A stretch of 64,000 bases of DNA from Lactococcus lactis. Its GTDB lineage: Bacteria > Bacillota > Bacilli > Lactobacillales > Streptococcaceae. This document shows, piece by piece, positions 1 through 64,000 of the stretch. Position 1 is the stretch's first letter. The number at the start of each line of letters is the position of its first letter. Below the pieces are notes generated by a model. The model was given only the letters and a program-made list of their open reading frames with translations, was not told the origin of the DNA and searched no databases. Location: assembly GCF_029023865.1 (NCBI RefSeq), contig NZ_CP118969.1:1302001-1366000 (forward strand). Reading direction: 5' to 3'. A program made the translations under genes and the position numbers.

Positions 1-117
1 AGGAAGTTCTGGATAATCTGTTAAATCTTTGATTTCATAACCGAAATCAGCAAATAATTTTTTAAATTCTTTTGTTTTTCCTGAATTTCTTGTTGCGATA
101 ATAAGTGTTTTTTCCAT
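1..117 (-). CDS. rdgB: XTP/dITP diphosphatase RdgB/HAM1, N-terminal 39 residues (partial)
   Basis: Only the start of this gene is in the window; it reads leftward off the edge. The first residues contain TRNSGKTKEFKKLF, which matches the family signature TxNxGKxxEF that binds the nucleoside triphosphate. The family hydrolyses non-canonical purine triphosphates (dITP, XTP) to keep them out of DNA and RNA. The ATG follows directly after the murI stop codon with no spacer, so the two genes are translationally coupled. A murI-rdgB pair is common in streptococci and lactococci. The identification rests on 39 residues and this synteny. Confidence 0.82.
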   Translation of the reverse strand, partial: MEKTLIIATRNSGKTKEFKKLFADFGYEIKDLTDYPELP

Positions 118-933
118 TTATTTTTCCTTATTGAAATTCTCTATTTCAGTATGTTCAATCTGAAGTTGTCCGATGTTTAACCATTTTTCTGCAATTTCTC
201 GAAATGAATTAACGCCCGCAGTAGTATAGAAACGATGCTCTAATGGTTGACGTTCTTGTCCATTTATTGAAAAATAGTTGAGCAGAACAGAGATATCTCG
301 TACAGCTTCTGCTCCAGAATCAATCAAACGCACCTCTTTTCCCATTGTTTCTTGGATTAAGGAACGTAAGAGAGGATAGTGAGTACATCCGAGAATTAAG
401 GTATCTACTTTTCCAATTAGTGGAACAAGACTTTCTGATACAACTTTTCTAGCAATTTCAGATTCCATTTCATTTGATTCCACGATTGAAACAAATTTTG
501 GACATGCTAGGCTATATACTTCTACTGCTGATGATTTACGAACAATTGTTTTATGATATTCATCTGAACGAATCGAAGCTTGAGTGGCAATTACACCAAT
601 TTTGTTTGTTTTTGTTTTTTGAATCGCTGAGCTTGCTCCGGGTAGGATGACACCAATCACCGGTATATCTAGTTTTTCTTTTACAATTTCTAAGGCCATC
701 GCTGTTGCTGTATTACAGGCCATTACAATCATTTTCACATCTTTTGATAGTAAAAAATTAACCATGTCCCAAGTGAACGCTATGATCTGTTCACGACTAC
801 GCGGACCATAAGGAGCTCTTCTTGTATCTCCTATGTAGACAATTTCTTCATTTGGGAGTTGTCTAAGGAGTTCGCGAGCAACAGTCAGTCCACCAACACC
901 AGAATCTAAGAGGCCGATTGGTCGATTGTCCAT
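118..933 (-). CDS. murI: Glutamate racemase
   Basis: Interconverts L- and D-glutamate to supply D-Glu for peptidoglycan; cytoplasmic. The 271-residue length is normal. The N-terminal [17 protein letters not shown] carries the conserved Asp10-Ser11. The two catalytic cysteines are visible: Cys73 in [11 protein letters not shown] and Cys183 in LGCTHYPLL. The start follows an AGGAG-like site in the leader. It is the first gene of a pair with rdgB, whose ATG abuts the murI stop. All active-site residues are present and the reading frame is intact. Confidence 0.95.
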
Positions 934-1031
934 TTTTCTTCTCCTTTTTAAATATCTAATTCAAATTCTTTCTTATCCAAAATCTGTATTTTTTAATATA
1001 ATGGATACTTTATTTATGATGATAAAAGCAA

Positions 1032-1077
1032 ACGCTGAGAGAGTTTAGAACTTGTGTTCTACTGCTTCGCTCAGCGT
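1032..1077 (-). terminator. Stem-loop between the YneF-type gene and murI
   Basis: ACGCTGAG (1032-1039) pairs with CTCAGCGT (1070-1077), with partly paired sequence between (AGAAC/GTTCT). It lies just past the stop of the upstream minus-strand gene. There is no long T-run after it on the minus strand, so terminator function is only probable. Confidence 0.4.
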
Positions 1078-1087
1078 ATATAATAGC

Positions 1088-1327
1088 TTATTTTTTGTTT
1101 GTGTCTGATTGCTTTGCAGCAGCACGAATTTGGCGAAGAACTTGTTGGACTTGAACTTCACTTGGTTTACGTCCCATAGATCCCATCATAAGACGAACAG
1201 CATCTTCATTAAGGGGTGGGTTATCCATAAGTAATTTTTTTGTTTGGCGTTGTGAGAACCATGTTCCCAAGAAAAAACCTGCCAAAAGGCATACAACCAT
1301 AAGCAAAATAGCTAAGATTAAATTCAT
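1088..1327 (-). CDS. YneF/UPF0154 small membrane protein
   Basis: A 79-residue protein of the UPF0154 (YneF) family, found in many Firmicutes; its function is not established. Residues 1-25 form one hydrophobic transmembrane segment (MNLILAILLMVVCLLAG), followed by a charged cytoplasmic tail with the family's NPPLNEDAVRLMM and MGRKPSE motifs. A longer frame exists upstream, but the ATG at 1327 is chosen because TTAGGAGATTCAAA precedes it and because the family starts at this membrane segment. Confidence 0.85.
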   Translation of the reverse strand: MNLILAILLMVVCLLAGFFLGTWFSQRQTKKLLMDNPPLNEDAVRLMMGSMGRKPSEVQVQQVLRQIRAAAKQSDTNKK

Positions 1328-1440
1328 TTTGAATCTCCTAATTTTGGCGAAAAGCTTTCGCCATTGATGACATCTTATTATATCAAATTTTAGTCCTTTT
1401 GTCAGCACTTTATATTACTGACAGAAAAGATAAATGAGGC

Positions 1441-1473
1441 AAAAGTTACTGACAGAGCTGTCAGTAACTTTTT
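1441..1473. terminator. Bidirectional-type terminator made of an inverted CTGACAG pair
   Basis: AAAAGTTACTGACAG (1441-1455) and CTGTCAGTAACTTTT (1458-1472) form a 15-bp perfect stem with a 2-base centre and a T-run. It sits just after the lysA stop. The stem is built from the CTGACAG heptamer that recurs across the chromosomal part of the window. Confidence 0.8.
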
Positions 1474-1478
1474 ATTTC

Positions 1479-2738
1479 TCAAATTGTAAAATCAAAACCA
1501 TCTAATGTTGCAAAATAATCAGCTGGCTTCTCTGCTCGACGAATTAAACGAGTCTTTCCATCTTCTTGAAGCAAAATTTCGGAACTTCTTAATTTAGCAT
1601 TATATTGATAACCCATTGAGAATCCATGCGCACCAGTATCATGAATCACTAATAAATCTCCTATTTCTATTTTAGGAAAGGCTCTTTCTTTTGCAAATTT
1701 ATCATTATTCTCACATAAAGAACCTGTAATATCATAAATTTCAGTCGCTTCATCATTTTCTTTTCCAGCAACTGTGATGTGGTGGTAAGCACCATAAAAG
1801 GCTGGACGCATCAAGTTAACTGCTGATGCATCAACGCCAACATATTTTCGATAAGTTTCTTTAAGATGCAAAACTTTTGTAATCAAATGACCGTGTGGAG
1901 CAAGCATAAAACGTCCCAATTCGGTATAAATTTTTAGATTTTCTATTCCGTTAGCGCTCAAAACTTCATCATAAGCTTCATGAACACCTTGTCCGATTTT
2001 TGCAATATCATTTGCCTCCTCATCAGGACGATAGTTCACACCAATTCCGCCTGATAAGTTAATGAAATCAAGGGTAATTCCAGTTTCTTCTCTAATTTCT
2101 AAAGCAAGCTTAAAGAGCTTGCTGGCAAGTTCTGGGTAATAATCATTTGTCACTGTATTTGAAGCCAAAAAACTATGCATTCCAAATTTTTTCACGCCTA
2201 ATTTTTGCAAATCTTTAATTCCTTGGATGAGTTGGGCTTTTGTCATTCCGAATTTAGATTCTTCTGGATTATCCATAATTTTTGTTCCCATAGCAAAAAC
2301 TCCACCGGGATTGTATCTCAAACTCATTGTTTCCGGAAAAATAAAATCTGTCAGATTTTTCAAAAATTCAATATCTTCATAGGCATCAAGATTGATTGTC
2401 GCACCCAATTGATTAGCAAATTGAAATTCTTCAGCTGGAGTATCGTTTGATGAAAACATCATCTCAGAGCCGTCAAACCCACATTTTTCGGAAAGTAACA
2501 ATTCGACATAAGAGGCGCAATCAACTCCACACCCCTCTTCATGAAGAATTTTTAAAATAGCTGGTGTGGGTGTCGCTTTCACAGCAAAAAATTCTTTAAA
2601 TCCTTTATTCCAAGCAAAGGCTTTGTGAAGGTCACGCGCTTTTTGACGAATTCCTTTTTCATCATAAAGATGAAATGGTGTTGGAAATTCCTTTGTGATT
2701 TGTTCTAATTGTTCTTTTGTTACAAATGGTGTCTTCAT
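1479..2738 (-). CDS. lysA: Diaminopimelate decarboxylase
   Basis: A PLP-dependent fold-type III enzyme that decarboxylates meso-diaminopimelate to L-lysine, the last step of lysine synthesis. The 419-residue length is typical. FFAVKATPTP (about residue 50) holds the PLP lysine. LSGGIGVNY is the glycine-rich phosphate loop, ELGRFM and the later GSLCENND region (substrate-binding Cys) are present, and the C-terminal YNAKLRSSEIL is family-like. A carboxynorspermidine decarboxylase is a remote alternative, disfavoured by the host context. It stands alone between two terminators. Confidence 0.9.
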   Translation of the reverse strand: MKTPFVTKEQLEQITKEFPTPFHLYDEKGIRQKARDLHKAFAWNKGFKEFFAVKATPTPAILKILHEEGCGVDCASYVELLLSEKCGFDGSEMMFSSNDTPAEEFQFANQLGATINLDAYEDIEFLKNLTDFIFPETMSLRYNPGGVFAMGTKIMDNPEESKFGMTKAQLIQGIKDLQKLGVKKFGMHSFLASNTVTNDYYPELASKLFKLALEIREETGITLDFINLSGGIGVNYRPDEEANDIAKIGQGVHEAYDEVLSANGIENLKIYTELGRFMLAPHGHLITKVLHLKETYRKYVGVDASAVNLMRPAFYGAYHHITVAGKENDEATEIYDITGSLCENNDKFAKERAFPKIEIGDLLVIHDTGAHGFSMGYQYNAKLRSSEILLQEDGKTRLIRRAEKPADYFATLDGFDFTI

Positions 2739-2796
2739 CTCTCACCTCATTTTTAGATTATTTATAAGTATAGCATATCATCAAAAGCTTGGACAC

Positions 2797-2836
2797 AAAA
2801 AAGTTCCTGCCATTTTTACTGACAGAAACTTTTTTT
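2797..2836 (-). terminator. Intrinsic terminator of gltBD
   Basis: On the minus strand GTTTCTGTC pairs (with two G-U wobbles) to GGCAGGAAC, followed by TTTTTT. It begins about 18 bases after the gltD stop. Confidence 0.75.
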
Positions 2837-2853
2837 ACTGACAGAATGATAAA

Positions 2854-4293
2854 TTATGCTGTAGCGACTTTTATTAATTGTTCATCAACAATTTCGGCTG
2901 TTTTTCTTCCTTCACGGATTGCCCAAATAACCAAAGAAGGACCTCGTCTGGCATCGCCTGCAACTAGAACTTTGTCATTATTTGTTCGATAGTCATCATA
3001 AATTTCTTGAACACCAAATTTATCCAGTAATCCTGTGTCAGTCCCAACAAATCCCATAGCAAGTAAGACTAAATCCGCTTCAATTACTTGTTCTGTCCCT
3101 TCTACTGCCTTGAAGCCAGGCCCAACTTTGGCTACTTTTAAACCCGTAAGTTGACCTTCAGCACTTGTTTGAAAAGCTGTTGCAGTCATTTGATAGGTTG
3201 TCAAATCAGTATTTCCCACAAATTCTGCTTCTTTTTGCCCATAACCTGCTCTCAAGGTCATTGGCCACTCAGGCCAAGGGTTGTTATCTAAACGATCAGT
3301 GGGTAAACTTGGTGTGATTTCTAATTGAGAAACCGATGCTGCTCCTAAACGAACTGCCGTTCCGATACAATCGTTCCCTGTATCTCCACCACCAATGACT
3401 ACTACTTTTTTTCCTTTTAATGATTGACTAATATTATCTTCGCCCTCTTCAAGGACAGTTTTAGTCGTTTCTGTCAGAAAATCAATGGCAAATCGAATTC
3501 CAATTGCTTCACGACCTGAAATATTTAAATCACGTGGAATTCCTGCGCCAATCGCCAAAATAATTCTATCAAAATTTACTGACAGGTCTTCGTAACTGAT
3601 TGTCTTTCCAATCTCAGTATTGGTGACAAAAGTCACACCAAGTTCTGTCATTAAATCAATCCGTTTTTGAACGACTTTTTTATCCAATTTCATATTTGGA
3701 ATGCCGTACATCAATAAGCCGCCCAAACGATCTGATTTTTCAAAAACAGTAACGCTATGTCCCAATTGATTAAGACGCCAAGCAGCTGACAGACCGGCAG
3801 GCCCAGACCCAATAATCGCTATTTTATAACCTGTCGGCTCCGCAGCTTTGCCAATTTCAGCCACCCAACCTTCATCATTTCCTAAATCACCCAAGAAACG
3901 TTCATTATCTTTAATGGTTACTCCTGCACCGTTTAAGGCCTCGGCACAAGATTTTTCACAAGGAGCAGGACAGACTCTGCCAGTAAATTCTGGAAAAGGA
4001 TTGGTTAAAATCAAACGTTCATAGGCTTTTCTTTGTAGTCCTCGATAAATCAAATCATTCCACTCTGGAATATGATTATCATTTGGACAACCTGAGACAG
4101 CCCGTTTGCCCCCATAAAATATCCCTTGATGGCAAAAAGGAACATCACAATGCATACAACGTGCCGCTTGTTTTTGCCGTTCTTCAGTAGATAATGGAAC
4201 TTGCAGTTCAGCAAAATCCTTTATCCGCTCCGCTAATTCACGGTAAGGATTATCATTTCTTGGATAATTTAAAAATCCATTTGGATCAGCCAT
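2854..4293 (-). CDS. gltD: Glutamate synthase (NADPH) small subunit
   Basis: The 479-residue FAD/4Fe-4S subunit that passes electrons from NADPH to the large subunit, for glutamate formation from glutamine and 2-oxoglutarate. The N-terminal ferredoxin-like half has the cysteines CMHCDVPFC and CPAPCEKSC. The first dinucleotide fold is IIGSGPAGLSAAW and the second is VVVIGGGDTGNDC. AMGFVG and the C-terminal VLVAGDARRGPSLV close the FAD site. Its ATG overlaps the end of gltB at a single base (4293), so the two subunits are translationally coupled. Confidence 0.95.
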   Translation of the reverse strand: MADPNGFLNYPRNDNPYRELAERIKDFAELQVPLSTEERQKQAARCMHCDVPFCHQGIFYGGKRAVSGCPNDNHIPEWNDLIYRGLQRKAYERLILTNPFPEFTGRVCPAPCEKSCAEALNGAGVTIKDNERFLGDLGNDEGWVAEIGKAAEPTGYKIAIIGSGPAGLSAAWRLNQLGHSVTVFEKSDRLGGLLMYGIPNMKLDKKVVQKRIDLMTELGVTFVTNTEIGKTISYEDLSVNFDRIILAIGAGIPRDLNISGREAIGIRFAIDFLTETTKTVLEEGEDNISQSLKGKKVVVIGGGDTGNDCIGTAVRLGAASVSQLEITPSLPTDRLDNNPWPEWPMTLRAGYGQKEAEFVGNTDLTTYQMTATAFQTSAEGQLTGLKVAKVGPGFKAVEGTEQVIEADLVLLAMGFVGTDTGLLDKFGVQEIYDDYRTNNDKVLVAGDARRGPSLVIWAIREGRKTAEIVDEQLIKVATA

Positions 4294-7200
4294 TAGCTCA
4301 CCTCCGTTACTTTTTTAAAGGTTGTCATTGTAAGTGCTTCGCCTGACAAACCTGTTTTAGCCAAATCTTCTTCAACATTTTTAATATGATGATATTCTCT
4401 TGGATAAACTTTGACAAATTTTTCGCGTTCTGTTTGCCAATGTTCTAAAATGAATTTTGCTTTTTCTGAATCAGTATAATTCAAATGTTTCTTCAATAAT
4501 TCTTCTAAAACTTCATCACCTGAAGTTTCATCTAAAGCATAAAGATCTACCATTTCCCGATTCACTTTATTTTCAAAATTGCCAGCGACATCATAAACAT
4601 AAGCGATACCACCAGACATCCCAGCCGCAAAATTACGACCTGTTGTACCAAGAACAACAGCGATACCACCAGTCATGTATTCACAACCATGGTCACCCGT
4701 TCCTTCCACAACAAAATATGCTCCTGAATTTCGGACACCACAGCGCTCACCTGCACGACCTCGGAAATAAGCTTCGCCACCGATAGCCCCAAAGAGCGAA
4801 ACATTCCCAACAATAGAAGTATTTTCAATATCATAAGCGGCATCTAGAGGTGGTTTTACAATCAAACGCCCACCTGACAATGATTTTCCAATATAATCAT
4901 TGGCTTCGCCAATCAGAGTAACCTCCATACCAGCGGTTGCGTAAGAGCCAAAGGACTGGCCAGCAACCCCTTCATATTCATAGCAAACAGAAGCATCTTT
5001 TAGACCAAAATTACCATAACGTTCAGCAATCCAACCTGCCATCCGCGCGGTCGTTGTTCGATTAATATTTTTAATCGTACCATGAACCGTTGCCTGAGAA
5101 CCAGTATTAAGTGTAGCCTCCGTAAATTGGTCTAACTCTTTCCAAGCACGAGGATTAGCAAAAGGATCACTATGTCTTGTTGCAATCGGTAAGGCATAAC
5201 CAAGCATACGGCTAAAGTCCAAACCTCGCATTTTAGCTGGTAAATCTTCTTTAGCTTGCAAGAGCTCGGCATGACCTACCAATTCATTGATTGTTCTAAA
5301 ACCAAGTTCGGCTAAAAGTTCTCGAACTTCCTCAGCCATAAATTCCATTAAACGTACAATGTGCTCTGGTTTTCCAGCAAAATTTGCTCTTAATCTAGGA
5401 TTTTGTGTGGCAATACCTACGGGACAAGTATTTAAATGACAATTTCTTGTCATGATACATCCAATCGCAACCAAAGCTAAACTACCAAATGAATATTCTT
5501 CAGCACCTAGCATTGCAGCAATCGCAATATCTCGACCTGTGACTACTTTACCATCAGTTTCCAAAATCATTCGATCACGTAAATTGTTCAAACTAAGCGT
5601 TTGATGTGCTTCTGCCAGTCCCATTTCCCAAGGGAGACCTGCATCTCTTGTTGAGTTTCTAGGACTTGCTCCAGTTCCACCATCATAACCAGAAATAACA
5701 ACTTTATCAGCTCCGGCCTTAACACATCCTGTAGCAATTGTTCCAACACCAGTCGATGAAACCAACTTAACGTTGATTTTTGCATAAGGATTAATTTTTT
5801 TCAAGTCAAAAATAAGTTGCGACAAATCTTCAATGGAATAAATATCATGATGAGGCGGTGGTGAAATTAAACTTACCCCTGGAGTTGAGTTTCGAACTTC
5901 TGCCACCCAAGGAAAAGCTTTTTTACCTGGCAATTGCCCACCTTCACCTGGCTTAGCACCTTGCGAAATTTTAATTTGAATCTCTTCGGCAGACATTAAA
6001 TAAGCAGCTGACACACCAAATCGTCCAGAGGCGACTTGTTTAATTTTAGAATTATTGATTGTGCCATAACGTTTTGCATTTTCACCACCTTCACCCGAAT
6101 TGGATTTTGCACCAATAGAGTTCATGGCTTGAGCAATACATTCGTGAGCCTCTTGTGACAATGATCCAAATGACATGGCCCCAATTTTGAAACGTTTAAC
6201 AATTTCACGAGCTGGTTCTACTTCGCTCATCTGAATGGACTTCCGATCAGATTTGATTTTCCAAGTGTGACGTAAGCTTGTCGGCGTTTTTAGAGCAATA
6301 TCATTTAGATACTGACTATATTTTTTATATTTTTCAAAATCATTTTGACGGACAGCATTTTGAATTTGGTAAATCATTTGTGGGTCATAGATATGATGTT
6401 CTCCTTCATCCGCCCGGTATTGGAAAGAACCGCCTGTTTCCAATAAATCCTGTGCCCGATGTCCATAAGCTTTCTCATATCGCAAACGATATTCGTCCTC
6501 AATTTGGGCAAGAGAAAGTCCACCAATTCTTGTACTCGTACCTGTGAAGTACTTGTCAACGACTTCTTTAGATAAACCAATTGCTTCAAAAAGTTGAGCC
6601 CCTTTATAACCGACAATTGTTGAAATTCCCATGCGGCTCATGACCTTAACAATACCTTTTTCTGCCGCATGACGGAAATTTTCAAGTTGTTCAGGTGCTC
6701 CCATACCCCAGTCTGAAAGGGTTGCATATGCACCATAAGGATGGATTCCTGAAACCCCATAGCCTACAAGCGCTGCAAATTGATGAACTTCGCACACCTC
6801 AGCTGTATCTACAATAATTGCAAATTTAGACGCATTATGACGTCCTAACATATAATGATAAAGTCCTGACAAAGCAAGTAAAATAGGCATTGGTACTTTA
6901 TTTTCAGCAAAGTCACGGTCAGAAAGCACGATAATAGTTGTTCCTTGATTAATCAAACTTTCTGCCTTATAAAAGAGTTTGTTCAATGCATTTTCTAAAA
7001 GGTCATCCTTATCATAAAGAGTGGAAATAATTTCTGTATGATAATGTTCTTCCTTCAATGCTAAGATTTTTTCAAAGTCAGCCGTTGAAAGGACTGGACT
7101 ATCTAATTTTAACTTACGGACATTTTCACCTGTGATTTTTGCTGGATTCCCATCTTCTCCCAAATAGGTTTCTGTTCCAATGACAATTTGTTCCCTAATC

Positions 7201-8753
7201 GCATCAATTGGTGGATTGGTCACTTGAGCAAATTGTTGTTTGAAGAAATTATAAAGTGATTGAGCTTGGTCAGATAAAACTGCCAAAGGAGCATCAAAGC
7301 CCATTGAAATTGTAGGTTCATTGGCTGATTCCGCCATTGGTAAAAGCACTGTCCGAATGACTTCGTCAGTATAACCAAATAATTTCCATAAGGTATTCAT
7401 TTTTGCTGACGGAATTGGATTTGTTTTTTCACTTTCTGTCAGTGCTGACAGTTTTTTCAAACCTGCTGACAGAAATTCTTGGTAGGGATATTTATTAGCA
7501 TAATAACTCTTAACTTCTTCATTACGAATAATTTTTCCTTCGTCAGTATTTACTAACAACATGTTACCAGGTCCAAGAACTGATTTTTCAATGATTTCAT
7601 CGGCTGGGATATCAACCACACCAGATTCGCTTGACAGAATGATAAAATTATCCTTTGTCACAAGATAACGACTTGGTCTTAAACCATTCCGATCAAGTCT
7701 TGCCCCAACGGTTTTTCCGTCAGTAAATACTAAAGCTGCCGGTCCATCCCAAGGTGCAATATGAGCAGTTGAATATTCGTAAAAAGCTTTTAATTCTGGA
7801 CTTAAGCCAGTTTGTTCTCCCCAAGCCTCAGGAATCATGGTCAGTAAACTTTCTGGAAGTTCTCGACCATTTCGATAGAAATACTCCATACAATTTTCTA
7901 ATTTGGCTGAATCAGAATTTTCTTCATTGTACATTTCAATATCGTTGACTTTCATCCAGTTTTCAGCTCCGCGAAGCGTGTTAATTTCGCCATTATGTGC
8001 TAGAAAACGAAAAGGTTGAGCCCGATTCCAAGAGGGAAAAGTATTGGTAGAAAAACGGCTATGTGTTAGTGCAATATGACTTTTGAAATCTTCATCAGAC
8101 AAATCAGGATAAAAGAGTTTTACTTGATACGCGTGAAGCATTCCCTTATAAACAACCGTCTGACTAGATAATGAACAAATATATAATTCCTCTTCGTCAA
8201 AACGTTTTTCAAGACTTCGTCTGATAATAAATAAATCATTTTCAAAATTAGAAATTTCACTGACAGCTTTTTCAGATGATTTTTTCTCAATAAAAACTTG
8301 AACAAAAGATGGCATAATTCCTTGAGCCGTTGCTCCACATGCTTCAAAATTAAAAGGAACTGTGCGCGTGAATAAGACTTCATAGCCTTGAGCCTTAACA
8401 GCTGCCTTAATTGCTTCTAATTCTTGATGTTTTTTATTTTCCTTACGTGATAAGAAAAATTGCCCTACGGCATAATCACCAAGTTTTGGTAGTTCTACAT
8501 CATGTTCTTTTGCAATTTTACGAAAGAATTCGTCAGGCAAAGCAAGTAAAATACCTGCCCCATCTCCGGTTTCTGGTTCAGCACCCGTTCCACCACGATG
8601 ATTCATCCTTGTTAACATGGTCAGGGCTCTCTCAACTAAAAGGTGACTAGCTTTCCCGTCAATTTGGGCAATGAAGCCCATTCCACAAGCATCCGATTCA
8701 AAATCAGGCTGCCAAAGTGTCGTTTTCATGGCTTGTTTAGCTTTTTTATTCAT
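4293..8753 (-). CDS. gltB: Glutamate synthase (NADPH) large subunit
   Basis: A 1486-residue GOGAT large subunit. The N-terminal class II glutaminase starts at Cys23 (DACGMGF), which becomes the N-terminal nucleophile after removal of the short leader. Central and FMN-binding domains follow, with SGEGGE, PGEGGQLPG and SGYDGGTGASP. The 3Fe-4S cluster cysteines lie in CIMTRNCHLNTCPVG, and the glycine-rich beta-helix (GSQATVHGT onward) closes the protein. It makes glutamate with GltD. The start is supported by AAAGAGG eight bases upstream. Confidence 0.95.
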   Translation of the reverse strand: MNKKAKQAMKTTLWQPDFESDACGMGFIAQIDGKASHLLVERALTMLTRMNHRGGTGAEPETGDGAGILLALPDEFFRKIAKEHDVELPKLGDYAVGQFFLSRKENKKHQELEAIKAAVKAQGYEVLFTRTVPFNFEACGATAQGIMPSFVQVFIEKKSSEKAVSEISNFENDLFIIRRSLEKRFDEEELYICSLSSQTVVYKGMLHAYQVKLFYPDLSDEDFKSHIALTHSRFSTNTFPSWNRAQPFRFLAHNGEINTLRGAENWMKVNDIEMYNEENSDSAKLENCMEYFYRNGRELPESLLTMIPEAWGEQTGLSPELKAFYEYSTAHIAPWDGPAALVFTDGKTVGARLDRNGLRPSRYLVTKDNFIILSSESGVVDIPADEIIEKSVLGPGNMLLVNTDEGKIIRNEEVKSYYANKYPYQEFLSAGLKKLSALTESEKTNPIPSAKMNTLWKLFGYTDEVIRTVLLPMAESANEPTISMGFDAPLAVLSDQAQSLYNFFKQQFAQVTNPPIDAIREQIVIGTETYLGEDGNPAKITGENVRKLKLDSPVLSTADFEKILALKEEHYHTEIISTLYDKDDLLENALNKLFYKAESLINQGTTIIVLSDRDFAENKVPMPILLALSGLYHYMLGRHNASKFAIIVDTAEVCEVHQFAALVGYGVSGIHPYGAYATLSDWGMGAPEQLENFRHAAEKGIVKVMSRMGISTIVGYKGAQLFEAIGLSKEVVDKYFTGTSTRIGGLSLAQIEDEYRLRYEKAYGHRAQDLLETGGSFQYRADEGEHHIYDPQMIYQIQNAVRQNDFEKYKKYSQYLNDIALKTPTSLRHTWKIKSDRKSIQMSEVEPAREIVKRFKIGAMSFGSLSQEAHECIAQAMNSIGAKSNSGEGGENAKRYGTINNSKIKQVASGRFGVSAAYLMSAEEIQIKISQGAKPGEGGQLPGKKAFPWVAEVRNSTPGVSLISPPPHHDIYSIEDLSQLIFDLKKINPYAKINVKLVSSTGVGTIATGCVKAGADKVVISGYDGGTGASPRNSTRDAGLPWEMGLAEAHQTLSLNNLRDRMILETDGKVVTGRDIAIAAMLGAEEYSFGSLALVAIGCIMTRNCHLNTCPVGIATQNPRLRANFAGKPEHIVRLMEFMAEEVRELLAELGFRTINELVGHAELLQAKEDLPAKMRGLDFSRMLGYALPIATRHSDPFANPRAWKELDQFTEATLNTGSQATVHGTIKNINRTTTARMAGWIAERYGNFGLKDASVCYEYEGVAGQSFGSYATAGMEVTLIGEANDYIGKSLSGGRLIVKPPLDAAYDIENTSIVGNVSLFGAIGGEAYFRGRAGERCGVRNSGAYFVVEGTGDHGCEYMTGGIAVVLGTTGRNFAAGMSGGIAYVYDVAGNFENKVNREMVDLYALDETSGDEVLEELLKKHLNYTDSEKAKFILEHWQTEREKFVKVYPREYHHIKNVEEDLAKTGLSGEALTMTTFKKVTEVS

Positions 8754-8789
8754 AACACAACCTCTTTTATTTTACAATTTGGTTCTTTT

Positions 8790-8818
8790 ATTCTACTAAA
8801 ATTTCGATGAAATATCAA
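8790..8818 (-). promoter_or_regulatory. Probable gltBD promoter
   Basis: On the minus strand TTGATA (8818-8813), a 17-base spacer and TAGAAT (8795-8790) give a good vegetative promoter about 37 bases upstream of the gltB start. No GltC-type operator was recognised. Confidence 0.65.
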
Positions 8819-8879
8819 TATATTCTGACAATTATATATAAATGTAATTTTTAGTAGCTTTATCAAAAATATAAAAACC

Positions 8880-8915
8880 CTTACAATTGACTAAAAGAGA
8901 CTAAAATTGTAAGAT
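8880..8915 (+). promoter_or_regulatory. Promoter and overlapping dyad upstream of the acetyltransferase gene
   Basis: TTGACT (8887-8892), a 17-base spacer and TAAGAT (8910-8915) form a promoter. The -10 ends only six bases before the ATG at 8922. A perfect 9-bp dyad, CTTACAATT (8880-8888) and AATTGTAAG (8905-8913), covers both hexamers and could be an operator. Confidence 0.6.
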
Positions 8916-8921
8916 AAAAGA

Positions 8922-9533
8922 ATGAATAAGAAACAATTAAAGACACTAATTAATTCGGGAAAAACATACGATGACGCCGATTTAGAGTTGTCTGAATATC
9001 GTAACCATGCCCTTTTTGAAAGCCGCCGTTATAATCAAAAAATTAATAACAATGAGGGTTATCATCCAGAAATCTTAGAGAATCTTTTTGAACATTTAGG
9101 TAAAAATCCTTATATTGAATCTAATTTTCGCTGTGAATTTGGCTTCAATATAAGAATTGGCGATAATGTCCTCATTAATCATGATATGATTATTTTAGAC
9201 TGTAATCAGGTCACGATTGGCAATAATGTTTACTTTGGCCCCCGCTGTGGTTTATTTGCTGCCAATCATTCGGAAGATCCAAGTTTAAGAACTGCTGGTG
9301 GGGTCTATTCAAAGCCAATTACGGTTGGGAACCAAGTCTGGTTGGGGGCAAATGTCAGCCTTCTTCCTGGTGTAAGCATTGGTGACAATAGTATTATTGG
9401 TGCAGGAAGCGTCGTTACCAAAGATATTCCAGAAAATGTGATTGCTGCTGGTAATCCTTGCCAAGTGATTCGTCCAATTCGAACAGAGGATCAAGAATGG
9501 ATTAAAAAAGATAAATTATTTATTTCAAAATAA
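8922..9533 (+). CDS. maa: Maltose/galactoside-type O-acetyltransferase
   Basis: A 203-residue left-handed beta-helix acetyltransferase of the Maa/LacA/NodL family, which moves acetyl from acetyl-CoA to a sugar hydroxyl. Hexapeptide repeats run from about residue 70 to 185 (IGDNVLINHDM, IGNNVYFGPRC, VGNQVWLGANV, IGDNSIIGAGSVV). The catalytic histidine is in LFAANHSED, and the C-terminal cap AAGNPCQVIRPI is typical. It is the only plus-strand gene between gltB and bcaT and has its own promoter. There is no convincing ribosome binding site; the promoter position suggests leaderless translation. The true sugar substrate is unknown. Confidence 0.85.
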   Translation: MNKKQLKTLINSGKTYDDADLELSEYRNHALFESRRYNQKINNNEGYHPEILENLFEHLGKNPYIESNFRCEFGFNIRIGDNVLINHDMIILDCNQVTIGNNVYFGPRCGLFAANHSEDPSLRTAGGVYSKPITVGNQVWLGANVSLLPGVSIGDNSIIGAGSVVTKDIPENVIAAGNPCQVIRPIRTEDQEWIKKDKLFISK

Positions 9534-9562
9534 AAAAGCTAAAGAGTATTCTTTAGCTTTTT
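9533..9562. terminator. Bidirectional terminator between maa and bcaT
   Basis: AAAAAGCTAAAGA (9533-9545), a 4-base loop and TCTTTAGCTTTTT (9550-9562) form a perfect 13-bp stem with T-runs on both strands, between convergent genes. Confidence 0.88.
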
Positions 9563-9565
9563 AAA

Positions 9566-10588
9566 TTAATCAACTTTAACAATCCAGCCTTCTGGTGCTT
9601 CAACATCACCAAACTGAATGCCAACCAATTCATCATATAAACGTTTAACCGTTGGTCCTACTTCTGTTTCTGAATGGAAAATATAAGAATCTTCTCCATC
9701 GTCAATACGACCAATTGGAGAGATAATTGCCGCTGTTCCACAAGCTCCTGCTTCAACAAATTTACCTAAATCTTTAGCATAAACTTCACCCTCAATCGCT
9801 TTGAGTCCCAAACGATGTTCAGCTAAATAAAGAAGAGAATATTTAGTAATTGAGGGTAAGATAGATGGGCTCAATGGCGTGATAAATTCATTATCAGCTG
9901 TAATTCCAAAGAAATTCGCAGCACCAACTTCTTCAATTTTAGTATGTGTGCTTGGGTCAAGATAAATTGCATCTGCATAGCCTGAAGCTTTGGCACCAAC
10001 TTCTGCTTGTAAAGAAGCTGCATAATTTCCTCCAACTTTGGCACCACCTGTACCAAGTGGAGCTGCCCTATCATAATCTCTTGAAATTACAAATTTTGAA
10101 GGAGCCAATCCGCCTTTAAAATAAGAACCAACCGGCATAGCAAAAACAGTGAAAATATATTCATCAGCAGGTTTCACCCCAATAACGTCACCAACCCCAA
10201 TCAAAAGTGGACGGAGATAGAGCGTTGCACCCGTTCCGTAAGGAGGCACAAAATCTTCGTTGGCTTTCACCACTTGTTTAACTGCATCAATAAACATTTC
10301 AGTTGGAACTTCTGCCATGCAAAGTCGACGCGCCGTATTTTGCAAACGAGCAGCATTTTGGTCAGGACGGAAAAGTTGGATTGAACCATCCTTTGTTCGA
10401 TAGGCTTTTAATCCTTCAAAACCTTGTTGACCATAATGCAAAGCAGGTGATGATTCACTAATATGAAGTTGATTATCTCCTGTTAGTTCTCCAGCACTCC
10501 ATTTTCCATCTTTAAAACGAGCGATAAAACGAAAAGGTAAGTTCCGATAGCTGAATCCTAAATTTTTCCAGTCTAAATTAATTGCCAT
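9566..10588 (-). CDS. bcaT: Branched-chain amino acid aminotransferase
   Basis: A fold-type IV PLP enzyme of 340 residues that interconverts leucine, isoleucine and valine with their 2-oxo acids. In lactococci this enzyme also begins flavour-forming amino acid catabolism. The PLP lysine is in [12 protein letters not shown]. The motifs [12 protein letters not shown] and LYLRPLLIG, and the C-terminal [15 protein letters not shown], are diagnostic of the ilvE group. The ATG at 10588 is preferred over an in-frame TTG four codons upstream because GGAGG lies five bases before it. The gene is monocistronic, with its own promoter at 10619-10647. Confidence 0.93.
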
Positions 10589-10618
10589 AACATCCTCCAA
10601 ATTTTTTTGTTATAATAG

Positions 10619-10647
10619 ATTATATTATTTTCTGTAACATAAAACAA
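10619..10647 (-). promoter_or_regulatory. bcaT promoter
   Basis: On the minus strand TTGTTT, a 17-base spacer and TATAAT, about 30 bases before the ATG. CodY control of this gene is known in lactococci, but I did not identify a CodY box with confidence. Confidence 0.65.
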
Positions 10648-10748
10648 GAAAATATTCATGAAATTCAGTAAAAGTTCAAACAATTTTTTCAAATATAGTC
10701 AATTTCTCTATAAATGAATTTATAAAATTACTGAACAAAGGAGCAAAA

Positions 10749-11495
10749 ATGAACTTATTAAAAACAAACTGGGAAGACTTTGGTTTATTTTTATTAGATA
10801 AAGCAATTACAATTTTATTAATTAGTATTCTTTTTTTTATTCTCTATCAAGCTGGCTCTCGTATCGTTAAACGCTTATTTAAAAATTATAGTGAGCAAAA
10901 ATGGACGGATACTTCGAGAGTTTTAACCCTCTCTCGACTGACAACCAGTGCCATCCATTATCTTACAGTTTTTCTTTATATATATACTGTTCTAGGAGTC
11001 ATCGGAATTCCTGTTGCAAATATCCTTGCTGGTGCTGGTATTCTCGGAGTTGCTCTAGGTTTTGCTGGGCGAGATTTAGTCGCTGATATTATCAATGGCT
11101 TCTTTATTATCGTTGAACATCAAATCAACGTTGGAGATACTGTGGCTTTTGCTGGCCTTGACATCGAAGGGGTAGTAAAAACTGTAGGAATTCGTTCAAT
11201 TACAGTAATTGGCGCTGATGGCGCAACGACTTTTATTCCTAATCGAAATATTGCTGCCCTCAAAAACTACTCATACAAAGAAAGAACTGTTAACCTTGAT
11301 GTGCCAGTAACAAGTGAGAATCTGATTGAAAGAAAAAATCAGATTATGGAAGTTAATGCAAATTATCCTCAACTTAAATATTTAGGAATTATCAACATTG
11401 AAGACAAACTCTTCTTAAGAACAAGTTTAACAGCCCCATTATCTAAGATTACTCCTTTAAAAATGGAGATTTTAGATAAATATTATGAAAAATAA
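10749..11495 (+). CDS. MscS-family mechanosensitive ion channel
   Basis: A 248-residue small-conductance mechanosensitive channel that opens under hypo-osmotic shock. Three hydrophobic segments lie at about residues 15-40, 68-90 and 92-125. The last is the glycine/alanine-rich pore helix (ILAGAGILGVALGFAGRDLV), followed by the beta domain motif GDTVAFAGLDIEGVVKTVGIRSITV and FIPNRNI. The ribosome binding site AAAGGAGC precedes the ATG. The C-terminal domain is shorter than in E. coli MscS, as in other lactic acid bacteria. Confidence 0.9.
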   Translation: MNLLKTNWEDFGLFLLDKAITILLISILFFILYQAGSRIVKRLFKNYSEQKWTDTSRVLTLSRLTTSAIHYLTVFLYIYTVLGVIGIPVANILAGAGILGVALGFAGRDLVADIINGFFIIVEHQINVGDTVAFAGLDIEGVVKTVGIRSITVIGADGATTFIPNRNIAALKNYSYKERTVNLDVPVTSENLIERKNQIMEVNANYPQLKYLGIINIEDKLFLRTSLTAPLSKITPLKMEILDKYYEK

Positions 11496-11541
11496 TCACT
11501 GACAGACTTATAACTAAATAGAAAAAACAAAAATTATCATC

Positions 11542-11582
11542 AAAATAAAAGCGATATAGATTAACTATATCGCTTTTATTTT
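11542..11582. terminator. Bidirectional terminator between the MscS gene and gadB
   Basis: An 18-bp perfect stem (11542-11559 with 11565-11582) around a 5-base loop, A-rich on one side and T-rich on the other, between convergent genes. Confidence 0.9.
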
Positions 11583-11605
11583 TCCTAAGATGAATATCAG
11601 CTTTT

Positions 11606-13006
11606 TTAGTGAGTAAAACCATATGTTTTATTTTCAGGTTCCTCATGGTATAGAATATGAGCCTTATTTAAAGCCTCAATTGCTTCTTGCATATCTTGAA
11701 CATAGTTAAATGCCATATTCATCCCAAAATCTGCTCGAATCACTAAACGTTGAATGATTTCATTTTCCAAATTTTTAGGAAGTGGATAAGCAGGCACTTG
11801 CCATCCCTTCATTAATAAACGGTCCGCCAAATCATAAAGATTCCAACCCCGATTTGAATCTTCTTTTAATTTATAGCAGACAATTGGCAATTGTGACCCA
11901 TCGTTCATAATTTCAAACATTCCAGTTTTTTCAATTTCTTTTGCTAAAAACATGGCTACTTTATGTGTTCTCTCATGAATAGCTTTATATCCATCAAATC
12001 CATAACGTACAAAATTATAATATTGACCAATTAATTGAGAGGCACTATGAGAAAAATTAATGGCCATCGTTGGTAGTTCTCCTCCAAGATAACTTACTTT
12101 AAAAATTAATTCTTCTGGTAAATATTTTTTGTCACGCCACAAAACCCAACCTACACCAGGATAAACTAAACCATATTTATGGCCTGAGGTATTGATTGAA
12201 ATGACATTTTTCAAACGGAAATCCCACTCAAGTTCTGGCTCAACAAAGGGAGCATAAAGTCCTCCTGAAGCAGCATCTACGTGAATATAAACTTTATAGT
12301 CTGTCTGTTTATTATATTCTTCAATTAAATTATCCAAAGCTTTGATATCATCATAACGACCAGTATAAGTAATCCCCATAATACCAACTACACCAATCGT
12401 GTACTCATCAACATAATCCATCACCTTGTCCAAATTGATTGACATATGTTCTTTATCCATTGGCACTTCTCGCATTTCAATATCCCAATAAACACAGAAT
12501 TTTTCCCAGCAAACTTGATAACCAGATGAAATAACTAAGTTTGGCTTTTTCGCATTAATATCTAATCCCAATTTTTCTGCTCGCTTGCGCCAAGAAAACT
12601 TCATGGCCATTCCACCAAGCATACAAGCTTCTGAAGAACCAATCGTTGAAGTCCCCATAAATTTTTCTTTTTCACTCGCATTCCAAAGGTCAGCGATCAT
12701 GTTGACGCAACGGTTTTCAATTTCAGTTGTTCTTGGATATTCCGATTTATCAATTGCATTTTTTTCCAAGGTTTGACTCATTAGTTTGACTGCTTCAGGT
12801 TCCATATAAGTTTGACAGAATGTGGCTAAATTTAAACGAGCGTTCCCTTCATCTAACATTTCATCTTGAACTAACTGATAGGCCACTCGAGGTTCAATTG
12901 ATTGTTGAGCTAATTTATATTTAGGCAAATCCACTTGTTCACTTTCTGAACCAAAAATTGGTTCCAAGAACTCTGCTTCATCGCGATTTTCTTTTCCGTA
13001 TAACAT
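11606..13006 (-). CDS. gadB: Glutamate decarboxylase
   Basis: A 466-residue PLP enzyme that decarboxylates glutamate to GABA, consuming a cytoplasmic proton; the enzyme of glutamate-dependent acid resistance. MGTSTIGSSEACMLG, HVDAASGG and the PLP-lysine motif NTSGHKYGLVYPG are present, and the frame is intact to the C-terminal KTYGFTH. The ATG at 13006 is chosen over an upstream in-frame TTG because GGAGG sits eight bases before it and the protein then starts MLYGKENRDEAEF, as in known lactococcal GadB. It lies just downstream of gadC, which is broken here, so the enzyme may lack its antiporter. Confidence 0.95.
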   Translation of the reverse strand: MLYGKENRDEAEFLEPIFGSESEQVDLPKYKLAQQSIEPRVAYQLVQDEMLDEGNARLNLATFCQTYMEPEAVKLMSQTLEKNAIDKSEYPRTTEIENRCVNMIADLWNASEKEKFMGTSTIGSSEACMLGGMAMKFSWRKRAEKLGLDINAKKPNLVISSGYQVCWEKFCVYWDIEMREVPMDKEHMSINLDKVMDYVDEYTIGVVGIMGITYTGRYDDIKALDNLIEEYNKQTDYKVYIHVDAASGGLYAPFVEPELEWDFRLKNVISINTSGHKYGLVYPGVGWVLWRDKKYLPEELIFKVSYLGGELPTMAINFSHSASQLIGQYYNFVRYGFDGYKAIHERTHKVAMFLAKEIEKTGMFEIMNDGSQLPIVCYKLKEDSNRGWNLYDLADRLLMKGWQVPAYPLPKNLENEIIQRLVIRADFGMNMAFNYVQDMQEAIEALNKAHILYHEEPENKTYGFTH

Positions 13007-13025
13007 ATGTACATCCTCCAATTTT

Positions 13026-14536
13026 TTAATGTTTTAAGATATGTTCTTCTTTTTTAATAATATGATGCTCACCACGAGCTGCTGGATAAATCGCGGGGTT
13101 CACATCTCTTGCTTTAAAGTGCCTTGGTTCTTCAATAGTATCATGTCCCCTTTTATCATGCAATTCATAAACAATAAATGGCAAGATAGCAGTCACAACA
13201 AAACTTATAAGAAGTATCATTTGGTAAGTATGAGTCTCATTTTTCGCAATTGATGCTGGAGGAACAAAGGAAATAAATAGAGCAAAAATTGATAATAAAA
13301 ATCCAATTCCCGCAATGATTGTTTTTCCAACTCTTTTACCTGGAACATTATAAGTGCGCTTTAAATTTTGTTTTTTATAGATTAAAACAAAGTAACCAAT
13401 AAAGAATAAGAGATAACCTACCAAATAAATCACTACTGTCAGTGAAATGGCAACTAAGAAAGATAAATTATTTCCTCCTCCTCCAAAAGTTAATACAGCG
13501 CCCCAAAGTGTAACAATGATTCCTTGAATCATAACTAAAGGAACAGGGACTTCATGAGTATTTGTTTTACGTAAAAATTTTGGTAATAAGCCTCTTTGTG
13601 CTGCTGCAAACATCCCTCTAGAAGGACCAACAACCCATGAACTCACTTCTCCCATAACCCCAAAGGCAATCATTAGTGCAATTACTTTAACTAACCATCC
13701 CAAATGATGATTAAAATGTAAGATTAACGTTTGAAAAGTTTGAATTACCCCTGCACTTAATGATAAGTCTTTTTGAGGAATAACCGCTGCTACAGAAAAT
13801 CCACCTATGGCATCTAAAGAAATAGCTAATATTACTAATAAAATCATTGCTAAGGGATAATTTCTCTTTGGATTTTCAAGTTCATTAATGTGCGAAGCTG
13901 AAGCTTCTACCCCCATATAAGCAAGAATAAAAGAAACAAAAACTACTAAAGTTGATACTTGTGAAAAATCTGGGACAAAAGCATGCTTATTAATTGGTAT
14001 CTCTATAGGATTACCTCCGATAAAATATGCTGCAGCTAATCCAAACAAGATAATTGATGGAATCACTATCCCAACTACGAAACCAGCTTTTACCAATTTA
14101 GCAGTTCTTTGTGTCCCACCTAACTGAGAAAATGTCAATCCCCAAAAAATGATTAGTAAACCAATAAATTTAATCAATGGATCTGTATTAAGTGCCTGAA
14201 AATTTAACACATAAGAGAGGGCCCCTAAAATGAAATAGATCATAGTGACAAAGCCAACTGTAATTTGGAACCACTGAAAAAATATGGCTGCAAAACCAAA
14301 GCGCTCCCCTAAAGTTTGGCTCACCCAACTAAAAATTCCACCATTTTTCCAACCTTCAACCGTCGCCATTTCTGCTGCACAGAGCGCTACGGGCAAAAAC
14401 CAGAGTAGTCCTCCGAGAAGTAAAAAGAACACCAAATGTAATTTTGACGTGGCAAAAGTTGGATACTCATAGACAGTCAGACCATTGAAGCGGTTAATGC
14501 AAAAAAACCGAATAATGATAATTTTTTTTGATTCAT
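13026..14536 (-). pseudogene. gadC: Glutamate/GABA antiporter gene with a one-base frameshift
   Basis: The APC-family antiporter that imports glutamate and exports GABA. The gene starts at 14536 after AAGGAGG with MNQKKLSLFGFFALTASMV, then hits TGA (minus strand, about 14480). Dropping one base in GT-CTG (expected GTN CTG) joins this to LTVYEYPTFATSKLHLVFF and onward, restoring a protein of about 503 residues with 12 hydrophobic segments. The remaining open frame (14435-13026, 469 residues) lacks the first transmembrane helix. Either the allele is inactive or the base is a sequencing error; the run is not a long homopolymer. Confidence 0.88.
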
Positions 14537-14637
14537 CATACCTCCTTATATTTATGATTGAATTTTTTAAAAGACATGTTATATAGCCTCATACAACTCA
14601 TCTTCATTTTCTAGTATATGCTCCAGAATAAAAAAAA

Positions 14638-14679
14638 TCTCTTTTAAACTGTTGCTTTAAAGCAACAGCTCAAAAGAGA
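14638..14679 (-). terminator. Terminator of gadR
   Basis: On the minus strand TCTCTTTT, then the inner stem CTGTTGCTT/AAGCAACAG, closed by AAAAGAGA and followed by TTTTTTTT, directly after the gadR stop. Confidence 0.85.
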
Positions 14680-15510
14680 CTAAATTGACTTTTTCAAATA
14701 CTTTTCCATTTTTTTCTGATAGAATTCTTTTATCTTCATTCCTCCAAATTCTTCCAAAGTTTCAAGCGCATAATTTATTTTTTCTTCTCCCACTTCTGCA
14801 TTTTCAAAATTAAAAATAATGATACCTCTGGCAAGATGTCTTAATACTTCAGAATATAAATCAACACCTACAGTCCGATATTTTTTAGTCATTTCTAAAA
14901 TATTTTCGGCTTTTGTTCTTTCTCCATTAGCCGCGTATATCGCAACGCTTTTATAGGCTATTTGCAATAGTCTCCTTCTATATTTTAAGACTCTACAGTA
15001 ATTTTCACATCTTTTGTCAAAGTTAAAAAGCAGCAATTCTAATTGATTGACATTGAGATAATCAGATACAAAATAGAATAAAGTTAGTTCAAAATATCCC
15101 CACTCTTCAATATTACAAAGATAAGTTTCAATTTCCTTAACTTCTGTCTGACTAATAGTCCCAAGCTTCGTTTTAACGGTAATCGTCAGTAAATGATTCC
15201 CTGTTTCTTTAACCTCAGAATATAACTCTTTTATTTTATCTCGATTTTGACTAAATTCAGCTTTTTCCAATTCTAATATAAAAAATTCTTGGAAATTCGG
15301 CATATAATTATTTACTATCAATTCGTACTCAGCTAATGGCACTTGCATTTCTTCTAACATCAAATCTATGCGCTCAAAACTCATCATACACTTTCCATGT
15401 TCAAATCTAGATATATTTGAACGGTCTATTCCTAATTTACTAAAGTATGATAATCCTAAATTCTTTTGGTTTCGTAACTTTTTAAAACAATCTCCATATT
15501 TTTTATACAT
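14680..15510 (-). CDS. gadR: Rgg/GadR-family transcriptional activator
   Basis: A 276-residue regulator. The N-terminal helix-turn-helix is at about residues 5-60 (LGLSYFSKLGIDRSNISRFE), followed by an Rgg-type alpha-helical repeat domain with no obvious catalytic motif. In L. lactis GadR activates gadCB in the presence of chloride and glutamate; the gene order gadR-gadC-gadB here is the same. The start at 15510 gives the known 276-residue form; an ATG three codons upstream is possible but sits on the GGGGG ribosome site. It is separately terminated from gadCB. Confidence 0.9.
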   Translation of the reverse strand: MYKKYGDCFKKLRNQKNLGLSYFSKLGIDRSNISRFEHGKCMMSFERIDLMLEEMQVPLAEYELIVNNYMPNFQEFFILELEKAEFSQNRDKIKELYSEVKETGNHLLTITVKTKLGTISQTEVKEIETYLCNIEEWGYFELTLFYFVSDYLNVNQLELLLFNFDKRCENYCRVLKYRRRLLQIAYKSVAIYAANGERTKAENILEMTKKYRTVGVDLYSEVLRHLARGIIIFNFENAEVGEEKINYALETLEEFGGMKIKEFYQKKMEKYLKKSI

Positions 15511-16012
15511 TCTCAACATCCCCCAAACTATTATTTTTATTGTTTTTCAAGATTTATAACAGTTCATTGGCTATACTCTTTAATCAGTATGTCAATGTAG
15601 CTGTTATTTCTGGATTTAAGAAATTACGCAATTGAGATTATAACTTATTTAGGACTTAATCATCAAATTTATACCAGTTCATACAAAAAGTATATCTTAC
15701 ATAATTTATAATAAAAAACATTTATATTACTTTATATTTCTCTTAGGCTATTAATAAAAACAGTGTGAAAGCTTATACTGGGCTCATCATCTGCTCTATT
15801 AGAATTTTGATATAAGTCTTTTGTTAAAATAATTATTATTAAAAAATATTGGAAATTATAACAGATGTAACTATACCAATTTCGAATATTTTATTAGTAA
15901 CTAATTCTATAAAAAACTCTCTTTATTTATTATGTCATTTAGGTTAATATAAAATTAGTTTTTTATTAAAAAAGGAATAGTCTAAATAATTACTGACAGA
16001 CCTGTCAGCAAA
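15511..16012. other. A+T-rich intergenic region upstream of gadR
   Basis: About 500 bases with no convincing gene in six frames. It holds the probable gadR promoter (15637-15666) and a CTGACAG/CTGTCAG pair at 15993-16008. Nothing else was recognised. Confidence 0.6.
15637..15666 (-). promoter_or_regulatory. Probable gadR promoter
   Basis: On the minus strand TTGATG, an 18-base spacer and TATAAT, about 125 bases upstream of the gadR start. Confidence 0.45.
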
Positions 16013-16041
16013 AAAACGTGAACAGATAACGTTCACGTTTT
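16013..16041. terminator. Terminator downstream of rnhB
   Basis: AAAACGTGAAC and GTTCACGTTTT form an 11-bp stem around a 7-base loop, about 20 bases past the rnhB stop. Confidence 0.75.
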
Positions 16042-16062
16042 ACATATTTTTACTGACAGAAT

Positions 16063-16839
16063 CTACGATTTAAAATTGACCATTGTTTTAATCGGCTCAT
16101 AGGACTTGCGATGAATTCTTGTGATACCATATTTTGTTAGAGCTTCAAGATGTTTTGCTGTTCCATAACCTGCATTATGTTCAAAATCATACTCAGGAAA
16201 TTCAAGAGCAAACTCTTTCATCATTTCATCACGAGTTACTTTAGCAACAATTGAAGCTGCCGCAATCGAGGCTGAAGGAGCATCTCCGTGAATAATTTTT
16301 GTCTGTGCAATAGGTAAAGCCAAAACCATAGCATCAATTAAGAGATGCTCAGGTTTAACAGATAATTTTGATACTGCCTGAATCATTGCAATTTTTGTTG
16401 CCTCATAAATATTTACTTCATCAATTTTTTCCGCATCAACAATCCCAATTCCTATTGCTAAAGCTTTTTCTTGAATTTCAGATAGAATAGCATGATGTTT
16501 TGATTTTGGCACTTTTTTACTATCATTTAAACCCCGAATTTTACAATTATTAGGTAAAATGACTGCCGCAGTCACTACAGGACCAGCAAGTGGTCCACGA
16601 CCAACTTCATCAATACCTGCAATTAATTGAATTCCTTGGCCGTAAAGTTCTTTCTCAAATTCCAACATTTGTTCCAAACGAGCCTCTTCTGCTAACTCTG
16701 CTAAAATTTGTTTTTTCCTACTTTTAAGTGCTGCTTGAACCCCAGACCGTTCATCAGCTTCATATTCCAAGAATTCTTTTGCTGACAAGTCTGTCAATTT
16801 GGCTAAGGTCGCTTTAATTTCTTTAATGGTTTGTCCCAT
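16063..16839 (-). CDS. rnhB: Ribonuclease HII
   Basis: A 258-residue endonuclease that cuts the RNA strand of RNA-DNA hybrids and single ribonucleotides in DNA. The acidic active site is visible: [17 protein letters not shown] (first Asp-Glu), then LLIDAMVL (Asp) and the later [19 protein letters not shown]. An N-terminal extension of about 70 residues before the catalytic core is usual in Firmicutes. The ATG at 16839 is preferred over upstream in-frame codons because GGTGAG lies four bases before it. It is downstream of rbgA in the usual rbgA-rnhB order, separated by a terminator. Confidence 0.93.
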
Positions 16840-16856
16840 TTTACTCACCAACTCTC

Positions 16857-16890
16857 AAAAATTACTGACAGCTTTTCTGTCAGTAATTTT
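16857..16890. terminator. Terminator between rbgA and rnhB built from inverted CTGACAG
   Basis: AAAATTACTGACAG and CTGTCAGTAATTTT form a 14-bp perfect stem ending in T-rich sequence, between two genes transcribed the same way. Confidence 0.75.
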
Positions 16891-16950
16891 ACATAATATT
16901 ATTTATGTTATTGATACTGAAAATCTGTCAGTAATCACACAATCATAAAA

Positions 16951-17802
16951 TCAAAGTCCGTCAACTCTGACTTCGTCCAAACAGAACAAGCCCAGTTTTC
17001 CATCCCGGACATCTTTGACAAACATATTATAGAAACGATCATAATCATCACGGAAACCAAATCTTGCAGTCAGCTCCATAATTAAGTCTGGAATTTCAAG
17101 CTCCAAATCTTCTTCTGTTATTCGATATCGTTTCATTGTGACTGTTCGATAATTCTTCAAAAAATAATTTAATCCAAAAATTGTTACCTCATCCATTGGC
17201 AATAAATCATCCTTAATTGCCCCAGTCAAAGCTAATTTTAAACCAACAAGTTGATCTTCAAATTTTGGCCAAAGAATACCTGGTGTGTCCAATAATTCTA
17301 ATTCTTTATTGGTTCGAATCCATTGTTGACCCTTAGTTACCCCTGGACGGTTCCCAGTCACTGCAACTTTTTTACCTGCTAAGCGATTCATCAAAGTTGA
17401 CTTCCCTGCATTCGGAATTCCGATAATCATTGTTCGAAAAGTAGTATGAGCAATGCCGCGCTCCTTATCATGAGCGACCTTATCAGCCATCAATTTTTTA
17501 GCAGCAACAGTTAATCTTTTTGCTGTATATTCTTCTTTAGAATTAATGGCTAAAGTTATAAAGCCTTGTTCATCAAAATATTCAATCCATTGTGCTACTG
17601 CATTAGAATCAGCTAAATCAGCTTTATTTAAAGCAATAATTCTTGGTTTATCTCCAATAATTTGCCCCAACATCGGATTACGTGAAGAAATAGGGAGACG
17701 AGCATCAACCAATTCAATCACAAAATCAACATATTTTAAATTTTCTTGCACCTGACGACGTGCTTTGGACATATGCCCAGGAAACCATTGAATAACACCC
17801 AT
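16951..17802 (-). CDS. rbgA: Ribosome biogenesis GTPase RbgA (YlqF)
   Basis: A 283-residue circularly permuted GTPase needed for late 50S subunit assembly. The permuted motif order is seen: G4 NKADL (about residue 59), then G1 GIPNAGKST (about 128), the switch region RPGVTKG and G3 DTPG. The N-terminal WFPGHMSKARR is the family signature. The ATG is preceded by AGGAG. The ICE integrase ends only about 80 bases upstream, so this essential-type gene has lost its original upstream DNA and may depend on a promoter inside or at the edge of the element. Confidence 0.94.
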   Translation of the reverse strand: MGVIQWFPGHMSKARRQVQENLKYVDFVIELVDARLPISSRNPMLGQIIGDKPRIIALNKADLADSNAVAQWIEYFDEQGFITLAINSKEEYTAKRLTVAAKKLMADKVAHDKERGIAHTTFRTMIIGIPNAGKSTLMNRLAGKKVAVTGNRPGVTKGQQWIRTNKELELLDTPGILWPKFEDQLVGLKLALTGAIKDDLLPMDEVTIFGLNYFLKNYRTVTMKRYRITEEDLELEIPDLIMELTARFGFRDDYDRFYNMFVKDVRDGKLGLFCLDEVRVDGL

Positions 17803-17859
17803 TTCTCTAACTCCTTTTATATCAAGGCTTACAGCCTTTTATTTTTTGTTTTTTCCCAT

Positions 17860-17879
17860 TGGGGGCAAAATGGGGGCAA
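17860..17879. repeat. Tandem TGGGGGCAA repeats next to the integrase
   Basis: TGGGGGCAA occurs at 17860-17868 and 17871-17879, immediately downstream of the integrase stop. Short direct repeats here are typical of integrase arm-type binding sites near attL. This is inferred from position only. Confidence 0.5.
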
Positions 17880-17883
17880 GATT

Positions 17884-19146
17884 TCATGATGCCTTATTTT
17901 GCTTTTTAACACCCAATTTTTCTACAAATCTACTGATGGCGACTACTGATTTTTCTTGATTGTGTGAAAGTAAATGTGTGTAGCCATTTGTCGTTTCTTC
18001 TTGTATATGTCCGACACGTTCCTGTACTTCTTTGAGCGGAATACTCGGATCATCTCGCAAGACAGAAATATGAATATGTCGAAAACTATGCGGAACCGCA
18101 TTTTTTGTCCATTCAAAGCCATATTTTTCTTTACAATTTTCTCTCAACGCTTTATTGACACGTCCCAGTATTTCTCTATAGCTATGTGACGTAATTGGCG
18201 CACCATATTCGGTCCGAAACAGAAAATCAAACTTTTTAAACGCATTATGTGGTGACTCTTTGCAATGAGCTTCAAATTTATTATTTCTTTGAATAACACG
18301 TTTAATCGCTTCAATCACAAACTCTGGTAATTTCTCAATACGATCACCAGCTTCCGTTTTCGTTGTGTCTAGATAAAAATCTTTAACTCTCAAATCATGT
18401 GCTTGTAAAGACTTATCAATCGTAACCAACCGATTTTTAAAATCAATATCTGCAGCCGTCAAAGCAGAAGCTTCACCAATTCGGCAACCCGTCCCGATCA
18501 AGAAAAGCGCTAAATCATAATAATTCTGATTCCGACGTCCTCGAAGTTCTGACAAAAGTGCACCAACCTCTTGTTCGTTCATGAATTTTTCTTCCAAACG
18601 TTTTTTCTTAGCTCTTTTCTCATCAACAGTCGCATTTAATTTCACCACCCGTGATGGCGAAAATGGAATAGCATTGTGTAATACACCATAGTCAAATATT
18701 TTATTCAACGTACATTTAATATGCTGCATAGTAGAGTGGGTTGAATGATACTTCTCTTTGTACTGTCTCAGGTAATTTTGAATCAGCAAAGGAGTAATCT
18801 TTGATAAGAGAATATCGTCTGAAATCAATCCTGAGAGCCTGCTAATGACAAGAATTTCCCGATTAACAGTCTGAGCTTTTACCGTTGTTTGCCAAGTCTC
18901 GAACCATGAGGTTTTTAAATCACTAAACGTCTTCATAGCCTGACCTTGAAACTGCTCTTGGCGTTCTTTGATTAATCTATCAATCTTTTCATCCAGCTCA
19001 CGGACTGCCTTCGCTCGTCCTCGCGATGTATCTGAAGTGAAAATGACCGATGCTCGCTTATACTTTTCTGTTAATGGATCAATATAACGTTCTATCGCCT
19101 TAAAATAAATTTCTCCATTCTTATGTTTTCTTTGTTCAAAATACAT
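17884..19146 (-). CDS. int: Tyrosine recombinase (ICE/phage integrase)
   Basis: A 420-residue integrase that inserts and excises the element. It has an N-terminal arm-binding domain (about residues 1-60), a SAM-like core-binding domain (60-170) and a C-terminal catalytic domain. The catalytic residues are visible: the arginine in GTGCRIGEASAL, then HSFRHIHIS (His-x-x-Arg), the later GHIQEETTNGYTHL with the histidine, and the nucleophilic tyrosine in NGYTHL. It reads toward rbgA and sits at the element's edge, with the excisionase gene just upstream, as in many streptococcal and lactococcal ICEs and phages. Confidence 0.93.
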   Translation of the reverse strand: MYFEQRKHKNGEIYFKAIERYIDPLTEKYKRASVIFTSDTSRGRAKAVRELDEKIDRLIKERQEQFQGQAMKTFSDLKTSWFETWQTTVKAQTVNREILVISRLSGLISDDILLSKITPLLIQNYLRQYKEKYHSTHSTMQHIKCTLNKIFDYGVLHNAIPFSPSRVVKLNATVDEKRAKKKRLEEKFMNEQEVGALLSELRGRRNQNYYDLALFLIGTGCRIGEASALTAADIDFKNRLVTIDKSLQAHDLRVKDFYLDTTKTEAGDRIEKLPEFVIEAIKRVIQRNNKFEAHCKESPHNAFKKFDFLFRTEYGAPITSHSYREILGRVNKALRENCKEKYGFEWTKNAVPHSFRHIHISVLRDDPSIPLKEVQERVGHIQEETTNGYTHLLSHNQEKSVVAISRFVEKLGVKKQNKAS

Positions 19147-19223
19147 ATTTTATCCTTTCAATCAAAACATGAAAAAAGGTAAAATAGAATCCAATTAGCT
19201 CTTTTATTCTACCATTTTTAGCC

Positions 19224-19472
19224 TTATTTGTCTTTAATTCGTGCATAGCCGTGCTGCTTCCAATATAGAAATTCTTCAAAGATTTCAAAATTTATCCAAA
19301 CTAATTTATGAGTTGGATTAATAACGCCTCTTCTAAATTGCTTATTATTTCGCATCTCAGCAAGCCAGCGATTTAGGGTATAAATGTTCAAACCTTCATA
19401 ACGCTTTAAAACCGCTTCTTTATTTCCCCACTCAGCAATGCTATCAGCAACTGGGACATAATTTATTTTCAT
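19224..19472 (-). CDS. xis: Excisionase (Xis-type)
   Basis: An 82-residue basic, aromatic-rich protein of the winged-helix excisionase kind: NIYTLNRWLAEMRNN resembles a helix-turn-helix and WINFEIFEEFLYWK an excisionase tail. It would bend attachment-site DNA and bias the integrase to excision. It lies about 75 bases upstream of the integrase gene in the same direction. The call rests on size, position and composition as much as sequence. Confidence 0.75.
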   Translation of the reverse strand: MKINYVPVADSIAEWGNKEAVLKRYEGLNIYTLNRWLAEMRNNKQFRRGVINPTHKLVWINFEIFEEFLYWKQHGYARIKDK

Positions 19473-19511
19473 CTATTTTTATCCTTTCTGAGCAATTTGA
19501 AGAATCTTCTT

Positions 19512-19805
19512 TTAATTCCGTAACGCTTTGTTCAGCCATTCGTGTTGCATTTTAGCGTTCGGCTTACCATATTTGCCAGCTTTCTCTTGAATTTGGACTC
19601 CAAAATAAGCATCTTGAATATAATTGACCAGTTGCTGATGCTCACGATAGAGCATGGCGAAGTTCTTTGGAATGCGAAAATGCTCCACTTTTTCTTTCAT
19701 TTGCAGGCAAAGCGTCTTTTGCTCCAAAGGCCGCCCCTCATAAATCTTAAAGCTAAAATTGAAATTCCGACGGAAACGCTCTAATTGTTGTTCGTAGTAG
19801 TTCAT
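19512..19805 (-). CDS. Small ICE protein of unknown function
   Basis: A 97-residue protein starting MNYYEQQLERFRRNF. It is basic, predicted mostly helical, without a domain I recognise. The frame runs further upstream, but that part overlaps the tRNA-like element, and the ATG at 19805 is preceded by GGAAAAGAG, so the shorter form is taken. It lies in the regulatory end of the element between the excisionase and the tRNA-like sequence. Confidence 0.65.
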   Translation of the reverse strand: MNYYEQQLERFRRNFNFSFKIYEGRPLEQKTLCLQMKEKVEHFRIPKNFAMLYREHQQLVNYIQDAYFGVQIQEKAGKYGKPNAKMQHEWLNKALRN

Positions 19806-19843
19806 AATATTCTCTTTTCCTATTTTAATTTTCTTCGAAGAAT

Positions 19844-19906
19844 ACAAACGGCGAGAATCGAACCCGCAACCAAAATTACTTTGATTTTCTCCGTCGGAAC
19901 GTTTGT
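19844..19906 (-). ncRNA. tRNA-like element, 63 nt, with reduced D-arm
   Basis: On the minus strand ACAAACG pairs perfectly with CGTTTGT as a 7-bp acceptor stem. GCGGG TTCGATT CTCGC is a canonical T-arm. AAAAT/ATTTT form a 5-bp stem around the 7-base loop CAAAGTA, exactly where an anticodon arm would be, with a GGTT variable loop. The D-arm is only nine bases (CCGACGGAG) and position 33 is A rather than U, so it is not a normal decoding tRNA. No CCA is encoded. It may be a degenerate tRNA or a functional tRNA mimic. Confidence 0.6.
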
Positions 19907-20189
19907 ACAAAATATAATAACGGTGCTTTTTTATAGCGGGCGCAATTCTTGGCTCTCTCCCGCTCGTAAGCCTTGCCTTACAGATTTGATATTCACCATG
20001 AGAGAAAGTTTTATCCCTTCTCTACATTTTATTTTAGCGTTCTAAAAACAAATGAACAGGACATCCCATGGCGAATAGCTTTCGCTCAACCACGCGAAAA
20101 AAAGCACTTCTCAAAAGAGAAATGCTCTGTAAGTCTTGTTATTATAGGTTTCAAATCCGCCATCTGGTGGCGGATGAAATCAAAATTTT
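19907..20189. other. Structured non-coding stretch
   Basis: No credible gene. It contains several hairpins on the minus strand: ATCCGCC/GGCGGAT (20149-20180), GTAAG/CTTAC and AGCGGG/CCCGCT (about 19933-19983), and the terminator at 20097-20126. It could carry a small RNA or replication/regulatory site. Confidence 0.45.
20097..20126 (-). terminator. Terminator after the metalloprotease gene
   Basis: On the minus strand AGCATTTCTC, a TTTT loop, GAGAAGTGCT and then TTTTTT; about 65 bases past the stop of the gene at 20190. Confidence 0.8.
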
Positions 20190-21974
20190 TTAATTTTCTT
20201 TTCCTAACCGACTAAATCCCTGTGCTTCCAAAATATCATTACACTCAAAAATTGTACTGGTATAGCAACAGTTGAGTAGAAAACGATAAAGAAAATGCAA
20301 TTCCATATTCCCTAAGCGCTTACTTGACCGTGAAATAAGAATGTCACTAATTTCTGGTGGCAAGTGCAAGCCAATACACAACTGAAGTATCAATTCAAGC
20401 GAGACGTTATAATTTTCATCGGTTCGCATACGATAAAGTGTCCGCTCACTAATCAGGGACTGTTCCTCCACTTTAGCAAGTGTGAGTTCCGACCATTTTA
20501 TTAGAGCCTCTACGGTTCCTGAAAAACTCCCAGGCAGAGACATGGCCAGTTTTTGAAGCTCAATCACGCGATTCCGAATGAGATACTTTTCGTCCACGTT
20601 TTTCTTATTGATGAAGTGAGCTTCAAAGCGAATTTCTTGATTGGCGTCCCGATAAAGCACTTCGTCAAAACAAGTGTTCGTTTTCTTATCTTGGGAAACC
20701 AATTCAAAAATCAAGCAACATTCTTCCATGTGGTGTCGGGCATACTCTGTCAGTTCCAACTTTCCAAACTTATTCGTTTGGAGATACTTCGGGTCATTCA
20801 AACAAAAATGGGAATCCACGTACAGGTAGTTTCCTGTTTCTAGTTTCTCCTGAAGTTCCTTGTTTGTTGCACTTTGACGAATTGCTCCCTCTAAAGAAAT
20901 CGCAAAAGTCTGTGTTTGAGAAAGTACACCGCGCTTGAAAACATAAGGTTGGACATAATGACCGTCCACATATTTGTAAATACCGCGTGCCTCCTCAAAA
21001 CCTGCATCAAGCAATCTAATTTTAGCGGCCATTTTTGAGACGTGATAAAAGTTAGCCAAGCTATCAATGACATAAATCATTTCGCCAATCAAATTTGATT
21101 GCTCGCCACTGAGGTAGTGATAAACTCCTTGTAGTTCTATCACTTTATCCTTGAAAGGGACAAGTGGCATTTGAAGTCTTGGGGTCAACGTATTGGCTTG
21201 CCACTCAATCCAGTCTAGGGTCGTTTTATTACTGAAAGAACTTCTTAGAAAGCGCATTTTGGGTTGAAAAAGCCGAGCAAGGGTAAAAGCCTTGCGGTGT
21301 AACAACCAATGGACACATTCATGGACAATCGTATTATTGACTGCCCCATAATTTCGCGTGAGATAATGGCTGGGGTCAATCAGAATGGTGCCACCTTTAA
21401 TCTCTTCTTCCACCATACTATCAGAAATTTTATCGTAAATTTCTACCTTTGTATCTGTAAAAATGGTCTCCCCAAAGATTGTCCCCGCTTTACTGAGCTT
21501 TCGCATTTTAATGTCCAGCCCCAAGTTCTGAGCAAATTTCATGGCATCTAGCACTTGGTTCGTGAGCAACGCTTCGGGATAATACTGTTTGATAATTCCA
21601 CTTGCCACTTCGTCAAGCTGCTTGCGATGAAGGTAAGGAAGTAAAGTATCAGATAATGGCTTTTGATAAGAAGGTTTTCCTTGATAAGCAGAAACGGACA
21701 AGACCTGAAAATCTTCTAACCGCTTTTCTAAATCTCCTGTACAAGAAATCCGCAACCAAAAGTCAAAAAGATTTTCTCCCATCACAAGCTTTGCGACAAC
21801 CACGACATCAAAGTTTAGCCGCATTAAAGGCACGTCCTCTATGTAAACCGTGCGAACCTCTAAATCTTGTAATGAATCGTGACTGGTCTTTTCCAGATGA
21901 GCATTCACTACGTTAAATAACGCTGACAAGAAATGCTTTTTGATGTACTTCGTGAACGAAATATCTTTTTCCAT
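20190..21974 (-). CDS. ImmA/IrrE-type metalloprotease, large two-part form
   Basis: A 594-residue protein with the zinc protease motif HECVHWLLH at residues 218-226 (His218, Glu219, His222), as in ImmA/IrrE peptidases that cleave the repressors of mobile elements. The part after the protease, including ERTLYRMRTDENYNVS near residue 530, looks like a DNA-binding helix-turn-helix. In ICEBs1, ImmA destroys the ImmR repressor to release the element; a similar role on the HdiR-like repressor here is an inference. It is transcribed in line with the repressor, polymerase and recA genes. The length is about three times that of ICEBs1 ImmA. Confidence 0.72.
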   Translation of the reverse strand: MEKDISFTKYIKKHFLSALFNVVNAHLEKTSHDSLQDLEVRTVYIEDVPLMRLNFDVVVVAKLVMGENLFDFWLRISCTGDLEKRLEDFQVLSVSAYQGKPSYQKPLSDTLLPYLHRKQLDEVASGIIKQYYPEALLTNQVLDAMKFAQNLGLDIKMRKLSKAGTIFGETIFTDTKVEIYDKISDSMVEEEIKGGTILIDPSHYLTRNYGAVNNTIVHECVHWLLHRKAFTLARLFQPKMRFLRSSFSNKTTLDWIEWQANTLTPRLQMPLVPFKDKVIELQGVYHYLSGEQSNLIGEMIYVIDSLANFYHVSKMAAKIRLLDAGFEEARGIYKYVDGHYVQPYVFKRGVLSQTQTFAISLEGAIRQSATNKELQEKLETGNYLYVDSHFCLNDPKYLQTNKFGKLELTEYARHHMEECCLIFELVSQDKKTNTCFDEVLYRDANQEIRFEAHFINKKNVDEKYLIRNRVIELQKLAMSLPGSFSGTVEALIKWSELTLAKVEEQSLISERTLYRMRTDENYNVSLELILQLCIGLHLPPEISDILISRSSKRLGNMELHFLYRFLLNCCYTSTIFECNDILEAQGFSRLGKEN

Positions 21975-22001
21975 GACTCTCTCCTTGGAATTAACTTATC
22001 T

Positions 22002-23060
22002 CTATTTTGTTAGCCCTAACTTTTGCCGTGTATTCTCCTCAATCATATAAAGCACCTGACTGTGAGTTTTGAGGTAGTCCTTCACTTCAAAAATTCCATT
22101 TCCGATTTTCTACCCCTTAAAGCTATACCATTTTCCAGATTGTTGGACAACATCAGCCTTTGCCGCACAAGTGACAATATCGACCGTAGGCGCAAATCCC
22201 TCACCCCAAATATTTTCTACCACTGCTTTTTTAAATGGCGAAGCCACCTTATTTTTAACCGTCGTTAGGGTGGTTTTCTTCCCAATCGCCAGCTCTCCCT
22301 GTTTGATTTTCTCAGAAGTTTTTACTTCAATCCGGATAGAAGTATAGAATTTTAGGGCTTTGCCGCCTGGTGTCGTTTCCCCCGTACCAAGAAAACCTGA
22401 CAAATTTGACCGTACTTGATTGATAAATAGTACTACTGTTTTGCTCTTATTGACCAATGACACAATCCGCTTTAAGCGCTCCGACATCATCTTAGCCAGT
22501 TCTGCCTGTAGATTAACCCCATCAATCTCAGCTTGTGGGGTCAATGCGGCGACTGAATCAATCACGATAAGATCTAATGCCCCTGTCTTGACCAGTTCTT
22601 CTAAAGCGTCAAATGCCTTTTCGCCTGAATCAGGCTGTGAGAAAATCAAATCATCAAGATTCACTCCAATACTCTCTGCATAGTCAGGGTCTAGTGAGTT
22701 TTCGACATCAATATAAGCCGCAATGCCACCCAATTTTTGTGCTTGGGCAACGGCGTGTAAGGCAACCGTTGTCTTGCCACTGGATTCTGCCCCAAACACT
22801 TCAATCAAGCGCCCACGCGGATAACCGCCAATTCCCATGGCAAGATCGAGGGACAAAATACCAGACGGGAGAGCTTGGACGCGCATTTCTTTCTTGGCTG
22901 ACTCGTTCATGATTAAATCATCTCCATATTTATCATTTAAGCGTTGCATGGTGGCTTGTAGAGCTTTCTGCTTTTCCAACGGGTCAGTAATCTGCTTAAT
23001 CGTCCGACGTTTTGAAAGGACAGTTGTCTCGCCTCTCCTTTCACTTTCTGGATTTTCCAT
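22002..23060 (-). pseudogene. ICE-borne RecA paralogue interrupted by an in-frame amber codon
   Basis: RecA recombinase/SOS coprotease family. The first 316 residues are well conserved: Walker A GAESSGKTT at 90-98, AYIDVENSLDP, VIDSVAALTP (Walker B), LFINQVRSNL and TPGGKALKFYTSIRIEV. The frame stops at TAG (22112-22110) after KWYSFKG, then continues in the same frame as KIGNGIFEVKDYLK to a TAG at 22002, matching the usual RecA sequence GEKIGQG. A GAG-to-TAG change is the simplest explanation. The truncated form keeps the ATPase core, so it may still work. Typical RecA is about 350 residues, the length of the repaired form. Confidence 0.8.
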
Positions 23061-23076
23061 TTGAGATTTCTTCCTT

Positions 23077-23478
23077 TCATTGAATTTCTGAATCTTCCTC
23101 TAGGATAATATTCAAAATATGATTCCCAGATAGATCTTGATAGTGTCCGTCTAAGGTTTTTATAATGATTTGATGGTTCTCTCCTAGCCCATAAATACGA
23201 CCTTTAACCTGTTTTGAGCCAAAACCGTCTTTAAGAAAAACCCGAATCACTTTCCCAGAGCTTAAAGCAAATAATAGCCGAAAACTAATTTCATCTGGTT
23301 CCAAGGTAGTCTCAGGTTGCTCTATTTGCGTTGATTAATAGTATTCTCTGTGTGCTGCCGCAAGTTCGGCCGTTGCGAATGGGTTCCACTTCATGACACG
23401 TAGGTCTTGATAGTTGCGGATTGCTTCAAATGGGCTATAAGAACGATCCACACGTTTTGTTCCTTCAATAATACTCAA
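23077..23478 (-). pseudogene. YolD-like protein split by an in-frame ochre codon
   Basis: The frame starts at a TTG (23478) seven bases after GGAGG. It encodes 47 residues including RVMKWNPFATAELAAAH, which matches the YolD-family N-terminal RGMxKWxPF motif. It is cut by TAA (23337-23335) and continues in the same frame to the YolD-like C-terminal half (VKGRIYGLGENHQIIIK). YolD-like proteins accompany Y-family polymerases, and this one lies directly downstream of such a gene. A one-base nonsense mutation is likely. A restart at TTG 23304 is conceivable but lacks a good ribosome site. Confidence 0.7.
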
Positions 23479-23529
23479 TTCAGTCCCTCCAATCCACCAG
23501 CCGAATGTACCCCAATCAGCTTACTACGT

Positions 23530-24924
23530 TCAATCGCCCGCGACCCTCTTTTCAAAATTGAGGCCTTTTGTATGGCTGTAAAGCCTTGCTTTTTTACGAA
23601 TCCTATCCATCGCTTCTTGAATTTTTTCCTCTTGGTGCTGGCGCGCCATTACCTTATCATCCTCGGCTTCATCAAAGAGGGAAATCAGCCGAAAAGGTGT
23701 ATCAATCAGGCCATTGGCAGAAATCCCTACTTGACGTACCGCTCCGCCCTCAAAACGTTCCCTGAACAGTTGAAGCACGATTCTCTGAATTTCTACAGTT
23801 GAGTTCGTCGGCTCAATCCCTCGTGCAGCGTGAACCGTTTTGCGCGGTTCTTTTGCAGAAAAACCAACAAAGAAACTAATAGAGGTAGCTTCCTTTTTTT
23901 CTTTTCTCAGCCGCACCGCCACCTGCTCACACATCTCTTTTAAGACGATTTCGACTTCTCCCTGTCTGGTATAATCTCGCGGTAAGATTGGTGAATTGCC
24001 AAAACTGGTAGAAGCCTTTTGATAGTGGTCATGAATACTCGTCTCATCAATGCCATTGGCGTGGAAGAATTGTTGCAAGCCAATCGTCTTCATCTCTCGT
24101 TTAATCATGTCTGGGTCCGCATTGGCTAATTCCCGAATGGAGTAAATGCCGATTTTTTCAAAGTTTCGCTTAGTCCGCTTACTAATCCCCCAAAAATCCG
24201 TCATTTCTTCTATCGTCCAGACTTTTTCTTCCACATCTTCATAACGAATCAAGGCTCGCATATTCTGGCTATGTTTGGCGTAGTTATCCGTCGCCAATTT
24301 GGCTAAAAGCGGATTATCGCCCATGCCAATCGTCACATAAAGTCCTGTTTGATAATAGAGTGTCCGTTGAATTTTCTGTGCCATTAAATCCATTTTCTTG
24401 TAGTAATCTGTCTCATCAGGAAAATAATAATCCAGTGATTCGGTCACATCCAAAAAGGACTCATCAATGGAATAAGGGTGGATTTCTGCCCTTGAGGTAA
24501 AGGTCGCCAAGATTTTCAAGACTTGGATATTAGACTGAATATAGAGCCCCATACGAGGTGGAACAATATAGGTGTCACGCGCCCAATCCTCGATAAATTT
24601 GACGTATTCCTCACTCGGCGGCTCTACATTCCCATAAAAATCACGATGTGTTTTATTCCAGCGGCTATAATTAAATTTACGGGTTTGCGGGTAAAAGGGC
24701 AATTCATGACTTCTTCCGACGTTTGACTTGCCAAAAACTTTTTTGAAAGTTGGGCTAGAGGCCAGAATCAGCCCCATCGAGTTGTCGCTGCGGCTCATCA
24801 CGCAAAGGAAAGTTGTCAACGGGTCTAAGCCTCTTTCTCGGCACTCAATTGACGCGTAGTTAGACTTGACATCTTCAAAGAGTATGGCACGGCGTGGCTC
24901 TAACGAATAATCAAAATAGCCCAT
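23530..24924 (-). CDS. Y-family (UmuC/UvrX-like) translesion DNA polymerase
   Basis: A 464-residue polymerase for bypass of damaged bases. The N-terminal catalytic LFEDVKSNYASIE and the palm YSIDESFLDVTE provide the acidic metal-binding residues. A helix-hairpin-helix region (DFWGISKRTKRNFEKIGI) and little-finger domain follow. It is the UvrX/ImpB type common on Gram-positive plasmids and ICEs. The ATG at 24924 has GAGG eight bases upstream and lies 12 bases after the repressor stop, so both are one operon under that repressor. Confidence 0.92.
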   Translation of the reverse strand: MGYFDYSLEPRRAILFEDVKSNYASIECRERGLDPLTTFLCVMSRSDNSMGLILASSPTFKKVFGKSNVGRSHELPFYPQTRKFNYSRWNKTHRDFYGNVEPPSEEYVKFIEDWARDTYIVPPRMGLYIQSNIQVLKILATFTSRAEIHPYSIDESFLDVTESLDYYFPDETDYYKKMDLMAQKIQRTLYYQTGLYVTIGMGDNPLLAKLATDNYAKHSQNMRALIRYEDVEEKVWTIEEMTDFWGISKRTKRNFEKIGIYSIRELANADPDMIKREMKTIGLQQFFHANGIDETSIHDHYQKASTSFGNSPILPRDYTRQGEVEIVLKEMCEQVAVRLRKEKKEATSISFFVGFSAKEPRKTVHAARGIEPTNSTVEIQRIVLQLFRERFEGGAVRQVGISANGLIDTPFRLISLFDEAEDDKVMARQHQEEKIQEAMDRIRKKARLYSHTKGLNFEKRVAGD

Positions 24925-24936
24925 GATATACACCTC

Positions 24937-25713
24937 TTAATCCTCAATCAAGTCGGGGTCAATCTCTCGCACACAATCCACAACCGCCCCTAAAATACGC
25001 GCGTCTTCCTCTAAAAAAAAGTCCTTATACTGTGGATCAGAATTAAGCGAATGGCAGCGGAAAACGTCTTTCTCCAGAAAAACTTGTTTACAGTAGAGCG
25101 TTTCCTCGCCATAGCCTCCCTCGGAGATGACGTAAATGTCTCCATTCACATCAAAGCCGTTATTGACAAAAGTCACGACTGAACCATTCGGAATATCAGG
25201 TTCCATGGATTCACCTTTGATTCGTGCAGCACTATCATAGCGTCTGACTGGCGTATCGGTGTAGATAGTATAAGTTTCATAGTTGTCTTTGACACCTGTC
25301 CCAAATCCTGCAGAAAGTTCCTCATCTTGGACTTCAACTTCGTAGAGCTCTTTGCGATGATAAGTCTTAATCTCATAGACCACTGATGAATCATGAACCT
25401 CTAAGCGACTGGTGTTTCGTTCGACCATGACTTTTGCTAAGTCGCCAAGTGTCTCTTTTTGTTCTTGATATAGATTTTTATAATTATCGACTAAATCAAT
25501 AACATCTTGTGCCTCTTGCTTCTCCCCTAGGAGATTTTGTAGGGAGACATCATAGATTTTAGTGATTTTTTTGAGTATTTCTAATGTCGGGTTAGTCTCT
25601 TTTTGTTCCCAAATTGCATAGGTTCCTTGTGTCATTCCAAGCCTTTTCGCGACTTCTTGCTGCGTCAAATGCTTTTCTTCCCGCAGGGCTTTCAATTTTT
25701 TACCGATGTTCAT
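24937..25713 (-). CDS. hdiR: HdiR/LexA-like self-cleaving repressor (HTH plus S24 peptidase)
   Basis: A 258-residue repressor. An N-terminal Xre-type helix-turn-helix is at residues 3-60 (LTQQEVAKRLGMTQGTYAIWE). The S24 domain has the Ala135-Gly136 cleavage site (SAGFGTG), the catalytic serine in KGESMEPDIPNG (about 169) and a lysine in YCKQVF (about 209). The form closely resembles lactococcal HdiR, which is inactivated by RecA-stimulated self-cleavage on DNA damage. The ATG at 25713 follows GGGAGGAGCGTT. It heads the operon with polymerase, YolD and RecA genes, so induction of the ICE by DNA damage is likely. Confidence 0.88.
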   Translation of the reverse strand: MNIGKKLKALREEKHLTQQEVAKRLGMTQGTYAIWEQKETNPTLEILKKITKIYDVSLQNLLGEKQEAQDVIDLVDNYKNLYQEQKETLGDLAKVMVERNTSRLEVHDSSVVYEIKTYHRKELYEVEVQDEELSAGFGTGVKDNYETYTIYTDTPVRRYDSAARIKGESMEPDIPNGSVVTFVNNGFDVNGDIYVISEGGYGEETLYCKQVFLEKDVFRCHSLNSDPQYKDFFLEEDARILGAVVDCVREIDPDLIED

Positions 25714-25744
25714 AACGCTCCTCCCAATTATTGAATTTATCAAT

Positions 25745-25773
25745 ATTATAATACTGAATATTTCTAAAATCAA
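25745..25773 (-). promoter_or_regulatory. Promoter of the repressor-polymerase operon
   Basis: On the minus strand TTGATT, a 17-base spacer and TATAAT, about 30 bases upstream of the repressor ATG. A/T-rich partial dyads around it may be the repressor's own operator. Confidence 0.65.
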
Positions 25774-25936
25774 GAGATATTATCCAAGAAATCGATAATT
25801 AATATTTATCATTTTTCCTCCAAATTTTCTAAAGCAATATTTTCTCCATTATTTTTGCTAATTACCTAGCAATCATCCCCAATAATGAGCCAGATATAGT
25901 AAGAAATCCTCTGATTTTCTCCTTCCAAAATCACAC

Positions 25937-25973
25937 AATTAAAAGCTAAGGCTGGATACCTTAGCTTTTAATT
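25937..25973. terminator. Terminator at the end of the biosynthetic operon
   Basis: A 15-bp perfect stem (25937-25951 with 25959-25973) around a 7-base loop with T-rich flanks. It lies about 50 bases past the dehydrogenase stop and insulates the cluster from the repressor operon. Confidence 0.85.
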
Positions 25974-26023
25974 GGTGCTTATCATTATATTTCATAAATA
26001 ATCCGACTACTTCCTCCTGAATT

Positions 26024-27190
26024 CTAATCCTCCCCATATACGTCACGAGTATAAACTTTTTCTTGGACACTTAGTAGTTGTCTAGAAAATCTGTTAGCAA
26101 TAATAACGTCCGCCTTGTCTTTAAATTGATCAAAGTCACTATAAACTTGTATATCTTGGAATGTTTTCTCTTTCAATATTGGTTCAAAAATAATGACCCT
26201 AACTCCCAATGAAGCTAGCTCAAACATAACATCCTGAATGGATGATTCGCGGAAATTATCGGAGCTTTTCTTCATGACTAATCGATAAACACCAACCACT
26301 TTGGGGCGTTTTTTCATAATCATACTTACAATATGGTGCTTTCGAGTTGTATTAGAAGAAACGATAGATTGAATAATATTTTCTGGTATATAATCATAGT
26401 CAGCAAGTAATTGCTTTGTATCTTTTGGCAAACAGTACCCTCCATATCCAAAAGAAGGATTATTATAGTTCTTACCAATACGGGGATCTGAACAAATTCC
26501 TTCAATTATTTTTTTAGTATCCATTTCCTTAATTTCTGTAAATGTGTCAAGTTCATTGAAGAAAGCAACCCTTAACGCTAAATATGCATTAGCGAAAAGC
26601 TTTATTGACTCAGCCTCATTTTGGTTTGTAAGGAACACTGGAATATCTTCCCTAATGGCCCCATTGCACATGAGTTTCGCAAATTTTTCAGCATATAGTG
26701 ATGTTCCTCCAACGACCACTCTAGTTGGATAAAGATTATCAATTAATCCTTTTCCCTCCCTTAAAAACTCAGGAGAAAATAGTATCTTATCAGTATCGAA
26801 TTTCTCACACAATAAACTAGTATAACCGACAGGAACAGTTGATTTAATAATAATAACTGCTTCAGGCTTGCTTTGTTGTACATATTCCACGATTTCATCT
26901 ACTGATGATGTATCAAATTTTTTCTTTTCTACATCGTAGCATGTCGGTGTCGCTATGACAACATATTCTGAAAATCGGATAGCTTCCTCTTTATTTGTAG
27001 TTGCTTTCAAATTTAACTTTTTACATTTTAAAAATATCGACACCTCTACGTCGAGAATTGGAGAAATTTTTCTGTTAATCATGTCAATTTTTTTATTGTC
27101 TATATCTACTAAAGTCACTTCATTAAATTGCGATAAAAGCACTCCTACCGTCAGCCCTACATATCCAGCACCTATGACAGCTATCTTCAT
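26024..27190 (-). CDS. UDP-glucose 6-dehydrogenase
   Basis: A 388-residue NAD-dependent enzyme that oxidises UDP-glucose twice to UDP-glucuronate. The N-terminal Rossmann motif is IGAGYVGL (6-13). The catalytic cysteine is Cys253 in FGYGGYCLPKDTKQ, and the central PVGYTS and SPEFLREGKG motifs are present. The ATG at 27190 follows AAGGAGG by seven bases; two upstream TTG codons are in frame but unnecessary. It is the last gene of the cluster and overlaps the methyltransferase stop. In this setting it would supply UDP-glucuronate to the cytosylglucuronate synthase-like protein. A related UDP-ManNAc dehydrogenase cannot be excluded. Confidence 0.85.
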   Translation of the reverse strand: MKIAVIGAGYVGLTVGVLLSQFNEVTLVDIDNKKIDMINRKISPILDVEVSIFLKCKKLNLKATTNKEEAIRFSEYVVIATPTCYDVEKKKFDTSSVDEIVEYVQQSKPEAVIIIKSTVPVGYTSLLCEKFDTDKILFSPEFLREGKGLIDNLYPTRVVVGGTSLYAEKFAKLMCNGAIREDIPVFLTNQNEAESIKLFANAYLALRVAFFNELDTFTEIKEMDTKKIIEGICSDPRIGKNYNNPSFGYGGYCLPKDTKQLLADYDYIPENIIQSIVSSNTTRKHHIVSMIMKKRPKVVGVYRLVMKKSSDNFRESSIQDVMFELASLGVRVIIFEPILKEKTFQDIQVYSDFDQFKDKADVIIANRFSRQLLSVQEKVYTRDVYGED

Positions 27191-27969
27191 CAACAATCCT
27201 CCTTATAATTATCTAAAGCTCCTATCTTCTGTAATAGTTTTTTCCCCTGTACATAGGTTTTCCGATTTGTTTCATATGTAATGAAATTTCTATTGTTTTC
27301 AAAGGAACAGATAGCTGTAGTAGCTTGCCCCATAAATGGATCTAAAATCACATCTTTACCAATGGAATAAATTTCAATCAATTTGTTTACTAACTCTTTG
27401 GGAAAAGCAGGTGGTCTAGTTGAGTAATCCCACGGGATGTGCCAAATATAATCCAATAATCTCGTCTCAGAAAAAACTTTACTATGCTTTATGAAGCCTT
27501 TTCTTTTCTTAAATATCATTACATACTCATAGTTATTCAAAATAAGCGTATTTTCATTAGAGTATATATCGTTAAATTTGTACACTTGGTTTTCAATATA
27601 CTTAGAATTAATTATATCCCATATAATTGTCCCTTCAATATAAAATCCATGATTAACAAAATATTTCTCTATATCATGCTTTATATCATAATAACAATTT
27701 TGATTTTTCCTAGTAATCTCAACAGTACTACAAACATTGATACAAATTGTTCCGTCATCTTTCAAAGAGTCTATACACCTCTTCCAAACCTGATTCAAAC
27801 TTTGCAAATATCTTTGATATGTTTCTGCAAATCCAATTTGTTTACTGCTTTTATAATCAACTAAGTTAAAATAAGGTGGAGATGTGATAACTAAATCCAC
27901 GATGGATTGTTTCAGTTCCTCCATTTCTCTTGCATCTTCATTATAGATAAAATTAGTTTTGTTTGTCAT
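27190..27969 (-). CDS. SAM-dependent DNA methyltransferase of the SPPY (N4-cytosine/N6-adenine) class
   Basis: A 259-residue beta-type amino-methyltransferase. Motif IV is VDLVITSPPYFNL (residues 30-33 SPPY) and motif I is LDPFMGQATTAICS, in the order typical of the beta class; SPPY is common in N4-cytosine enzymes. The ATG at 27969 follows AAGGA. No restriction endonuclease gene is adjacent. Being inside a cytosine-nucleoside cluster, it might modify DNA for cluster protection or stability, or might be recruited to methylate the cytosine amino group of the product; neither is shown. Confidence 0.78.
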   Translation of the reverse strand: MTNKTNFIYNEDAREMEELKQSIVDLVITSPPYFNLVDYKSSKQIGFAETYQRYLQSLNQVWKRCIDSLKDDGTICINVCSTVEITRKNQNCYYDIKHDIEKYFVNHGFYIEGTIIWDIINSKYIENQVYKFNDIYSNENTLILNNYEYVMIFKKRKGFIKHSKVFSETRLLDYIWHIPWDYSTRPPAFPKELVNKLIEIYSIGKDVILDPFMGQATTAICSFENNRNFITYETNRKTYVQGKKLLQKIGALDNYKEDC

Positions 27970-28039
27970 AATAAAATCCTTCTTCTCTAAAAAATTCATT
28001 TTCCTATTTTCTATGTAATGGCAGTAGAAAATCTAATTC

Positions 28040-29629
28040 CTAGACCAAATCTATAGGGAGGCTATCATATCTATCAATAGTTCCATTTTGAAAAATCAAG
28101 CTTTGATTAAAAATTTTTTTCAAAAAATAACGATCATGAGAAACAGCGATTAGTGTCCCCTGGTATTTTGAAAGAACCTGTTCAATTTCTTCTCTGGCTA
28201 AAATATCTAAATGATTTGTTGGTTCATCTAAAATTAAAAGATTAATTTTCTTCTGAAATATCGTCATCAAGTAAAGACGAACCTTTTCCCCACCAGATAA
28301 ATCTTTAATTCGCTTAGTTACATCACTTGCATAAAAAGCAAATTTTGCTAATTCTCTACGTGCTTCTTGTTCATTCCCAATCAGTGTTTTTGCAACATCA
28401 ATCAATCTAAGATTTACGTCTGAAAAGGTTATAATCTGTGGCACATAACCAATTTTAGCACTACTTGCAATCTTAAAAGTACCGCTATCTGCTTTAATCT
28501 GTCCCATTAGAATTTTCAATAGACAAGTTTTCCCAGAACCATTATCACCTAATATAGCTATCCTATCATTTCTTAAAACTGTAAAATTTGCATTCTCGAA
28601 AAGGATCCGATTCCCTATAGTCTTTACTAGCCCTTCTACGACGATTTGCTCTTTTCCAGCTTTTTCTGTACTCTTTACTTCAACTCTTAACCTGTTTTCA
28701 TTGCGAGGAGGTTCCTTAATAAGAATCATTCTCTCTAACCGATGTTCAATTTCCTTTGCTTTTTTATAAAAATCTTGATTATCTCCCTCGTTTGCCCATT
28801 GCCGAAATTGCCTAATAAGTTTTTTTAGACGCAGAATTTCTCTTTGCTGAAGTTCATAGCTTTTTTTTAGTCTTTCAATCTCTTCCTTTTTTTGCTTAAC
28901 ATATTCCGAATAATTTCCCTTATAGCTGTTAGCTTTCCCATCTTCAAGCTGAACAACTTTCTTGACAGTATTATTTAAAAATTCTCGGTCATGAGAAATC
29001 ACTATGAAAGCTTTATGAGTTGTTTTAAGGTAGTTTTCAAGCCAAATAATTCCTGTCATATCTAAATGATTCGTTGGTTCATCTAAAAGTAACAGTTCTG
29101 CATCAGACAAAAGAATTCTTGCTAACTCTACCCGTACCCTTTCGCCACCACTGATAAAAGACATCGGAAGGTACATTTGCTCTTCTAATCCAAAACTTTT
29201 AAGTATATTCACAATTCTATCTTCAATAGAGAACCCCCCAAGCGATTCAAACTTCTCTTGGACATTTCCATAATGATTTAACATTTCGTCAGAAGGAGAG
29301 GATTCATTAGAAAGCTGTTCTTCTAATTCTTGCAACTGTTTTTTTAAATAACCAATTTCCTCAAAACTTTCAAGAATATACTGAAAAGGTGATTGCTCTC
29401 CTATCGATAGTTCTTGCTGAACATACCCGATTTTTAATTTTTTCTTTTTATTGATACTCCCCAATTCTGGTGATATCTGACCAATCATAATTTTAAAAAG
29501 GCTAGTCTTTCCAGTGCCATTGTTTCCAATAAGGCCCATTTTATCACCTTCATTTACAGCAAAATCAAGCCCATCAAAAATGGGTAGCCCATCATAATTT
29601 TTTGTAATCTTAGTCAACTGAATTAACAT
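28040..29629 (-). CDS. ABC-F ribosome-protection protein
   Basis: A 529-residue protein with two ABC domains and no membrane segments. First domain: Walker A GNNGTGKTS and signature SGGERVRVELARI. Second: GDNGSGKTC and LSGGEKVRLYLM. DEPTNHLD occurs twice. The charged inter-domain linker (about residues 225-310, with KKSYELQQREILRLKK) is the part that reaches the peptidyl transferase centre in antibiotic-resistance ABC-Fs such as Lsa, Vga and OptrA. The ATG at 29629 follows GGAAG; an upstream extension is unlikely. Cytosine nucleosides such as blasticidin S and gougerotin hit this ribosomal site, so self-resistance is the likely role. Confidence 0.85.
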   Translation of the reverse strand: MLIQLTKITKNYDGLPIFDGLDFAVNEGDKMGLIGNNGTGKTSLFKIMIGQISPELGSINKKKKLKIGYVQQELSIGEQSPFQYILESFEEIGYLKKQLQELEEQLSNESSPSDEMLNHYGNVQEKFESLGGFSIEDRIVNILKSFGLEEQMYLPMSFISGGERVRVELARILLSDAELLLLDEPTNHLDMTGIIWLENYLKTTHKAFIVISHDREFLNNTVKKVVQLEDGKANSYKGNYSEYVKQKKEEIERLKKSYELQQREILRLKKLIRQFRQWANEGDNQDFYKKAKEIEHRLERMILIKEPPRNENRLRVEVKSTEKAGKEQIVVEGLVKTIGNRILFENANFTVLRNDRIAILGDNGSGKTCLLKILMGQIKADSGTFKIASSAKIGYVPQIITFSDVNLRLIDVAKTLIGNEQEARRELAKFAFYASDVTKRIKDLSGGEKVRLYLMTIFQKKINLLILDEPTNHLDILAREEIEQVLSKYQGTLIAVSHDRYFLKKIFNQSLIFQNGTIDRYDSLPIDLV

Positions 29630-29651
29630 ATTTCTTCCAATCAATATTATT

Positions 29652-29724
29652 AAAAATGGAGTATCCGCAGCAGTATTCAATAGGTAAACATATTAAATCG
29701 TCTTTTTACTTACTGTGGATACTC
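29652..29724 (-). promoter_or_regulatory. Candidate attenuator leader of the ABC-F gene
   Basis: On the minus strand GAGTATCC-A-CAG (29724-29713) can pair with CTG...GGATACTC (29672-29659), followed by ATTTTTA just upstream of the ABC-F ribosome site. A five-codon frame, ATG TTT ACC TAT TGA (29691-29677), lies in the loop. Leader peptides and terminator hairpins of this sort regulate several ABC-F resistance genes. The tiny frame has only a weak ribosome site. Confidence 0.4.
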
Positions 29725-29844
29725 TATATCCTTATCTTTATTCCTAATGTACGTATTTCTAAGATAGTATAGAATGAATTAGCTTGTAATAATAATTTAT
29801 GTATTTTATAGATTAAATGCTTTTTGAACACCAAAGCAGCAAAT

Positions 29845-30522
29845 CTACATACTTTTATTCAACTTCCCTTTTACAACTTGAAGAGGTTTCTGACTAAAGG
29901 ATACAACTTTACATTTTAAATGAGTTCCTATATATCTAAAAATTGGACAATCTACTTCAAACTGGTCAGACTCAATTTTTTTCTCTCTAGTAACATCGAA
30001 AGAATTTAAAGGAAACATTAATCCAACACCATAATATTTTAATAGAGCTTCCTTAGAACACCAAATGTAATAAAATTTTTCAAGAGGTTTCTTTGATTTA
30101 TGAATTAATTGATATTCATTTCTAGTGAAAAAACGTCGAGCAAATTCTAAGAATTTTTCTCTTTCAATCATACTCTCACAATCAATACCGATACTACTAC
30201 TTGTTGTGATTGCCAAACAAATTATTTTTTGACTATGACTAATAGAAAAGTTCAATCTCTGACCACAAATATATGGTTTCCCCCACTGATTATAGCTAAA
30301 CATTGTATGATTTAAGTTAAGACCTATCTCACTCATCACGGCATCAAAATAATCTTTACTATTTCTGCTTGCATTTGCCCCAAGTCTATCCATAAAAATA
30401 TAATCGTACTTTTCTAACTTATATTTTCTTCTACCCAAAATTTTAAATGTGTTTACAAATTTATTTTCACATCCAAATAAATCAATTATTTTTTTCATAA
30501 ATTTTAAAGCTATACTAATCAC
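29845..30522 (-). CDS. Sfp-type 4'-phosphopantetheinyl transferase
   Basis: A 225-residue protein that transfers phosphopantetheine from CoA to a carrier-protein serine. Diagnostic motifs are SIGIDCESM (magnesium Asp114) and WCSKEALLKYYG (residues 154-165), plus the upstream NFSISHSQ. The start is a GTG at 30522 after GGAAGAAG; the next ATG, eight codons in, lacks a ribosome site. It lies in the cluster that also encodes the carrier protein at 34107-34544, which is its obvious substrate. Chromosomal AcpS is a different, shorter family. Confidence 0.9.
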   Translation of the reverse strand: MISIALKFMKKIIDLFGCENKFVNTFKILGRRKYKLEKYDYIFMDRLGANASRNSKDYFDAVMSEIGLNLNHTMFSYNQWGKPYICGQRLNFSISHSQKIICLAITTSSSIGIDCESMIEREKFLEFARRFFTRNEYQLIHKSKKPLEKFYYIWCSKEALLKYYGVGLMFPLNSFDVTREKKIESDQFEVDCPIFRYIGTHLKCKVVSFSQKPLQVVKGKLNKSM

Positions 30523-30537
30523 TAACTTCTTCCACCA

Positions 30538-31347
30538 TTATTTTTTTAATTTATCTTGCCAAAAATAAAATGCAGAAATATACGCTTGTACATCGTTAGA
30601 ATGATGTTTTAGACATCTTCCAATCCTGACAATTATCCCGAACAAAATTTCGTGAATTTTATACTCACACGAAAATACTTTTTTATAATTAAGTAAGTCA
30701 ATTATATCTAAAATGTATAAATCCTTTATCTCTTCTGGTGTGGAAAGATACGCAAATATTAAATCATAAATTGGTACACCATAGATTGGCATGGGATCAA
30801 TTATCCCGTTGATTTTATCCTCGTAAAAAATAACGTTATAAATTCCTAAGTCACCGTGAAGCAAATAAGGTTTTTCAGATTTAATATTGCTTAAAGCAAT
30901 TTTTTCTATGATATTATCAATATCAATTTCAAAATTTATATCTGGGTTACCATTGATAAACATTTTTGCCTCTTTTCCTCTTTCGTGTAGAAAGCTTTCC
31001 CAACTTCCTACAGGAAAATTGGCTCTGCCCCAAATCTTTTTTTCAACGACTTGATATTTATTTACAATATTATTCACTAAAAACTTCAAAAGATATTCTT
31101 TATTGAGATTATTTTTTGTTCTCCCCTCAATGTATTTATATATGATAAAGGAATCATCAGAAGAAATTGCCAGTAGTTTAGGATACCACTCTACCTTTTC
31201 ATAGTAATTCAAAAACATAGATTCATCCCGTAACACCTGAGAATTGTTCAATTTTATAACTATGCCACCATAAAGTGGTAAAGAAATATGGAAACAACTG
31301 CTTAATGTACCTCCCGATAATTTTTTTACTTTTAAGTTATTTTTCAA
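30538..31347 (-). CDS. Aminoglycoside-phosphotransferase-fold (APH/choline kinase-like) protein
   Basis: A 269-residue kinase-like protein. LLHGDLGIYNVIF holds the catalytic Asp and the metal-binding Asn, and GIIDPMP the second Asp; a lysine in IVIKLNN would contact ATP. The start is taken as TTG at 31347 because AGAGAGG lies about seven bases upstream; an in-frame ATG 13 codons earlier has no clear ribosome site. The family phosphorylates small hydroxylated or amino compounds. Here it could phosphorylate the product as self-protection, or act in assembly. The substrate cannot be told from sequence. Confidence 0.75.
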   Translation of the reverse strand: MKNNLKVKKLSGGTLSSCFHISLPLYGGIVIKLNNSQVLRDESMFLNYYEKVEWYPKLLAISSDDSFIIYKYIEGRTKNNLNKEYLLKFLVNNIVNKYQVVEKKIWGRANFPVGSWESFLHERGKEAKMFINGNPDINFEIDIDNIIEKIALSNIKSEKPYLLHGDLGIYNVIFYEDKINGIIDPMPIYGVPIYDLIFAYLSTPEEIKDLYILDIIDLLNYKKVFSCEYKIHEILFGIIVRIGRCLKHHSNDVQAYISAFYFWQDKLKK

Positions 31348-31412
31348 AATGCTTCCTCTCTCTTCATCATAGCCGCGCGACCGCATGATCTACTTGTACA
31401 GAACTCCGTCTT

Positions 31413-32576
31413 TTAATGGTATTCAAACGATAAACAGCAATTATCAATTCTGTCAAACGTTTCCTTTAAGACTTCCATATCTTTAGTAGCAGATATTCTG
31501 ATATATTTTTCGCCAAAAGATTTACTAAATAGATTCCCTGGGGCAACTAAAATTTTATATTCTTTCAGTAACCTCTTAGAAAATTCAATTGAACTCATTC
31601 CAGTATTTTCTATATTGATAAAGGCAAACATTCCTCCTTGGCATCTTTTCATCGAAAGATATTTGTTTTTTGATACTCTAAAGAAAATATAGTTCAGCCT
31701 ATTTTCCAAACATTTTTTATATTTGTCCGCTATTTCTAGATTTTCAAGTGCATAAATTCCAGCTTTTTGCGAAATTGTTGGGGCAGTATATGTTAAAAAA
31801 TCACTAATTTTTCTAGCAGCATCATTTATAAATACCGGCCCAATCATGTACCCAATTCTCCAACCAGTCATGGCAAATGCTTTTGAAAAGCTCCCAAAAA
31901 TGACTGTATTGTTTGGAGCATATTTGGCAATTGAAGTATATTTGGGCAAAAAACAGAGAAGATTATATACTTCATCGGAAAAAATATATATTCCATGATT
32001 CTCTGCCAATCTTGCCAATCCTTTCATTATCTCCACACTATATACCTCTCCAGACGGATTATTCGGTGAATTTAGAATTATCACTTTAGTTTTATCAGTA
32101 ATTGTTCGCTCCATTTCTTCCAAAAAATTTTTTGAGTTTTTTTGGTAAAACCCATTAAAAAAAACAGGAATTCCATCACAGGCTAAAACCTGTTGCACAT
32201 ACGGAGAATAATAGGGCTCAATTATTATAACTTCATCTCCAAAATCAAGAACAGCTCTCATTGCCAAATACATTCCGTGCATAGCCCCCACCGTAGCTCG
32301 TATCTGCTCAGTAGCAAAATCCAACTGATATACTTTCCTATAATACTGCTTAACGGATGAAATGAAATCATCATCTCCGTCAGGTTTTGTGTACCCAGTA
32401 TTCCCCTTTAAAGCATCGGAAAATGCAAATTTAACTATTTCATGATTTGTACCTAAATCTGGTTCACCAATAGCGAGATCTATTAGTCCATTTGAGTCGT
32501 CTGATTTGCTTGAAAGCTCTGATAACATTCCATCTGCTGTTCCCTCCCACCTCTTAGCTAATCTCATCTTCTTCAC
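31413..32576 (-). CDS. Class I/II PLP aminotransferase (aspartate aminotransferase fold)
   Basis: A 387-residue fold-type I aminotransferase. Motifs: NSPNNPSGEVYS, IFSDEVYNLL (Asp201, Tyr204), and the PLP lysine Lys232 in GSFSKAFAMTGWRIGY with the following arginine; the C-terminal YIRISATKD binds a substrate carboxylate. It overlaps the previous gene by 23 bases. In the cluster it may make the amino acid used by the carrier-protein ligase or aminate an intermediate. Its exact substrate is not predictable. Confidence 0.85.
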   Translation of the reverse strand: MKKMRLAKRWEGTADGMLSELSSKSDDSNGLIDLAIGEPDLGTNHEIVKFAFSDALKGNTGYTKPDGDDDFISSVKQYYRKVYQLDFATEQIRATVGAMHGMYLAMRAVLDFGDEVIIIEPYYSPYVQQVLACDGIPVFFNGFYQKNSKNFLEEMERTITDKTKVIILNSPNNPSGEVYSVEIMKGLARLAENHGIYIFSDEVYNLLCFLPKYTSIAKYAPNNTVIFGSFSKAFAMTGWRIGYMIGPVFINDAARKISDFLTYTAPTISQKAGIYALENLEIADKYKKCLENRLNYIFFRVSKNKYLSMKRCQGGMFAFINIENTGMSSIEFSKRLLKEYKILVAPGNLFSKSFGEKYIRISATKDMEVLKETFDRIDNCCLSFEYH

Positions 32577-33477
32577 TCATCTTATCCTTTCTTTCAACAA
32601 GCTGATTTTTTATAAAATTCTGAACGTACGTAATCAAATCATTTAAATCTATCATCAATTTTTCTTTCAAGATTTTATTAAAATACTCTAACCTCAATAT
32701 TGTTTCTGTAGTCAAATCAAGAATTGGGACATTACTAGGACTATCAACCAATAAACAGTGTTCATAACCAAATAACGAGGGGAACGGGGAAGTTACAAGA
32801 TACTGCCCTCTCTCCTCCATTCCTATTATTACTGATTTAGACAAATGAAGTCCATCTATGATTAAGTAGCTATTATCAATTTCAGAATTATCAAGATATC
32901 TATATCGTAATGCATAGCTTTCATATCCTTTCAATAAATCTTCTTCATTTATTTCTCCCAAGGGGTAAGCACTCTTTAATGGATCTAGTGTAAATGGATT
33001 AAAGAGTCCGTACAGTTTTTCAATAGGTAAGAATCCATATCTTATCTTTTTTGATAACGATGTCTCAACTTTTATATTTAAGAGATTAGACAGCTCAGAA
33101 ATCAAGCTAGCTAGTTGAATACCAATATTCTTAAACTCTACATTTAAAAATGGATAATTATGACATTCTTCTGCAATTGGAAGTAGAATTTTTCCTGTTA
33201 CACCAAATTTTGAAGAAAAAATGAACACATTTAATGTCTCGAGAAGAAAAGACAAAGGAAGTTTTTCAATCTTTCCCTGTGATTTATATATACAGACGCC
33301 TCCAACAACACATCTTATTTTATTTTGATTTTGATTTAAATTATATCCTCCCACTATCAGCTCTGATAGGTCATCTAAACTACTACTCCACTCTTTATCA
33401 AGAGAAGTTATTCCCATCTTTTCCCATAAATACGGATTCCCCTCTCCCAATTTTAGTGCTTTATTTCTTCCGTCCAT
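32554..33477 (-). CDS. Unrecognised protein linked to the amino acid:carrier ligase
   Basis: A 307-residue soluble protein. I do not recognise the family. An N-terminal GEGNPYLWEKMGI is followed by a central stretch (FLNVEFKNIGIQLASLISEL) faintly like the cofactor-proximal helix of nitroreductase or SagB-type proteins, and an acidic helical end. The start at 33477 is chosen because GGAG lies about ten bases before it; the longer frame overlaps the ligase gene heavily. It overlaps the ligase stop by 17 bases and the aminotransferase start by 23, so it is made with them and probably acts on the carrier-bound amino acid or the nucleoside. Confidence 0.6.
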   Translation of the reverse strand: MDGRNKALKLGEGNPYLWEKMGITSLDKEWSSSLDDLSELIVGGYNLNQNQNKIRCVVGGVCIYKSQGKIEKLPLSFLLETLNVFIFSSKFGVTGKILLPIAEECHNYPFLNVEFKNIGIQLASLISELSNLLNIKVETSLSKKIRYGFLPIEKLYGLFNPFTLDPLKSAYPLGEINEEDLLKGYESYALRYRYLDNSEIDNSYLIIDGLHLSKSVIIGMEERGQYLVTSPFPSLFGYEHCLLVDSPSNVPILDLTTETILRLEYFNKILKEKLMIDLNDLITYVQNFIKNQLVERKDKMSEEDEIS

Positions 33478-34123
33478 GTCTTTCTTTCTCCAGAATTTCT
33501 CCTGCCAAAAATAATCTTTCGATACCAATTCCAAAACAACATGAAAAAATATCTTTTCTTTTTGTGAAAAAGTCACCATGTACATTTCCAGAAGCAATGG
33601 AAAACTTCTTTCCCTCTTTGTTAAATATTAATTCTTCTTTCTTTTGGTCTGAATCAATAAAACTGTCGTCAGCAATTCTCCATTCGCATTTTATTTTTAA
33701 ATAGTCCTCAATAAATCCTTTTACAGCCTCCTTTACAAAATCATACTCTTTACTAAGAAATTTATCGTCTCCAGTAAGTATAATCTCAAAAACATTGAAA
33801 CACTCAAGTCGTGTTTCTGAATAAGGAGTTCTTAGAGGTTCAAGGCGGTGCACCCTGTTAATTCCGAAAAATCTCCCATCGCTAAAGCTTTGCTCCTGAT
33901 CAAAAAATGATAGACATGCAGCATGAACCAAATAACCGTTTCTATGAGAAGATTCGATATTCTGCGGATGGAAGTACTGTTTACTAGATAAAGAAGGAAG
34001 CCACAGATATTCGAAGTCAAGAGTTGAAAACCTATTTTTTAAATCAGTCTGAATTTTATCTATTTTCTCTGCACTCTTCCCCCGAAGATACAAGGCTCCT
34101 ATGTCATTATTTATATGGTTCAA
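33461..34123 (-). CDS. Amino acid:[carrier protein] ligase-like, stand-alone class II aaRS catalytic core
   Basis: A 220-residue homologue of the catalytic core of seryl-tRNA synthetase-like proteins. Motif 2 is seen as RVHRLEP followed by ETRLECFNVFEI (about residues 91-114) and motif 3 as SCCFGIGIERL (194-204, Arg203). Cys70 and Cys195/196 with Glu113 could hold the zinc typical of amino acid:carrier ligases. There is no tRNA-binding arm or anticodon domain, and the carrier gene directly precedes and overlaps it by 17 bases. It should adenylate an amino acid and load it on phosphopantetheine. It is shorter than the characterised Bradyrhizobium enzymes. Confidence 0.8.
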   Translation of the reverse strand: MNHINNDIGALYLRGKSAEKIDKIQTDLKNRFSTLDFEYLWLPSLSSKQYFHPQNIESSHRNGYLVHAACLSFFDQEQSFSDGRFFGINRVHRLEPLRTPYSETRLECFNVFEIILTGDDKFLSKEYDFVKEAVKGFIEDYLKIKCEWRIADDSFIDSDQKKEELIFNKEGKKFSIASGNVHGDFFTKRKDIFSCCFGIGIERLFLAGEILEKERHGRKK

Positions 34124-34544
34124 TTTTTTCTACTACCTCCTTTATTTTTCTTAAAGAATCTTTACTATTCTTGCCCTGCTGGATACCAACTAGTACTTTT
34201 CCGTCCACTATTTTAAATAGAACCAATCTATCAAATTGAAATTCAAGCCATCTTCTAAAGATTGGTAGTTCTATATTTACTACTACCGCATACCAATCCG
34301 TCCAAGCAATGTTATTAAAATTTTTTGAAAGCCCAATTGACAAGTTTTCTAATGACTCGTATGATTTTTTATTTAATTCTTTTAAATTAAACTGTACATT
34401 GAATCGCGTTTCAAGGTAAGAAAATAGTTCCAGAAGCTCCAAAGATTCAATATCCTGTTCGTTAATCCTTGTTCTTGTATCTACATACTTTTTTCTCTTC
34501 GAAAACCACTTTAGCATTTCTTCAAGGATTTCTTTATTAGTCAC
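34107..34544 (-). CDS. Acyl/peptidyl carrier protein with C-terminal extension
   Basis: A 145-residue protein. Residues 1-80 look like an acyl carrier domain: INEQDIESLELLELFSYLE carries Ser34 in the position of the phosphopantetheine serine, and RFNVQFN matches the usual E-x-x-F-x-I-x-F helix III region. The extra 60 residues (with WLEFQFDRLVLFKIVDGK) are of unknown role and absent from normal ACPs. It is followed by the ligase gene with a 17-base overlap, and the PPTase gene is in the same operon. Confidence 0.82.
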   Translation of the reverse strand: MTNKEILEEMLKWFSKRKKYVDTRTRINEQDIESLELLELFSYLETRFNVQFNLKELNKKSYESLENLSIGLSKNFNNIAWTDWYAVVVNIELPIFRRWLEFQFDRLVLFKIVDGKVLVGIQQGKNSKDSLRKIKEVVEKIEPYK

Positions 34545-34546
34545 TG

Positions 34547-35749
34547 TTATTTACCTGCCAAAATTTCTTTGATAATACGAGCACATTTTTTTGAATCTTC
34601 ACTTGACATTTGCGTTCCAACAACAAAAACTCTATCCCAAATAGACTTCTCATACTCTAGAAGATTTTCCTCTTCATCAGACCACCATCCTTTGGAATTC
34701 ATCCAGGGCTTTAGCCAAGGAGTTTCAATTAATGAAGGATAAATCCAAGCAGGTACTCCTTCTCTATTTAGAACTTCAACTAGTAAATCTCTTCCTTTTT
34801 TGTTCCAATTAGTTGGAAGAACAATCACATTATCAAACCAAACTATTTTAGAATCTAAAGCGACATCCTTTTTTGCAAGGGTTACACCACTATCTTTTAG
34901 AATATCTGTAAAAACTCTCGCCGATTCCATTCGTAAATCTGACTTCTCTTCTAACTTTCGCAGTGAAAATCTTCCTAAAACTGCTTCCATCTCGCCACCT
35001 CTAAAATTAAACCCAGGTGTAATTGCCTGAATACTGTCACTTTTCCCGTGGTGACCGATTATTCTCATCCTTTCGCCAAGCTCTTCATCATCGTAAAGAT
35101 TCATTCCCCCTTGCCCTGCACCAAATAATTTCCTATTTGAGCCAGCAAATGTCGAGATATCACCACGTTTTCCCGCAAAATCATTCCCTATTTTGCTTCC
35201 TAATGCCTGACTAGTATCCTCAATAAGATATTTAGATGAAACCTTATTTACAATGTTATCAATATCCACCACATTACCAAAAAAGTGTGTAACTAACGAT
35301 AATGGGGCCTCGTAATTTACTTTAAATTCTTTTGGAAATTTTCCAAGTAAAGTGATTGGATCTGTGGGAACAAATCTAGGTCTTAATCCTGCATGATAAA
35401 TAGCATTTAGGGAAGAAATAAATCCTGACGAGGTAATCGTCACATTAGTACCTTCAGGTAGCTCAAAAGCCCTAACTGCTGTAACTAATGCAGAACTTCC
35501 CGAGCTGTGAAAGAATCCATTTTTCTTTCCAATCAAATTAGCAAATTCTTTTTCAAGCTTCTTTGCTTCAGGTCCCCCACGCCAATAACATAATTTTCCA
35601 CTTTTTACCACTTTTGCAACAGATTCAGCTGCTTCAACGCAAACACCTGTATCTTCATCAGGAAGTGGCAGAGCCTCCTCTCTTAAGTTATATCTAAGAT
35701 TTTCTAATCTCAAAATTTCTTCAATTGTTCTCAAGTTGTTGTTTTTCAT
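34547..35749 (-). CDS. DegT/DnrJ/EryC1-family sugar aminotransferase
   Basis: A 400-residue PLP enzyme of the sugar aminotransferase family. SSGSSALVTAVRA binds the PLP phosphate, LIEDTSQALGSK holds the ring-contacting Asp (about 178), and the PLP lysine is about 207 in GSNRKLFGAGQGGM. The ATG at 35749 follows GGGAG; the longer TTG start is less likely. It overlaps the exporter gene by 29 bases. The family aminates 3- or 4-keto sugars, so installing the C4' amino group of a cytosylglucuronate-derived sugar is the natural prediction here. Confidence 0.87.
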   Translation of the reverse strand: MKNNNLRTIEEILRLENLRYNLREEALPLPDEDTGVCVEAAESVAKVVKSGKLCYWRGGPEAKKLEKEFANLIGKKNGFFHSSGSSALVTAVRAFELPEGTNVTITSSGFISSLNAIYHAGLRPRFVPTDPITLLGKFPKEFKVNYEAPLSLVTHFFGNVVDIDNIVNKVSSKYLIEDTSQALGSKIGNDFAGKRGDISTFAGSNRKLFGAGQGGMNLYDDEELGERMRIIGHHGKSDSIQAITPGFNFRGGEMEAVLGRFSLRKLEEKSDLRMESARVFTDILKDSGVTLAKKDVALDSKIVWFDNVIVLPTNWNKKGRDLLVEVLNREGVPAWIYPSLIETPWLKPWMNSKGWWSDEEENLLEYEKSIWDRVFVVGTQMSSEDSKKCARIIKEILAGK

Positions 35750-36923
35750 CCTTTTCTCCCATCTCAAATTTTCTTGATATAATAAAATATGTGAGTACAG
35801 AAACTCCGTTAATAAAGGCCAAGACTAACACGGTAACCCATAAACCAAACGTACCTAAGACAAATCCTATTATTAGGTAACATATCCCCAGAGAAATACT
35901 GGAAATAGCATTTCCAATTGATAACATACTTGCTCGTACTTCCGATGGCAATAATCCGTGAATGTAGTTTACGTTTAATATGCTGCACATATAGGGTAAA
36001 CTCGTTAGTGCAAAATATGTTACAAAATACAATCCGTTAATATGAAAAATATTAATAATGAAGCTTGCACTAGAAAGTCCCATTAGTATCCAAATTAGCT
36101 TTTTCGTGCTAATAAACTTGTTTATCTTTGGAGTAATGTAAATGGCCCCACCAGATGAAAAACGCCCTGCCATTATCAAAATTGCAATAATAGTTGTTTG
36201 GATTCCTATAATATGAAAAAACTGCTGAGAAAACATTATGAAAGATAATGCCGTACCTTCAAAAAAAGATAATATCAAAAATATTTTAAAAACGATTTTT
36301 CCATTATCATCTCTAGCGAATAGTGCCAATGTTTCCTTTAAATTTACCTTCTTTTCTTCTCCATTTTCCTCTGTAGTCTCCTCTTGAATTCCCAAGATGA
36401 AAATCATAGCAACTACTATCATTACGGATGTAAGACCATAAACCAGATTCCATGAATATTTTTGAAGAACTCCTCCAATAACTGCAGCTATGGAAAGAGA
36501 AACATAAGAAAGAGACATTGCTTTACTTAATGTTGGTAAGAATTCCTTTTCTTGATTTCTACTTTTTAAATTGTCATACAATAAGGACTCATCTGCACCT
36601 GAAATGAAGGCCATTCCCGCTCCCTCTAAAATGAACAGACCAACAAAAACTGGAAAAGATGAAAAGATTAAATAACCAATGGAAGAAATCGCTAATGCCA
36701 ATAAACCTATACATACACAAAATTTTCGACCAAATTTATCTCCAAAGAATCCAGCTGGAATCTCTATAAAAAATTCACCCAACAGCAAAGCTACCTCAAG
36801 GATGGAAAGTTCTGCTACACTGACTCCTCGCTGAGTACCCAAAAAAATCATGAATATACTTTTTTGAAAAACTAAATTTGAGAAAAAGTAATATCCTAAG
36901 TATCGTCTTATAGTATTTTTCAT
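35721..36923 (-). CDS. Major facilitator superfamily exporter
   Basis: A 400-residue membrane protein with about 12 hydrophobic segments. GFFGDKFGRKFCV after the second segment is the MFS motif A (GxxxDRxGR). A hydrophilic loop with EETTEENGEEKK separates the two halves near residue 185. It overlaps the preceding gene by an ATGA. Its place in the operon suggests export of the cluster's product and a share in self-resistance. Confidence 0.85.
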   Translation of the reverse strand: MKNTIRRYLGYYFFSNLVFQKSIFMIFLGTQRGVSVAELSILEVALLLGEFFIEIPAGFFGDKFGRKFCVCIGLLALAISSIGYLIFSSFPVFVGLFILEGAGMAFISGADESLLYDNLKSRNQEKEFLPTLSKAMSLSYVSLSIAAVIGGVLQKYSWNLVYGLTSVMIVVAMIFILGIQEETTEENGEEKKVNLKETLALFARDDNGKIVFKIFLILSFFEGTALSFIMFSQQFFHIIGIQTTIIAILIMAGRFSSGGAIYITPKINKFISTKKLIWILMGLSSASFIINIFHINGLYFVTYFALTSLPYMCSILNVNYIHGLLPSEVRASMLSIGNAISSISLGICYLIIGFVLGTFGLWVTVLVLAFINGVSVLTYFIISRKFEMGEKDEKQQLENN

Positions 36924-38731
36924 TTTGTTTCTCCTTCAACCGAGATAAAATGTCTCCTAAGCGAAATCCCTAAATTTTGAATTGTAAAAACTGTGAAATA
37001 GTAGCCTTGCCCAGCAATTTTATCATCAAATTCAATTTCAAATTCAATTTGATCCCCACCTTTAATTTTTTTCATCTTTTTGGGTGCGTTTAAGACATTA
37101 TCCTCAATATAACTTGGAACAAACCAACCAAAATAAATATCATCTGATTCTTTAGAATCAATCTCCACCTTTACTGGTATCCTCACTCCTCGCTCTACGT
37201 GATCAGGTGCATAAACGCGCATATCTGGAGTCTTCTCCATTTTAATAGCCTTATCCCCACATCTATAGCAAAATAGCATTTCAATTGAAAAATCATACAT
37301 TGAAAAAGGCTTAAATTTAAAATGCAATGCATCATTACCACACTCACACTTCACAACTTCTACGCTATTTTCATCTATATACGAACGTGAAGTCTCATAA
37401 TCGTCAAAACTCATTATTGAATTGAATTGATCTTTAAGAATCTCTTCACCAATAAATTCATTTAATACATTTATCTTTTGCTTCCATTGTTTCTCTGAAT
37501 TTCCCATATTATTGTAAAGACTATTTCTTGAAATAGAATCTGCAGACTTTATCAAAAAATTACGTATCAACTTGCTAATCTTCCCATTTTCATCTAAAAA
37601 TCCACTAATTTGATATTGCCTAGCCCTATTAATTGACTCAATTAATGCTTCAGATGGATAAGCTTTCTCAAATTCAACAGACTCTTGAGGTTCAATTCCT
37701 ATTTGCAGCATACTGAGTTGGGACTGAGCACCTTTTAGTGAGGAATTAATAATGTTGGGAATATTTTGAAAGCTATTGGCTACAACCCTATCTAGTTCAA
37801 TATAGTCCGAATTTTGAGCTGTAACAGCCACATTGATTGTTTTAGCCACACCATCAATTGCGTTAAGCAGTAAGCTATACTTTTCATCGTATAATGCAAG
37901 ATCAGAAAAAGGTGCATTATTACATGAGCCTAGCGTTAAGTTTTGAGCAATAATATCGCATGCAGGAATCAATTTATGCTCATCTTTAAAACACCCCTGA
38001 TTGCAGTACCCACATTGAGGAGAAAAAGTAACTTTTCTAGAAACTTCAATATTTCTTCCACAAACTGTGTATTCTTCAAGATTTAAATTATCTTCCTTTC
38101 CATGGCCGTATAACAACAGTGAATCCCAATTTGTGCTTAACAGGATTTTTTGAATGTCCATTTTATGCAGTTCAGGCTTATCAAATATTACAAGATTGGG
38201 AGATTGCTCCAACCATTTTTCTTTCCTTTTAAGATTTATTTTTTTACAAGATAAAATCCCATTTTGCACAGCTACATTATCGTGATTTACTTCAACAAAT
38301 TGTTTTGCACATTGCCATGATAAAGAGCAAATGTCCCTCCCGATTATGGCACAAATGTTAACTTTTAATTTTTCAGCGTTGAGAAATAAAGATTTTAAAT
38401 CATTGTAGCGAAAATCTTCATAAATTCCAAAAAATACAATAGAAGTATTGTGAAATTCATAATTCTTCATTTCTTCAATTGTCAACCATTTTTCGGCTAA
38501 AGCAGACTTATATCCCTCAAAGTTACTTAAACCGCTCAAGTCTACACCATAAATTACTTTTTTGGGCGTGGAAAAATTTGTATAAAAACCATTTGAGTCT
38601 TCAATTACCTTTTTTAAATTTTCACGATTTTCAACTAATACGGGTAATTGATTATTCTCGCTAAAGTCGTGACTTTTTAATGCTTCAAAGAAGTTGCTTT
38701 TTTCCGAAAATGTTTTAAAAAGTTCCATCAT
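36920..38731 (-). CDS. Cysteine-rich 603-residue protein, possibly CHAT-like peptidase fold
   Basis: Not a family I can name with confidence. LLLYGHGKEDNL (His210) followed by NLTLGSCNN (Cys270) is spaced like the His-Cys dyad of CHAT/C25 caspase-like domains. Between them is a cysteine cluster, CGYCNQGC (240-247). Two further pairs, CECG (462-464) and CYRCG (488-491), look like a zinc ribbon. The last 90 residues seem beta-rich (VPVKVEID and EFEIEFDD). It overlaps the exporter by ATGA and follows the radical SAM gene. It could be an amide-forming or cleaving enzyme, but no function is claimed. Confidence 0.6.
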   Translation of the reverse strand: MMELFKTFSEKSNFFEALKSHDFSENNQLPVLVENRENLKKVIEDSNGFYTNFSTPKKVIYGVDLSGLSNFEGYKSALAEKWLTIEEMKNYEFHNTSIVFFGIYEDFRYNDLKSLFLNAEKLKVNICAIIGRDICSLSWQCAKQFVEVNHDNVAVQNGILSCKKINLKRKEKWLEQSPNLVIFDKPELHKMDIQKILLSTNWDSLLLYGHGKEDNLNLEEYTVCGRNIEVSRKVTFSPQCGYCNQGCFKDEHKLIPACDIIAQNLTLGSCNNAPFSDLALYDEKYSLLLNAIDGVAKTINVAVTAQNSDYIELDRVVANSFQNIPNIINSSLKGAQSQLSMLQIGIEPQESVEFEKAYPSEALIESINRARQYQISGFLDENGKISKLIRNFLIKSADSISRNSLYNNMGNSEKQWKQKINVLNEFIGEEILKDQFNSIMSFDDYETSRSYIDENSVEVVKCECGNDALHFKFKPFSMYDFSIEMLFCYRCGDKAIKMEKTPDMRVYAPDHVERGVRIPVKVEIDSKESDDIYFGWFVPSYIEDNVLNAPKKMKKIKGGDQIEFEIEFDDKIAGQGYYFTVFTIQNLGISLRRHFISVEGETK

Positions 38732-38812
38732 TTTTTCCTCTAATTTCTATTAATTATGGTGTTATACACATGTTTAACCGCTAAAAATCAACTATTCATA
38801 AGAGATATAGAA

Positions 38813-39778
38813 TTAATACTCCCAATCACTTTTTTCACTGTATGAATAATCCCTTTCTCCATAAAATGCAGCAGTAGAAGAGCAACCGTTACAAATTTCT
38901 TTACCATGAATTCTATATTTTTGTGCAATCCTATCAATTGCATCATTCGTATATGCAAATTTTTCATTTTCAGAAAAATGATAATAGTCTTCTTTTGGAA
39001 GTCCTCTATGAGGAAGCAATGAGCAAACATAAATGTTATTGTTTTTTGCATCATAATATCTTACCCTAGATGTCATACTACACTCCGTCCGAACTCTTGG
39101 TGGTATAGATTCCTTAAAGTACATGTTCTGCTCTTGAAGGGTATCTCCACACCACATCTTTCCAAAAGGAATTATACCATCGTCTGAAAAATATACTTTT
39201 TCAATTACTTCATGAATTTCGTCATAAGTGGCATCATATTCTATTTTTTCCTCTAATTTTAAAGCAGACAATTCCCAGTAGTCAACTCCTATTTTGGAAA
39301 ATTCCTCTTTCAGTTGTGGCATCCTCTTATAATTATGAGGACCACAAACCGTATTTACTCTAGTTAGTATTCCTAACTCTTTACACCGTTTTAAACCATC
39401 TATAGCCTTATTATATAAATCCTTTATTTGTCGATTATTGTTATGATTTTCCCCTATATCATCAATACTAACTATAATCTGGCTGAGACCTGCTGCTTTC
39501 AATTTAGCTACATTTCTACTTAATAATGAACCATTAGTGATAATTGAGCACTTAATTCCTAAATCAGTAGCTTGTCTGATGTATGTAGGAAGATTTAAGT
39601 CTAGTAATGGTTCTCCACCTGTGAACCTAATATAATTAACCTTTTGTCGTAAACATTCTTCTAATATTTCTTGATACTTTTCTGGAGAAAGCCGAAAACG
39701 ATCGTTAGATTTTGCAAAATTACAGAACCAACATCCTGCATTGCATGCTTCATGTAACCTGATGAACAAATACTTCAT
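38813..39778 (-). CDS. Radical SAM enzyme, cytosylglucuronate decarboxylase-like
   Basis: A 321-residue protein. The iron-sulfur motif is CNAGCWFC (Cys12, Cys16, Cys19), followed by FTGGEPLLD (54-57 GGEP) and the strand IIVSIDDIGE. Further C-terminal cysteines (MWCGD, YVCSLLPHRG, CNGCSST) may bind a second cluster. The N-terminus, with CNAGCxxC followed by FAKSNDRFRL, recalls BlsE of blasticidin S synthesis, which decarboxylates cytosylglucuronate. The ATG at 39778 follows GGGAGG and overlaps the glycosyltransferase stop by four bases. Family membership is firm; the exact reaction is inferred from neighbours. Confidence 0.82.
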   Translation of the reverse strand: MKYLFIRLHEACNAGCWFCNFAKSNDRFRLSPEKYQEILEECLRQKVNYIRFTGGEPLLDLNLPTYIRQATDLGIKCSIITNGSLLSRNVAKLKAAGLSQIIVSIDDIGENHNNNRQIKDLYNKAIDGLKRCKELGILTRVNTVCGPHNYKRMPQLKEEFSKIGVDYWELSALKLEEKIEYDATYDEIHEVIEKVYFSDDGIIPFGKMWCGDTLQEQNMYFKESIPPRVRTECSMTSRVRYYDAKNNNIYVCSLLPHRGLPKEDYYHFSENEKFAYTNDAIDRIAQKYRIHGKEICNGCSSTAAFYGERDYSYSEKSDWEY

Positions 39779-40860
39779 AATAGTCCCTCCCTTTCTAATA
39801 CAGTTACCAATTGATTGGCTCCATTTCCTATGATACTTCCATCCTTCCTTTGCACGTCTGCAACAGACGCTTCCAAATATTCGATAATCCCTTGGACGAT
39901 TTGAAAATGATGATATACCCAAGCCTTTCTTAAAATATTTCTAACAATTTGAACTGCCAAGCATTCTTCTATCTCTTTCGATATAACATACTCATTTTCT
40001 AGCATTGCGAGAGAAATTCCCTTTTCACCGAGATTGACATACTTCTCAAGTAATAATGCCTGAGAATAATTTGAGGGAAGTAGGTAGAAAGGAGCAATAT
40101 TTACTGATTTTGCTTCGAGATAGAAAGTTAATCCTGGCGTAGTAAATACCTTCTTTGATGTTCTTGCTTTAGCTAAGAAGTCGGCGTGAGAGAAGTGTTT
40201 TAATACAAATTTACCATTTTCGAATTCTCTAAATTCACTAATTTGTTCCTCGTTACAAGCGAAGAAAACTCTATCGAAATTTTTAAGGTTAATTCTCTCA
40301 AAAACCTGAAGATAAAACTTGAGATATTCTTTTCCAAAATCGTCTCCCTCATACGGTGTAAAAACCCCAGATACATTAACTAAGATATCATTTGTCTTTT
40401 CCTTTTCCATGTTAGACTTTTCAATCTCCAAAATAGGATTAATAACTTCTACATTTTTTAGATTTTTTATCTTTAAATCATCTATAAATATATTTTGAAC
40501 AAAATAGTAATTTGCCTTTTCTATTCCTGATATGGGACAATCCCACATCCAACTAAGACTATCAATAAAAACTTCGATTGTTTTTTCATCAATAATCTCT
40601 TGAATATGACAGTTCATAACATTGATTACCAAATCATATTCATTCGAAATACAATTCCACGTAGTCTTATCAATATTTTCAGTATCTCTTTCAATAAATG
40701 TCTTAACTGCTTTTGCATTTGTTTTCACATAATCTAGGCAATTTCCATCACCCATAAAGTCAATTAGAGCATCTCTTCGTTTAGCAATTTCATTTAGTAT
40801 TGTTACCATTTTTGATGACGGACCTAGTCCGAAATTGGTAGTTACAGCTAATATTTTCAT
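39775..40860 (-). CDS. GT-B-fold glycosyltransferase, cytosylglucuronate synthase-like
   Basis: A 361-residue protein. The N-terminal AVTTNFGLGPSSKMVTILNEI resembles the start of BlsD/MilC-type (hydroxymethyl)cytosylglucuronate synthases, which join free cytosine to glucuronate from UDP-glucuronate. The C-terminal half has FTTPGLTFYLEAKSV, in the place of the nucleotide-sugar site of GT-B enzymes. Its upstream neighbour is a CMP hydrolase-like gene, and UDP-glucose dehydrogenase is in the same operon; both substrates would thus be made locally. The call leans on this context because sequence similarity is modest. Confidence 0.68.
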   Translation of the reverse strand: MKILAVTTNFGLGPSSKMVTILNEIAKRRDALIDFMGDGNCLDYVKTNAKAVKTFIERDTENIDKTTWNCISNEYDLVINVMNCHIQEIIDEKTIEVFIDSLSWMWDCPISGIEKANYYFVQNIFIDDLKIKNLKNVEVINPILEIEKSNMEKEKTNDILVNVSGVFTPYEGDDFGKEYLKFYLQVFERINLKNFDRVFFACNEEQISEFREFENGKFVLKHFSHADFLAKARTSKKVFTTPGLTFYLEAKSVNIAPFYLLPSNYSQALLLEKYVNLGEKGISLAMLENEYVISKEIEECLAVQIVRNILRKAWVYHHFQIVQGIIEYLEASVADVQRKDGSIIGNGANQLVTVLEREGLL

Positions 40861-40884
40861 GCCGTTTCTCCCTCTTATTTTTCG

Positions 40885-41346
40885 TTAAATATTATTCAAA
40901 AATTCATTTAGAGATTCCATTAATTCTTTATCATCTAGCTGCGGGAAATCCAGTTGAGATGAGTAATTTTTAATTTGTGCTGTATCAATCATTCCCAAGC
41001 CCTCGTATAACGGAGTTTTTACTCCAAAAGCATTATTTATGGCTAAAAATATTGGTTTGCCAAATGCAGAAGCCCATCCTAATTCTACTGCACACCCATA
41101 GCTATCATTTGGAAAGGCAACATAAACATCACATTTTTTCATAGCTTCGAAGTCTCGTTGAGTACAGATTTCCCCTGGTGCAATCTTTTCACCAAATTTT
41201 TCAATCTCAATTGCACAAAACACTTCATGTCCCTGACTTCTTAAAACATTGATAAATTCACAGATAAATTTTTCCCTTTCCAAACAACGCTTTTTTGACT
41301 TATCATTCAATATTCCAGTTATTGGTGTTCCTAGCAGTATTTTCAT
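40885..41346 (-). CDS. CMP hydrolase-like N-glycosidase (nucleoside 2-deoxyribosyltransferase superfamily)
   Basis: A 153-residue protein. MKILLGTPITG is the phosphate-binding start. CDVYVAFPNDSYGCAVELGWASAFGKP carries the conserved Asp (about 73) and the nucleophilic Glu88 of the superfamily. BlsM and MilB of the blasticidin and mildiomycin pathways belong here and cut CMP or hydroxymethyl-CMP to the free base. A salvage deoxyribosyltransferase or a DNMP hydrolase is the alternative, but its position as first biosynthetic gene before the glycosyltransferase favours cytosine supply. Confidence 0.75.
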   Translation of the reverse strand: MKILLGTPITGILNDKSKKRCLEREKFICEFINVLRSQGHEVFCAIEIEKFGEKIAPGEICTQRDFEAMKKCDVYVAFPNDSYGCAVELGWASAFGKPIFLAINNAFGVKTPLYEGLGMIDTAQIKNYSSQLDFPQLDDKELMESLNEFLNNI

Positions 41347-41410
41347 ATTTGATTTCCTTTATTTTCTGGTTTCCTTAATCTTAATAGTCGTCAAACAATC
41401 AGTTATAACA

Positions 41411-41459
41411 GACAGGGAGCTTTGCTCTCTGTCTTGCCTTTTGTCTAGATAAAAGGGGG
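41411..41459 (-). promoter_or_regulatory. Two stem-loops between the peptide gene and the first biosynthetic gene
   Basis: GACAGGGAGC-TTT-GCTCTCTGTC (41411-41433) and TGCCTTTT...AAAAGG..GGCA (about 41434-41459). They could be a weak terminator or processing site separating the pheromone transcript from the operon. There is no clear T-run on the minus strand. Confidence 0.4.
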
Positions 41460-41504
41460 CAGGTAGTTTTTCCAAATAAATAAGGCTAACTGATTCAAAA
41501 AAAT

Positions 41505-41582
41505 TTACCAAATAATAATTGGATAAGACAAAATTGCGACTGTTATCACAGTTAAGAAATAAATAAATTTATATTTCTTCAT
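41505..41582 (-). CDS. Short hydrophobic peptide, candidate Rgg pheromone precursor (SHP-like)
   Basis: A 25-codon gene, too short for ordinary gene finding. It starts at 41582 with ATG ten bases after a perfect AGGAGG. The peptide begins MKKYKFIYFL and ends AILSYPIIIW: a lysine-rich N-terminus, a hydrophobic core and an aromatic C-terminus, like streptococcal SHP precursors, whose C-terminal 7-10 residues are exported, processed and re-imported by Opp. It is divergent from the rgg gene with a 277-base gap, which is the classic rgg-shp layout. It lies at the head of the biosynthetic operon. The mature end lacks the usual acidic residue. Confidence 0.75.
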   Translation of the reverse strand: MKKYKFIYFLTVITVAILSYPIIIW

Positions 41583-41638
41583 TAACTCTTTTCCTCCTTG
41601 ACAATTAATTCCCCTAAGAGTAGTAATTACATTTACGT

Positions 41639-41664
41639 TTGTTTGGAATATTCAAACAATTATA
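41639..41664 (-). promoter_or_regulatory. Peptide-gene promoter -10 with adjoining perfect dyad
   Basis: TTGTTTG (41639-41645) and CAAACAA (41653-41659) form a perfect 7-bp dyad around GAATATT. On the minus strand TATAAT (41664-41659) abuts it. The dyad is a candidate operator for the Rgg protein or another regulator of the peptide gene. Confidence 0.55.
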
Positions 41665-41791
41665 TCCGTATCACCACCTTCTACTCATGCTAATTTTACA
41701 GCAGAACAATCATTATTCTACCGAACAAAATAAACAAATTTTTAAGCAATATAAACTCAAGTTTCCTTATGAAAATTGCTCTCAATAGTGG

Positions 41792-41797
41792 TATAAT
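41792..41797 (+). promoter_or_regulatory. rgg promoter -10 (extended)
   Basis: TGGTATAAT is an extended -10 element about 60 bases upstream of the rgg ATG. No good -35 is visible. Confidence 0.5.
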
Positions 41798-41859
41798 AGT
41801 GTTCGAGGCAGTATTATTTGCTCTTTTTGTGTTTAAGCAATGTAAAGGAAGAAGGTAAA

Positions 41860-42756
41860 ATGAATAAAATTTATCCAAATTACTCTGAAGCAGAAAAGGC
41901 CATTGGTGCTACTTTCAAGTTTCTTCGTGAGTCAAAGGGATTTTCTCAAGAAGAGGCAGCTGGTGATGAAATCTCCTCTCCACAACTCTCAAATTTTGAA
42001 AATGGAAAAACTATACTAGTAACTAATCACTTCATTGCTCTACTACGAAATATCAATGTTGATATGTTCGAGTTTCAAAATGCGTATAACCAATACCTTA
42101 GAAATAAGGATATTCTTTTATTTAGCGTTAAGCTTTCTGATGCAGTAATGGAAAGAGATATTAGCAAACTCAAGCTTTTTTCTAAAAATCTTGAAAAATT
42201 GCTAGAAAGCGATCCTCATAATAAAACACTAAAATTGGATAGCATTAGGATAAAATCAGTACTTTCTTTTGTCGATAAAACATGTGTCATTACCAAGAAT
42301 GAACAAAGCTTTTTAATAAGTTATCTATTTAATTTGAAGGAATGGGGAATGTACGACATTCGTCTTCTAGGTACATGCGCTCAATTCATTGATCTCATAA
42401 AACTGGCTGAATTAACAAATCGGATGATTGATCCTTCGCAAATAAATATTGAGCTCTATCATGTGAAACATGCAGTCGTACAATGTGTCTTGAATATAAT
42501 CAATATATTTGTAGAGCAAAAAATGTTTGAACCAGCGAGGCGACTTATTTTATACCTAGAAAATAGTGAAATTCACGAGTATTTCATGTTTGATAAACTT
42601 ACGCTTATTTATAATCGTGCAAATTATTCATACAAACGGGGGGATTCAGATGCACTGGAAATAATGGAACAGTGCTTGAAGGTTCTGGAGTTCTGCGGTT
42701 GCTCAAAAACCGCAACTCAAGTATCTGATGAGCTTAAAAATTTGGAAAAGGAATAA
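41860..42756 (+). CDS. Rgg-family transcriptional regulator of the cluster
   Basis: A 298-residue regulator. An N-terminal Xre-type helix-turn-helix is at about residues 12-60 (GFSQEEAAGDEISSPQLSNFE), followed by a long helical repeat domain with EWGMYDIRLLG, as in Rgg pheromone receptors. The ATG at 41860 is preferred over an upstream in-frame start because GGAAGAAGG precedes it. It is the only plus-strand gene of the cluster and diverges from the short peptide gene, so it is probably the cytoplasmic receptor of that peptide. It ends 12 bases before the convergent relaxase gene. Confidence 0.87.
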   Translation: MNKIYPNYSEAEKAIGATFKFLRESKGFSQEEAAGDEISSPQLSNFENGKTILVTNHFIALLRNINVDMFEFQNAYNQYLRNKDILLFSVKLSDAVMERDISKLKLFSKNLEKLLESDPHNKTLKLDSIRIKSVLSFVDKTCVITKNEQSFLISYLFNLKEWGMYDIRLLGTCAQFIDLIKLAELTNRMIDPSQINIELYHVKHAVVQCVLNIINIFVEQKMFEPARRLILYLENSEIHEYFMFDKLTLIYNRANYSYKRGDSDALEIMEQCLKVLEFCGCSKTATQVSDELKNLEKE

Positions 42757-42768
42757 TTTTTATTCAGC

Positions 42769-44445
42769 TTATTTCAGATTCCTCTTTCCTTTCCAGCTTT
42801 CATCTACTTTATTGCTGTTTACTAGGATTACTTGATATTCGCCAATTTCCCTTATTGCATCATCATTAATCTCTTTCAACAGTCTGCGGCTAGCCTGGAC
42901 CGAACCAATCTGATTTTTTATCTGTTCAAGTGTTTCGTCTTGATAATCTGAAATGTTGCTGACAATCAATTCTTTAGCCGAATCATTTAACTCTCTGATT
43001 TTATTGTCTAATTCCTTTAATCTATCTTTTGCCTCTTGCACTGCTTCAAGCAGTTGCTGCTCTAATCGCACCAACTGCTCTCCCCCCTCGGTCACCCCGT
43101 GGCTCGCTAAAAAGTTAATGGCCTCGGTCAATTCGTTAATGGTCGAAATCACTTTTTCTTTGGCGATAGGAACAGTGCCATTATAAAGGCTGAGCTGCCA
43201 CATGAGGGTTGGCCCCTTCATAAAGCGATTATTGGCTGCGCCTGCCGTGTCCATGAAATAAAAATAGTCATTGGTTTTGAGGTAGAGATTATAATTACCG
43301 TCCTCTAGCAAGTCTGTCTTATAAGCACCAATGAAAATCACACCATGTTGAGCAAGCCCGAAATCCACATTAATATAAATTCCTTTGGCCGTCACATGAT
43401 CAATCTGCCAAGGCTCAATCGTCACTTGATAATCGAAATCATTTTTTCTGGTTTCGATTTTTTCTTCGTATTGATTGACGACATCGGCCACAGAAAAAAT
43501 TCCTGTATTCTTTTTCAGATGGGCTTCAATCCGATCCAAATTATAGCGTTCTGGGTCAGACTTGACCAAGTTCCGCCCACGCGTATTTCTTACTTGCACA
43601 TCATCTAGTAAACGATAAGTCGCCCACTTACCAGAAAAGTCCACGGCTAAGTTGAGCGCTTTGGCTTTTGTTTTGAAATCGTCCAGGTCTAGCGAATGCT
43701 CCAATAAAAAGTCCAAACGCGATTTAATCCGCAACTTAAAAATATTTTCTGTCTGCCATTTGGTGTACTTGGCGTGAGAATTTTTAGGCGAGACTTCTAT
43801 AATTTTTGCACCAGCTTTGGACGCAATCCGATCCGAGATTTTTTGAAAAGCCTCGTAAGTCATATCCTTGACCTTACCGTTTCTCAAACGAGGCAGCTGC
43901 CACTCAAACTGCTTGCCTGTCATCGCGTTTGTGGAATTAAAGACAATGTGATTATGCAGATGCGCTTTATCAACGTGCGTCGCAATGACAAACTCATACT
44001 CCCCACCTGTTAATTCCATAACCGTCTTTCGTCCCAACTCATGAACTTCTTCAGGGCTTAAGCCGTCTTCAGGTGAAAAGGATTGAATCAAGTGATAAGC
44101 CAGCACCGCCTGCTTGCCATTTCTTGCCCGCTCTAAACTTTTGAGAGAAAACTCCAGTCGCTTGGTTTTAGGATTAAAGACAAAATGCTCGCCATTTTCT
44201 TTGGCCGCAAGTTGTTTGGTGGCAATGAACTCTTCTGAGGCTTCATAGACATTATGGATCATGTAGCCTGATACCAACTGTTTGGCAAAAGTCTTTTCAT
44301 CATTCATCATGTAAGGAAAGATATTATCCAAATGCACTGTTACTTCGGATTTTTCGACCAAGGTCTTTGCGGCGTTCTCAATATAATCTTTGGAATTGCG
44401 CAAACGATCAATCGTGTGAATCGCAAAATGTTTGGTATAAACCAT
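42769..44445 (-). CDS. Conjugative relaxase (MobP/MobA family)
   Basis: A 558-residue relaxase that nicks oriT and pilots the strand. VDKAHLHNHIVFN provides the metal-binding histidine triad, and the N-terminal MVYTKHFAIHT and DYIENAAKTL carry candidate nucleophilic tyrosines. The C-terminal region (about 430-530) is a charged coiled coil. It begins three bases after the mobC stop. The relaxase ORF is uninterrupted; the group II intron found in lactococcal ltrB relaxase genes is not present. Confidence 0.9.
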   Translation of the reverse strand: MVYTKHFAIHTIDRLRNSKDYIENAAKTLVEKSEVTVHLDNIFPYMMNDEKTFAKQLVSGYMIHNVYEASEEFIATKQLAAKENGEHFVFNPKTKRLEFSLKSLERARNGKQAVLAYHLIQSFSPEDGLSPEEVHELGRKTVMELTGGEYEFVIATHVDKAHLHNHIVFNSTNAMTGKQFEWQLPRLRNGKVKDMTYEAFQKISDRIASKAGAKIIEVSPKNSHAKYTKWQTENIFKLRIKSRLDFLLEHSLDLDDFKTKAKALNLAVDFSGKWATYRLLDDVQVRNTRGRNLVKSDPERYNLDRIEAHLKKNTGIFSVADVVNQYEEKIETRKNDFDYQVTIEPWQIDHVTAKGIYINVDFGLAQHGVIFIGAYKTDLLEDGNYNLYLKTNDYFYFMDTAGAANNRFMKGPTLMWQLSLYNGTVPIAKEKVISTINELTEAINFLASHGVTEGGEQLVRLEQQLLEAVQEAKDRLKELDNKIRELNDSAKELIVSNISDYQDETLEQIKNQIGSVQASRRLLKEINDDAIREIGEYQVILVNSNKVDESWKGKRNLK

Positions 44446-44448
44446 AGC

Positions 44449-44814
44449 CTATAGTCGCCTCTCTTCTTTTTTGACTTGCTTTAGTTGCTCACTCACAAGA
44501 GTGGTCAAATCTGCCATTTGGGTTTGCAACTGTTGAATATCCGCAGGCGAGATTTCTTGAAACTCATGCGCCAGTTTGGCTAACTGATTGATGTTATTGC
44601 CAATCCGATTGACCTCAAAGTTGAGCCTTTTGAGTTCCGAGTAATCCGTGAAATGGACTTCTCCTGTGATAAGCAAAATCCGAGCAAAGTTTTGAAAATT
44701 ATGAAAAGGACTCGCTTCAACCTTGGCATTGATATAGTCATTTTCTTCATCATTAAATCGAATAAGCCGTTGATGACGGCGATTTCGATTTTCCTGAGCC
44801 TTCTTTCCTTTCAT
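44449..44814 (-). CDS. mobC: MobC-type relaxosome accessory protein
   Basis: A 121-residue basic protein with a ribbon-helix-helix-like N-terminus (RLIRFNDEENDYINAKVE) and the MobC signature RIGNNINQLAKLAHE at about residues 70-84. It binds oriT and helps the relaxase open the strands. It lies between the candidate oriT and the relaxase gene, the usual order. Confidence 0.85.
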   Translation of the reverse strand: MKGKKAQENRNRRHQRLIRFNDEENDYINAKVEASPFHNFQNFARILLITGEVHFTDYSELKRLNFEVNRIGNNINQLAKLAHEFQEISPADIQQLQTQMADLTTLVSEQLKQVKKEERRL

Positions 44815-44852
44815 TTTTTACCCTAACCTTTCCGCTTCTGTTCTAAAATCAG

Positions 44853-45020
44853 GCAGGGGAAACCCAGCTTTTCCCCTGCACCCCATTTGGGAGAAACAAG
44901 CTTTCTCCCGAGCTTCTCTCTCCTTCTTGCAAGCATAGTGTTTGGATATCCAAACACAAAATTTATAAAAAGCGCCGAAACTCGTTCGACGCTTTCCATA
45001 AGTTTTGGGGGTGTCCCCCA
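44853..45020. other. Candidate origin of transfer, dense inverted repeats
   Basis: Five inverted repeats lie in about 170 bases directly upstream of mobC: GCAGGGGAAA/TTTCCCCTGC (44853-44879), GGGAGAAA/TTTCTCCC (44889-44909), a perfect 20-bp palindrome GTGTTTGGATATCCAAACAC (44938-44957), an 11-bp arm pair AAAGCG-CGAA/TTCG-CGCTTT with one mismatch (44969-44995), and TGGGGG/CCCCCA (45006-45020). Overlapping open frames here look non-coding. The nick site cannot be named. Confidence 0.6.
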
Positions 45021-45057
45021 ATCCCCCAGAGCACTTTTTTCTGAGGAAGATGCCGCT

Positions 45058-45327
45058 TTATTTTTTCCCATAAGCCACCAAAATATCTTCAATCAATGTA
45101 TTGACTTCTGCCTCTGATAACTGCTGAAATGCCGATTTGGCCTTACGTAACTCCGTCACATTCGCCTCAATTTCTAAACGCTCATAGGACGTTATCTTGG
45201 CATGGAGTTTACGAATGAGCTTTCGTTGATTGAAGGTTTTCGCATGAATATCAAGCCGTGGCGACTCGCTGCTGGGATCCTTGAGCAAAATTCCTAAGAC
45301 CGCAAGTTGTAAATTCTCATTCGTCAT
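45058..45327 (-). CDS. Small helical ICE protein, unknown function
   Basis: An 89-residue acidic, predicted helical protein (ITSYERLEIEANVTELRKAK). I recognise no domain. GGAAAG precedes the ATG and the start overlaps the end of the ArdC-like gene by 11 bases, so it is part of the mobilisation operon. Confidence 0.65.
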   Translation of the reverse strand: MTNENLQLAVLGILLKDPSSESPRLDIHAKTFNQRKLIRKLHAKITSYERLEIEANVTELRKAKSAFQQLSEAEVNTLIEDILVAYGKK

Positions 45328-46336
45328 TTTCTACTTTCCTCTCTTTTCGCATCACTTGTGAGCGGGCTTTGCGTGTCGCATTGCCTGCTTTCATTCTCCG
45401 ATTCATCGCTTGTACCGCCGCATTTTCTGGTGAGGCAGAAGAAGGGAGCGTAAAAGAACGCTCTGAAACGGGCGGTGCTTGTCCCCGTCGTCTGGCTTTT
45501 TGAACCGCCAATAAGCGACGCTCAAAGGGATTTTTCCCCACGGTTGGATCAAACGTCGCTTCTAAAATCGGGTCTAGTCGTCGAATGATTTGCTGAAGGA
45601 GGACCGTCAAGTGAGACAGAATGGGTTCAAAAAAGGCGGGCGTCTTGCCCGATTTTGTCCACTCCGCTAACTCTGGAAAGGCCTCCTCTTCGCACGAGAG
45701 CTTGAGATGACCAAAAAGGGCGTAACTTATGGCGCGCACCTCAAAGTCCCTGATTTCTTCGTTCATTGTGTCAACTTCTAAAGCCACCAAGCCCTGTAAA
45801 ATTCTTTTAATCGTGGTTTCTTCTCCCAAGCCTTGCGGAACCCATACCTGTTTTTTATCGGGAAGGGTTTCTGATTTTAGGAAGTCAATGGCTACCTTGC
45901 CCGCCGAAAAAGCCCGAAGGCCGACAAATAATTTGGCATAGCGCAAAGGTGTCCCTAAACATTCAGGGTGATTAAACAGTGGCGTCCATTCTTTTTGTGA
46001 GGCGTTTGTTTGACTCACATCAAAAAGACAGGGAGACAGAATAAATTGAGTGTCGATCATTCTCTCCCCGTCTTCCGTGGTTAATAACTGATGCTGCAGA
46101 TCACGCTTGACGATTTTCCGTGGCACGATCACTTCAAGCGCACGACTTTTTTTCTTTGGCAGCACTCCTATTTTCTGCCACTCCTCAAAGGTTAAAACCT
46201 TTGTCGCAGTCGGAAATTGCTTCAAGAGCTGCTGAAGATTTTCCTGTGAATACCTTAGATTTTCTGCCGCAAAGCGTAAATAATGCTTGAAAGCAGACAC
46301 TTCAAATAGCCCTGAAAGTTTTTTTTCGTTTTCCAT
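45317..46336 (-). CDS. ArdC-like N-terminal domain protein of the mobilisation operon
   Basis: A 339-residue protein. The region AAENLRYSQENLQQLLKQFP then TFEEWQKIGVLPKKKSRALEVIVPR resembles the single-strand-binding N-terminal domain of ArdC/LtrC-type antirestriction proteins. The metalloprotease half of ArdC is not evident. The C-terminal 70 residues are strongly basic (RRMKAGNATRKARSQVMRKER). The ATG at 46336 follows GGAGG, eliminating six codons of the longer frame. It starts 22 bases after the giant DarB-like gene. Confidence 0.55.
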   Translation of the reverse strand: MENEKKLSGLFEVSAFKHYLRFAAENLRYSQENLQQLLKQFPTATKVLTFEEWQKIGVLPKKKSRALEVIVPRKIVKRDLQHQLLTTEDGERMIDTQFILSPCLFDVSQTNASQKEWTPLFNHPECLGTPLRYAKLFVGLRAFSAGKVAIDFLKSETLPDKKQVWVPQGLGEETTIKRILQGLVALEVDTMNEEIRDFEVRAISYALFGHLKLSCEEEAFPELAEWTKSGKTPAFFEPILSHLTVLLQQIIRRLDPILEATFDPTVGKNPFERRLLAVQKARRRGQAPPVSERSFTLPSSASPENAAVQAMNRRMKAGNATRKARSQVMRKERKVENDE

Positions 46337-46357
46337 TGATTCCTCCATTTTCAATTT

Positions 46358-49300
46358 TTAGCCCAGCGAAAGTTGTTTTTCAGGCGGCAACTCTTGCGTC
46401 AACTCTCTTGCTAAATCGGTATGGTCTTGCAAGTGAGCATAGAGTTGCGTTTGAATCAAACTCAGTTTGTCTTGTTTCAAGCTTTGTAAGTGAGCAGGAA
46501 AAGCAATCCCGCGTGCTGTCCATGTTTCACATAGTTGCGCGTAAGCTTCTTCCTCTTCGTGAAAATCAAGCACCAATTCATCTCGTTCTGCTGGACTGAG
46601 GGCTTCATCAAGACTTTTAAGACTGTCCTGATATTGGCGTACCAAGTTAAAAGTTAAAGCTGACAGCTCCTCATCAGAGAGGGCAGTCAGGTCAAAGTTT
46701 TCCAGAAAGCCAGATTCAAAGTAGTCCAATTCTTCTAAGTCGATGCCTTGAATTTCTCCTGTCACCGTTTGTTCTATGCCGTTCAGCGCAAGAAAATGCT
46801 CTGCCTCAACCGTCTCATTTTCGGTATGGTCAAGCTGAGCTTTCAATTCTTTCAGGCGTGCGGTCTTCTTGTTAAACTCTTCTTCGCGTGGAAAAGGCAG
46901 CGAGCGTTCGGCTTCAAGGCGCTCAATGGCGGCTTTAATCCGTTCAATTTCCTGAGTGGTTTTGTCTAAATCCCAGAAGAGTTTGTCTAACTTGTTATTG
47001 ATTTTAACGAGCGTCCCCAACATACTGGTGATGCTCAACTGCACATGATAATCGGTCTGTCCTCGAAAGAGAAAAGTTTCATTTTCACTTTCAAAGAGCT
47101 GCCCCTCTGGGGTCAAGCCATGACTGATGTGATAAATTTCGAACCCTCGAAAGACCGCAAGCTTAGCTTGCTGCGGCGTTTCGGTTACGTGTTGCGTGAT
47201 AAGCTGATGAAAAAGTTCGGCGGCAGCTTTTTTATCGTCACTTCCGAAACGTTTTTCTTTCCCCTCATAAAATAAGGTCATCTCAAAAGGAGCGTCTTTC
47301 GACTGTTCTAATTCGGACACATCTTGCTTTACAAGCACCGCACGTTCCTCTAAAACAGGAAGTTTGGCTTGCTCCCGCTCAACACGTTTACTTTCAGACA
47401 CTTTACTCTCATAGTAACGATTTCGAGCCTGCTCCAAATTTTCAACTTGCATTTCTAATTGCATATACTCCGCTTTGACAGGGTCATCGGTCGCAATCGC
47501 CTTATAGACTGACGGGCCAAATTCATTGTCCATTTCATCAATCTCACGAACATTAGATTTCCCACGCATCAACTGATCCACTACTCTTTTCTTATTTTCC
47601 TGAGTTTGCCACATGAAAGAATCCATTGACCCTTTGGTAATATAGATATGAATTTGAACTTCGTCATTTTCATTGCCTTGACGGATAATCCGACCATTTC
47701 GCTGGGTGCTGTCACTTGGTTTCCACGGCACATCTAAGTGGTGGACGGCAAGAAGTTTATCTTGAACGTTAAGTCCTGTCCCTCCTTTACTCGTGCTGGC
47801 CATTAAGATTCGAATTTTCCCTGTGCGCATATCTCGCATCATCTGCTCTTTCGTCGCGTCAGTCGCTTCGTGAATAAAGCGAATTTCTTCCTCTGGAACG
47901 CCTCGTAAGACAAGCAGATGCTTGATTTCGTCATACGCTGAAAAGGAATTGACAGAGCGGTCAAGATTGTAAGAGGCGTTATTCCTGTACTTCAGTGGCA
48001 CCCCCGTATCCGAAAAAATCATCTGGGTCGAGCGTTCCTCTTTCGTAGCTGCCCAAATTTCATAGATGCTGTCCACAACCTGAGTGATTTTCTCAGAATC
48101 CTCCTCCGTGTAGCGGTGGCTATCCAGCATCCGCATATCCATCGTGAGCTTTTTATTTTCACCCAAAATTTTGAGCATGTTATCCTCAAACGGCTTGACA
48201 AGACGAGCTTCAATCGCTTCCGCTCTAGCCACCAAGCCCTCAATATACTTGACTTGCTCAGGAGTGGTGTGGGACTCATGAACCACAGTTTTAGCTTTAG
48301 GGACGGGTAAATCAAGGTCTTCTGAGGTCTGAATATCCGCGACTTCCAGAAACATATTCCGCAGTTCTGGCATATTCCCAAACTTGGTAAAGCGCCGCTT
48401 GGTTTTATAATTGCCTGCGACATTCAACTCAAAGACATCTTCAATGATCCCAAAAGTTGAAACCCAACTGTCAAAGCTCCAGACGTCGTATTGCTGGAGC
48501 ACGTCAGGCGCAAGGTATTTCATCATAGTATAAAGTTCCACCACAGAGTTAGAAATCGGCGTTCCTGTTGAAAAGAGTACGCGTTTATTATCGTACTGAG
48601 CGTGAAGATATTGGGTCTTCTGATCCATGTCCATGGCTTTCTGGCTCCGTGCATCCGAAATCCCTTTGACTTGTCCCAGTTGCGTTTCTGGGGCTAAATT
48701 TTTATATCCTTGCGCCTCGTCCACGTTGAGCATATCAATTCCCAATTCCTCGAAATCAATAAAGGTATCAATGTCCCGTTTTTGCAGTTTTTCGAGCCGT
48801 TCTTGGCAACTTTTTCGATACTGTTCAACCTTTTTGACAGTATGGCGCTGGCCGCTCAGTTTAGCGAGGCGCATTTGACGCTCTGCCTTGTCAATCTCGT
48901 CTTCAATATAGCGTTCTTGATAGGCTATAGACATCCCAATCTTGCCAAACTGAGAATCGGCCACCACGATAAAATCATAGTTACCTGTCGCAATACGACT
49001 AATGAACCGCTTGCGATTATCTTTGGAAAAGTCTTCCGAGTGGGCAATTAAGACCTTACTTTCAGGAAAATACCGATAAATTTCACGACCGAATTGGTCA
49101 ATCAAGGGTTTTGGAATCACAAAAAGCGGCTTTTGAATCACCCCTAACTCTTTGAGTTTAAGATTGGCCGCCAGCATGGTCAAGGTTTTTCCTGACCCGA
49201 CTTCATGAAACAGGCCTGCCCGTTGCTCTTGAATAATACGCATCATGGCATTTTTCTGGTGCGGACGCAGGGTAAATTGTTTGGCAAGCCCTTGAACAGT

Positions 49301-52300
49301 TAAGTGACTGCCGTCATACTTTTTAGGGACCACCCGATTCATCTTTTCGTTATAAATCGAGACAATCTCTTCTTGCCTATCTGGATTTTTAAGCACCCAT
49401 TCCTTGAAAGCCGCCTCAAACTGTTCGCCTTTCGCTTGTAATTCCGCTGTCGCGACTTCGTCCACAATATACTTGGGCTTAGCTTGTGGCGGATTATTGG
49501 GATCCAATTTTTTAATTTCTAGCGGGCGTTGATTAAGCAAACTTTGCGCCAGCTGCTCACCATCATATCTTCCCACGCCGTATTGGTGCTCATTGGCGTC
49601 TGTCCCTTGATTGGCAACATGAACCGCATAGCTATCTGTGAGCTTGTCGTATTCAATCGTCACTCTGTCAGGCTTTTGACCTAATGCATTTTCCAAAAAA
49701 GCCGCATACAAGGCCATCGGAATAAAGCGCGTCCCAAACTTATAATTGAGTTCACTAATGGTAATATCTGTAGGAATGACAGCTTCAAGTGCGACAATGT
49801 TCGCACTCCAATCGCGGTCTTCAACGCCAAACTCTTGTTTCGTTTTGGCCTCGGCGAGCTTCGTTTTAACATCTCCTGAGAGATAATCTTCTCGTGTGGC
49901 ATAACGTCCCTCGCCAACATAAAAAAGCTTGTAGCCAAGCTCTTTAATGATGTCTGCCTTACTTTGTGAATAGACGGCTGCCATATAGTCAAAATCAAGT
50001 CTTCCTTTATGATTAAGCGAGGCAAGGAGGGCATCTTCAGCCGTTTTGACTTCGATTTTCTTTGGTTGGGATTGAATGGTAGGCTCAAAAAAGACCGTTC
50101 CTTTGACTTTCATTAAGCGCTTGGTTTTTTCGTCCTCGACATCCACCTCAATTGAGGCCAGCAGTTGATAGTAGTCATCTTGCCGCATGAGCAGCGAATT
50201 GGCTCGACTACTAACATGGCCGTACTTTTTGACAAAGCTGTCATATTGCGTATTCAAAGACTGACGTAATTCCTCATAAGCAGCCACGTCATAATCTTCT
50301 TCATGTTGAATCGCAAGCAGTGCTTGGAGCGTTTTTCTAAGTTCAATCATGGCACTCATCGCTTGCACTTCCTTAGCGGAATAGTTGACATGATAAGTAT
50401 AGGTTGTACTTTCTTTGACTTTTTGGGTCAAGAACCACTGCGCATTGGTTTGTCCCAACTCATACTGAGCCTCCCCTTGATTAAGCGTCCCCTCCTGCAC
50501 TAAGGTTGCTCGTTCTGCATCGCTTAATCCCAAAACCTCAAAAGCCCCATCATCAGAGTAAATCTCTCCCTCAATCACATCAACTTTGAGCTGTTTGAAT
50601 TGGAAATTAGGTGTTTCATCGTAGATTTGTGCTTTATTCCTAGCATAACGGGTCAACTGATTTTTGCGGGTTTCATGAACGTTGAGGGTAACACTCGACG
50701 ACTTTTGAAAAAGGGTAATGGCTTCACCATTATGATAATAAGGTTTTCGATTAAAAACCATCAGCGTGTACGGTTCAATCTCAGAAGTTACTTCCTCTGG
50801 TAGGTCAAGGACGGATGCTTCCTCGATTTCATAAAGGGCAGCAGGGGTGTCAGATTTGACATACTGTTCCCCTTCTTCAAACCTAAAAGCAGCTTGGAGT
50901 TTTTCGGGCAATTTCTCATCTGAAAAATTCGCTTTGACCGCTAGTCTGCCCCCATTAAACGTTTTAATGGTGAGGTCTCCTAAAACTTGTTCAGGGTGTG
51001 CTTCAAAATAGCGATTATAGAAAATTTGGTTGCCTTTATCGTCTGTTTTAGAAGTGGTTTCAATCCATTCAGGGATTGCTTCAAAATCCACCAGATGACT
51101 GTCCTTTTGGAAAATCAAAATGTCTGAAGGCGTCTCCGTCCCCGCAATTTGCGCAAAAGCACGGTCAGGCAAGCGAATCGCTTTGAGCAGCCGCGCCTTT
51201 TTGGATAACTCGGTGCGAAAACGGGAATCGCGCTTATCCATTGTCCCCGTGGAGGTAATGACGGCCACTAAACCGCCCTCATGGACTAAATCAAGTGCGC
51301 GCTTGATAAAATAATCATGGATCACATAGGGACGATCATAGCTTGGGTGTGTCAAATGAATTCGATCCGAAAAAGGCACGTTGGTAACCACCAAATCCAT
51401 CGCATTCTCCGCAAAGTGCGTGGCTTCAAAGCCTTTAGCTTGGATATTGACGGTCTGTTGGAGCTGCTTAGCAATGCTTGCGGTCAGCGGGTCAATTTCA
51501 ACCCCAAAGAGGTCAGAAGACGACTTCATAGACTCAGGCATCCCGTGAAAGAAATTCCCCGTTCCCATGGAAGGCTCCAAAATTCGTCCATTCTCAAAGC
51601 CTAAGTCAGAAAGGCCTTGGTAAATGGCTTGAATAATTTCAGGAGACGTATAAAAAGCCGTCAAGCTAGACGCACGAGCGGCCTTATATTCTTCCTCTGA
51701 GAGGAGTTCCTTGAGTTCTTCACGGTAATCTTCATAGCGCGGATTCTCCTCATCAAAAAGCGTATTGACAATCTCGCCATTTCCCCAGCCCACATATTTG
51801 GCTAAAACCGCTTGTTCTTCTACCATCGCCATGCGGTGTTCCGATTCAAGCGCTTTGACCAATCGAATCGCCGCAAGATTGGATTCAATCTTTTCACGGA
51901 TAGACTTTGGATAAACAAACCCCGTCTCAGGAAAATGATAATCTAAGAGCGGTGGAACTTGTATCGGCTCAGTTTCGGTTTCAAGCTGGTTCTCGTCCAG
52001 AACCATTTCTTTTGACATAGGCATCAGTTCGGCTAAATAGCCTTGCTCAAATTCCTCTTGCCAAGCCCCAAAGATTAAAGCCAAATCGCCAAATTCATGA
52101 TAGGCTGCCTCAACCGCTTCCCGAATCGGTTGCTTATCGTCTTCGTTAATCCACTCAAATACATGAGCCTCTTGACGGACTTCATTGTCTTGTTGTAACA
52201 AAGAAGTGGCATAATACTCGTAAAAATCTGTGCGCTCTTTATGAATAAGAAAAAGTGTTCCGCCTACTTGGCGCGTTCGCAAGTCTTTCAGGTCAGCTAA

Positions 52301-55300
52301 TTCTCCGAGATAAGCCGTTTTCAGCCTTTCAAGGGCATTTTGCGGAGGCAATGGACTGCGACTTTCTGGGGAGGAATCGCCTTGAACCGACTGGCCACTT
52401 TTTTCAGTTTCCTTAGTTTTCGGCTCGTCTATGAAGTCAAAGAGAGAAATTTCACTTTTCGGCTGCTCTTGCGTAGCCGTAGATAAAAAGCCTGGATTAT
52501 TTTCAATCGAAACTTGTTGAGAAGTAATCAGCTGGTCATAAAGGTCTTGCCAAGAATGAATCCCTGTTCTGTCCAGTACAAATTCACTGAGCGACCCGCC
52601 ACGGCTATTTTGAATAAATGTCCGCAAGTTTTTTAAGTCTAAAGCTTCAAAAAGGGCTTCACTAGAGTGGCTATAGTGCGTTATCGCAGCCTGTCGTTCT
52701 GAATCAAGGGCACCTGTTCCTTTGAGAAAGGTTTGTCCTAAGCGCTCATGAGCGTTATTAAAGAAGCGAACTTCTAAAGTGGCATAACTGCTATCAATCT
52801 GAAACCACAAATCAGGCAACGGCGTCGCAAAAAAACGTTCTGCTTGTTCTGCTTCCCCAGCAGTTTTTTCTTCTGGTAATTCTTTGGGATTGACAGACTG
52901 GATTTGGCCGAGCAATGCTTCAAATTGTTCCTTAAAATGAACAATCCCAGTGATTTGATCCGCTAAATCTGAGACCTCGTAATGCTCCGAATCAGCTTCA
53001 ATTACCACCTCATTCAAAAGCCCATCAAAGCTGGTTTTAACAAGGGTTAGATTTTCACCTTCTTTCAAAATCACAAACTCTTCTTCTGGAAGGAGGGCTG
53101 TTTTGACCTGTGCTAAAACTTCTCTTGGACGAAGTCCTGTTTTTTCTTTCTCTCCCGAATTTTTAATTGGCTCCGTCTTATCAAGCGTATGCCTTAAAGC
53201 AAACCACTCTTGATATTCCAATTTTTCAGAAGAAGTCAAAAAAGCTTCCTCTTTTATCAGTTTTGCCAGCGTTGCATTAAATTGAGCCCAAGTGAGTCGA
53301 AAACGGTCCGAATGTTCCTGAGAATTAAATTGTACAAATTCTACTCCTTTTCCGTCATAATTGACAAAATAAGGACTGTCTCCAAACCCACTATGTCCAC
53401 TTAACCCATACTCATTTTTTATAAATTTCACGCGGTCAGTCGCACGAGATGCTTCTTCAAAAAATTCATAAATCCGAAATTTACGATGACTGTGTTGTTG
53501 GGTTATTTCTTGGCGTAGCGTTTCTTCATGAAGAACTTCTAACGCTTTTTCGGAGGGTTTTTCATCTTCGATATTTTCTGAATCAGCGCTTTTGGATTTA
53601 TCAGGCAAAAATTGAAACAAGAAATTACGCGCTGCGGCATATTGCCTTTGCCAAGAGAGATCTTCTTTTGCAAAACGCGTGCCCTCTAGCATTTGGTTCA
53701 CTTGGAGTGCGGAAATTAAAAGTTCGCGGTAACCTGCCCATTCTAGGGCTGGACGAATATTTTTTCTAACTTCCTGCCAGAGGTCATAATAAGCATTGGG
53801 CGTTTTGTCTTTTTCTGACTGCCACACGGCTTTGAGTTTTTCATCAGTCAAGCTCCGCAGCTCTGAAACATGGTCCAAAAAAAGTTTTTCAATCGGGCTC
53901 TTTTCGTGGTACTGTTCCTGTGGGGCAAGGGTTGCGACATTAGACACATAGAATAAATAGGCCACATCATCGGTTTTAAGTTGCTCAAAGAGGGCTTGAA
54001 CAGAATCAAGTGAGCTTTGAGACTCCTTTTTCCATTGATGAAAATTTCCGTGAAGTGTTGAGGAATCAAAGTGTGGATAGACCGCAGCGACAAGCGCCTC
54101 AATTGCTTCTTTTTGCGTGCGGGAAAGCTCCCTTGAGGCGGGAAAGAGTTCAACCTCTCGCCCGCCCTCTGGATAATCTCGATAAATGAGGTCACTCAGC
54201 ACTTCCTCATAATATTGAGCTTTCCCTTTGGCGATTTGAAAGCTGTCAAAGTCTTGATAGTCTGTCAATTCTGCTTCGGAATATTCGCTTTTCCAAGCCT
54301 CAAAATTTGCCACAGCTTGACGATAAGCTGTCCAGTCTTGAATAAAAGCATCGTGGAGTTCTTGGAGCGCCGTTTCATCAGAATGCTCGACTTTTTCGGG
54401 TGCTTCATCTAGTTGAAGTGAGGTAAGTCCCTTTTCAAAAACGTCAAAGACACGGGAGCGAATCGGGGTACTCATCGAATCCGTTTGAAAATCCCCCTGT
54501 TCCGTAGAAACACCAAAAATAACCCGACAATCATCATTGGTTCTAAGCGTTCGTCCTAGATAGGTGTAATAAAACTGAACCGCTCCTTGGGTGGTTTCAA
54601 TCGCATAAGTATCATAAGCCCCCGACACATTATGTCCCTGTGCTTTGAGGTCTTGTTGGTGCATATAAGAATCATAGAGCCTTTTATAGGCCGCTATCAT
54701 CTCTCGATGGTACATTTCTGAGCTAGAGACCAGTTGTTTTTGGGTGATTAGAGGTTCACTCTGAGTTTCCAAAGACGAAGTGGAGCCCTTTTCTTTTTCT
54801 TGAAAAGTTTCCTCTGACTGGCTTTCATGTAGGACCTTCTGATCCGCTTCGGTTGAATCCGTGAGCGCCGTGTTAGGTTGGGAGCTCTCTTGCTCTGGAA
54901 AAGTTTCTTTTTCGTTGGACCTTTCCTTTATTTCTGAAAATTCTCGATAGATGTCCTGCAAAAAGAGATCCGCAAGCCATGACTTGGCGGCATCTTTTTC
55001 AAGCAGAGCCCCATAGAGGACTTGATTTTCTGAGTAATGCGCAACCAGTATTTCATTGACAGCCCCCACAAAAGTAAATCGGAAATCTTCAAGGGTATTT
55101 ACTCGTGCGGAAGCAGACAATTTGGCATCATGAAGCAGGTCCTGTTTGACTTGATATAGCACTTCAAAATAAGCCCGATTAGGGAGGTCAAGTCTTGATT
55201 CTTGATAGATTTTCAAACTTTCCTGCTCGACTCGCTCAATCTGTTCCTCAGGAAACTGCCTTGAAATGTCAAGGGCTGTAACTTTCGGGGCTTTAGCCGC

Positions 55301-55864
55301 TAAAGCTCTTTGATGTTTAAGAAGTTGTTGCTCAAAGCCTCGTGTAAAGCTATTGGCGAGATTGAGCACATGAAAAATTCTTTCCCTATTTGGAATGTTG
55401 ATAAATTCTCGCATGAGGTCATCTTCTAATTCAATCTTTAGGGCTGAATGAGCTTCGTAAAGTCCGTAATGCGCATAAAGGTTATAAAGCGCAACCTTTG
55501 TGGCAATTTCCTTTTCAGTTGCTGTAAATTGTTGGAGGCTTGAAAAATTGGGACTCAAAAAAGAGTTCATGGCTTTTTGCCCCTCCTCAATCATATCATC
55601 AGGAGAAGCTTGAAAGGTAGAACTTGATAAATGAGCTACCTCGCACATTTGATTTAACAAGTCTTTATCGCTAACGTTAACAGAATCCTGATTTTCCATT
55701 TGAAAGGATCTTTGTGGATAGCTCTCAATAATGGTACGGATGCTCGGTTCTTCAAAATGGTGACTATTGAACGCAACAAAGTCTAAAACTTCAATGGGTG
55801 GTGCAATCATAAAATGCTTTATGAATTGAGTGGGTGAATAATTTTTTATTGTATCTTTTTCCAT
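46358..55864 (-). CDS. DarB-like giant DNA methylase-helicase
   Basis: A 3168-residue protein. The N-terminal 1300 residues are acidic and unassigned. A methyltransferase core follows: ILEPSMGTGNF (about 1435) and VVTNVPFSD (about 1490, a variant NPPF). A SNF2-type helicase is next: FHEVGSGKTLT (about 2220), NVDEAQGYKN (about 2380), TSKGGTGLNVQ and QRNGRIIRQGN (about 2725), and a coiled-coil tail. Phage P1 DarB has this methylase-helicase layout and shields incoming DNA from type I restriction. The same role in conjugation is inferred. The ATG at 55864 follows AGGAGG by nine bases. Confidence 0.82.
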   Translation of the reverse strand: MEKDTIKNYSPTQFIKHFMIAPPIEVLDFVAFNSHHFEEPSIRTIIESYPQRSFQMENQDSVNVSDKDLLNQMCEVAHLSSSTFQASPDDMIEEGQKAMNSFLSPNFSSLQQFTATEKEIATKVALYNLYAHYGLYEAHSALKIELEDDLMREFINIPNRERIFHVLNLANSFTRGFEQQLLKHQRALAAKAPKVTALDISRQFPEEQIERVEQESLKIYQESRLDLPNRAYFEVLYQVKQDLLHDAKLSASARVNTLEDFRFTFVGAVNEILVAHYSENQVLYGALLEKDAAKSWLADLFLQDIYREFSEIKERSNEKETFPEQESSQPNTALTDSTEADQKVLHESQSEETFQEKEKGSTSSLETQSEPLITQKQLVSSSEMYHREMIAAYKRLYDSYMHQQDLKAQGHNVSGAYDTYAIETTQGAVQFYYTYLGRTLRTNDDCRVIFGVSTEQGDFQTDSMSTPIRSRVFDVFEKGLTSLQLDEAPEKVEHSDETALQELHDAFIQDWTAYRQAVANFEAWKSEYSEAELTDYQDFDSFQIAKGKAQYYEEVLSDLIYRDYPEGGREVELFPASRELSRTQKEAIEALVAAVYPHFDSSTLHGNFHQWKKESQSSLDSVQALFEQLKTDDVAYLFYVSNVATLAPQEQYHEKSPIEKLFLDHVSELRSLTDEKLKAVWQSEKDKTPNAYYDLWQEVRKNIRPALEWAGYRELLISALQVNQMLEGTRFAKEDLSWQRQYAAARNFLFQFLPDKSKSADSENIEDEKPSEKALEVLHEETLRQEITQQHSHRKFRIYEFFEEASRATDRVKFIKNEYGLSGHSGFGDSPYFVNYDGKGVEFVQFNSQEHSDRFRLTWAQFNATLAKLIKEEAFLTSSEKLEYQEWFALRHTLDKTEPIKNSGEKEKTGLRPREVLAQVKTALLPEEEFVILKEGENLTLVKTSFDGLLNEVVIEADSEHYEVSDLADQITGIVHFKEQFEALLGQIQSVNPKELPEEKTAGEAEQAERFFATPLPDLWFQIDSSYATLEVRFFNNAHERLGQTFLKGTGALDSERQAAITHYSHSSEALFEALDLKNLRTFIQNSRGGSLSEFVLDRTGIHSWQDLYDQLITSQQVSIENNPGFLSTATQEQPKSEISLFDFIDEPKTKETEKSGQSVQGDSSPESRSPLPPQNALERLKTAYLGELADLKDLRTRQVGGTLFLIHKERTDFYEYYATSLLQQDNEVRQEAHVFEWINEDDKQPIREAVEAAYHEFGDLALIFGAWQEEFEQGYLAELMPMSKEMVLDENQLETETEPIQVPPLLDYHFPETGFVYPKSIREKIESNLAAIRLVKALESEHRMAMVEEQAVLAKYVGWGNGEIVNTLFDEENPRYEDYREELKELLSEEEYKAARASSLTAFYTSPEIIQAIYQGLSDLGFENGRILEPSMGTGNFFHGMPESMKSSSDLFGVEIDPLTASIAKQLQQTVNIQAKGFEATHFAENAMDLVVTNVPFSDRIHLTHPSYDRPYVIHDYFIKRALDLVHEGGLVAVITSTGTMDKRDSRFRTELSKKARLLKAIRLPDRAFAQIAGTETPSDILIFQKDSHLVDFEAIPEWIETTSKTDDKGNQIFYNRYFEAHPEQVLGDLTIKTFNGGRLAVKANFSDEKLPEKLQAAFRFEEGEQYVKSDTPAALYEIEEASVLDLPEEVTSEIEPYTLMVFNRKPYYHNGEAITLFQKSSSVTLNVHETRKNQLTRYARNKAQIYDETPNFQFKQLKVDVIEGEIYSDDGAFEVLGLSDAERATLVQEGTLNQGEAQYELGQTNAQWFLTQKVKESTTYTYHVNYSAKEVQAMSAMIELRKTLQALLAIQHEEDYDVAAYEELRQSLNTQYDSFVKKYGHVSSRANSLLMRQDDYYQLLASIEVDVEDEKTKRLMKVKGTVFFEPTIQSQPKKIEVKTAEDALLASLNHKGRLDFDYMAAVYSQSKADIIKELGYKLFYVGEGRYATREDYLSGDVKTKLAEAKTKQEFGVEDRDWSANIVALEAVIPTDITISELNYKFGTRFIPMALYAAFLENALGQKPDRVTIEYDKLTDSYAVHVANQGTDANEHQYGVGRYDGEQLAQSLLNQRPLEIKKLDPNNPPQAKPKYIVDEVATAELQAKGEQFEAAFKEWVLKNPDRQEEIVSIYNEKMNRVVPKKYDGSHLTVQGLAKQFTLRPHQKNAMMRIIQEQRAGLFHEVGSGKTLTMLAANLKLKELGVIQKPLFVIPKPLIDQFGREIYRYFPESKVLIAHSEDFSKDNRKRFISRIATGNYDFIVVADSQFGKIGMSIAYQERYIEDEIDKAERQMRLAKLSGQRHTVKKVEQYRKSCQERLEKLQKRDIDTFIDFEELGIDMLNVDEAQGYKNLAPETQLGQVKGISDARSQKAMDMDQKTQYLHAQYDNKRVLFSTGTPISNSVVELYTMMKYLAPDVLQQYDVWSFDSWVSTFGIIEDVFELNVAGNYKTKRRFTKFGNMPELRNMFLEVADIQTSEDLDLPVPKAKTVVHESHTTPEQVKYIEGLVARAEAIEARLVKPFEDNMLKILGENKKLTMDMRMLDSHRYTEEDSEKITQVVDSIYEIWAATKEERSTQMIFSDTGVPLKYRNNASYNLDRSVNSFSAYDEIKHLLVLRGVPEEEIRFIHEATDATKEQMMRDMRTGKIRILMASTSKGGTGLNVQDKLLAVHHLDVPWKPSDSTQRNGRIIRQGNENDEVQIHIYITKGSMDSFMWQTQENKKRVVDQLMRGKSNVREIDEMDNEFGPSVYKAIATDDPVKAEYMQLEMQVENLEQARNRYYESKVSESKRVEREQAKLPVLEERAVLVKQDVSELEQSKDAPFEMTLFYEGKEKRFGSDDKKAAAELFHQLITQHVTETPQQAKLAVFRGFEIYHISHGLTPEGQLFESENETFLFRGQTDYHVQLSITSMLGTLVKINNKLDKLFWDLDKTTQEIERIKAAIERLEAERSLPFPREEEFNKKTARLKELKAQLDHTENETVEAEHFLALNGIEQTVTGEIQGIDLEELDYFESGFLENFDLTALSDEELSALTFNLVRQYQDSLKSLDEALSPAERDELVLDFHEEEEAYAQLCETWTARGIAFPAHLQSLKQDKLSLIQTQLYAHLQDHTDLARELTQELPPEKQLSLG

Positions 55865-55894
55865 GCGGTAATTCCTCCTACTATTTTTCGGGGA

Positions 55895-55930
55895 ACGAAA
55901 AAAGCACACCACAAATTTGTGATGTGCTTT
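55895..55930 (-). terminator. Intrinsic terminator immediately upstream of the DarB-like gene
   Basis: On the minus strand AAAGCACATCACAAA pairs with TTTGTGGTGTGCTTT (one G-U pair, which is a C-A mismatch on the other strand), then TTTTTT. It lies about 30 bases before the ATG, leaving no room for a promoter after it. Confidence 0.82.
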
Positions 55931-56224
55931 CTAAAATAAGCAAGACTTTCCCCATTTTATCCTGCTTATATCAATGATTTTCTTTTATCAAACCTCCACG
56001 CCAACAAAAAAGCTACCATGAAGGCATAAAAAAACGGCGAGTGATCTTTACGACCACTAACCGCTTACTTGTAAATACCAAAAAAGACACCACTCGGATG
56101 CCTTTTTCTATGTTTTTTATTGGGCTGCTTCCCCTACTTGTCAAAGCAAGTACTGTATTGAGTTTTCTTAGGGGGACTAGTTGCCTTTATTTTATTAAAA
56201 CAGGTATTTCCTGCCTACAGAGCT
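55931..56224. other. Intergenic region between DarB-like and PBECR-like genes
   Basis: No credible gene. It holds a long-loop stem, CGAGTG/CACTCG, followed by TTTTTTT on the minus strand (about 56035-56095) and ATAAGCA/TGCTTAT (about 55937-55970). No promoter was recognised with confidence. Confidence 0.4.
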
Positions 56225-56788
56225 TTAATCTTCTCTTTGTTTCAGAATTGCTTTATTTCCTGTTTCTCGATTAATCGTATAAACTTCTAAAACAATTCTC
56301 CCCTTAGATAAATCATTCCGATAATTTTTCAAATTGATGGCAGTCCGCGGAAAATAAAATTGCCTACTTTCGTCTTTATCTAAACCTATCGCAAGCACCA
56401 TCTTTTTCGTTTTCAAGGCCTTATCTATCACAATATGACATAGTTCAAGCTTATCTGTTAACATTGCTTCTCCCTCAAATAAATCTTGAAAACCGTGCAT
56501 GGCTTGAAGTTTCTCAAAGGTGTAATCTTGAATTTCTACTGACCTCGGATTCAAACTATGAGTTTTAATATTTTGCCAAAATTGTTGCTGACTACCGACA
56601 TACTTAATGCCAAGCAAATGTGGCAAATTTCCCCGCTTAAAATTGAGCTGTAAGGTTTCATGCTCAGTGACGACAAAGATTTTCTTTCCGATAAAATGCT
56701 TGGCAACGTACTCCGCAATCTCGTAAATAAAACTCAGTTGTCGCTCAAAGGATCGCTCCTCTGTACGGTTCATTTTCCTAAAACTCAT
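56225..56788 (-). CDS. Possible PBECR-type nuclease-like protein
   Basis: A 187-residue protein. LQLNFKRGNLPHLLGIKYV and the C-terminal KNYRNDLSKGRIVLEVY are suggestive of the PBECR4 group of barnase/EndoU/ColE5/RelE-like domains found on phages and ICEs, but the match is from memory of the pattern only. The ATG at 56788 follows GAGGAG. It is preceded by a terminator and two 55-bp repeats in its leader, with a strong promoter about 210 bases upstream. Confidence 0.5.
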   Translation of the reverse strand: MSFRKMNRTEERSFERQLSFIYEIAEYVAKHFIGKKIFVVTEHETLQLNFKRGNLPHLLGIKYVGSQQQFWQNIKTHSLNPRSVEIQDYTFEKLQAMHGFQDLFEGEAMLTDKLELCHIVIDKALKTKKMVLAIGLDKDESRQFYFPRTAINLKNYRNDLSKGRIVLEVYTINRETGNKAILKQRED

Positions 56789-56801
56789 CAACTTTCTCCT
56801 C

Positions 56802-56834
56802 AAAAAAAGCCCTGCTCGATAAGGAGCAGAGCCC
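56802..56834 (-). terminator. Intrinsic terminator in the leader of the 187-residue protein gene
   Basis: On the minus strand GCTCTGCTC pairs with GAGCAGGGC (one G-U), followed by TTTTTTT, ending 14 bases before the ATG at 56788. It lies between the promoter at 57000-57028 and the gene. Confidence 0.82.
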
Positions 56835-56847
56835 AATGTTAGGTTTA

Positions 56848-56957
56848 GTTATCGTGCCTGCCACGTTGTTCCGTCTAAATACGGACAGTAATTTCGGGTT
56901 TCGTTATCGTGCCCGCCACGTTGTTCCGTCTAAATACGGACAGTAATTTCAGGTTAC
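56848..56957 (-). repeat. Two tandem 55-bp repeats in an untranslated leader
   Basis: Copies at 56848-56902 and 56903-56957 differ at a few bases. Each contains the hairpin TCCGT-CTAAAT-ACGGA and CGTG/CACG. They lie in the transcribed leader between the promoter and the terminator. Confidence 0.85.
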
Positions 56958-56999
56958 AGTGCCTAACCACTTCTGTAAGGTCTCCCTTACTTCTCTTAT

Positions 57000-57028
57000 A
57001 TTATATCAAATCACTTTCCATAAGTCAA
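57000..57028 (-). promoter_or_regulatory. Strong vegetative promoter
   Basis: On the minus strand TTGACT, a 17-base spacer and TATAAT. The transcript would run through the two repeats and the terminator into the gene starting at 56788. Confidence 0.78.
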
Positions 57029-57365
57029 TCGGATGATTTTTCCACTAACGAGTTCTAAACAGCTCTCTTTCTTTGACAAATTCAGCTTTTACGCCGAGTG
57101 ACAGGGGGACAAAATGGAGAACTTTTCCAAGCGTTTATATCAATCGTTGATTCTCCGTAAAAGTGTAAATAGTAAGGATTGATAAGATTTCCTAGAAAGG
57201 AATTATAGCTACTTTTCCTTTCTTGTCCTCCCCATTATACTGCTTCAGTCAATTTTCACGGTTGCAAACGTTGCTTCTCAAACATTGCTGTCATAGCAAC
57301 ATTTCTAGCCATTTTCAATTAACAAAATCCCCCCTTTATTGTTAATTATTCTCGGAAATGGATCA
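57029..57365. other. Intergenic region with inverted repeats
   Basis: No credible gene. A perfect 9-bp dyad AATTAACAA/TTGTTAATT (57317-57347) encloses a C/T-rich loop, and GTTGCT/AGCAAC (about 57262-57301) is a second. They follow the gene that ends at 57366 and may act as its terminator. Confidence 0.4.
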
Positions 57366-60107
57366 CTATAAATGGGGGGAGGACTGACTTTCTTTTTTGG
57401 CCACAGGGCGCTCTTCTTGAAGTTTACTTTTGAGGTTGATTCCCCCTTTGACTAAATAATCAGATAACAGCTCCTCAAAGTAGTGAGTTAAAGGTTCGCT
57501 CACTTCTGTCTCGTTGGCATCAAAAGCAGCAGCTCTTAGTGGGACATTCACCCCACGCACGTTCCATTCCTGAACTAATAAATCATAGCTCCCTTGCTCA
57601 TTCTCATAATCGTTCATATAATCCTGTCGTTCAGAATCATCGTTTTTCATTTCGTTAATATACTGAGTTGTTTTATAGATTTGATGAATGAGATTAAGCG
57701 ACAGAGCTACAGGCTCCTTTTCTGTCAGGGCTGACAGATTAAATTGACTGAAGACGTTCTCTTGCCAATAATCTAAATCATTGATGTTAACCCTCTCAAT
57801 GATTCCTATCGCATGAACTGTTGAATCAACAAGCTTTTGAACATAACTCAGCGTTTCATTTTCTTAGTTTCCTTTAAAAATCTCCTGTTGGAACATTGCC
57901 ATTTTCTTTTCTGTACTTATTTTTTGAACAACCTCATCAATGGTTAAACCAACGGCCTCCAGAATTTCTTGAATCCCTTCAAAGGTGAGCTGATGATCCT
58001 CTAAAGCCATGATTTCAAAGGCGTCATAAGCAATTTCTTTTTCCTTATTCTGATATTCTACCCAGTGATTCGTCGTTTCTTCAATCGGGGAGCGCAATGC
58101 TTCATCTTCTAATAGCCCTCTGCTTACGCCTCCCTCAAACTCAATCGGTACATCCACAGACTCCTCAAAGTGTTCCGTAAATTTAAGGTGATCCATCATC
58201 CAATCTTGCACTTGATTTAATTGTTCTTGATCAAAGTCAAAGATTTCATGAAGACGTTGCGACCATTCTTGTCTGATTTCAGGAATAACCCCAGGAATAT
58301 TTTTTTGAATAACATTAAGCAGCGCTTCAGAACTATCGCCTACATAGAGGACTGATTGAGGTCGGTTGAAATTAGAAAGAATAAAATCTGAACTTTGATG
58401 AGCATTGACTTTTGAAAAGCCTGATTTTGCAGTATCATCCTCAAGTTCCACGATTTCAGGATACTTTTTTTGATAGTCTCTCACAATCTGAAGCAACAAA
58501 TCTTTATCAAGCAGCCCACCACCAACTGATAACACTTCATTTTTTCCAGAAGCCAATGTTTTCAAATTTTTTATTTCTTTAATCATGCTAAGGTGGGTAA
58601 GCATTGTTTCTACTTGTTGTGCTTCTTGCTTTTCTTTTTGAGTCGTAAGCAAGATTTTCTGAAATTGGGGAATGTTTAATATCTCAAGTTTTTCTAATTC
58701 ATTCCTCAATTCGAGTTCATCAACCAATTTATCATAGATTATTTTTACTTTTACCTCATCGGTGTAAACCATATTCCCATTTACCGCACTATTATCTAGT
58801 GCAACAAAACTCATGTTTCCACCCTTTTGGGCTAATGAGTAAAGGGTAGGTAAATCTAAATGAAAAGGGTGCTCCGCTAAATAGTTTGAAATCTCATTTT
58901 CAATGTCCAGCTTAGTCAGTTCTGTATCATTTACAGTATTAAAATAACTCAATTCATCGTCAAAGACATCGTACAAGTCGTCAAACCAATCATTTTGTAA
59001 AATCAAATGAAGTTCTTGGTCCGTCCGTGGTGTAACGGGCGTCCCTAGACGTTCAGCTTCTTGACGTTCCTCGACAGACAACTCCCCGTTATGTCGTAAA
59101 TAATCTAAGGCGAGAACTAGAAATTCCCTCGCCAAGACAGACGAAGTGGAATCATACTGAGTGGAAACGGAGACAACTTTTTCCCCTGTTCTTAAATCAC
59201 GACCATAAATGTCGGGTCGATTGAGAGAAAAGATAGGGAATTTCTTATAAGTATCGCCTCGTCCAATATGGCTGTCGTGATAGTAGATAGAAGACTGGGT
59301 TTGACTGGCTTGATTGAGCCACGTTGCTTCTTTAGCACTGATTTCTACTGCTGTGAAACCAAGCAGCTCTCCATCTTCTTGGGGTGTGGAATGATGAAAG
59401 TGAGCTTCTCCTCCCATTTCCGTATAGTTTTCTGGGTCAAGCACATTCACAAAATAATCCGCCCCTGCCTCCATAGCTTTTTCAGGTGCTTCAAAAATGC
59501 CCAATGTCCTAAAATCATTGGATTGGATATCATATACGGCATAATATTTTTTATCCTCCTCCAAACTATTTTCTAATAACAATGCTTCTGCGGACGCAAC
59601 ATAATGATACGGTTCATGTCCCACTTCCCATTCATCTTCAATAAACGTTTGCGTTTCAGACAAGGCTTCTTTTACAATGGCTAAAAGTCCCTTTACCCGT
59701 TCTTGCGCAAATTCTGAGTCGGTCCTTTTTACTTCCTCTAAGAATTCGGGAGCCTCTACCAATTTCACCAATGAGTCTGACATTCTCACAACTTGGCGAT
59801 CAGAATTGACAAGAACATACGTGAAGTCGTTGTTCATTGACAAAATTTTGATTTGTTCGCTGTACACCTTATAGTCACTACTTAGACCTTGCGTAACCAT
59901 ATTTTCAGAAGCCCTTGTTAAAGCTATGTACACTTCTGGGTCCAAGTTTTCGTAGTTTTCATCCTCCAAAAGTTCCTCTACCGTAAGCCCTTCACTGATT
60001 GCCTCATCATAACCAAACGGGTCAAAAGCGCCCTCTATCAAGGCAATCACACTTTGATAGTGCTCATAATAGTTCCAAACTAATGTGTTTATTTGTTCAT
60101 TTTCCAT
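57366..60107 (-). pseudogene. Large acidic ICE protein split by an in-frame ochre codon
   Basis: The 747-residue first part (MENEQINTLVWNYYEHY onward) stops at TAA (57866-57864) after EIFKGN. The same frame stays open for another 165 codons, with no ATG, GTG or TTG plus ribosome site near its start, to a stop at 57366. One nonsense mutation in a 913-residue protein is the simplest reading. No catalytic motif is seen; it is strongly acidic. The tail, with YDLLVQEWNVRGVNVP, resembles the DarB-like tail YAQLCETWTARGIAFP, so the two proteins share a C-terminal module. An acidic ICE accessory role is all that can be said. Confidence 0.62.
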
Positions 60108-60130
60108 TCATTCCTCATTTCATTTTTGAG

Positions 60131-60167
60131 CAAAACAAAAGCACCTGATTTTTTTATCAGGTGCTTT
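60131..60167 (-). terminator. Terminator just upstream of the large acidic protein gene
   Basis: On the minus strand AAAGCACCTGAT, a 6-base loop, ATCAGGTGCTTT and then TGTTTT, about 25 bases before the ATG at 60107 and shortly after the zinc-ribbon gene stop. Confidence 0.82.
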
Positions 60168-60188
60168 CGCTGCTTTACTTCATCTTTA

Positions 60189-60413
60189 CTATTCTTGACC
60201 GAAAACCGTCAGCTTGCTTTGGCATTGAGTACAAATTCCCTCAATCATCAAGCCTTTTTCATTTAACTTTACATCACGGAAGTCCATATCCACATGCCCA
60301 TAGCACGATGGGCACCAAGCACTTGATAGGATTTTCTTCTGTTGCTCTAAAGGCAACTCATTCCACCACGTTCTTGCTTTTGCGCCCTTAACATTTTGTT
60401 CTTTTTCTAGCAC
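60189..60413 (-). CDS. Small zinc-ribbon protein
   Basis: A 74-residue protein with CPSC (about 34-37) and CTQC (about 61-64), a four-cysteine zinc ribbon, after a helical N-terminus (WWNELPLEQQKK). It starts with GTG at 60413 and the ribosome site is weak, so the start is uncertain. It lies between the iterons and the large acidic protein gene. The function is unknown; DNA or RNA binding is plausible. Confidence 0.65.
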   Translation of the reverse strand: MLEKEQNVKGAKARTWWNELPLEQQKKILSSAWCPSCYGHVDMDFRDVKLNEKGLMIEGICTQCQSKLTVFGQE

Positions 60414-60509
60414 GATTAATCCATTCTTTTTCAGGCATTTTCTTCATCTATTTTATCAGAAAGTCCAATTTTTTACAAAAAGATTTTTTAAAAGGGAACT
60501 TTCTTGCTT

Positions 60510-60626
60510 GTAAACCTCCAAAAACGTGAACTATTCGCAAAATAAACTTGAGAAAACGTGAAAAATCACTATTTATACACCTCGAAAACGTGATAAATGA
60601 GCCTAATTTACTCCTTAAAAACGTGA
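60510..60626. repeat. Four phased iterons, core AAAACGTGA
   Basis: The core occurs at 60521-60529, 60553-60561, 60585-60593 and 60618-60626, spacing 32, 32 and 33 bases, about three DNA helix turns. Bases upstream of each core are also related (TA-AC-CT pattern). It lies directly downstream of the primase-like gene. Confidence 0.8.
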
Positions 60627-60637
60627 TTTTTTCTTTT

Positions 60638-62815
60638 TTAGACTGAAATTCCTTTAGCGACGGGTAGATTTCCTTGAGCGGCAACGGCTTTTATTTTTTC
60701 TTGTTCCGCTTCTTTAGCCTGTTGGAGTCGCGTGTCAAAGTTCTTTTTAGATTTTGAGCGTTTTTTAGCCGTCTTTGGCTTTTCAGCTTCTGTCTGTTTT
60801 TGACCTTGCGTCGCCAGTTTGACTTTCAAGTCCTCAATCATTTTTGCTTTCTCTGACAGTTCCTCAGCCAATGCTTTTCTACTTTTGACTTTTTCAGGGG
60901 GCTTTGGCATCTCCTCCAATGCAAAACGCTGCGTTAAGTTTTGACTTATGGCTTGGAGTTCTTGACTCAATTTCAAAAAAGGTGATTTCAGGGTATTGGT
61001 CACAGAAATTCTTGTGGCTTGGAGCGCCGTTCCCATTTGATTTCTTTTATTGAGAATTGCAACTTTTACTTGATCCACAAGCTCCAATAAGTGCTCATGA
61101 ATCTGTGTTAAAAGCCCTTTGACTTCTGTTTGAGTTTCCTCGTTGGACATAGTCTTATTTTCCAAGACATCCTTTTTAAATTGATTGACCAGTCCCTCAA
61201 TTTTTGAAAAATGCGCCGAGAGTAGAGCTTCTAGCTCTTCTTTCGTAAGGGGACTTTTGACCTCGCTAGGAACCTCCTTAATCGTTTCTACCTTTTTTGG
61301 AGACTTCCTTGCTTCAACAGGTGAAGTGGTTTGTGATGGTTGCGGCTGCTCAACGACTGGATTTGTTGTCGCTTCATTTTGAGGTTGAGGGACGGGTGGG
61401 GTTTGTGTAAAGAGATTTGTCATTTCATCGTCAAATTGCTGGGTTTCTTTAAGGAGCGTTTGAACCACTTCGTCCTGCGTTTGCTCTAAAGCAAGCAGGT
61501 CGAGCGGAGAAAAGTCCTTATCAATTAACTGCTCATAAAGGCCATCTAAGCGAGCTTGATCCTCCTTTTTGAAATTCCATTGTAACTCACGGAGGTGCTG
61601 AGCAGCCGTCGTTTGATTCGGTGTCTTTTTCTCCTCGTCCACACGAGCTTTCTGCACGAGATAAGCTTGTGCCGCTTCGGGTAGCTTTAGAAAGCTCTCC
61701 CTTTTTTTTGACTTTTCACTGGATTCATTTTTCATCGTTATCCATCCTTTCTGTCTTTTAAGTTCATCATTCCAATCATTTTTTGCTTGTCCGTCATGAA
61801 GTGGCGGGAAATCTGTCCGTGCATATTTTGGAGCATTAGGGTACTGGTCATTAAACCGTTTCACAAAGGTTTTCCCCGCTTCATCATGGTCGTAGGCAAA
61901 GGTAATCAGCTGCTCAGGTAAACCCTCAATATTCCCCGCCAAGCGGTCAAAGGTCTCTAAAAACTTCTCCTTTTCATCAAGTGTCAGCTCCTCACGACCA
62001 TAAATCTCCGCAATATAATGGGAAATTACTTGGGGTTTATAACCGTCACTTGAAAGCAGTTTGACGTTTTTGAGTTCTGACTGATGAAGTTCATAATAAC
62101 TCATTAAGTCAATCGGGGCTTCAAAAACAATCAGTCGCTCAGACTGACCAATATCAAGCACCATGCCTCCATAAGATCCTGAATTTTTCAAGACCCGTTT
62201 CAAATGTCCACTAGCGTGATCCTTGTGTAATTCGGGATACGCCTGAATGCCTTGTACGCTGGCTCCTACCATGTGGTTGGGCTTATCAAAATGTTTAAAG
62301 ACCACAATCGGTTCATAAAAATGACGACCATCTTCTAAGGTATTACGCCACTGAGATTGAGCAATCAAGCCCTTTTCTTCAAAAAACTGAATCGTTGCTT
62401 GGGACAGTCCCCGTTCTTCACCGAGGTACTTCTCCGCAAGTTGATTTTTGGCTTGGTCTCTCAAGTAGTAATGAAAAGGTTGTGCTTTTGGAACTTTTTG
62501 AGCATCAAACGTTTGCCAGCCCGTCTGCGTCAGGTAAGCTACTGCTTCTTTGAAGTGCGCCCGACGCTCTTCAAAAGTTCGGGCATTAAAAAGAACCAAG
62601 CTGACTAAATCAATAGGTCCGCCCCACAAATTTTCTGCGAACCAATTAAAGCGATTCTTTCTGGGGTTGAGCCAGATACTTTGATGCCCCTCCCACTCAT
62701 ACATATTCGAACCAAGCGCTTTTAAGCCCAGTTGCTGGGCAACTTGAAAGATATTCGCCGATTGCGCTTGGTCTAAAAGTTGTTTCCGTTTTTCATGCGT
62801 TTGAATTTCAACCAT
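60638..62815 (-). CDS. Toprim primase-like protein (LtrC/TraC type)
   Basis: A 725-residue protein. The N-terminal region with NMYEWEGHQSIWLNPRKNRFNWF resembles a CHC2-less primase domain. The Toprim fold has LIVFEAPIDLMSYYEL (acidic Glu) and TFAYDHDEAGKTFVKRF (Asp-x-Asp), then KNDWNDELK. The C-terminal half is a long, lysine-rich helical tail. Such proteins are conserved on lactococcal and streptococcal conjugative elements and are thought to prime or accompany the transferred strand. The ATG at 62815 follows GGGGG. It overlaps the methyltransferase stop. Confidence 0.78.
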   Translation of the reverse strand: MVEIQTHEKRKQLLDQAQSANIFQVAQQLGLKALGSNMYEWEGHQSIWLNPRKNRFNWFAENLWGGPIDLVSLVLFNARTFEERRAHFKEAVAYLTQTGWQTFDAQKVPKAQPFHYYLRDQAKNQLAEKYLGEERGLSQATIQFFEEKGLIAQSQWRNTLEDGRHFYEPIVVFKHFDKPNHMVGASVQGIQAYPELHKDHASGHLKRVLKNSGSYGGMVLDIGQSERLIVFEAPIDLMSYYELHQSELKNVKLLSSDGYKPQVISHYIAEIYGREELTLDEKEKFLETFDRLAGNIEGLPEQLITFAYDHDEAGKTFVKRFNDQYPNAPKYARTDFPPLHDGQAKNDWNDELKRQKGWITMKNESSEKSKKRESFLKLPEAAQAYLVQKARVDEEKKTPNQTTAAQHLRELQWNFKKEDQARLDGLYEQLIDKDFSPLDLLALEQTQDEVVQTLLKETQQFDDEMTNLFTQTPPVPQPQNEATTNPVVEQPQPSQTTSPVEARKSPKKVETIKEVPSEVKSPLTKEELEALLSAHFSKIEGLVNQFKKDVLENKTMSNEETQTEVKGLLTQIHEHLLELVDQVKVAILNKRNQMGTALQATRISVTNTLKSPFLKLSQELQAISQNLTQRFALEEMPKPPEKVKSRKALAEELSEKAKMIEDLKVKLATQGQKQTEAEKPKTAKKRSKSKKNFDTRLQQAKEAEQEKIKAVAAQGNLPVAKGISV

Positions 62816-63778
62816 CTTTACCCCCTTTCTCGTTTTTCGCACTCTTTTTCTGCTCTAGCCAAGTATTTCTTTCCCAGAAAACACCTGCCGCATAACCTTG
62901 AATGGTAGAATCTCGCTCTGCCCGCTTCAACCTCACTTCGCCCCAAGCCGTATAACGCAAACTTTGTTCAATCCCGACGTAGCGTCGCCCTAACTTTTTG
63001 GCAACGACAAGGCTTGACCCTGACCCAGAGAATGGATCAAAGACAAGATCGCCCCGATTAGAACTAGCCAGAATTAACTTTGCCAGTAATTTTTCAGGCT
63101 TTTGGGTAGGGTGTGCCGTATTTTCTGGCATTGACCAATACGGGACTGAAATATCCGACCAAAAGTTAGAGGGCATGGTATCTCTGAATTTCCCCTCTAG
63201 GGTTTCTTGCCAATCTTTAGGCTGTCCGTTTTCCTTATAGGGAGCGAGCACCTTATGGCGCATTTTGACTTTGGCTAGATTAAAGGTATAGTCCTTGGTA
63301 TTGGTTAAAAACCAAACATCCTCCATGCCATTTTTCCAGTTAATTAAGCTTCCTCGTCCCTTCTCCCGTTGCCAAGTGATTCGGTTTTGAATCAAGAAAT
63401 ATTGGGCAAGGAGGGGTGCAATTTCTAAGCTTGTTTTCCAGTCCGCAAAAACATAGATCGTCGCATTTTCTTTGAGCAATGGTTTTAGCCGTTCAATCCA
63501 AGCCACTGTATAGGCTTGGTAATCAGCAGCGCTCATCTTCTTGAAAGGCTTGTCCTCATAAGTTTTATCCAAATTATAGGGCGGGTCCACAATGGCTAAA
63601 TCCACAAATTGCTTAGGAAGACGGTTCATTAGCTCAAACGACTCGCCACAAATGGAATGATTGACGATGGTTTCAAGTTCTTCTAAAGTATCGTCTTTTG
63701 ATAATATACTAGTTGTGCTTTAGGAATATCTTTAAGCCGCCAATCAAGCGTTTTGTTTTTAGGAGATTTTGGTTTCAT
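62808..63778 (-). pseudogene. DNA methyltransferase (DPPY class) with a frameshift near the N-terminus
   Basis: A beta-class amino-methyltransferase: AIVDPPYN (motif IV), WFLTNTKDYTFN, and FDPFSGSGSS with YVGIEQ (motif I). The 5' part starts at 63778 (MKPKSPKNKTLDW, after GGAGG) and runs to LVYYQK, then shifts frame at an A-run (63696-63699); adding one A joins it to DDTLEELETIVNHSICGESFELM and the rest. A restart at ATG 63629 would give 273 residues with the catalytic motifs but without CGESFELM. It is either an indel, a sequencing slip or a translational frameshift. Confidence 0.7.
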
Positions 63779-63779
63779 C

Positions 63780-64000
63780 TTAGGCGGCCTCCTCGTGGGT
63801 AATAACTCCATGGTCAATGATTTGTGTGGCCTGATCCAAAAATTCTTCCTCCTCGTCCATATAGCGTTTATAGTAATACCAATTTGGGTCTTGGGGATTT
63901 TGAGCCAACAATGCGGCATTCGGGTGGTCACCCACCGTGTATTTTTTGTCCTTAAAGACATACTGTCCTGAGATGAAAAGCAAAGCCGAATTGTTATTCA
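63780..64000 (-). CDS. Conserved ICE protein of unknown function (partial, 5' end outside)
   Basis: At least 73 residues, open at the window edge. It contains GQYVFKDKKYTVGDHPNAAL and an acidic MDEEEEFLDQATQIIDHG. No domain is recognised. The stop lies just before the methyltransferase start, so the two genes are in one operon. Confidence 0.6.
   Translation of the reverse strand, partial: NNNSALLFISGQYVFKDKKYTVGDHPNAALLAQNPQDPNWYYYKRYMDEEEEFLDQATQIIDHGVITHEEAA

Follow-up and report, generated by a model that had tools for sequence, protein, structure and literature searches.

A Lactococcus operon on an apparently transferable element very probably encodes a blasticidin/mildiomycin-type antibiotic that blocks the ribosome

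Antibiotics derived from cytosylglucuronate (CGA) are described from Streptomyces and Streptoverticillium (PMC3715490, PMC11784345). In the mildiomycin cluster, MilI is a putative acyl carrier protein (ACP) and MilH a putative tRNA-dependent aminoacyltransferase (PMC11784345), and for blasticidin, leucylation has been put forward as self-resistance (PMC5572114). Pathways of this type are so far described from soil actinomycetes. BlsK is a tRNA-dependent aminoacyltransferase; gougerotin-type clusters combine a CGA synthase with a sugar aminotransferase, and gougerotin retains C6 as a carboxamide. Among lactic acid bacteria, the familiar weapons are bacteriocins rather than nucleosides.

In a 64-kb stretch of Lactococcus DNA, here called the window, 15 genes run on one strand throughout (minus, 41346 to 26024) as a single compact operon with intergenic distances of -47 to +164 nt (Table 1). 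All 15 reading frames are open within the window. An earlier note on this DNA had claimed that a CMP glycosidase, a CGA synthase, a decarboxylase, a UDP-glucuronate supply and a sugar aminotransferase share one lactococcal operon beside mobile-element genes. That core claim passed the sequence tests we ran: the ORFs it cited were all recovered in place on the minus strand, with both the UDP-glucose 6-dehydrogenase (UGDH) and the DegT aminotransferase in the operon. We conclude that this operon, on an apparently transferable element, very probably directs the synthesis of a ribosome blocker of the same type as blasticidin and mildiomycin. A literature search that took in few subscription papers found no published report of a lactococcal cluster of this kind.

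Table 1. Features of the operon and its surroundings (window coordinates).
Feature	Position	Strand	Evidence or remark
Phage-type integrase	17884-19146		
Terminator-like hairpin, 17 pairs	25936..25974	-	about 50 nt past last operon stop codon
UDP-glucose 6-dehydrogenase	26024..27196	-	PF03721
N4/N6 amino-methyltransferase-like protein, TSPPY motif	27190..27999	-	PF01555 5.1e-25
ABC-F ribosomal-protection-type ATPase	28040..29680	-	NF000355 441 bits
4'-Phosphopantetheinyl transferase (PPTase)	29845..30522	-	PF01648 9.6e-17
APH/fructosamine-kinase-like phosphotransferase	30538..31386	-	PF03881 7.1e-6, above cut-off
Class I/II PLP aminotransferase	31413..32576	-	PF00155 8.6e-54
307-aa protein, start taken at ATG 33477	32554..33477	-	without family match
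Small class II aminoacyl-tRNA-synthetase-like protein, 220 aa	33461..34123	-	motif 2 + motif 3 pattern only
ACP-like protein, 145 aa, candidate phosphopantetheine Ser34 in DIESL	34107..34544	-	weak profile matches
DegT/DnrJ/EryC1 aminotransferase (BlsH/MilD role)	34547..35767	-	PF01041 2.2e-45
MFS transporter	35721..36923	-	MFS_1 9.8e-23
BlsK-like protein, 603 aa, four-Cys CxCG...CxRCGD site	36920..38731	-	similarity and blsK position
CGA decarboxylase-like radical SAM enzyme (BlsE/MilG type), 321 aa	38813..39778	-	Radical_SAM 2.8e-24
CGA synthase-like glycosyltransferase (BlsD/MilC type), 361 aa	39775..40860	-	TIGR04467 2e-11
CMP N-glycosidase-like protein (BlsM/MilB/BcmB type), 153 aa	40885..41346	-	PF05014 (Nuc_deoxyrib_tr) 6.9e-8
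Short ORF MKKYKFIYFLTVITVAILSYPIIIW, 25 aa, candidate SHP-type pheromone	41505..41582	-	AGGAGG upstream; chosen by eye from short-ORF list
Rgg-family regulator, divergent from operon	41818..42756	+	Rgg_C 1.7e-24; TIGR01716 1.6e-26, above cut-off
Relaxase	42769-44445		
MobC	44449-44814		

In actinomycete clusters from Kitasatospora NBC_00039, Streptomyces NBC_00467 and Embleya NBC_00888, blastp finds a counterpart of each of five genes (glycosidase, glycosyltransferase, radical SAM, DegT and BlsK-like), so that BlsM-, BlsD-, BlsE-, DegT- and BlsK-like genes are shared with all three. The blasticidin S (bls) cluster of Kitasatospora sp. NBC_00039 (L024) also has an MFS gene, recognised by annotation only, and an adjoining ABC-F-like gene, which lies beside its CGA synthase on the opposite strand. 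Unlike bls, the lactococcal operon has no BlsF match, and the families of the BlsG-type arginine 2,3-aminomutase, the ATP-grasp ligase (BlsI) and the M1 peptidase were not found among the 15 operon proteins. Because the aminomutase and ligase are absent, we do not regard the operon as a blasticidin S cluster proper. It goes beyond bls in its ACP-like, PPTase, synthetase-like, class I/II aminotransferase, kinase and UGDH genes. Gougerotin-type clusters differ from the operon, which has a BlsE-like decarboxylase. With mildiomycin, compared here by its published gene list (PMC11784345), the operon has in common the CGA route, DegT (MilD), the radical SAM enzyme (MilG), a putative ACP (MilI) and a putative tRNA-dependent aminoacyltransferase (MilH), but it lacks the MilA-type hydroxymethylase and MilN-type dihydrodipicolinate-synthase families.

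Similar to what the earlier note proposed, the N-glycosidase belongs to the deoxyribosyltransferase superfamily and is a relative of BlsM. Its best PDB matches by phmmer are 4jen (2.3e-15), which we take to be BcmB (the record itself reads CMP N-glycosidase), and Blasticidin M, 5vto (3.3e-14), as would be expected of the CMP (or hmCMP) N-glycosidase of a CGA-derived antibiotic cluster. Identity to the glycosidases of the three actinomycete clusters is 32-33% over about 100 aa (blastp), and E88 in VELGWAS is kept in two of those three and in a reduced cousin cluster from the Lactobacillales genome G249. The protein is predicted to free cytosine from CMP. The radical SAM enzyme is clearly related, by sequence, to the CGA decarboxylase BlsE: it carries the CxxxCxxC motif previously noted as well as GGEP, matches PDB 7vob/7voc at 1.1e-75 and is 40-41% identical to the three actinomycete blsE-type products. 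Against TIGR04466 (rSAM_BlsE) it scores 1.2e-86 and 291 bits, under the equivalog cut-off of 400, and we therefore call it BlsE-like and withhold the equivalog label.

The glycosyltransferase is more divergent, with just 21-23% identity to the actinomycete CGA synthases (blastp). It has no Pfam match at E<=0.01, no match to the BlsF profile, and a sole NCBIfam match at E<=0.01, the CGA_synthase model TIGR04467; since its 43.7 bits fall under the equivalog cut-off of 300, we describe it as CGA-synthase-like and again withhold the label. With a profile of the three actinomycete CGA synthases it reaches 37.7 bits, against 24-25 for the G249 glycosyltransferase and 14.5-17.9 for MurG-like background proteins, and TIGR04467 gives 42-45 versus 15-19 bits. 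By these scores it is closer to CGA synthase than every background protein tested, and the grouping with unrelated cell-wall enzymes that would have undone the earlier proposal was not seen. A tblastn search of plasmids with this protein returned two other Streptomyces proteins at E<=0.01 (8e-9, 3e-4); the three bls-type records were absent from that result.

UGDH, the genome's only PF03721 match at E<=1e-10, is predicted to supply UDP-glucuronate; among 18 genomes from the genus, 10 have no match at this threshold. The DegT enzyme, predicted to aminate C4', is 25-28% identical over partial length to DegT proteins of the three actinomycete clusters; among PDB entries its closest relative also belongs to the DegT enzymes, scyllo-inositol transaminase 7b0d. 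The MFS protein, the predicted exporter, had no blastp match at 1e-3 to the MFS proteins of the actinomycete clusters. The ABC-F protein exceeds the NF000355 cut-off of 380 bits and is predicted to protect the target. HGDxxxYN and IDP motifs are present in the kinase-like protein, which possibly gives self-protection, and the TSPPY methyltransferase seems unlikely to act on N4 of cytosine.

The earlier note considered the product probably aminoacylated, a view strengthened by the 603-aa protein, which had been left uninterpreted and whose apparent BlsK relationship is new here. The protein is 27% identical over almost its full length to a Kitasatospora protein between the MFS and methyltransferase genes; we take this as the blsK position from gene order in the annotated bls cluster. 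The four Cys of the 603-aa protein's site are invariant in all six aligned sequences, and it is predicted to act as a tRNA-dependent aminoacyltransferase. An apparent carrier-protein module (synthetase-like, ACP-like, PPTase) is suggested by motifs. The ACP-like protein, which shares the operon with a PPTase, matches PF00550 at 0.027 (15.2 bits, below the cut-off of 20.8) and an NCBIfam ACP model at 0.0076 (16.5 bits, below 66), and a Glyco_transf_8 match is just as weak (0.0061). In the synthetase-like protein, a motif 2 plus motif 3 pattern, which we take to be the class II synthetase catalytic motifs, was found in this one of 798 distinct ORFs and in 4 of 20000 shuffles. This protein had no PDB match at E<=1, its best Pfam match (0.059) is to an unrelated family, and two AlphaFold runs gave pLDDT values too low to use (36.0 and 34.3); we predict that it is an amino acid:carrier-protein ligase. 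We predict that the class I/II aminotransferase produces or modifies the side-chain amino acid. A candidate for the transferase or condensing step is the 307-aa protein, with no Pfam match even at E<=10 and a faint relative following the G249 glycosyltransferase gene (Smith-Waterman 64, where 500 shuffles reached at most 62; BLASTP 4e-4 over 44 aa).

We consider it quite likely that a peptidyl cytosine nucleoside antibiotic is built by this operon along the CGA route and then exported. In the reaction order that we infer, UGDH would form UDP-glucuronate, the BlsM-like enzyme would release free cytosine from CMP, and the BlsD-like glycosyltransferase would join the two into CGA, whose sugar would be decarboxylated by the BlsE-like enzyme and then aminated by DegT. 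Where blasticidin uses a 2,3-aminomutase and an ATP-grasp ligase, the synthetase-like ligase would here activate an amino acid that the class I/II aminotransferase has produced or altered. The ACP, primed by the PPTase of the operon, would hold this amino acid until its transfer to the sugar amine, perhaps through the 307-aa protein. A carrier-protein side-chain module of this kind is also proposed, yet unproven, in mildiomycin. The BlsK-like enzyme may attach an amino acid from aminoacyl-tRNA, and its blasticidin counterpart is proposed to mask toxicity too. MFS would then serve export and ABC-F would shield the ribosome, while the kinase may inactivate leftover product. The link to blasticidin, together with an ABC-F gene that co-travels with the presumed antibiotic, points to the peptidyl transferase centre as the product's putative target. 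We are evenly divided on the fuller proposal of a new peptidyl cytosine nucleoside class from lactic acid bacteria, with synthetase-like/ACP delivery to the sugar, a second residue from the BlsK-like enzyme, an Rgg pheromone switch and conjugative spread with a ribosome-protection gene.

At gene level, an Rgg regulator and an adjoining short hydrophobic peptide ORF are both present, and their arrangement suggests quorum control, in which the pair would set the timing of expression. Integrase, relaxase and MobC genes suggest that the operon sits on a putative integrative and conjugative element, which would carry the gene set onward. If so, Lactococcus would have a quorum-controlled form of the pathway that seems conjugative, and the known range of this chemistry would widen to lactic acid bacteria of the gut and of food, in a compact operon of a cultivable genus. 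A near-identical copy occurs in a second species of the genus, Lactococcus nasutitermitis NBRC 111537 (G403, contig NZ_BOVQ01000005.1), where 13 of the 15 operon genes align end to end, gap-free and without internal stop at 99.5-100% identity; the kinase gene shows a gap difference. Over 15 fully aligned genes (these 13, Rgg and the relaxase), pN/pS is 0.40; the 36 changes behind this value are too few to judge selection with confidence. A large share of the element is common to both, with similarity in the G403 stretch ending at window position 19567, short of the integrase.

With BcmB as its top PDB relative, the glycosidase could instead work as BcmB does, yielding a pyrimidine antivitamin, with the remaining genes unrelated. 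Bacimethrin clusters carry thymidylate-synthase family, glycosidase and methyltransferase-like genes. A bacimethrin-like locus in the Lactobacillales genome G150 (thymidylate-synthase family protein, glycosidase, methyltransferase-like ORF) is clearly unlike the lactococcal operon, in which the glycosidase adjoins CGA-synthase- and BlsE-like genes and the thymidylate-synthase family was not found among the 15 proteins. BcmB has other neighbours and another pathway, and we consider this explanation very unlikely. Just as unlikely is a cell-surface operon, in which UGDH, DegT and the glycosyltransferase modify polysaccharide or teichoic acid. Capsule loci often contain UGDH and DegT enzymes, and MurG-like proteins of relatives weakly match CGA-synthase profiles, but the glycosyltransferase scores far above those proteins, flippase, polymerase and lipid-carrier transferase families were not found among the operon proteins, and a surface function would leave the BlsE- and BlsK-like genes without a part to play.

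It is also possible that a genuine CGA pathway is silent or incomplete, maintained by the mobile element and giving only a shunt product (for example cytosylarabinopyranose or a pentopyranine). This could fit the missing aminomutase and ATP-grasp ligase and the weakly supported side-chain module, pheromone control may keep the operon off in culture, and blsK remnants carried by a Bombilactobacillus plasmid show that such loci decay. The intact reading frames, the export and ABC-F genes and the near-identity across two species argue against it, and we think it rather improbable.

The antibiotic operon that we favour has its reduced cousin in G249 (L011/L012). Shared with it are an Rgg gene adjoined by a DIIVIVGG-type short ORF, BlsK-like (29-31%), glycosidase (48%), glycosyltransferase (47%, middle part) and MFS (25%) genes. 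The cousin differs in lacking the decarboxylase, with no BlsE match in the genome, and in the 40 kb compared, blastp finds no counterpart of the UGDH, ACP, PPTase or DegT proteins; ABC-F is matched there only by an ABC transporter-like ORF 12 kb away. The G249 glycosyltransferase gene has a broken frame near its 5' end in that assembly.

Judged by its sequence, the operon at 26024-41346 is very probably a varied form of a known antibiotic pathway in an unexpected and apparently mobile setting. The earlier note had placed cytosylglucuronate (CGA) chemistry here and was right in substance: a CGA-synthase-like glycosyltransferase (GT), a BlsE-like radical SAM enzyme, a glycosidase near BlsM and a UDP-glucose dehydrogenase stand in one operon. 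Intergenic gaps among its 15 genes run from -47 to +164 nt, and a terminator-like hairpin of 17 pairs lies about 50 nt 3' of the last stop codon. An Rgg gene is divergent from the operon; opposite it lies a hydrophobic ORF of 25 aa, preceded by AGGAGG. At the equivalent position G249, another Lactobacillales genome, has MKKNLKFILMFLLVMDIIVIVGG, a peptide of classical SHP form.

Coordinates of the operon genes, in operon order, and of related or neighbouring features (window positions unless a locus is named)
Feature	Position	Strand
1, NDT-like N-glycosidase	40885-41346	minus
2, GT	39775-40860	minus
3, radical SAM enzyme	38813-39778	minus
4, 603-aa protein	36920-38731	minus
5, MFS		minus
6, DegT aminotransferase		minus
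7, ACP-like protein	34107-34544	minus
8, 220-aa synthetase-like protein	33461-34123	minus
9, 307-aa protein	32554-33477	minus
10, class I/II aminotransferase		minus
11, APH/fructosamine-kinase-like	30538-31386	minus
12, PPTase		minus
13, ABC-F		minus
14, N4/N6 methyltransferase-like	27190-27999	minus
15, UDP-glucose dehydrogenase	26024-27196	minus
RecA-family, Y-family DNA polymerase (UmuC-like) and S24/HTH repressor-like genes	22110-25773	
3184-aa protein on the element	46358-55912	
G249 locus: Rgg, SHP ORF, BlsK-like, NDT, GT, 307-aa protein, MFS	L011:15681-19150 and L012:371-2507	
BlsK-family gene, Streptomyces NBC_00557	L027:14908-16722	
blsK-like gene in pieces, Bombilactobacillus folatiphilus plasmid	L026:5856-7516	
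G150 glycosidase locus	L041:11372-13659	
Streptomyces microflavus plasmid locus	L042:5637-11840	

Against the PDB, the radical SAM enzyme matched the solved structure of cytosylglucuronate decarboxylase at 1.1e-75, the next relative being a tetraether lipid synthase at 1.3e-8; among NCBIfam models it scored 291 bits with TIGR04466, followed by MoaA at 88 bits. The one NCBIfam match of the GT at E<=0.01 is the CGA synthase model TIGR04467 (2e-11), and the glycosidase is nearest in a PDB search to BlsM and to 4jen (BcmB). The likeness to BlsE, CGA synthase and BlsM that had been proposed held in these searches, but the curated equivalog cut-offs were missed by both the radical SAM enzyme (291 vs 400 bits) and the GT (43.7 vs 300 bits), and we therefore use the names BlsE-like and CGA-synthase-like.

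A grouping of the GT with unrelated cell-wall enzymes, which would have told against the proposal, was examined with a profile of three CGA synthases, those found in Kitasatospora NBC_00039, Streptomyces NBC_00467 and Embleya NBC_00888. The search space was 732 ORFs (638 distinct, at least 60 aa) from the window and fetched loci, minus the three profile sources, and background loci were chosen for weak TIGR04467 matches. Eighteen rows appeared at E<=1: eight copies of the lactococcal GT (window, own-genome and Lactococcus nasutitermitis loci) at 37.7-38.4 bits, and two of the G249 GT at 23.9-25.1 bits. The remaining eight, at 14.5-17.9 bits, were MurG-like background ORFs, the top one of which (in locus L005) is a MurG by eye. 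The GT is thus clear of the background, yet the fold family is common to both. Aligned with CGA synthases, it has the DSL..W and PGLT..LE...L.P.N.SQ blocks in common with them. A profile search of the GT against the PDB stayed at chance level (E 0.82), and a BlsF profile returned zero rows over the ORFs of the window and fetched loci. What counts against the CGA-synthase reading is the tblastn search of plasmids, in which the GT matched only two proteins at E<=0.01, one from Streptomyces microflavus (8e-9) and one from S. melanogenes (3e-4); annotated blsE is absent around both. This result and the MurG-like matches lower our confidence in the main reading slightly, to a level that is still high. 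The S. microflavus match, the best among plasmids (22.7%), is a 'hypothetical protein' gene. Its neighbours encode a LOG-family protein, two DegT aminotransferases and a glycosyltransferase, perhaps another nucleoside pathway in which an enzyme that releases the base is paired with a GT resembling CGA synthase.

The resemblance to blasticidin-type loci extends beyond these enzymes. By blastp at 1e-3, each of the three actinomycete loci contains matches to the glycosidase (32-33%), GT (21-23%), radical SAM enzyme (40-41%), DegT aminotransferase (25-28%, partial) and 603-aa protein (27%). The operon ABC-F reaches 441 bits with NF000355 against a cut-off of 380. In the Kitasatospora locus, an ABC-F-like gene transcribed in the opposite direction adjoins that for CGA synthase and scores 244 bits, below the same cut-off. 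The operon's UDP-glucose dehydrogenase is the genome's sole PF03721 match at E<=1e-10; at this threshold, 8 of the 18 Lactococcus genomes contain a match. Readings of the operon as a bacimethrin locus or as a source of cell-surface sugar were tested and rejected.

The annotated Kitasatospora order is CGA synthase, blsE, blsF, blsG, DegT, ATP-grasp ligase, MFS and then the 603-aa homologue, followed by a methyltransferase, NDT and M1 peptidase. Read as blsD to blsN, this order would put the 603-aa homologue in the blsK position; three of the names are annotated and the remaining lettering is our own assignment. BlsK itself works as a tRNA-dependent aminoacyltransferase. All six aligned sequences of this type have CxCG...CxRCGD in common. 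A caspase-like peptidase identity, first raised by a GHG and an SC conserved in two sequences, was dropped because Streptomyces NBC_00557 has GNG in place of GHG while the four Cys never vary, and because a BlsK relationship explains the protein better. Its profile search against the PDB gave chance-level matches only (E 0.55).

Among 72,556 plasmid records, five matched the 603-aa protein by tblastn. Three also carry a blsE-type gene and, among the 20 listed of 143 records matched by the radical SAM query, are the only ones with about 40% identity over its whole length. In the fourth, Streptomyces NBC_00557, the BlsK-family protein lies amid NRPS-type genes with an ATP-grasp gene, and the 32 kb shown hold no annotated CGA genes, which suggests that this aminoacyltransferase family may serve beyond nucleosides. 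The fifth is a 15-kb plasmid of B. folatiphilus, sourced from the stingless bee Tetragonula carbonaria; the pieces of its blsK-like gene are 28-58% identical, piece by piece, to the G249 BlsK-like protein, and neither NDT nor GT matched the plasmid at 1e-3.

The ACP-like protein, PPTase and 220-aa protein would together form a side-chain module. The PPTase match is 9.6e-17. The ACP-like protein contains DIESL; its PF00550 (15.2 bits) and NCBIfam ACP (16.5 bits) scores are both below cut-off, and Glyco_transf_8 matches it as weakly. RxE...(R/H)xxxFxxx(D/E) and GxGxxR, patterns of class II synthetase motifs, occur in the 220-aa protein, a combination found in 1 of 798 distinct ORFs (at least 100 aa); it arose 4 times when the residues of the 220-aa protein were shuffled 20,000 times. 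This protein has zero PDB matches at E<=1, and single-sequence AlphaFold models of it and of the 307-aa protein have mean pLDDT of 36.0 and 34.3. In 378 Bacilli genomes the 220-aa protein found itself and two weak matches (E ~0.003), the second falling by eye in ORFs of other kinds, and plasmids gave no match to either protein. For mildiomycin, PMC11784345 likewise lists a putative ACP and a putative tRNA-dependent aminoacyltransferase. The TSPPY-type amino-methyltransferase within this predicted cytosine-nucleoside operon could be the element's ordinary DNA methylase or could act on cytosine N4.

Within the genus, the radical SAM query at E<=1e-20 found 2 of 18 genomes, the query's own and that of L. 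nasutitermitis NBRC 111537, a species alongside which a termite-gut Lactococcus, strain NtB2, appears in PMC6003746. The two genomes are alike from window 19567 to 55880, in three segments of 98.8, 96.5 and 89.2% identity; at 48174 L. nasutitermitis carries an additional 2.6 kb or so. Thirteen of the 15 operon genes align end to end and gapless at 99.5-100% without internal stops, and the aminotransferase aligns from base 2 at 99.7%; we consider it improbable that the CGA pathway is silent or incomplete in the host. The kinase-like gene, unlike other operon genes, has one gap against the L. nasutitermitis locus (L014). The shared stretch also includes the RecA-family, polymerase and repressor-like genes beside the operon, and the element's 3184-aa protein has SNF2/helicase domains.

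Because the genome samples were thinned, rarity is approximate: TIGR04467 at E<=0.001 matched 3 of 395 genomes of the order (the query's own, G249 and the MurG-like G052), the NDT profile at E<=1e-8 matched 3 of 365 (own, G249 and G150), and the own genome alone matched the 603-aa profile in the class (1/398) and TIGR04467 at E<=1e-6 in the phylum (1/398). Apart from the two clusters, TIGR04467 matches in Lactococcus score 15-19 bits, and the control 'Lactococcus lactis' has matches too. TIGR04466 matched 14 of 14 controls at E<=0.001 and is unspecific there, so high scores alone were used. Two Flavobacteriales loci match part of the radical SAM enzyme at 28-29%, with no other cluster genes by blastp. 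Viral contigs queried with the GT, BlsK-like protein and NDT yielded none confirmed, and window DNA 26000-46000 gave zero megablast matches to plasmids. No lactic acid bacterial cluster was found in the literature on blasticidin S, cytosylglucuronate or nucleoside antibiotics, a survey with most subscription journals outside its scope; an earlier description elsewhere is possible.

G249 has a reduced, related cluster. Its GT is out of frame near the start. BlsE goes unmatched in the genome at E<=0.001, and seven PF03721 matches, five over cut-off, lie elsewhere in it; the pathway may end at a CGA-level product. In G150, a thymidylate-synthase family gene adjoins a BcmB/BlsM-like glycosidase. 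Next come two ORFs that by eye resemble a methyltransferase and an Rgg, an arrangement that suggests a locus of bacimethrin type in this lactic acid bacterium.
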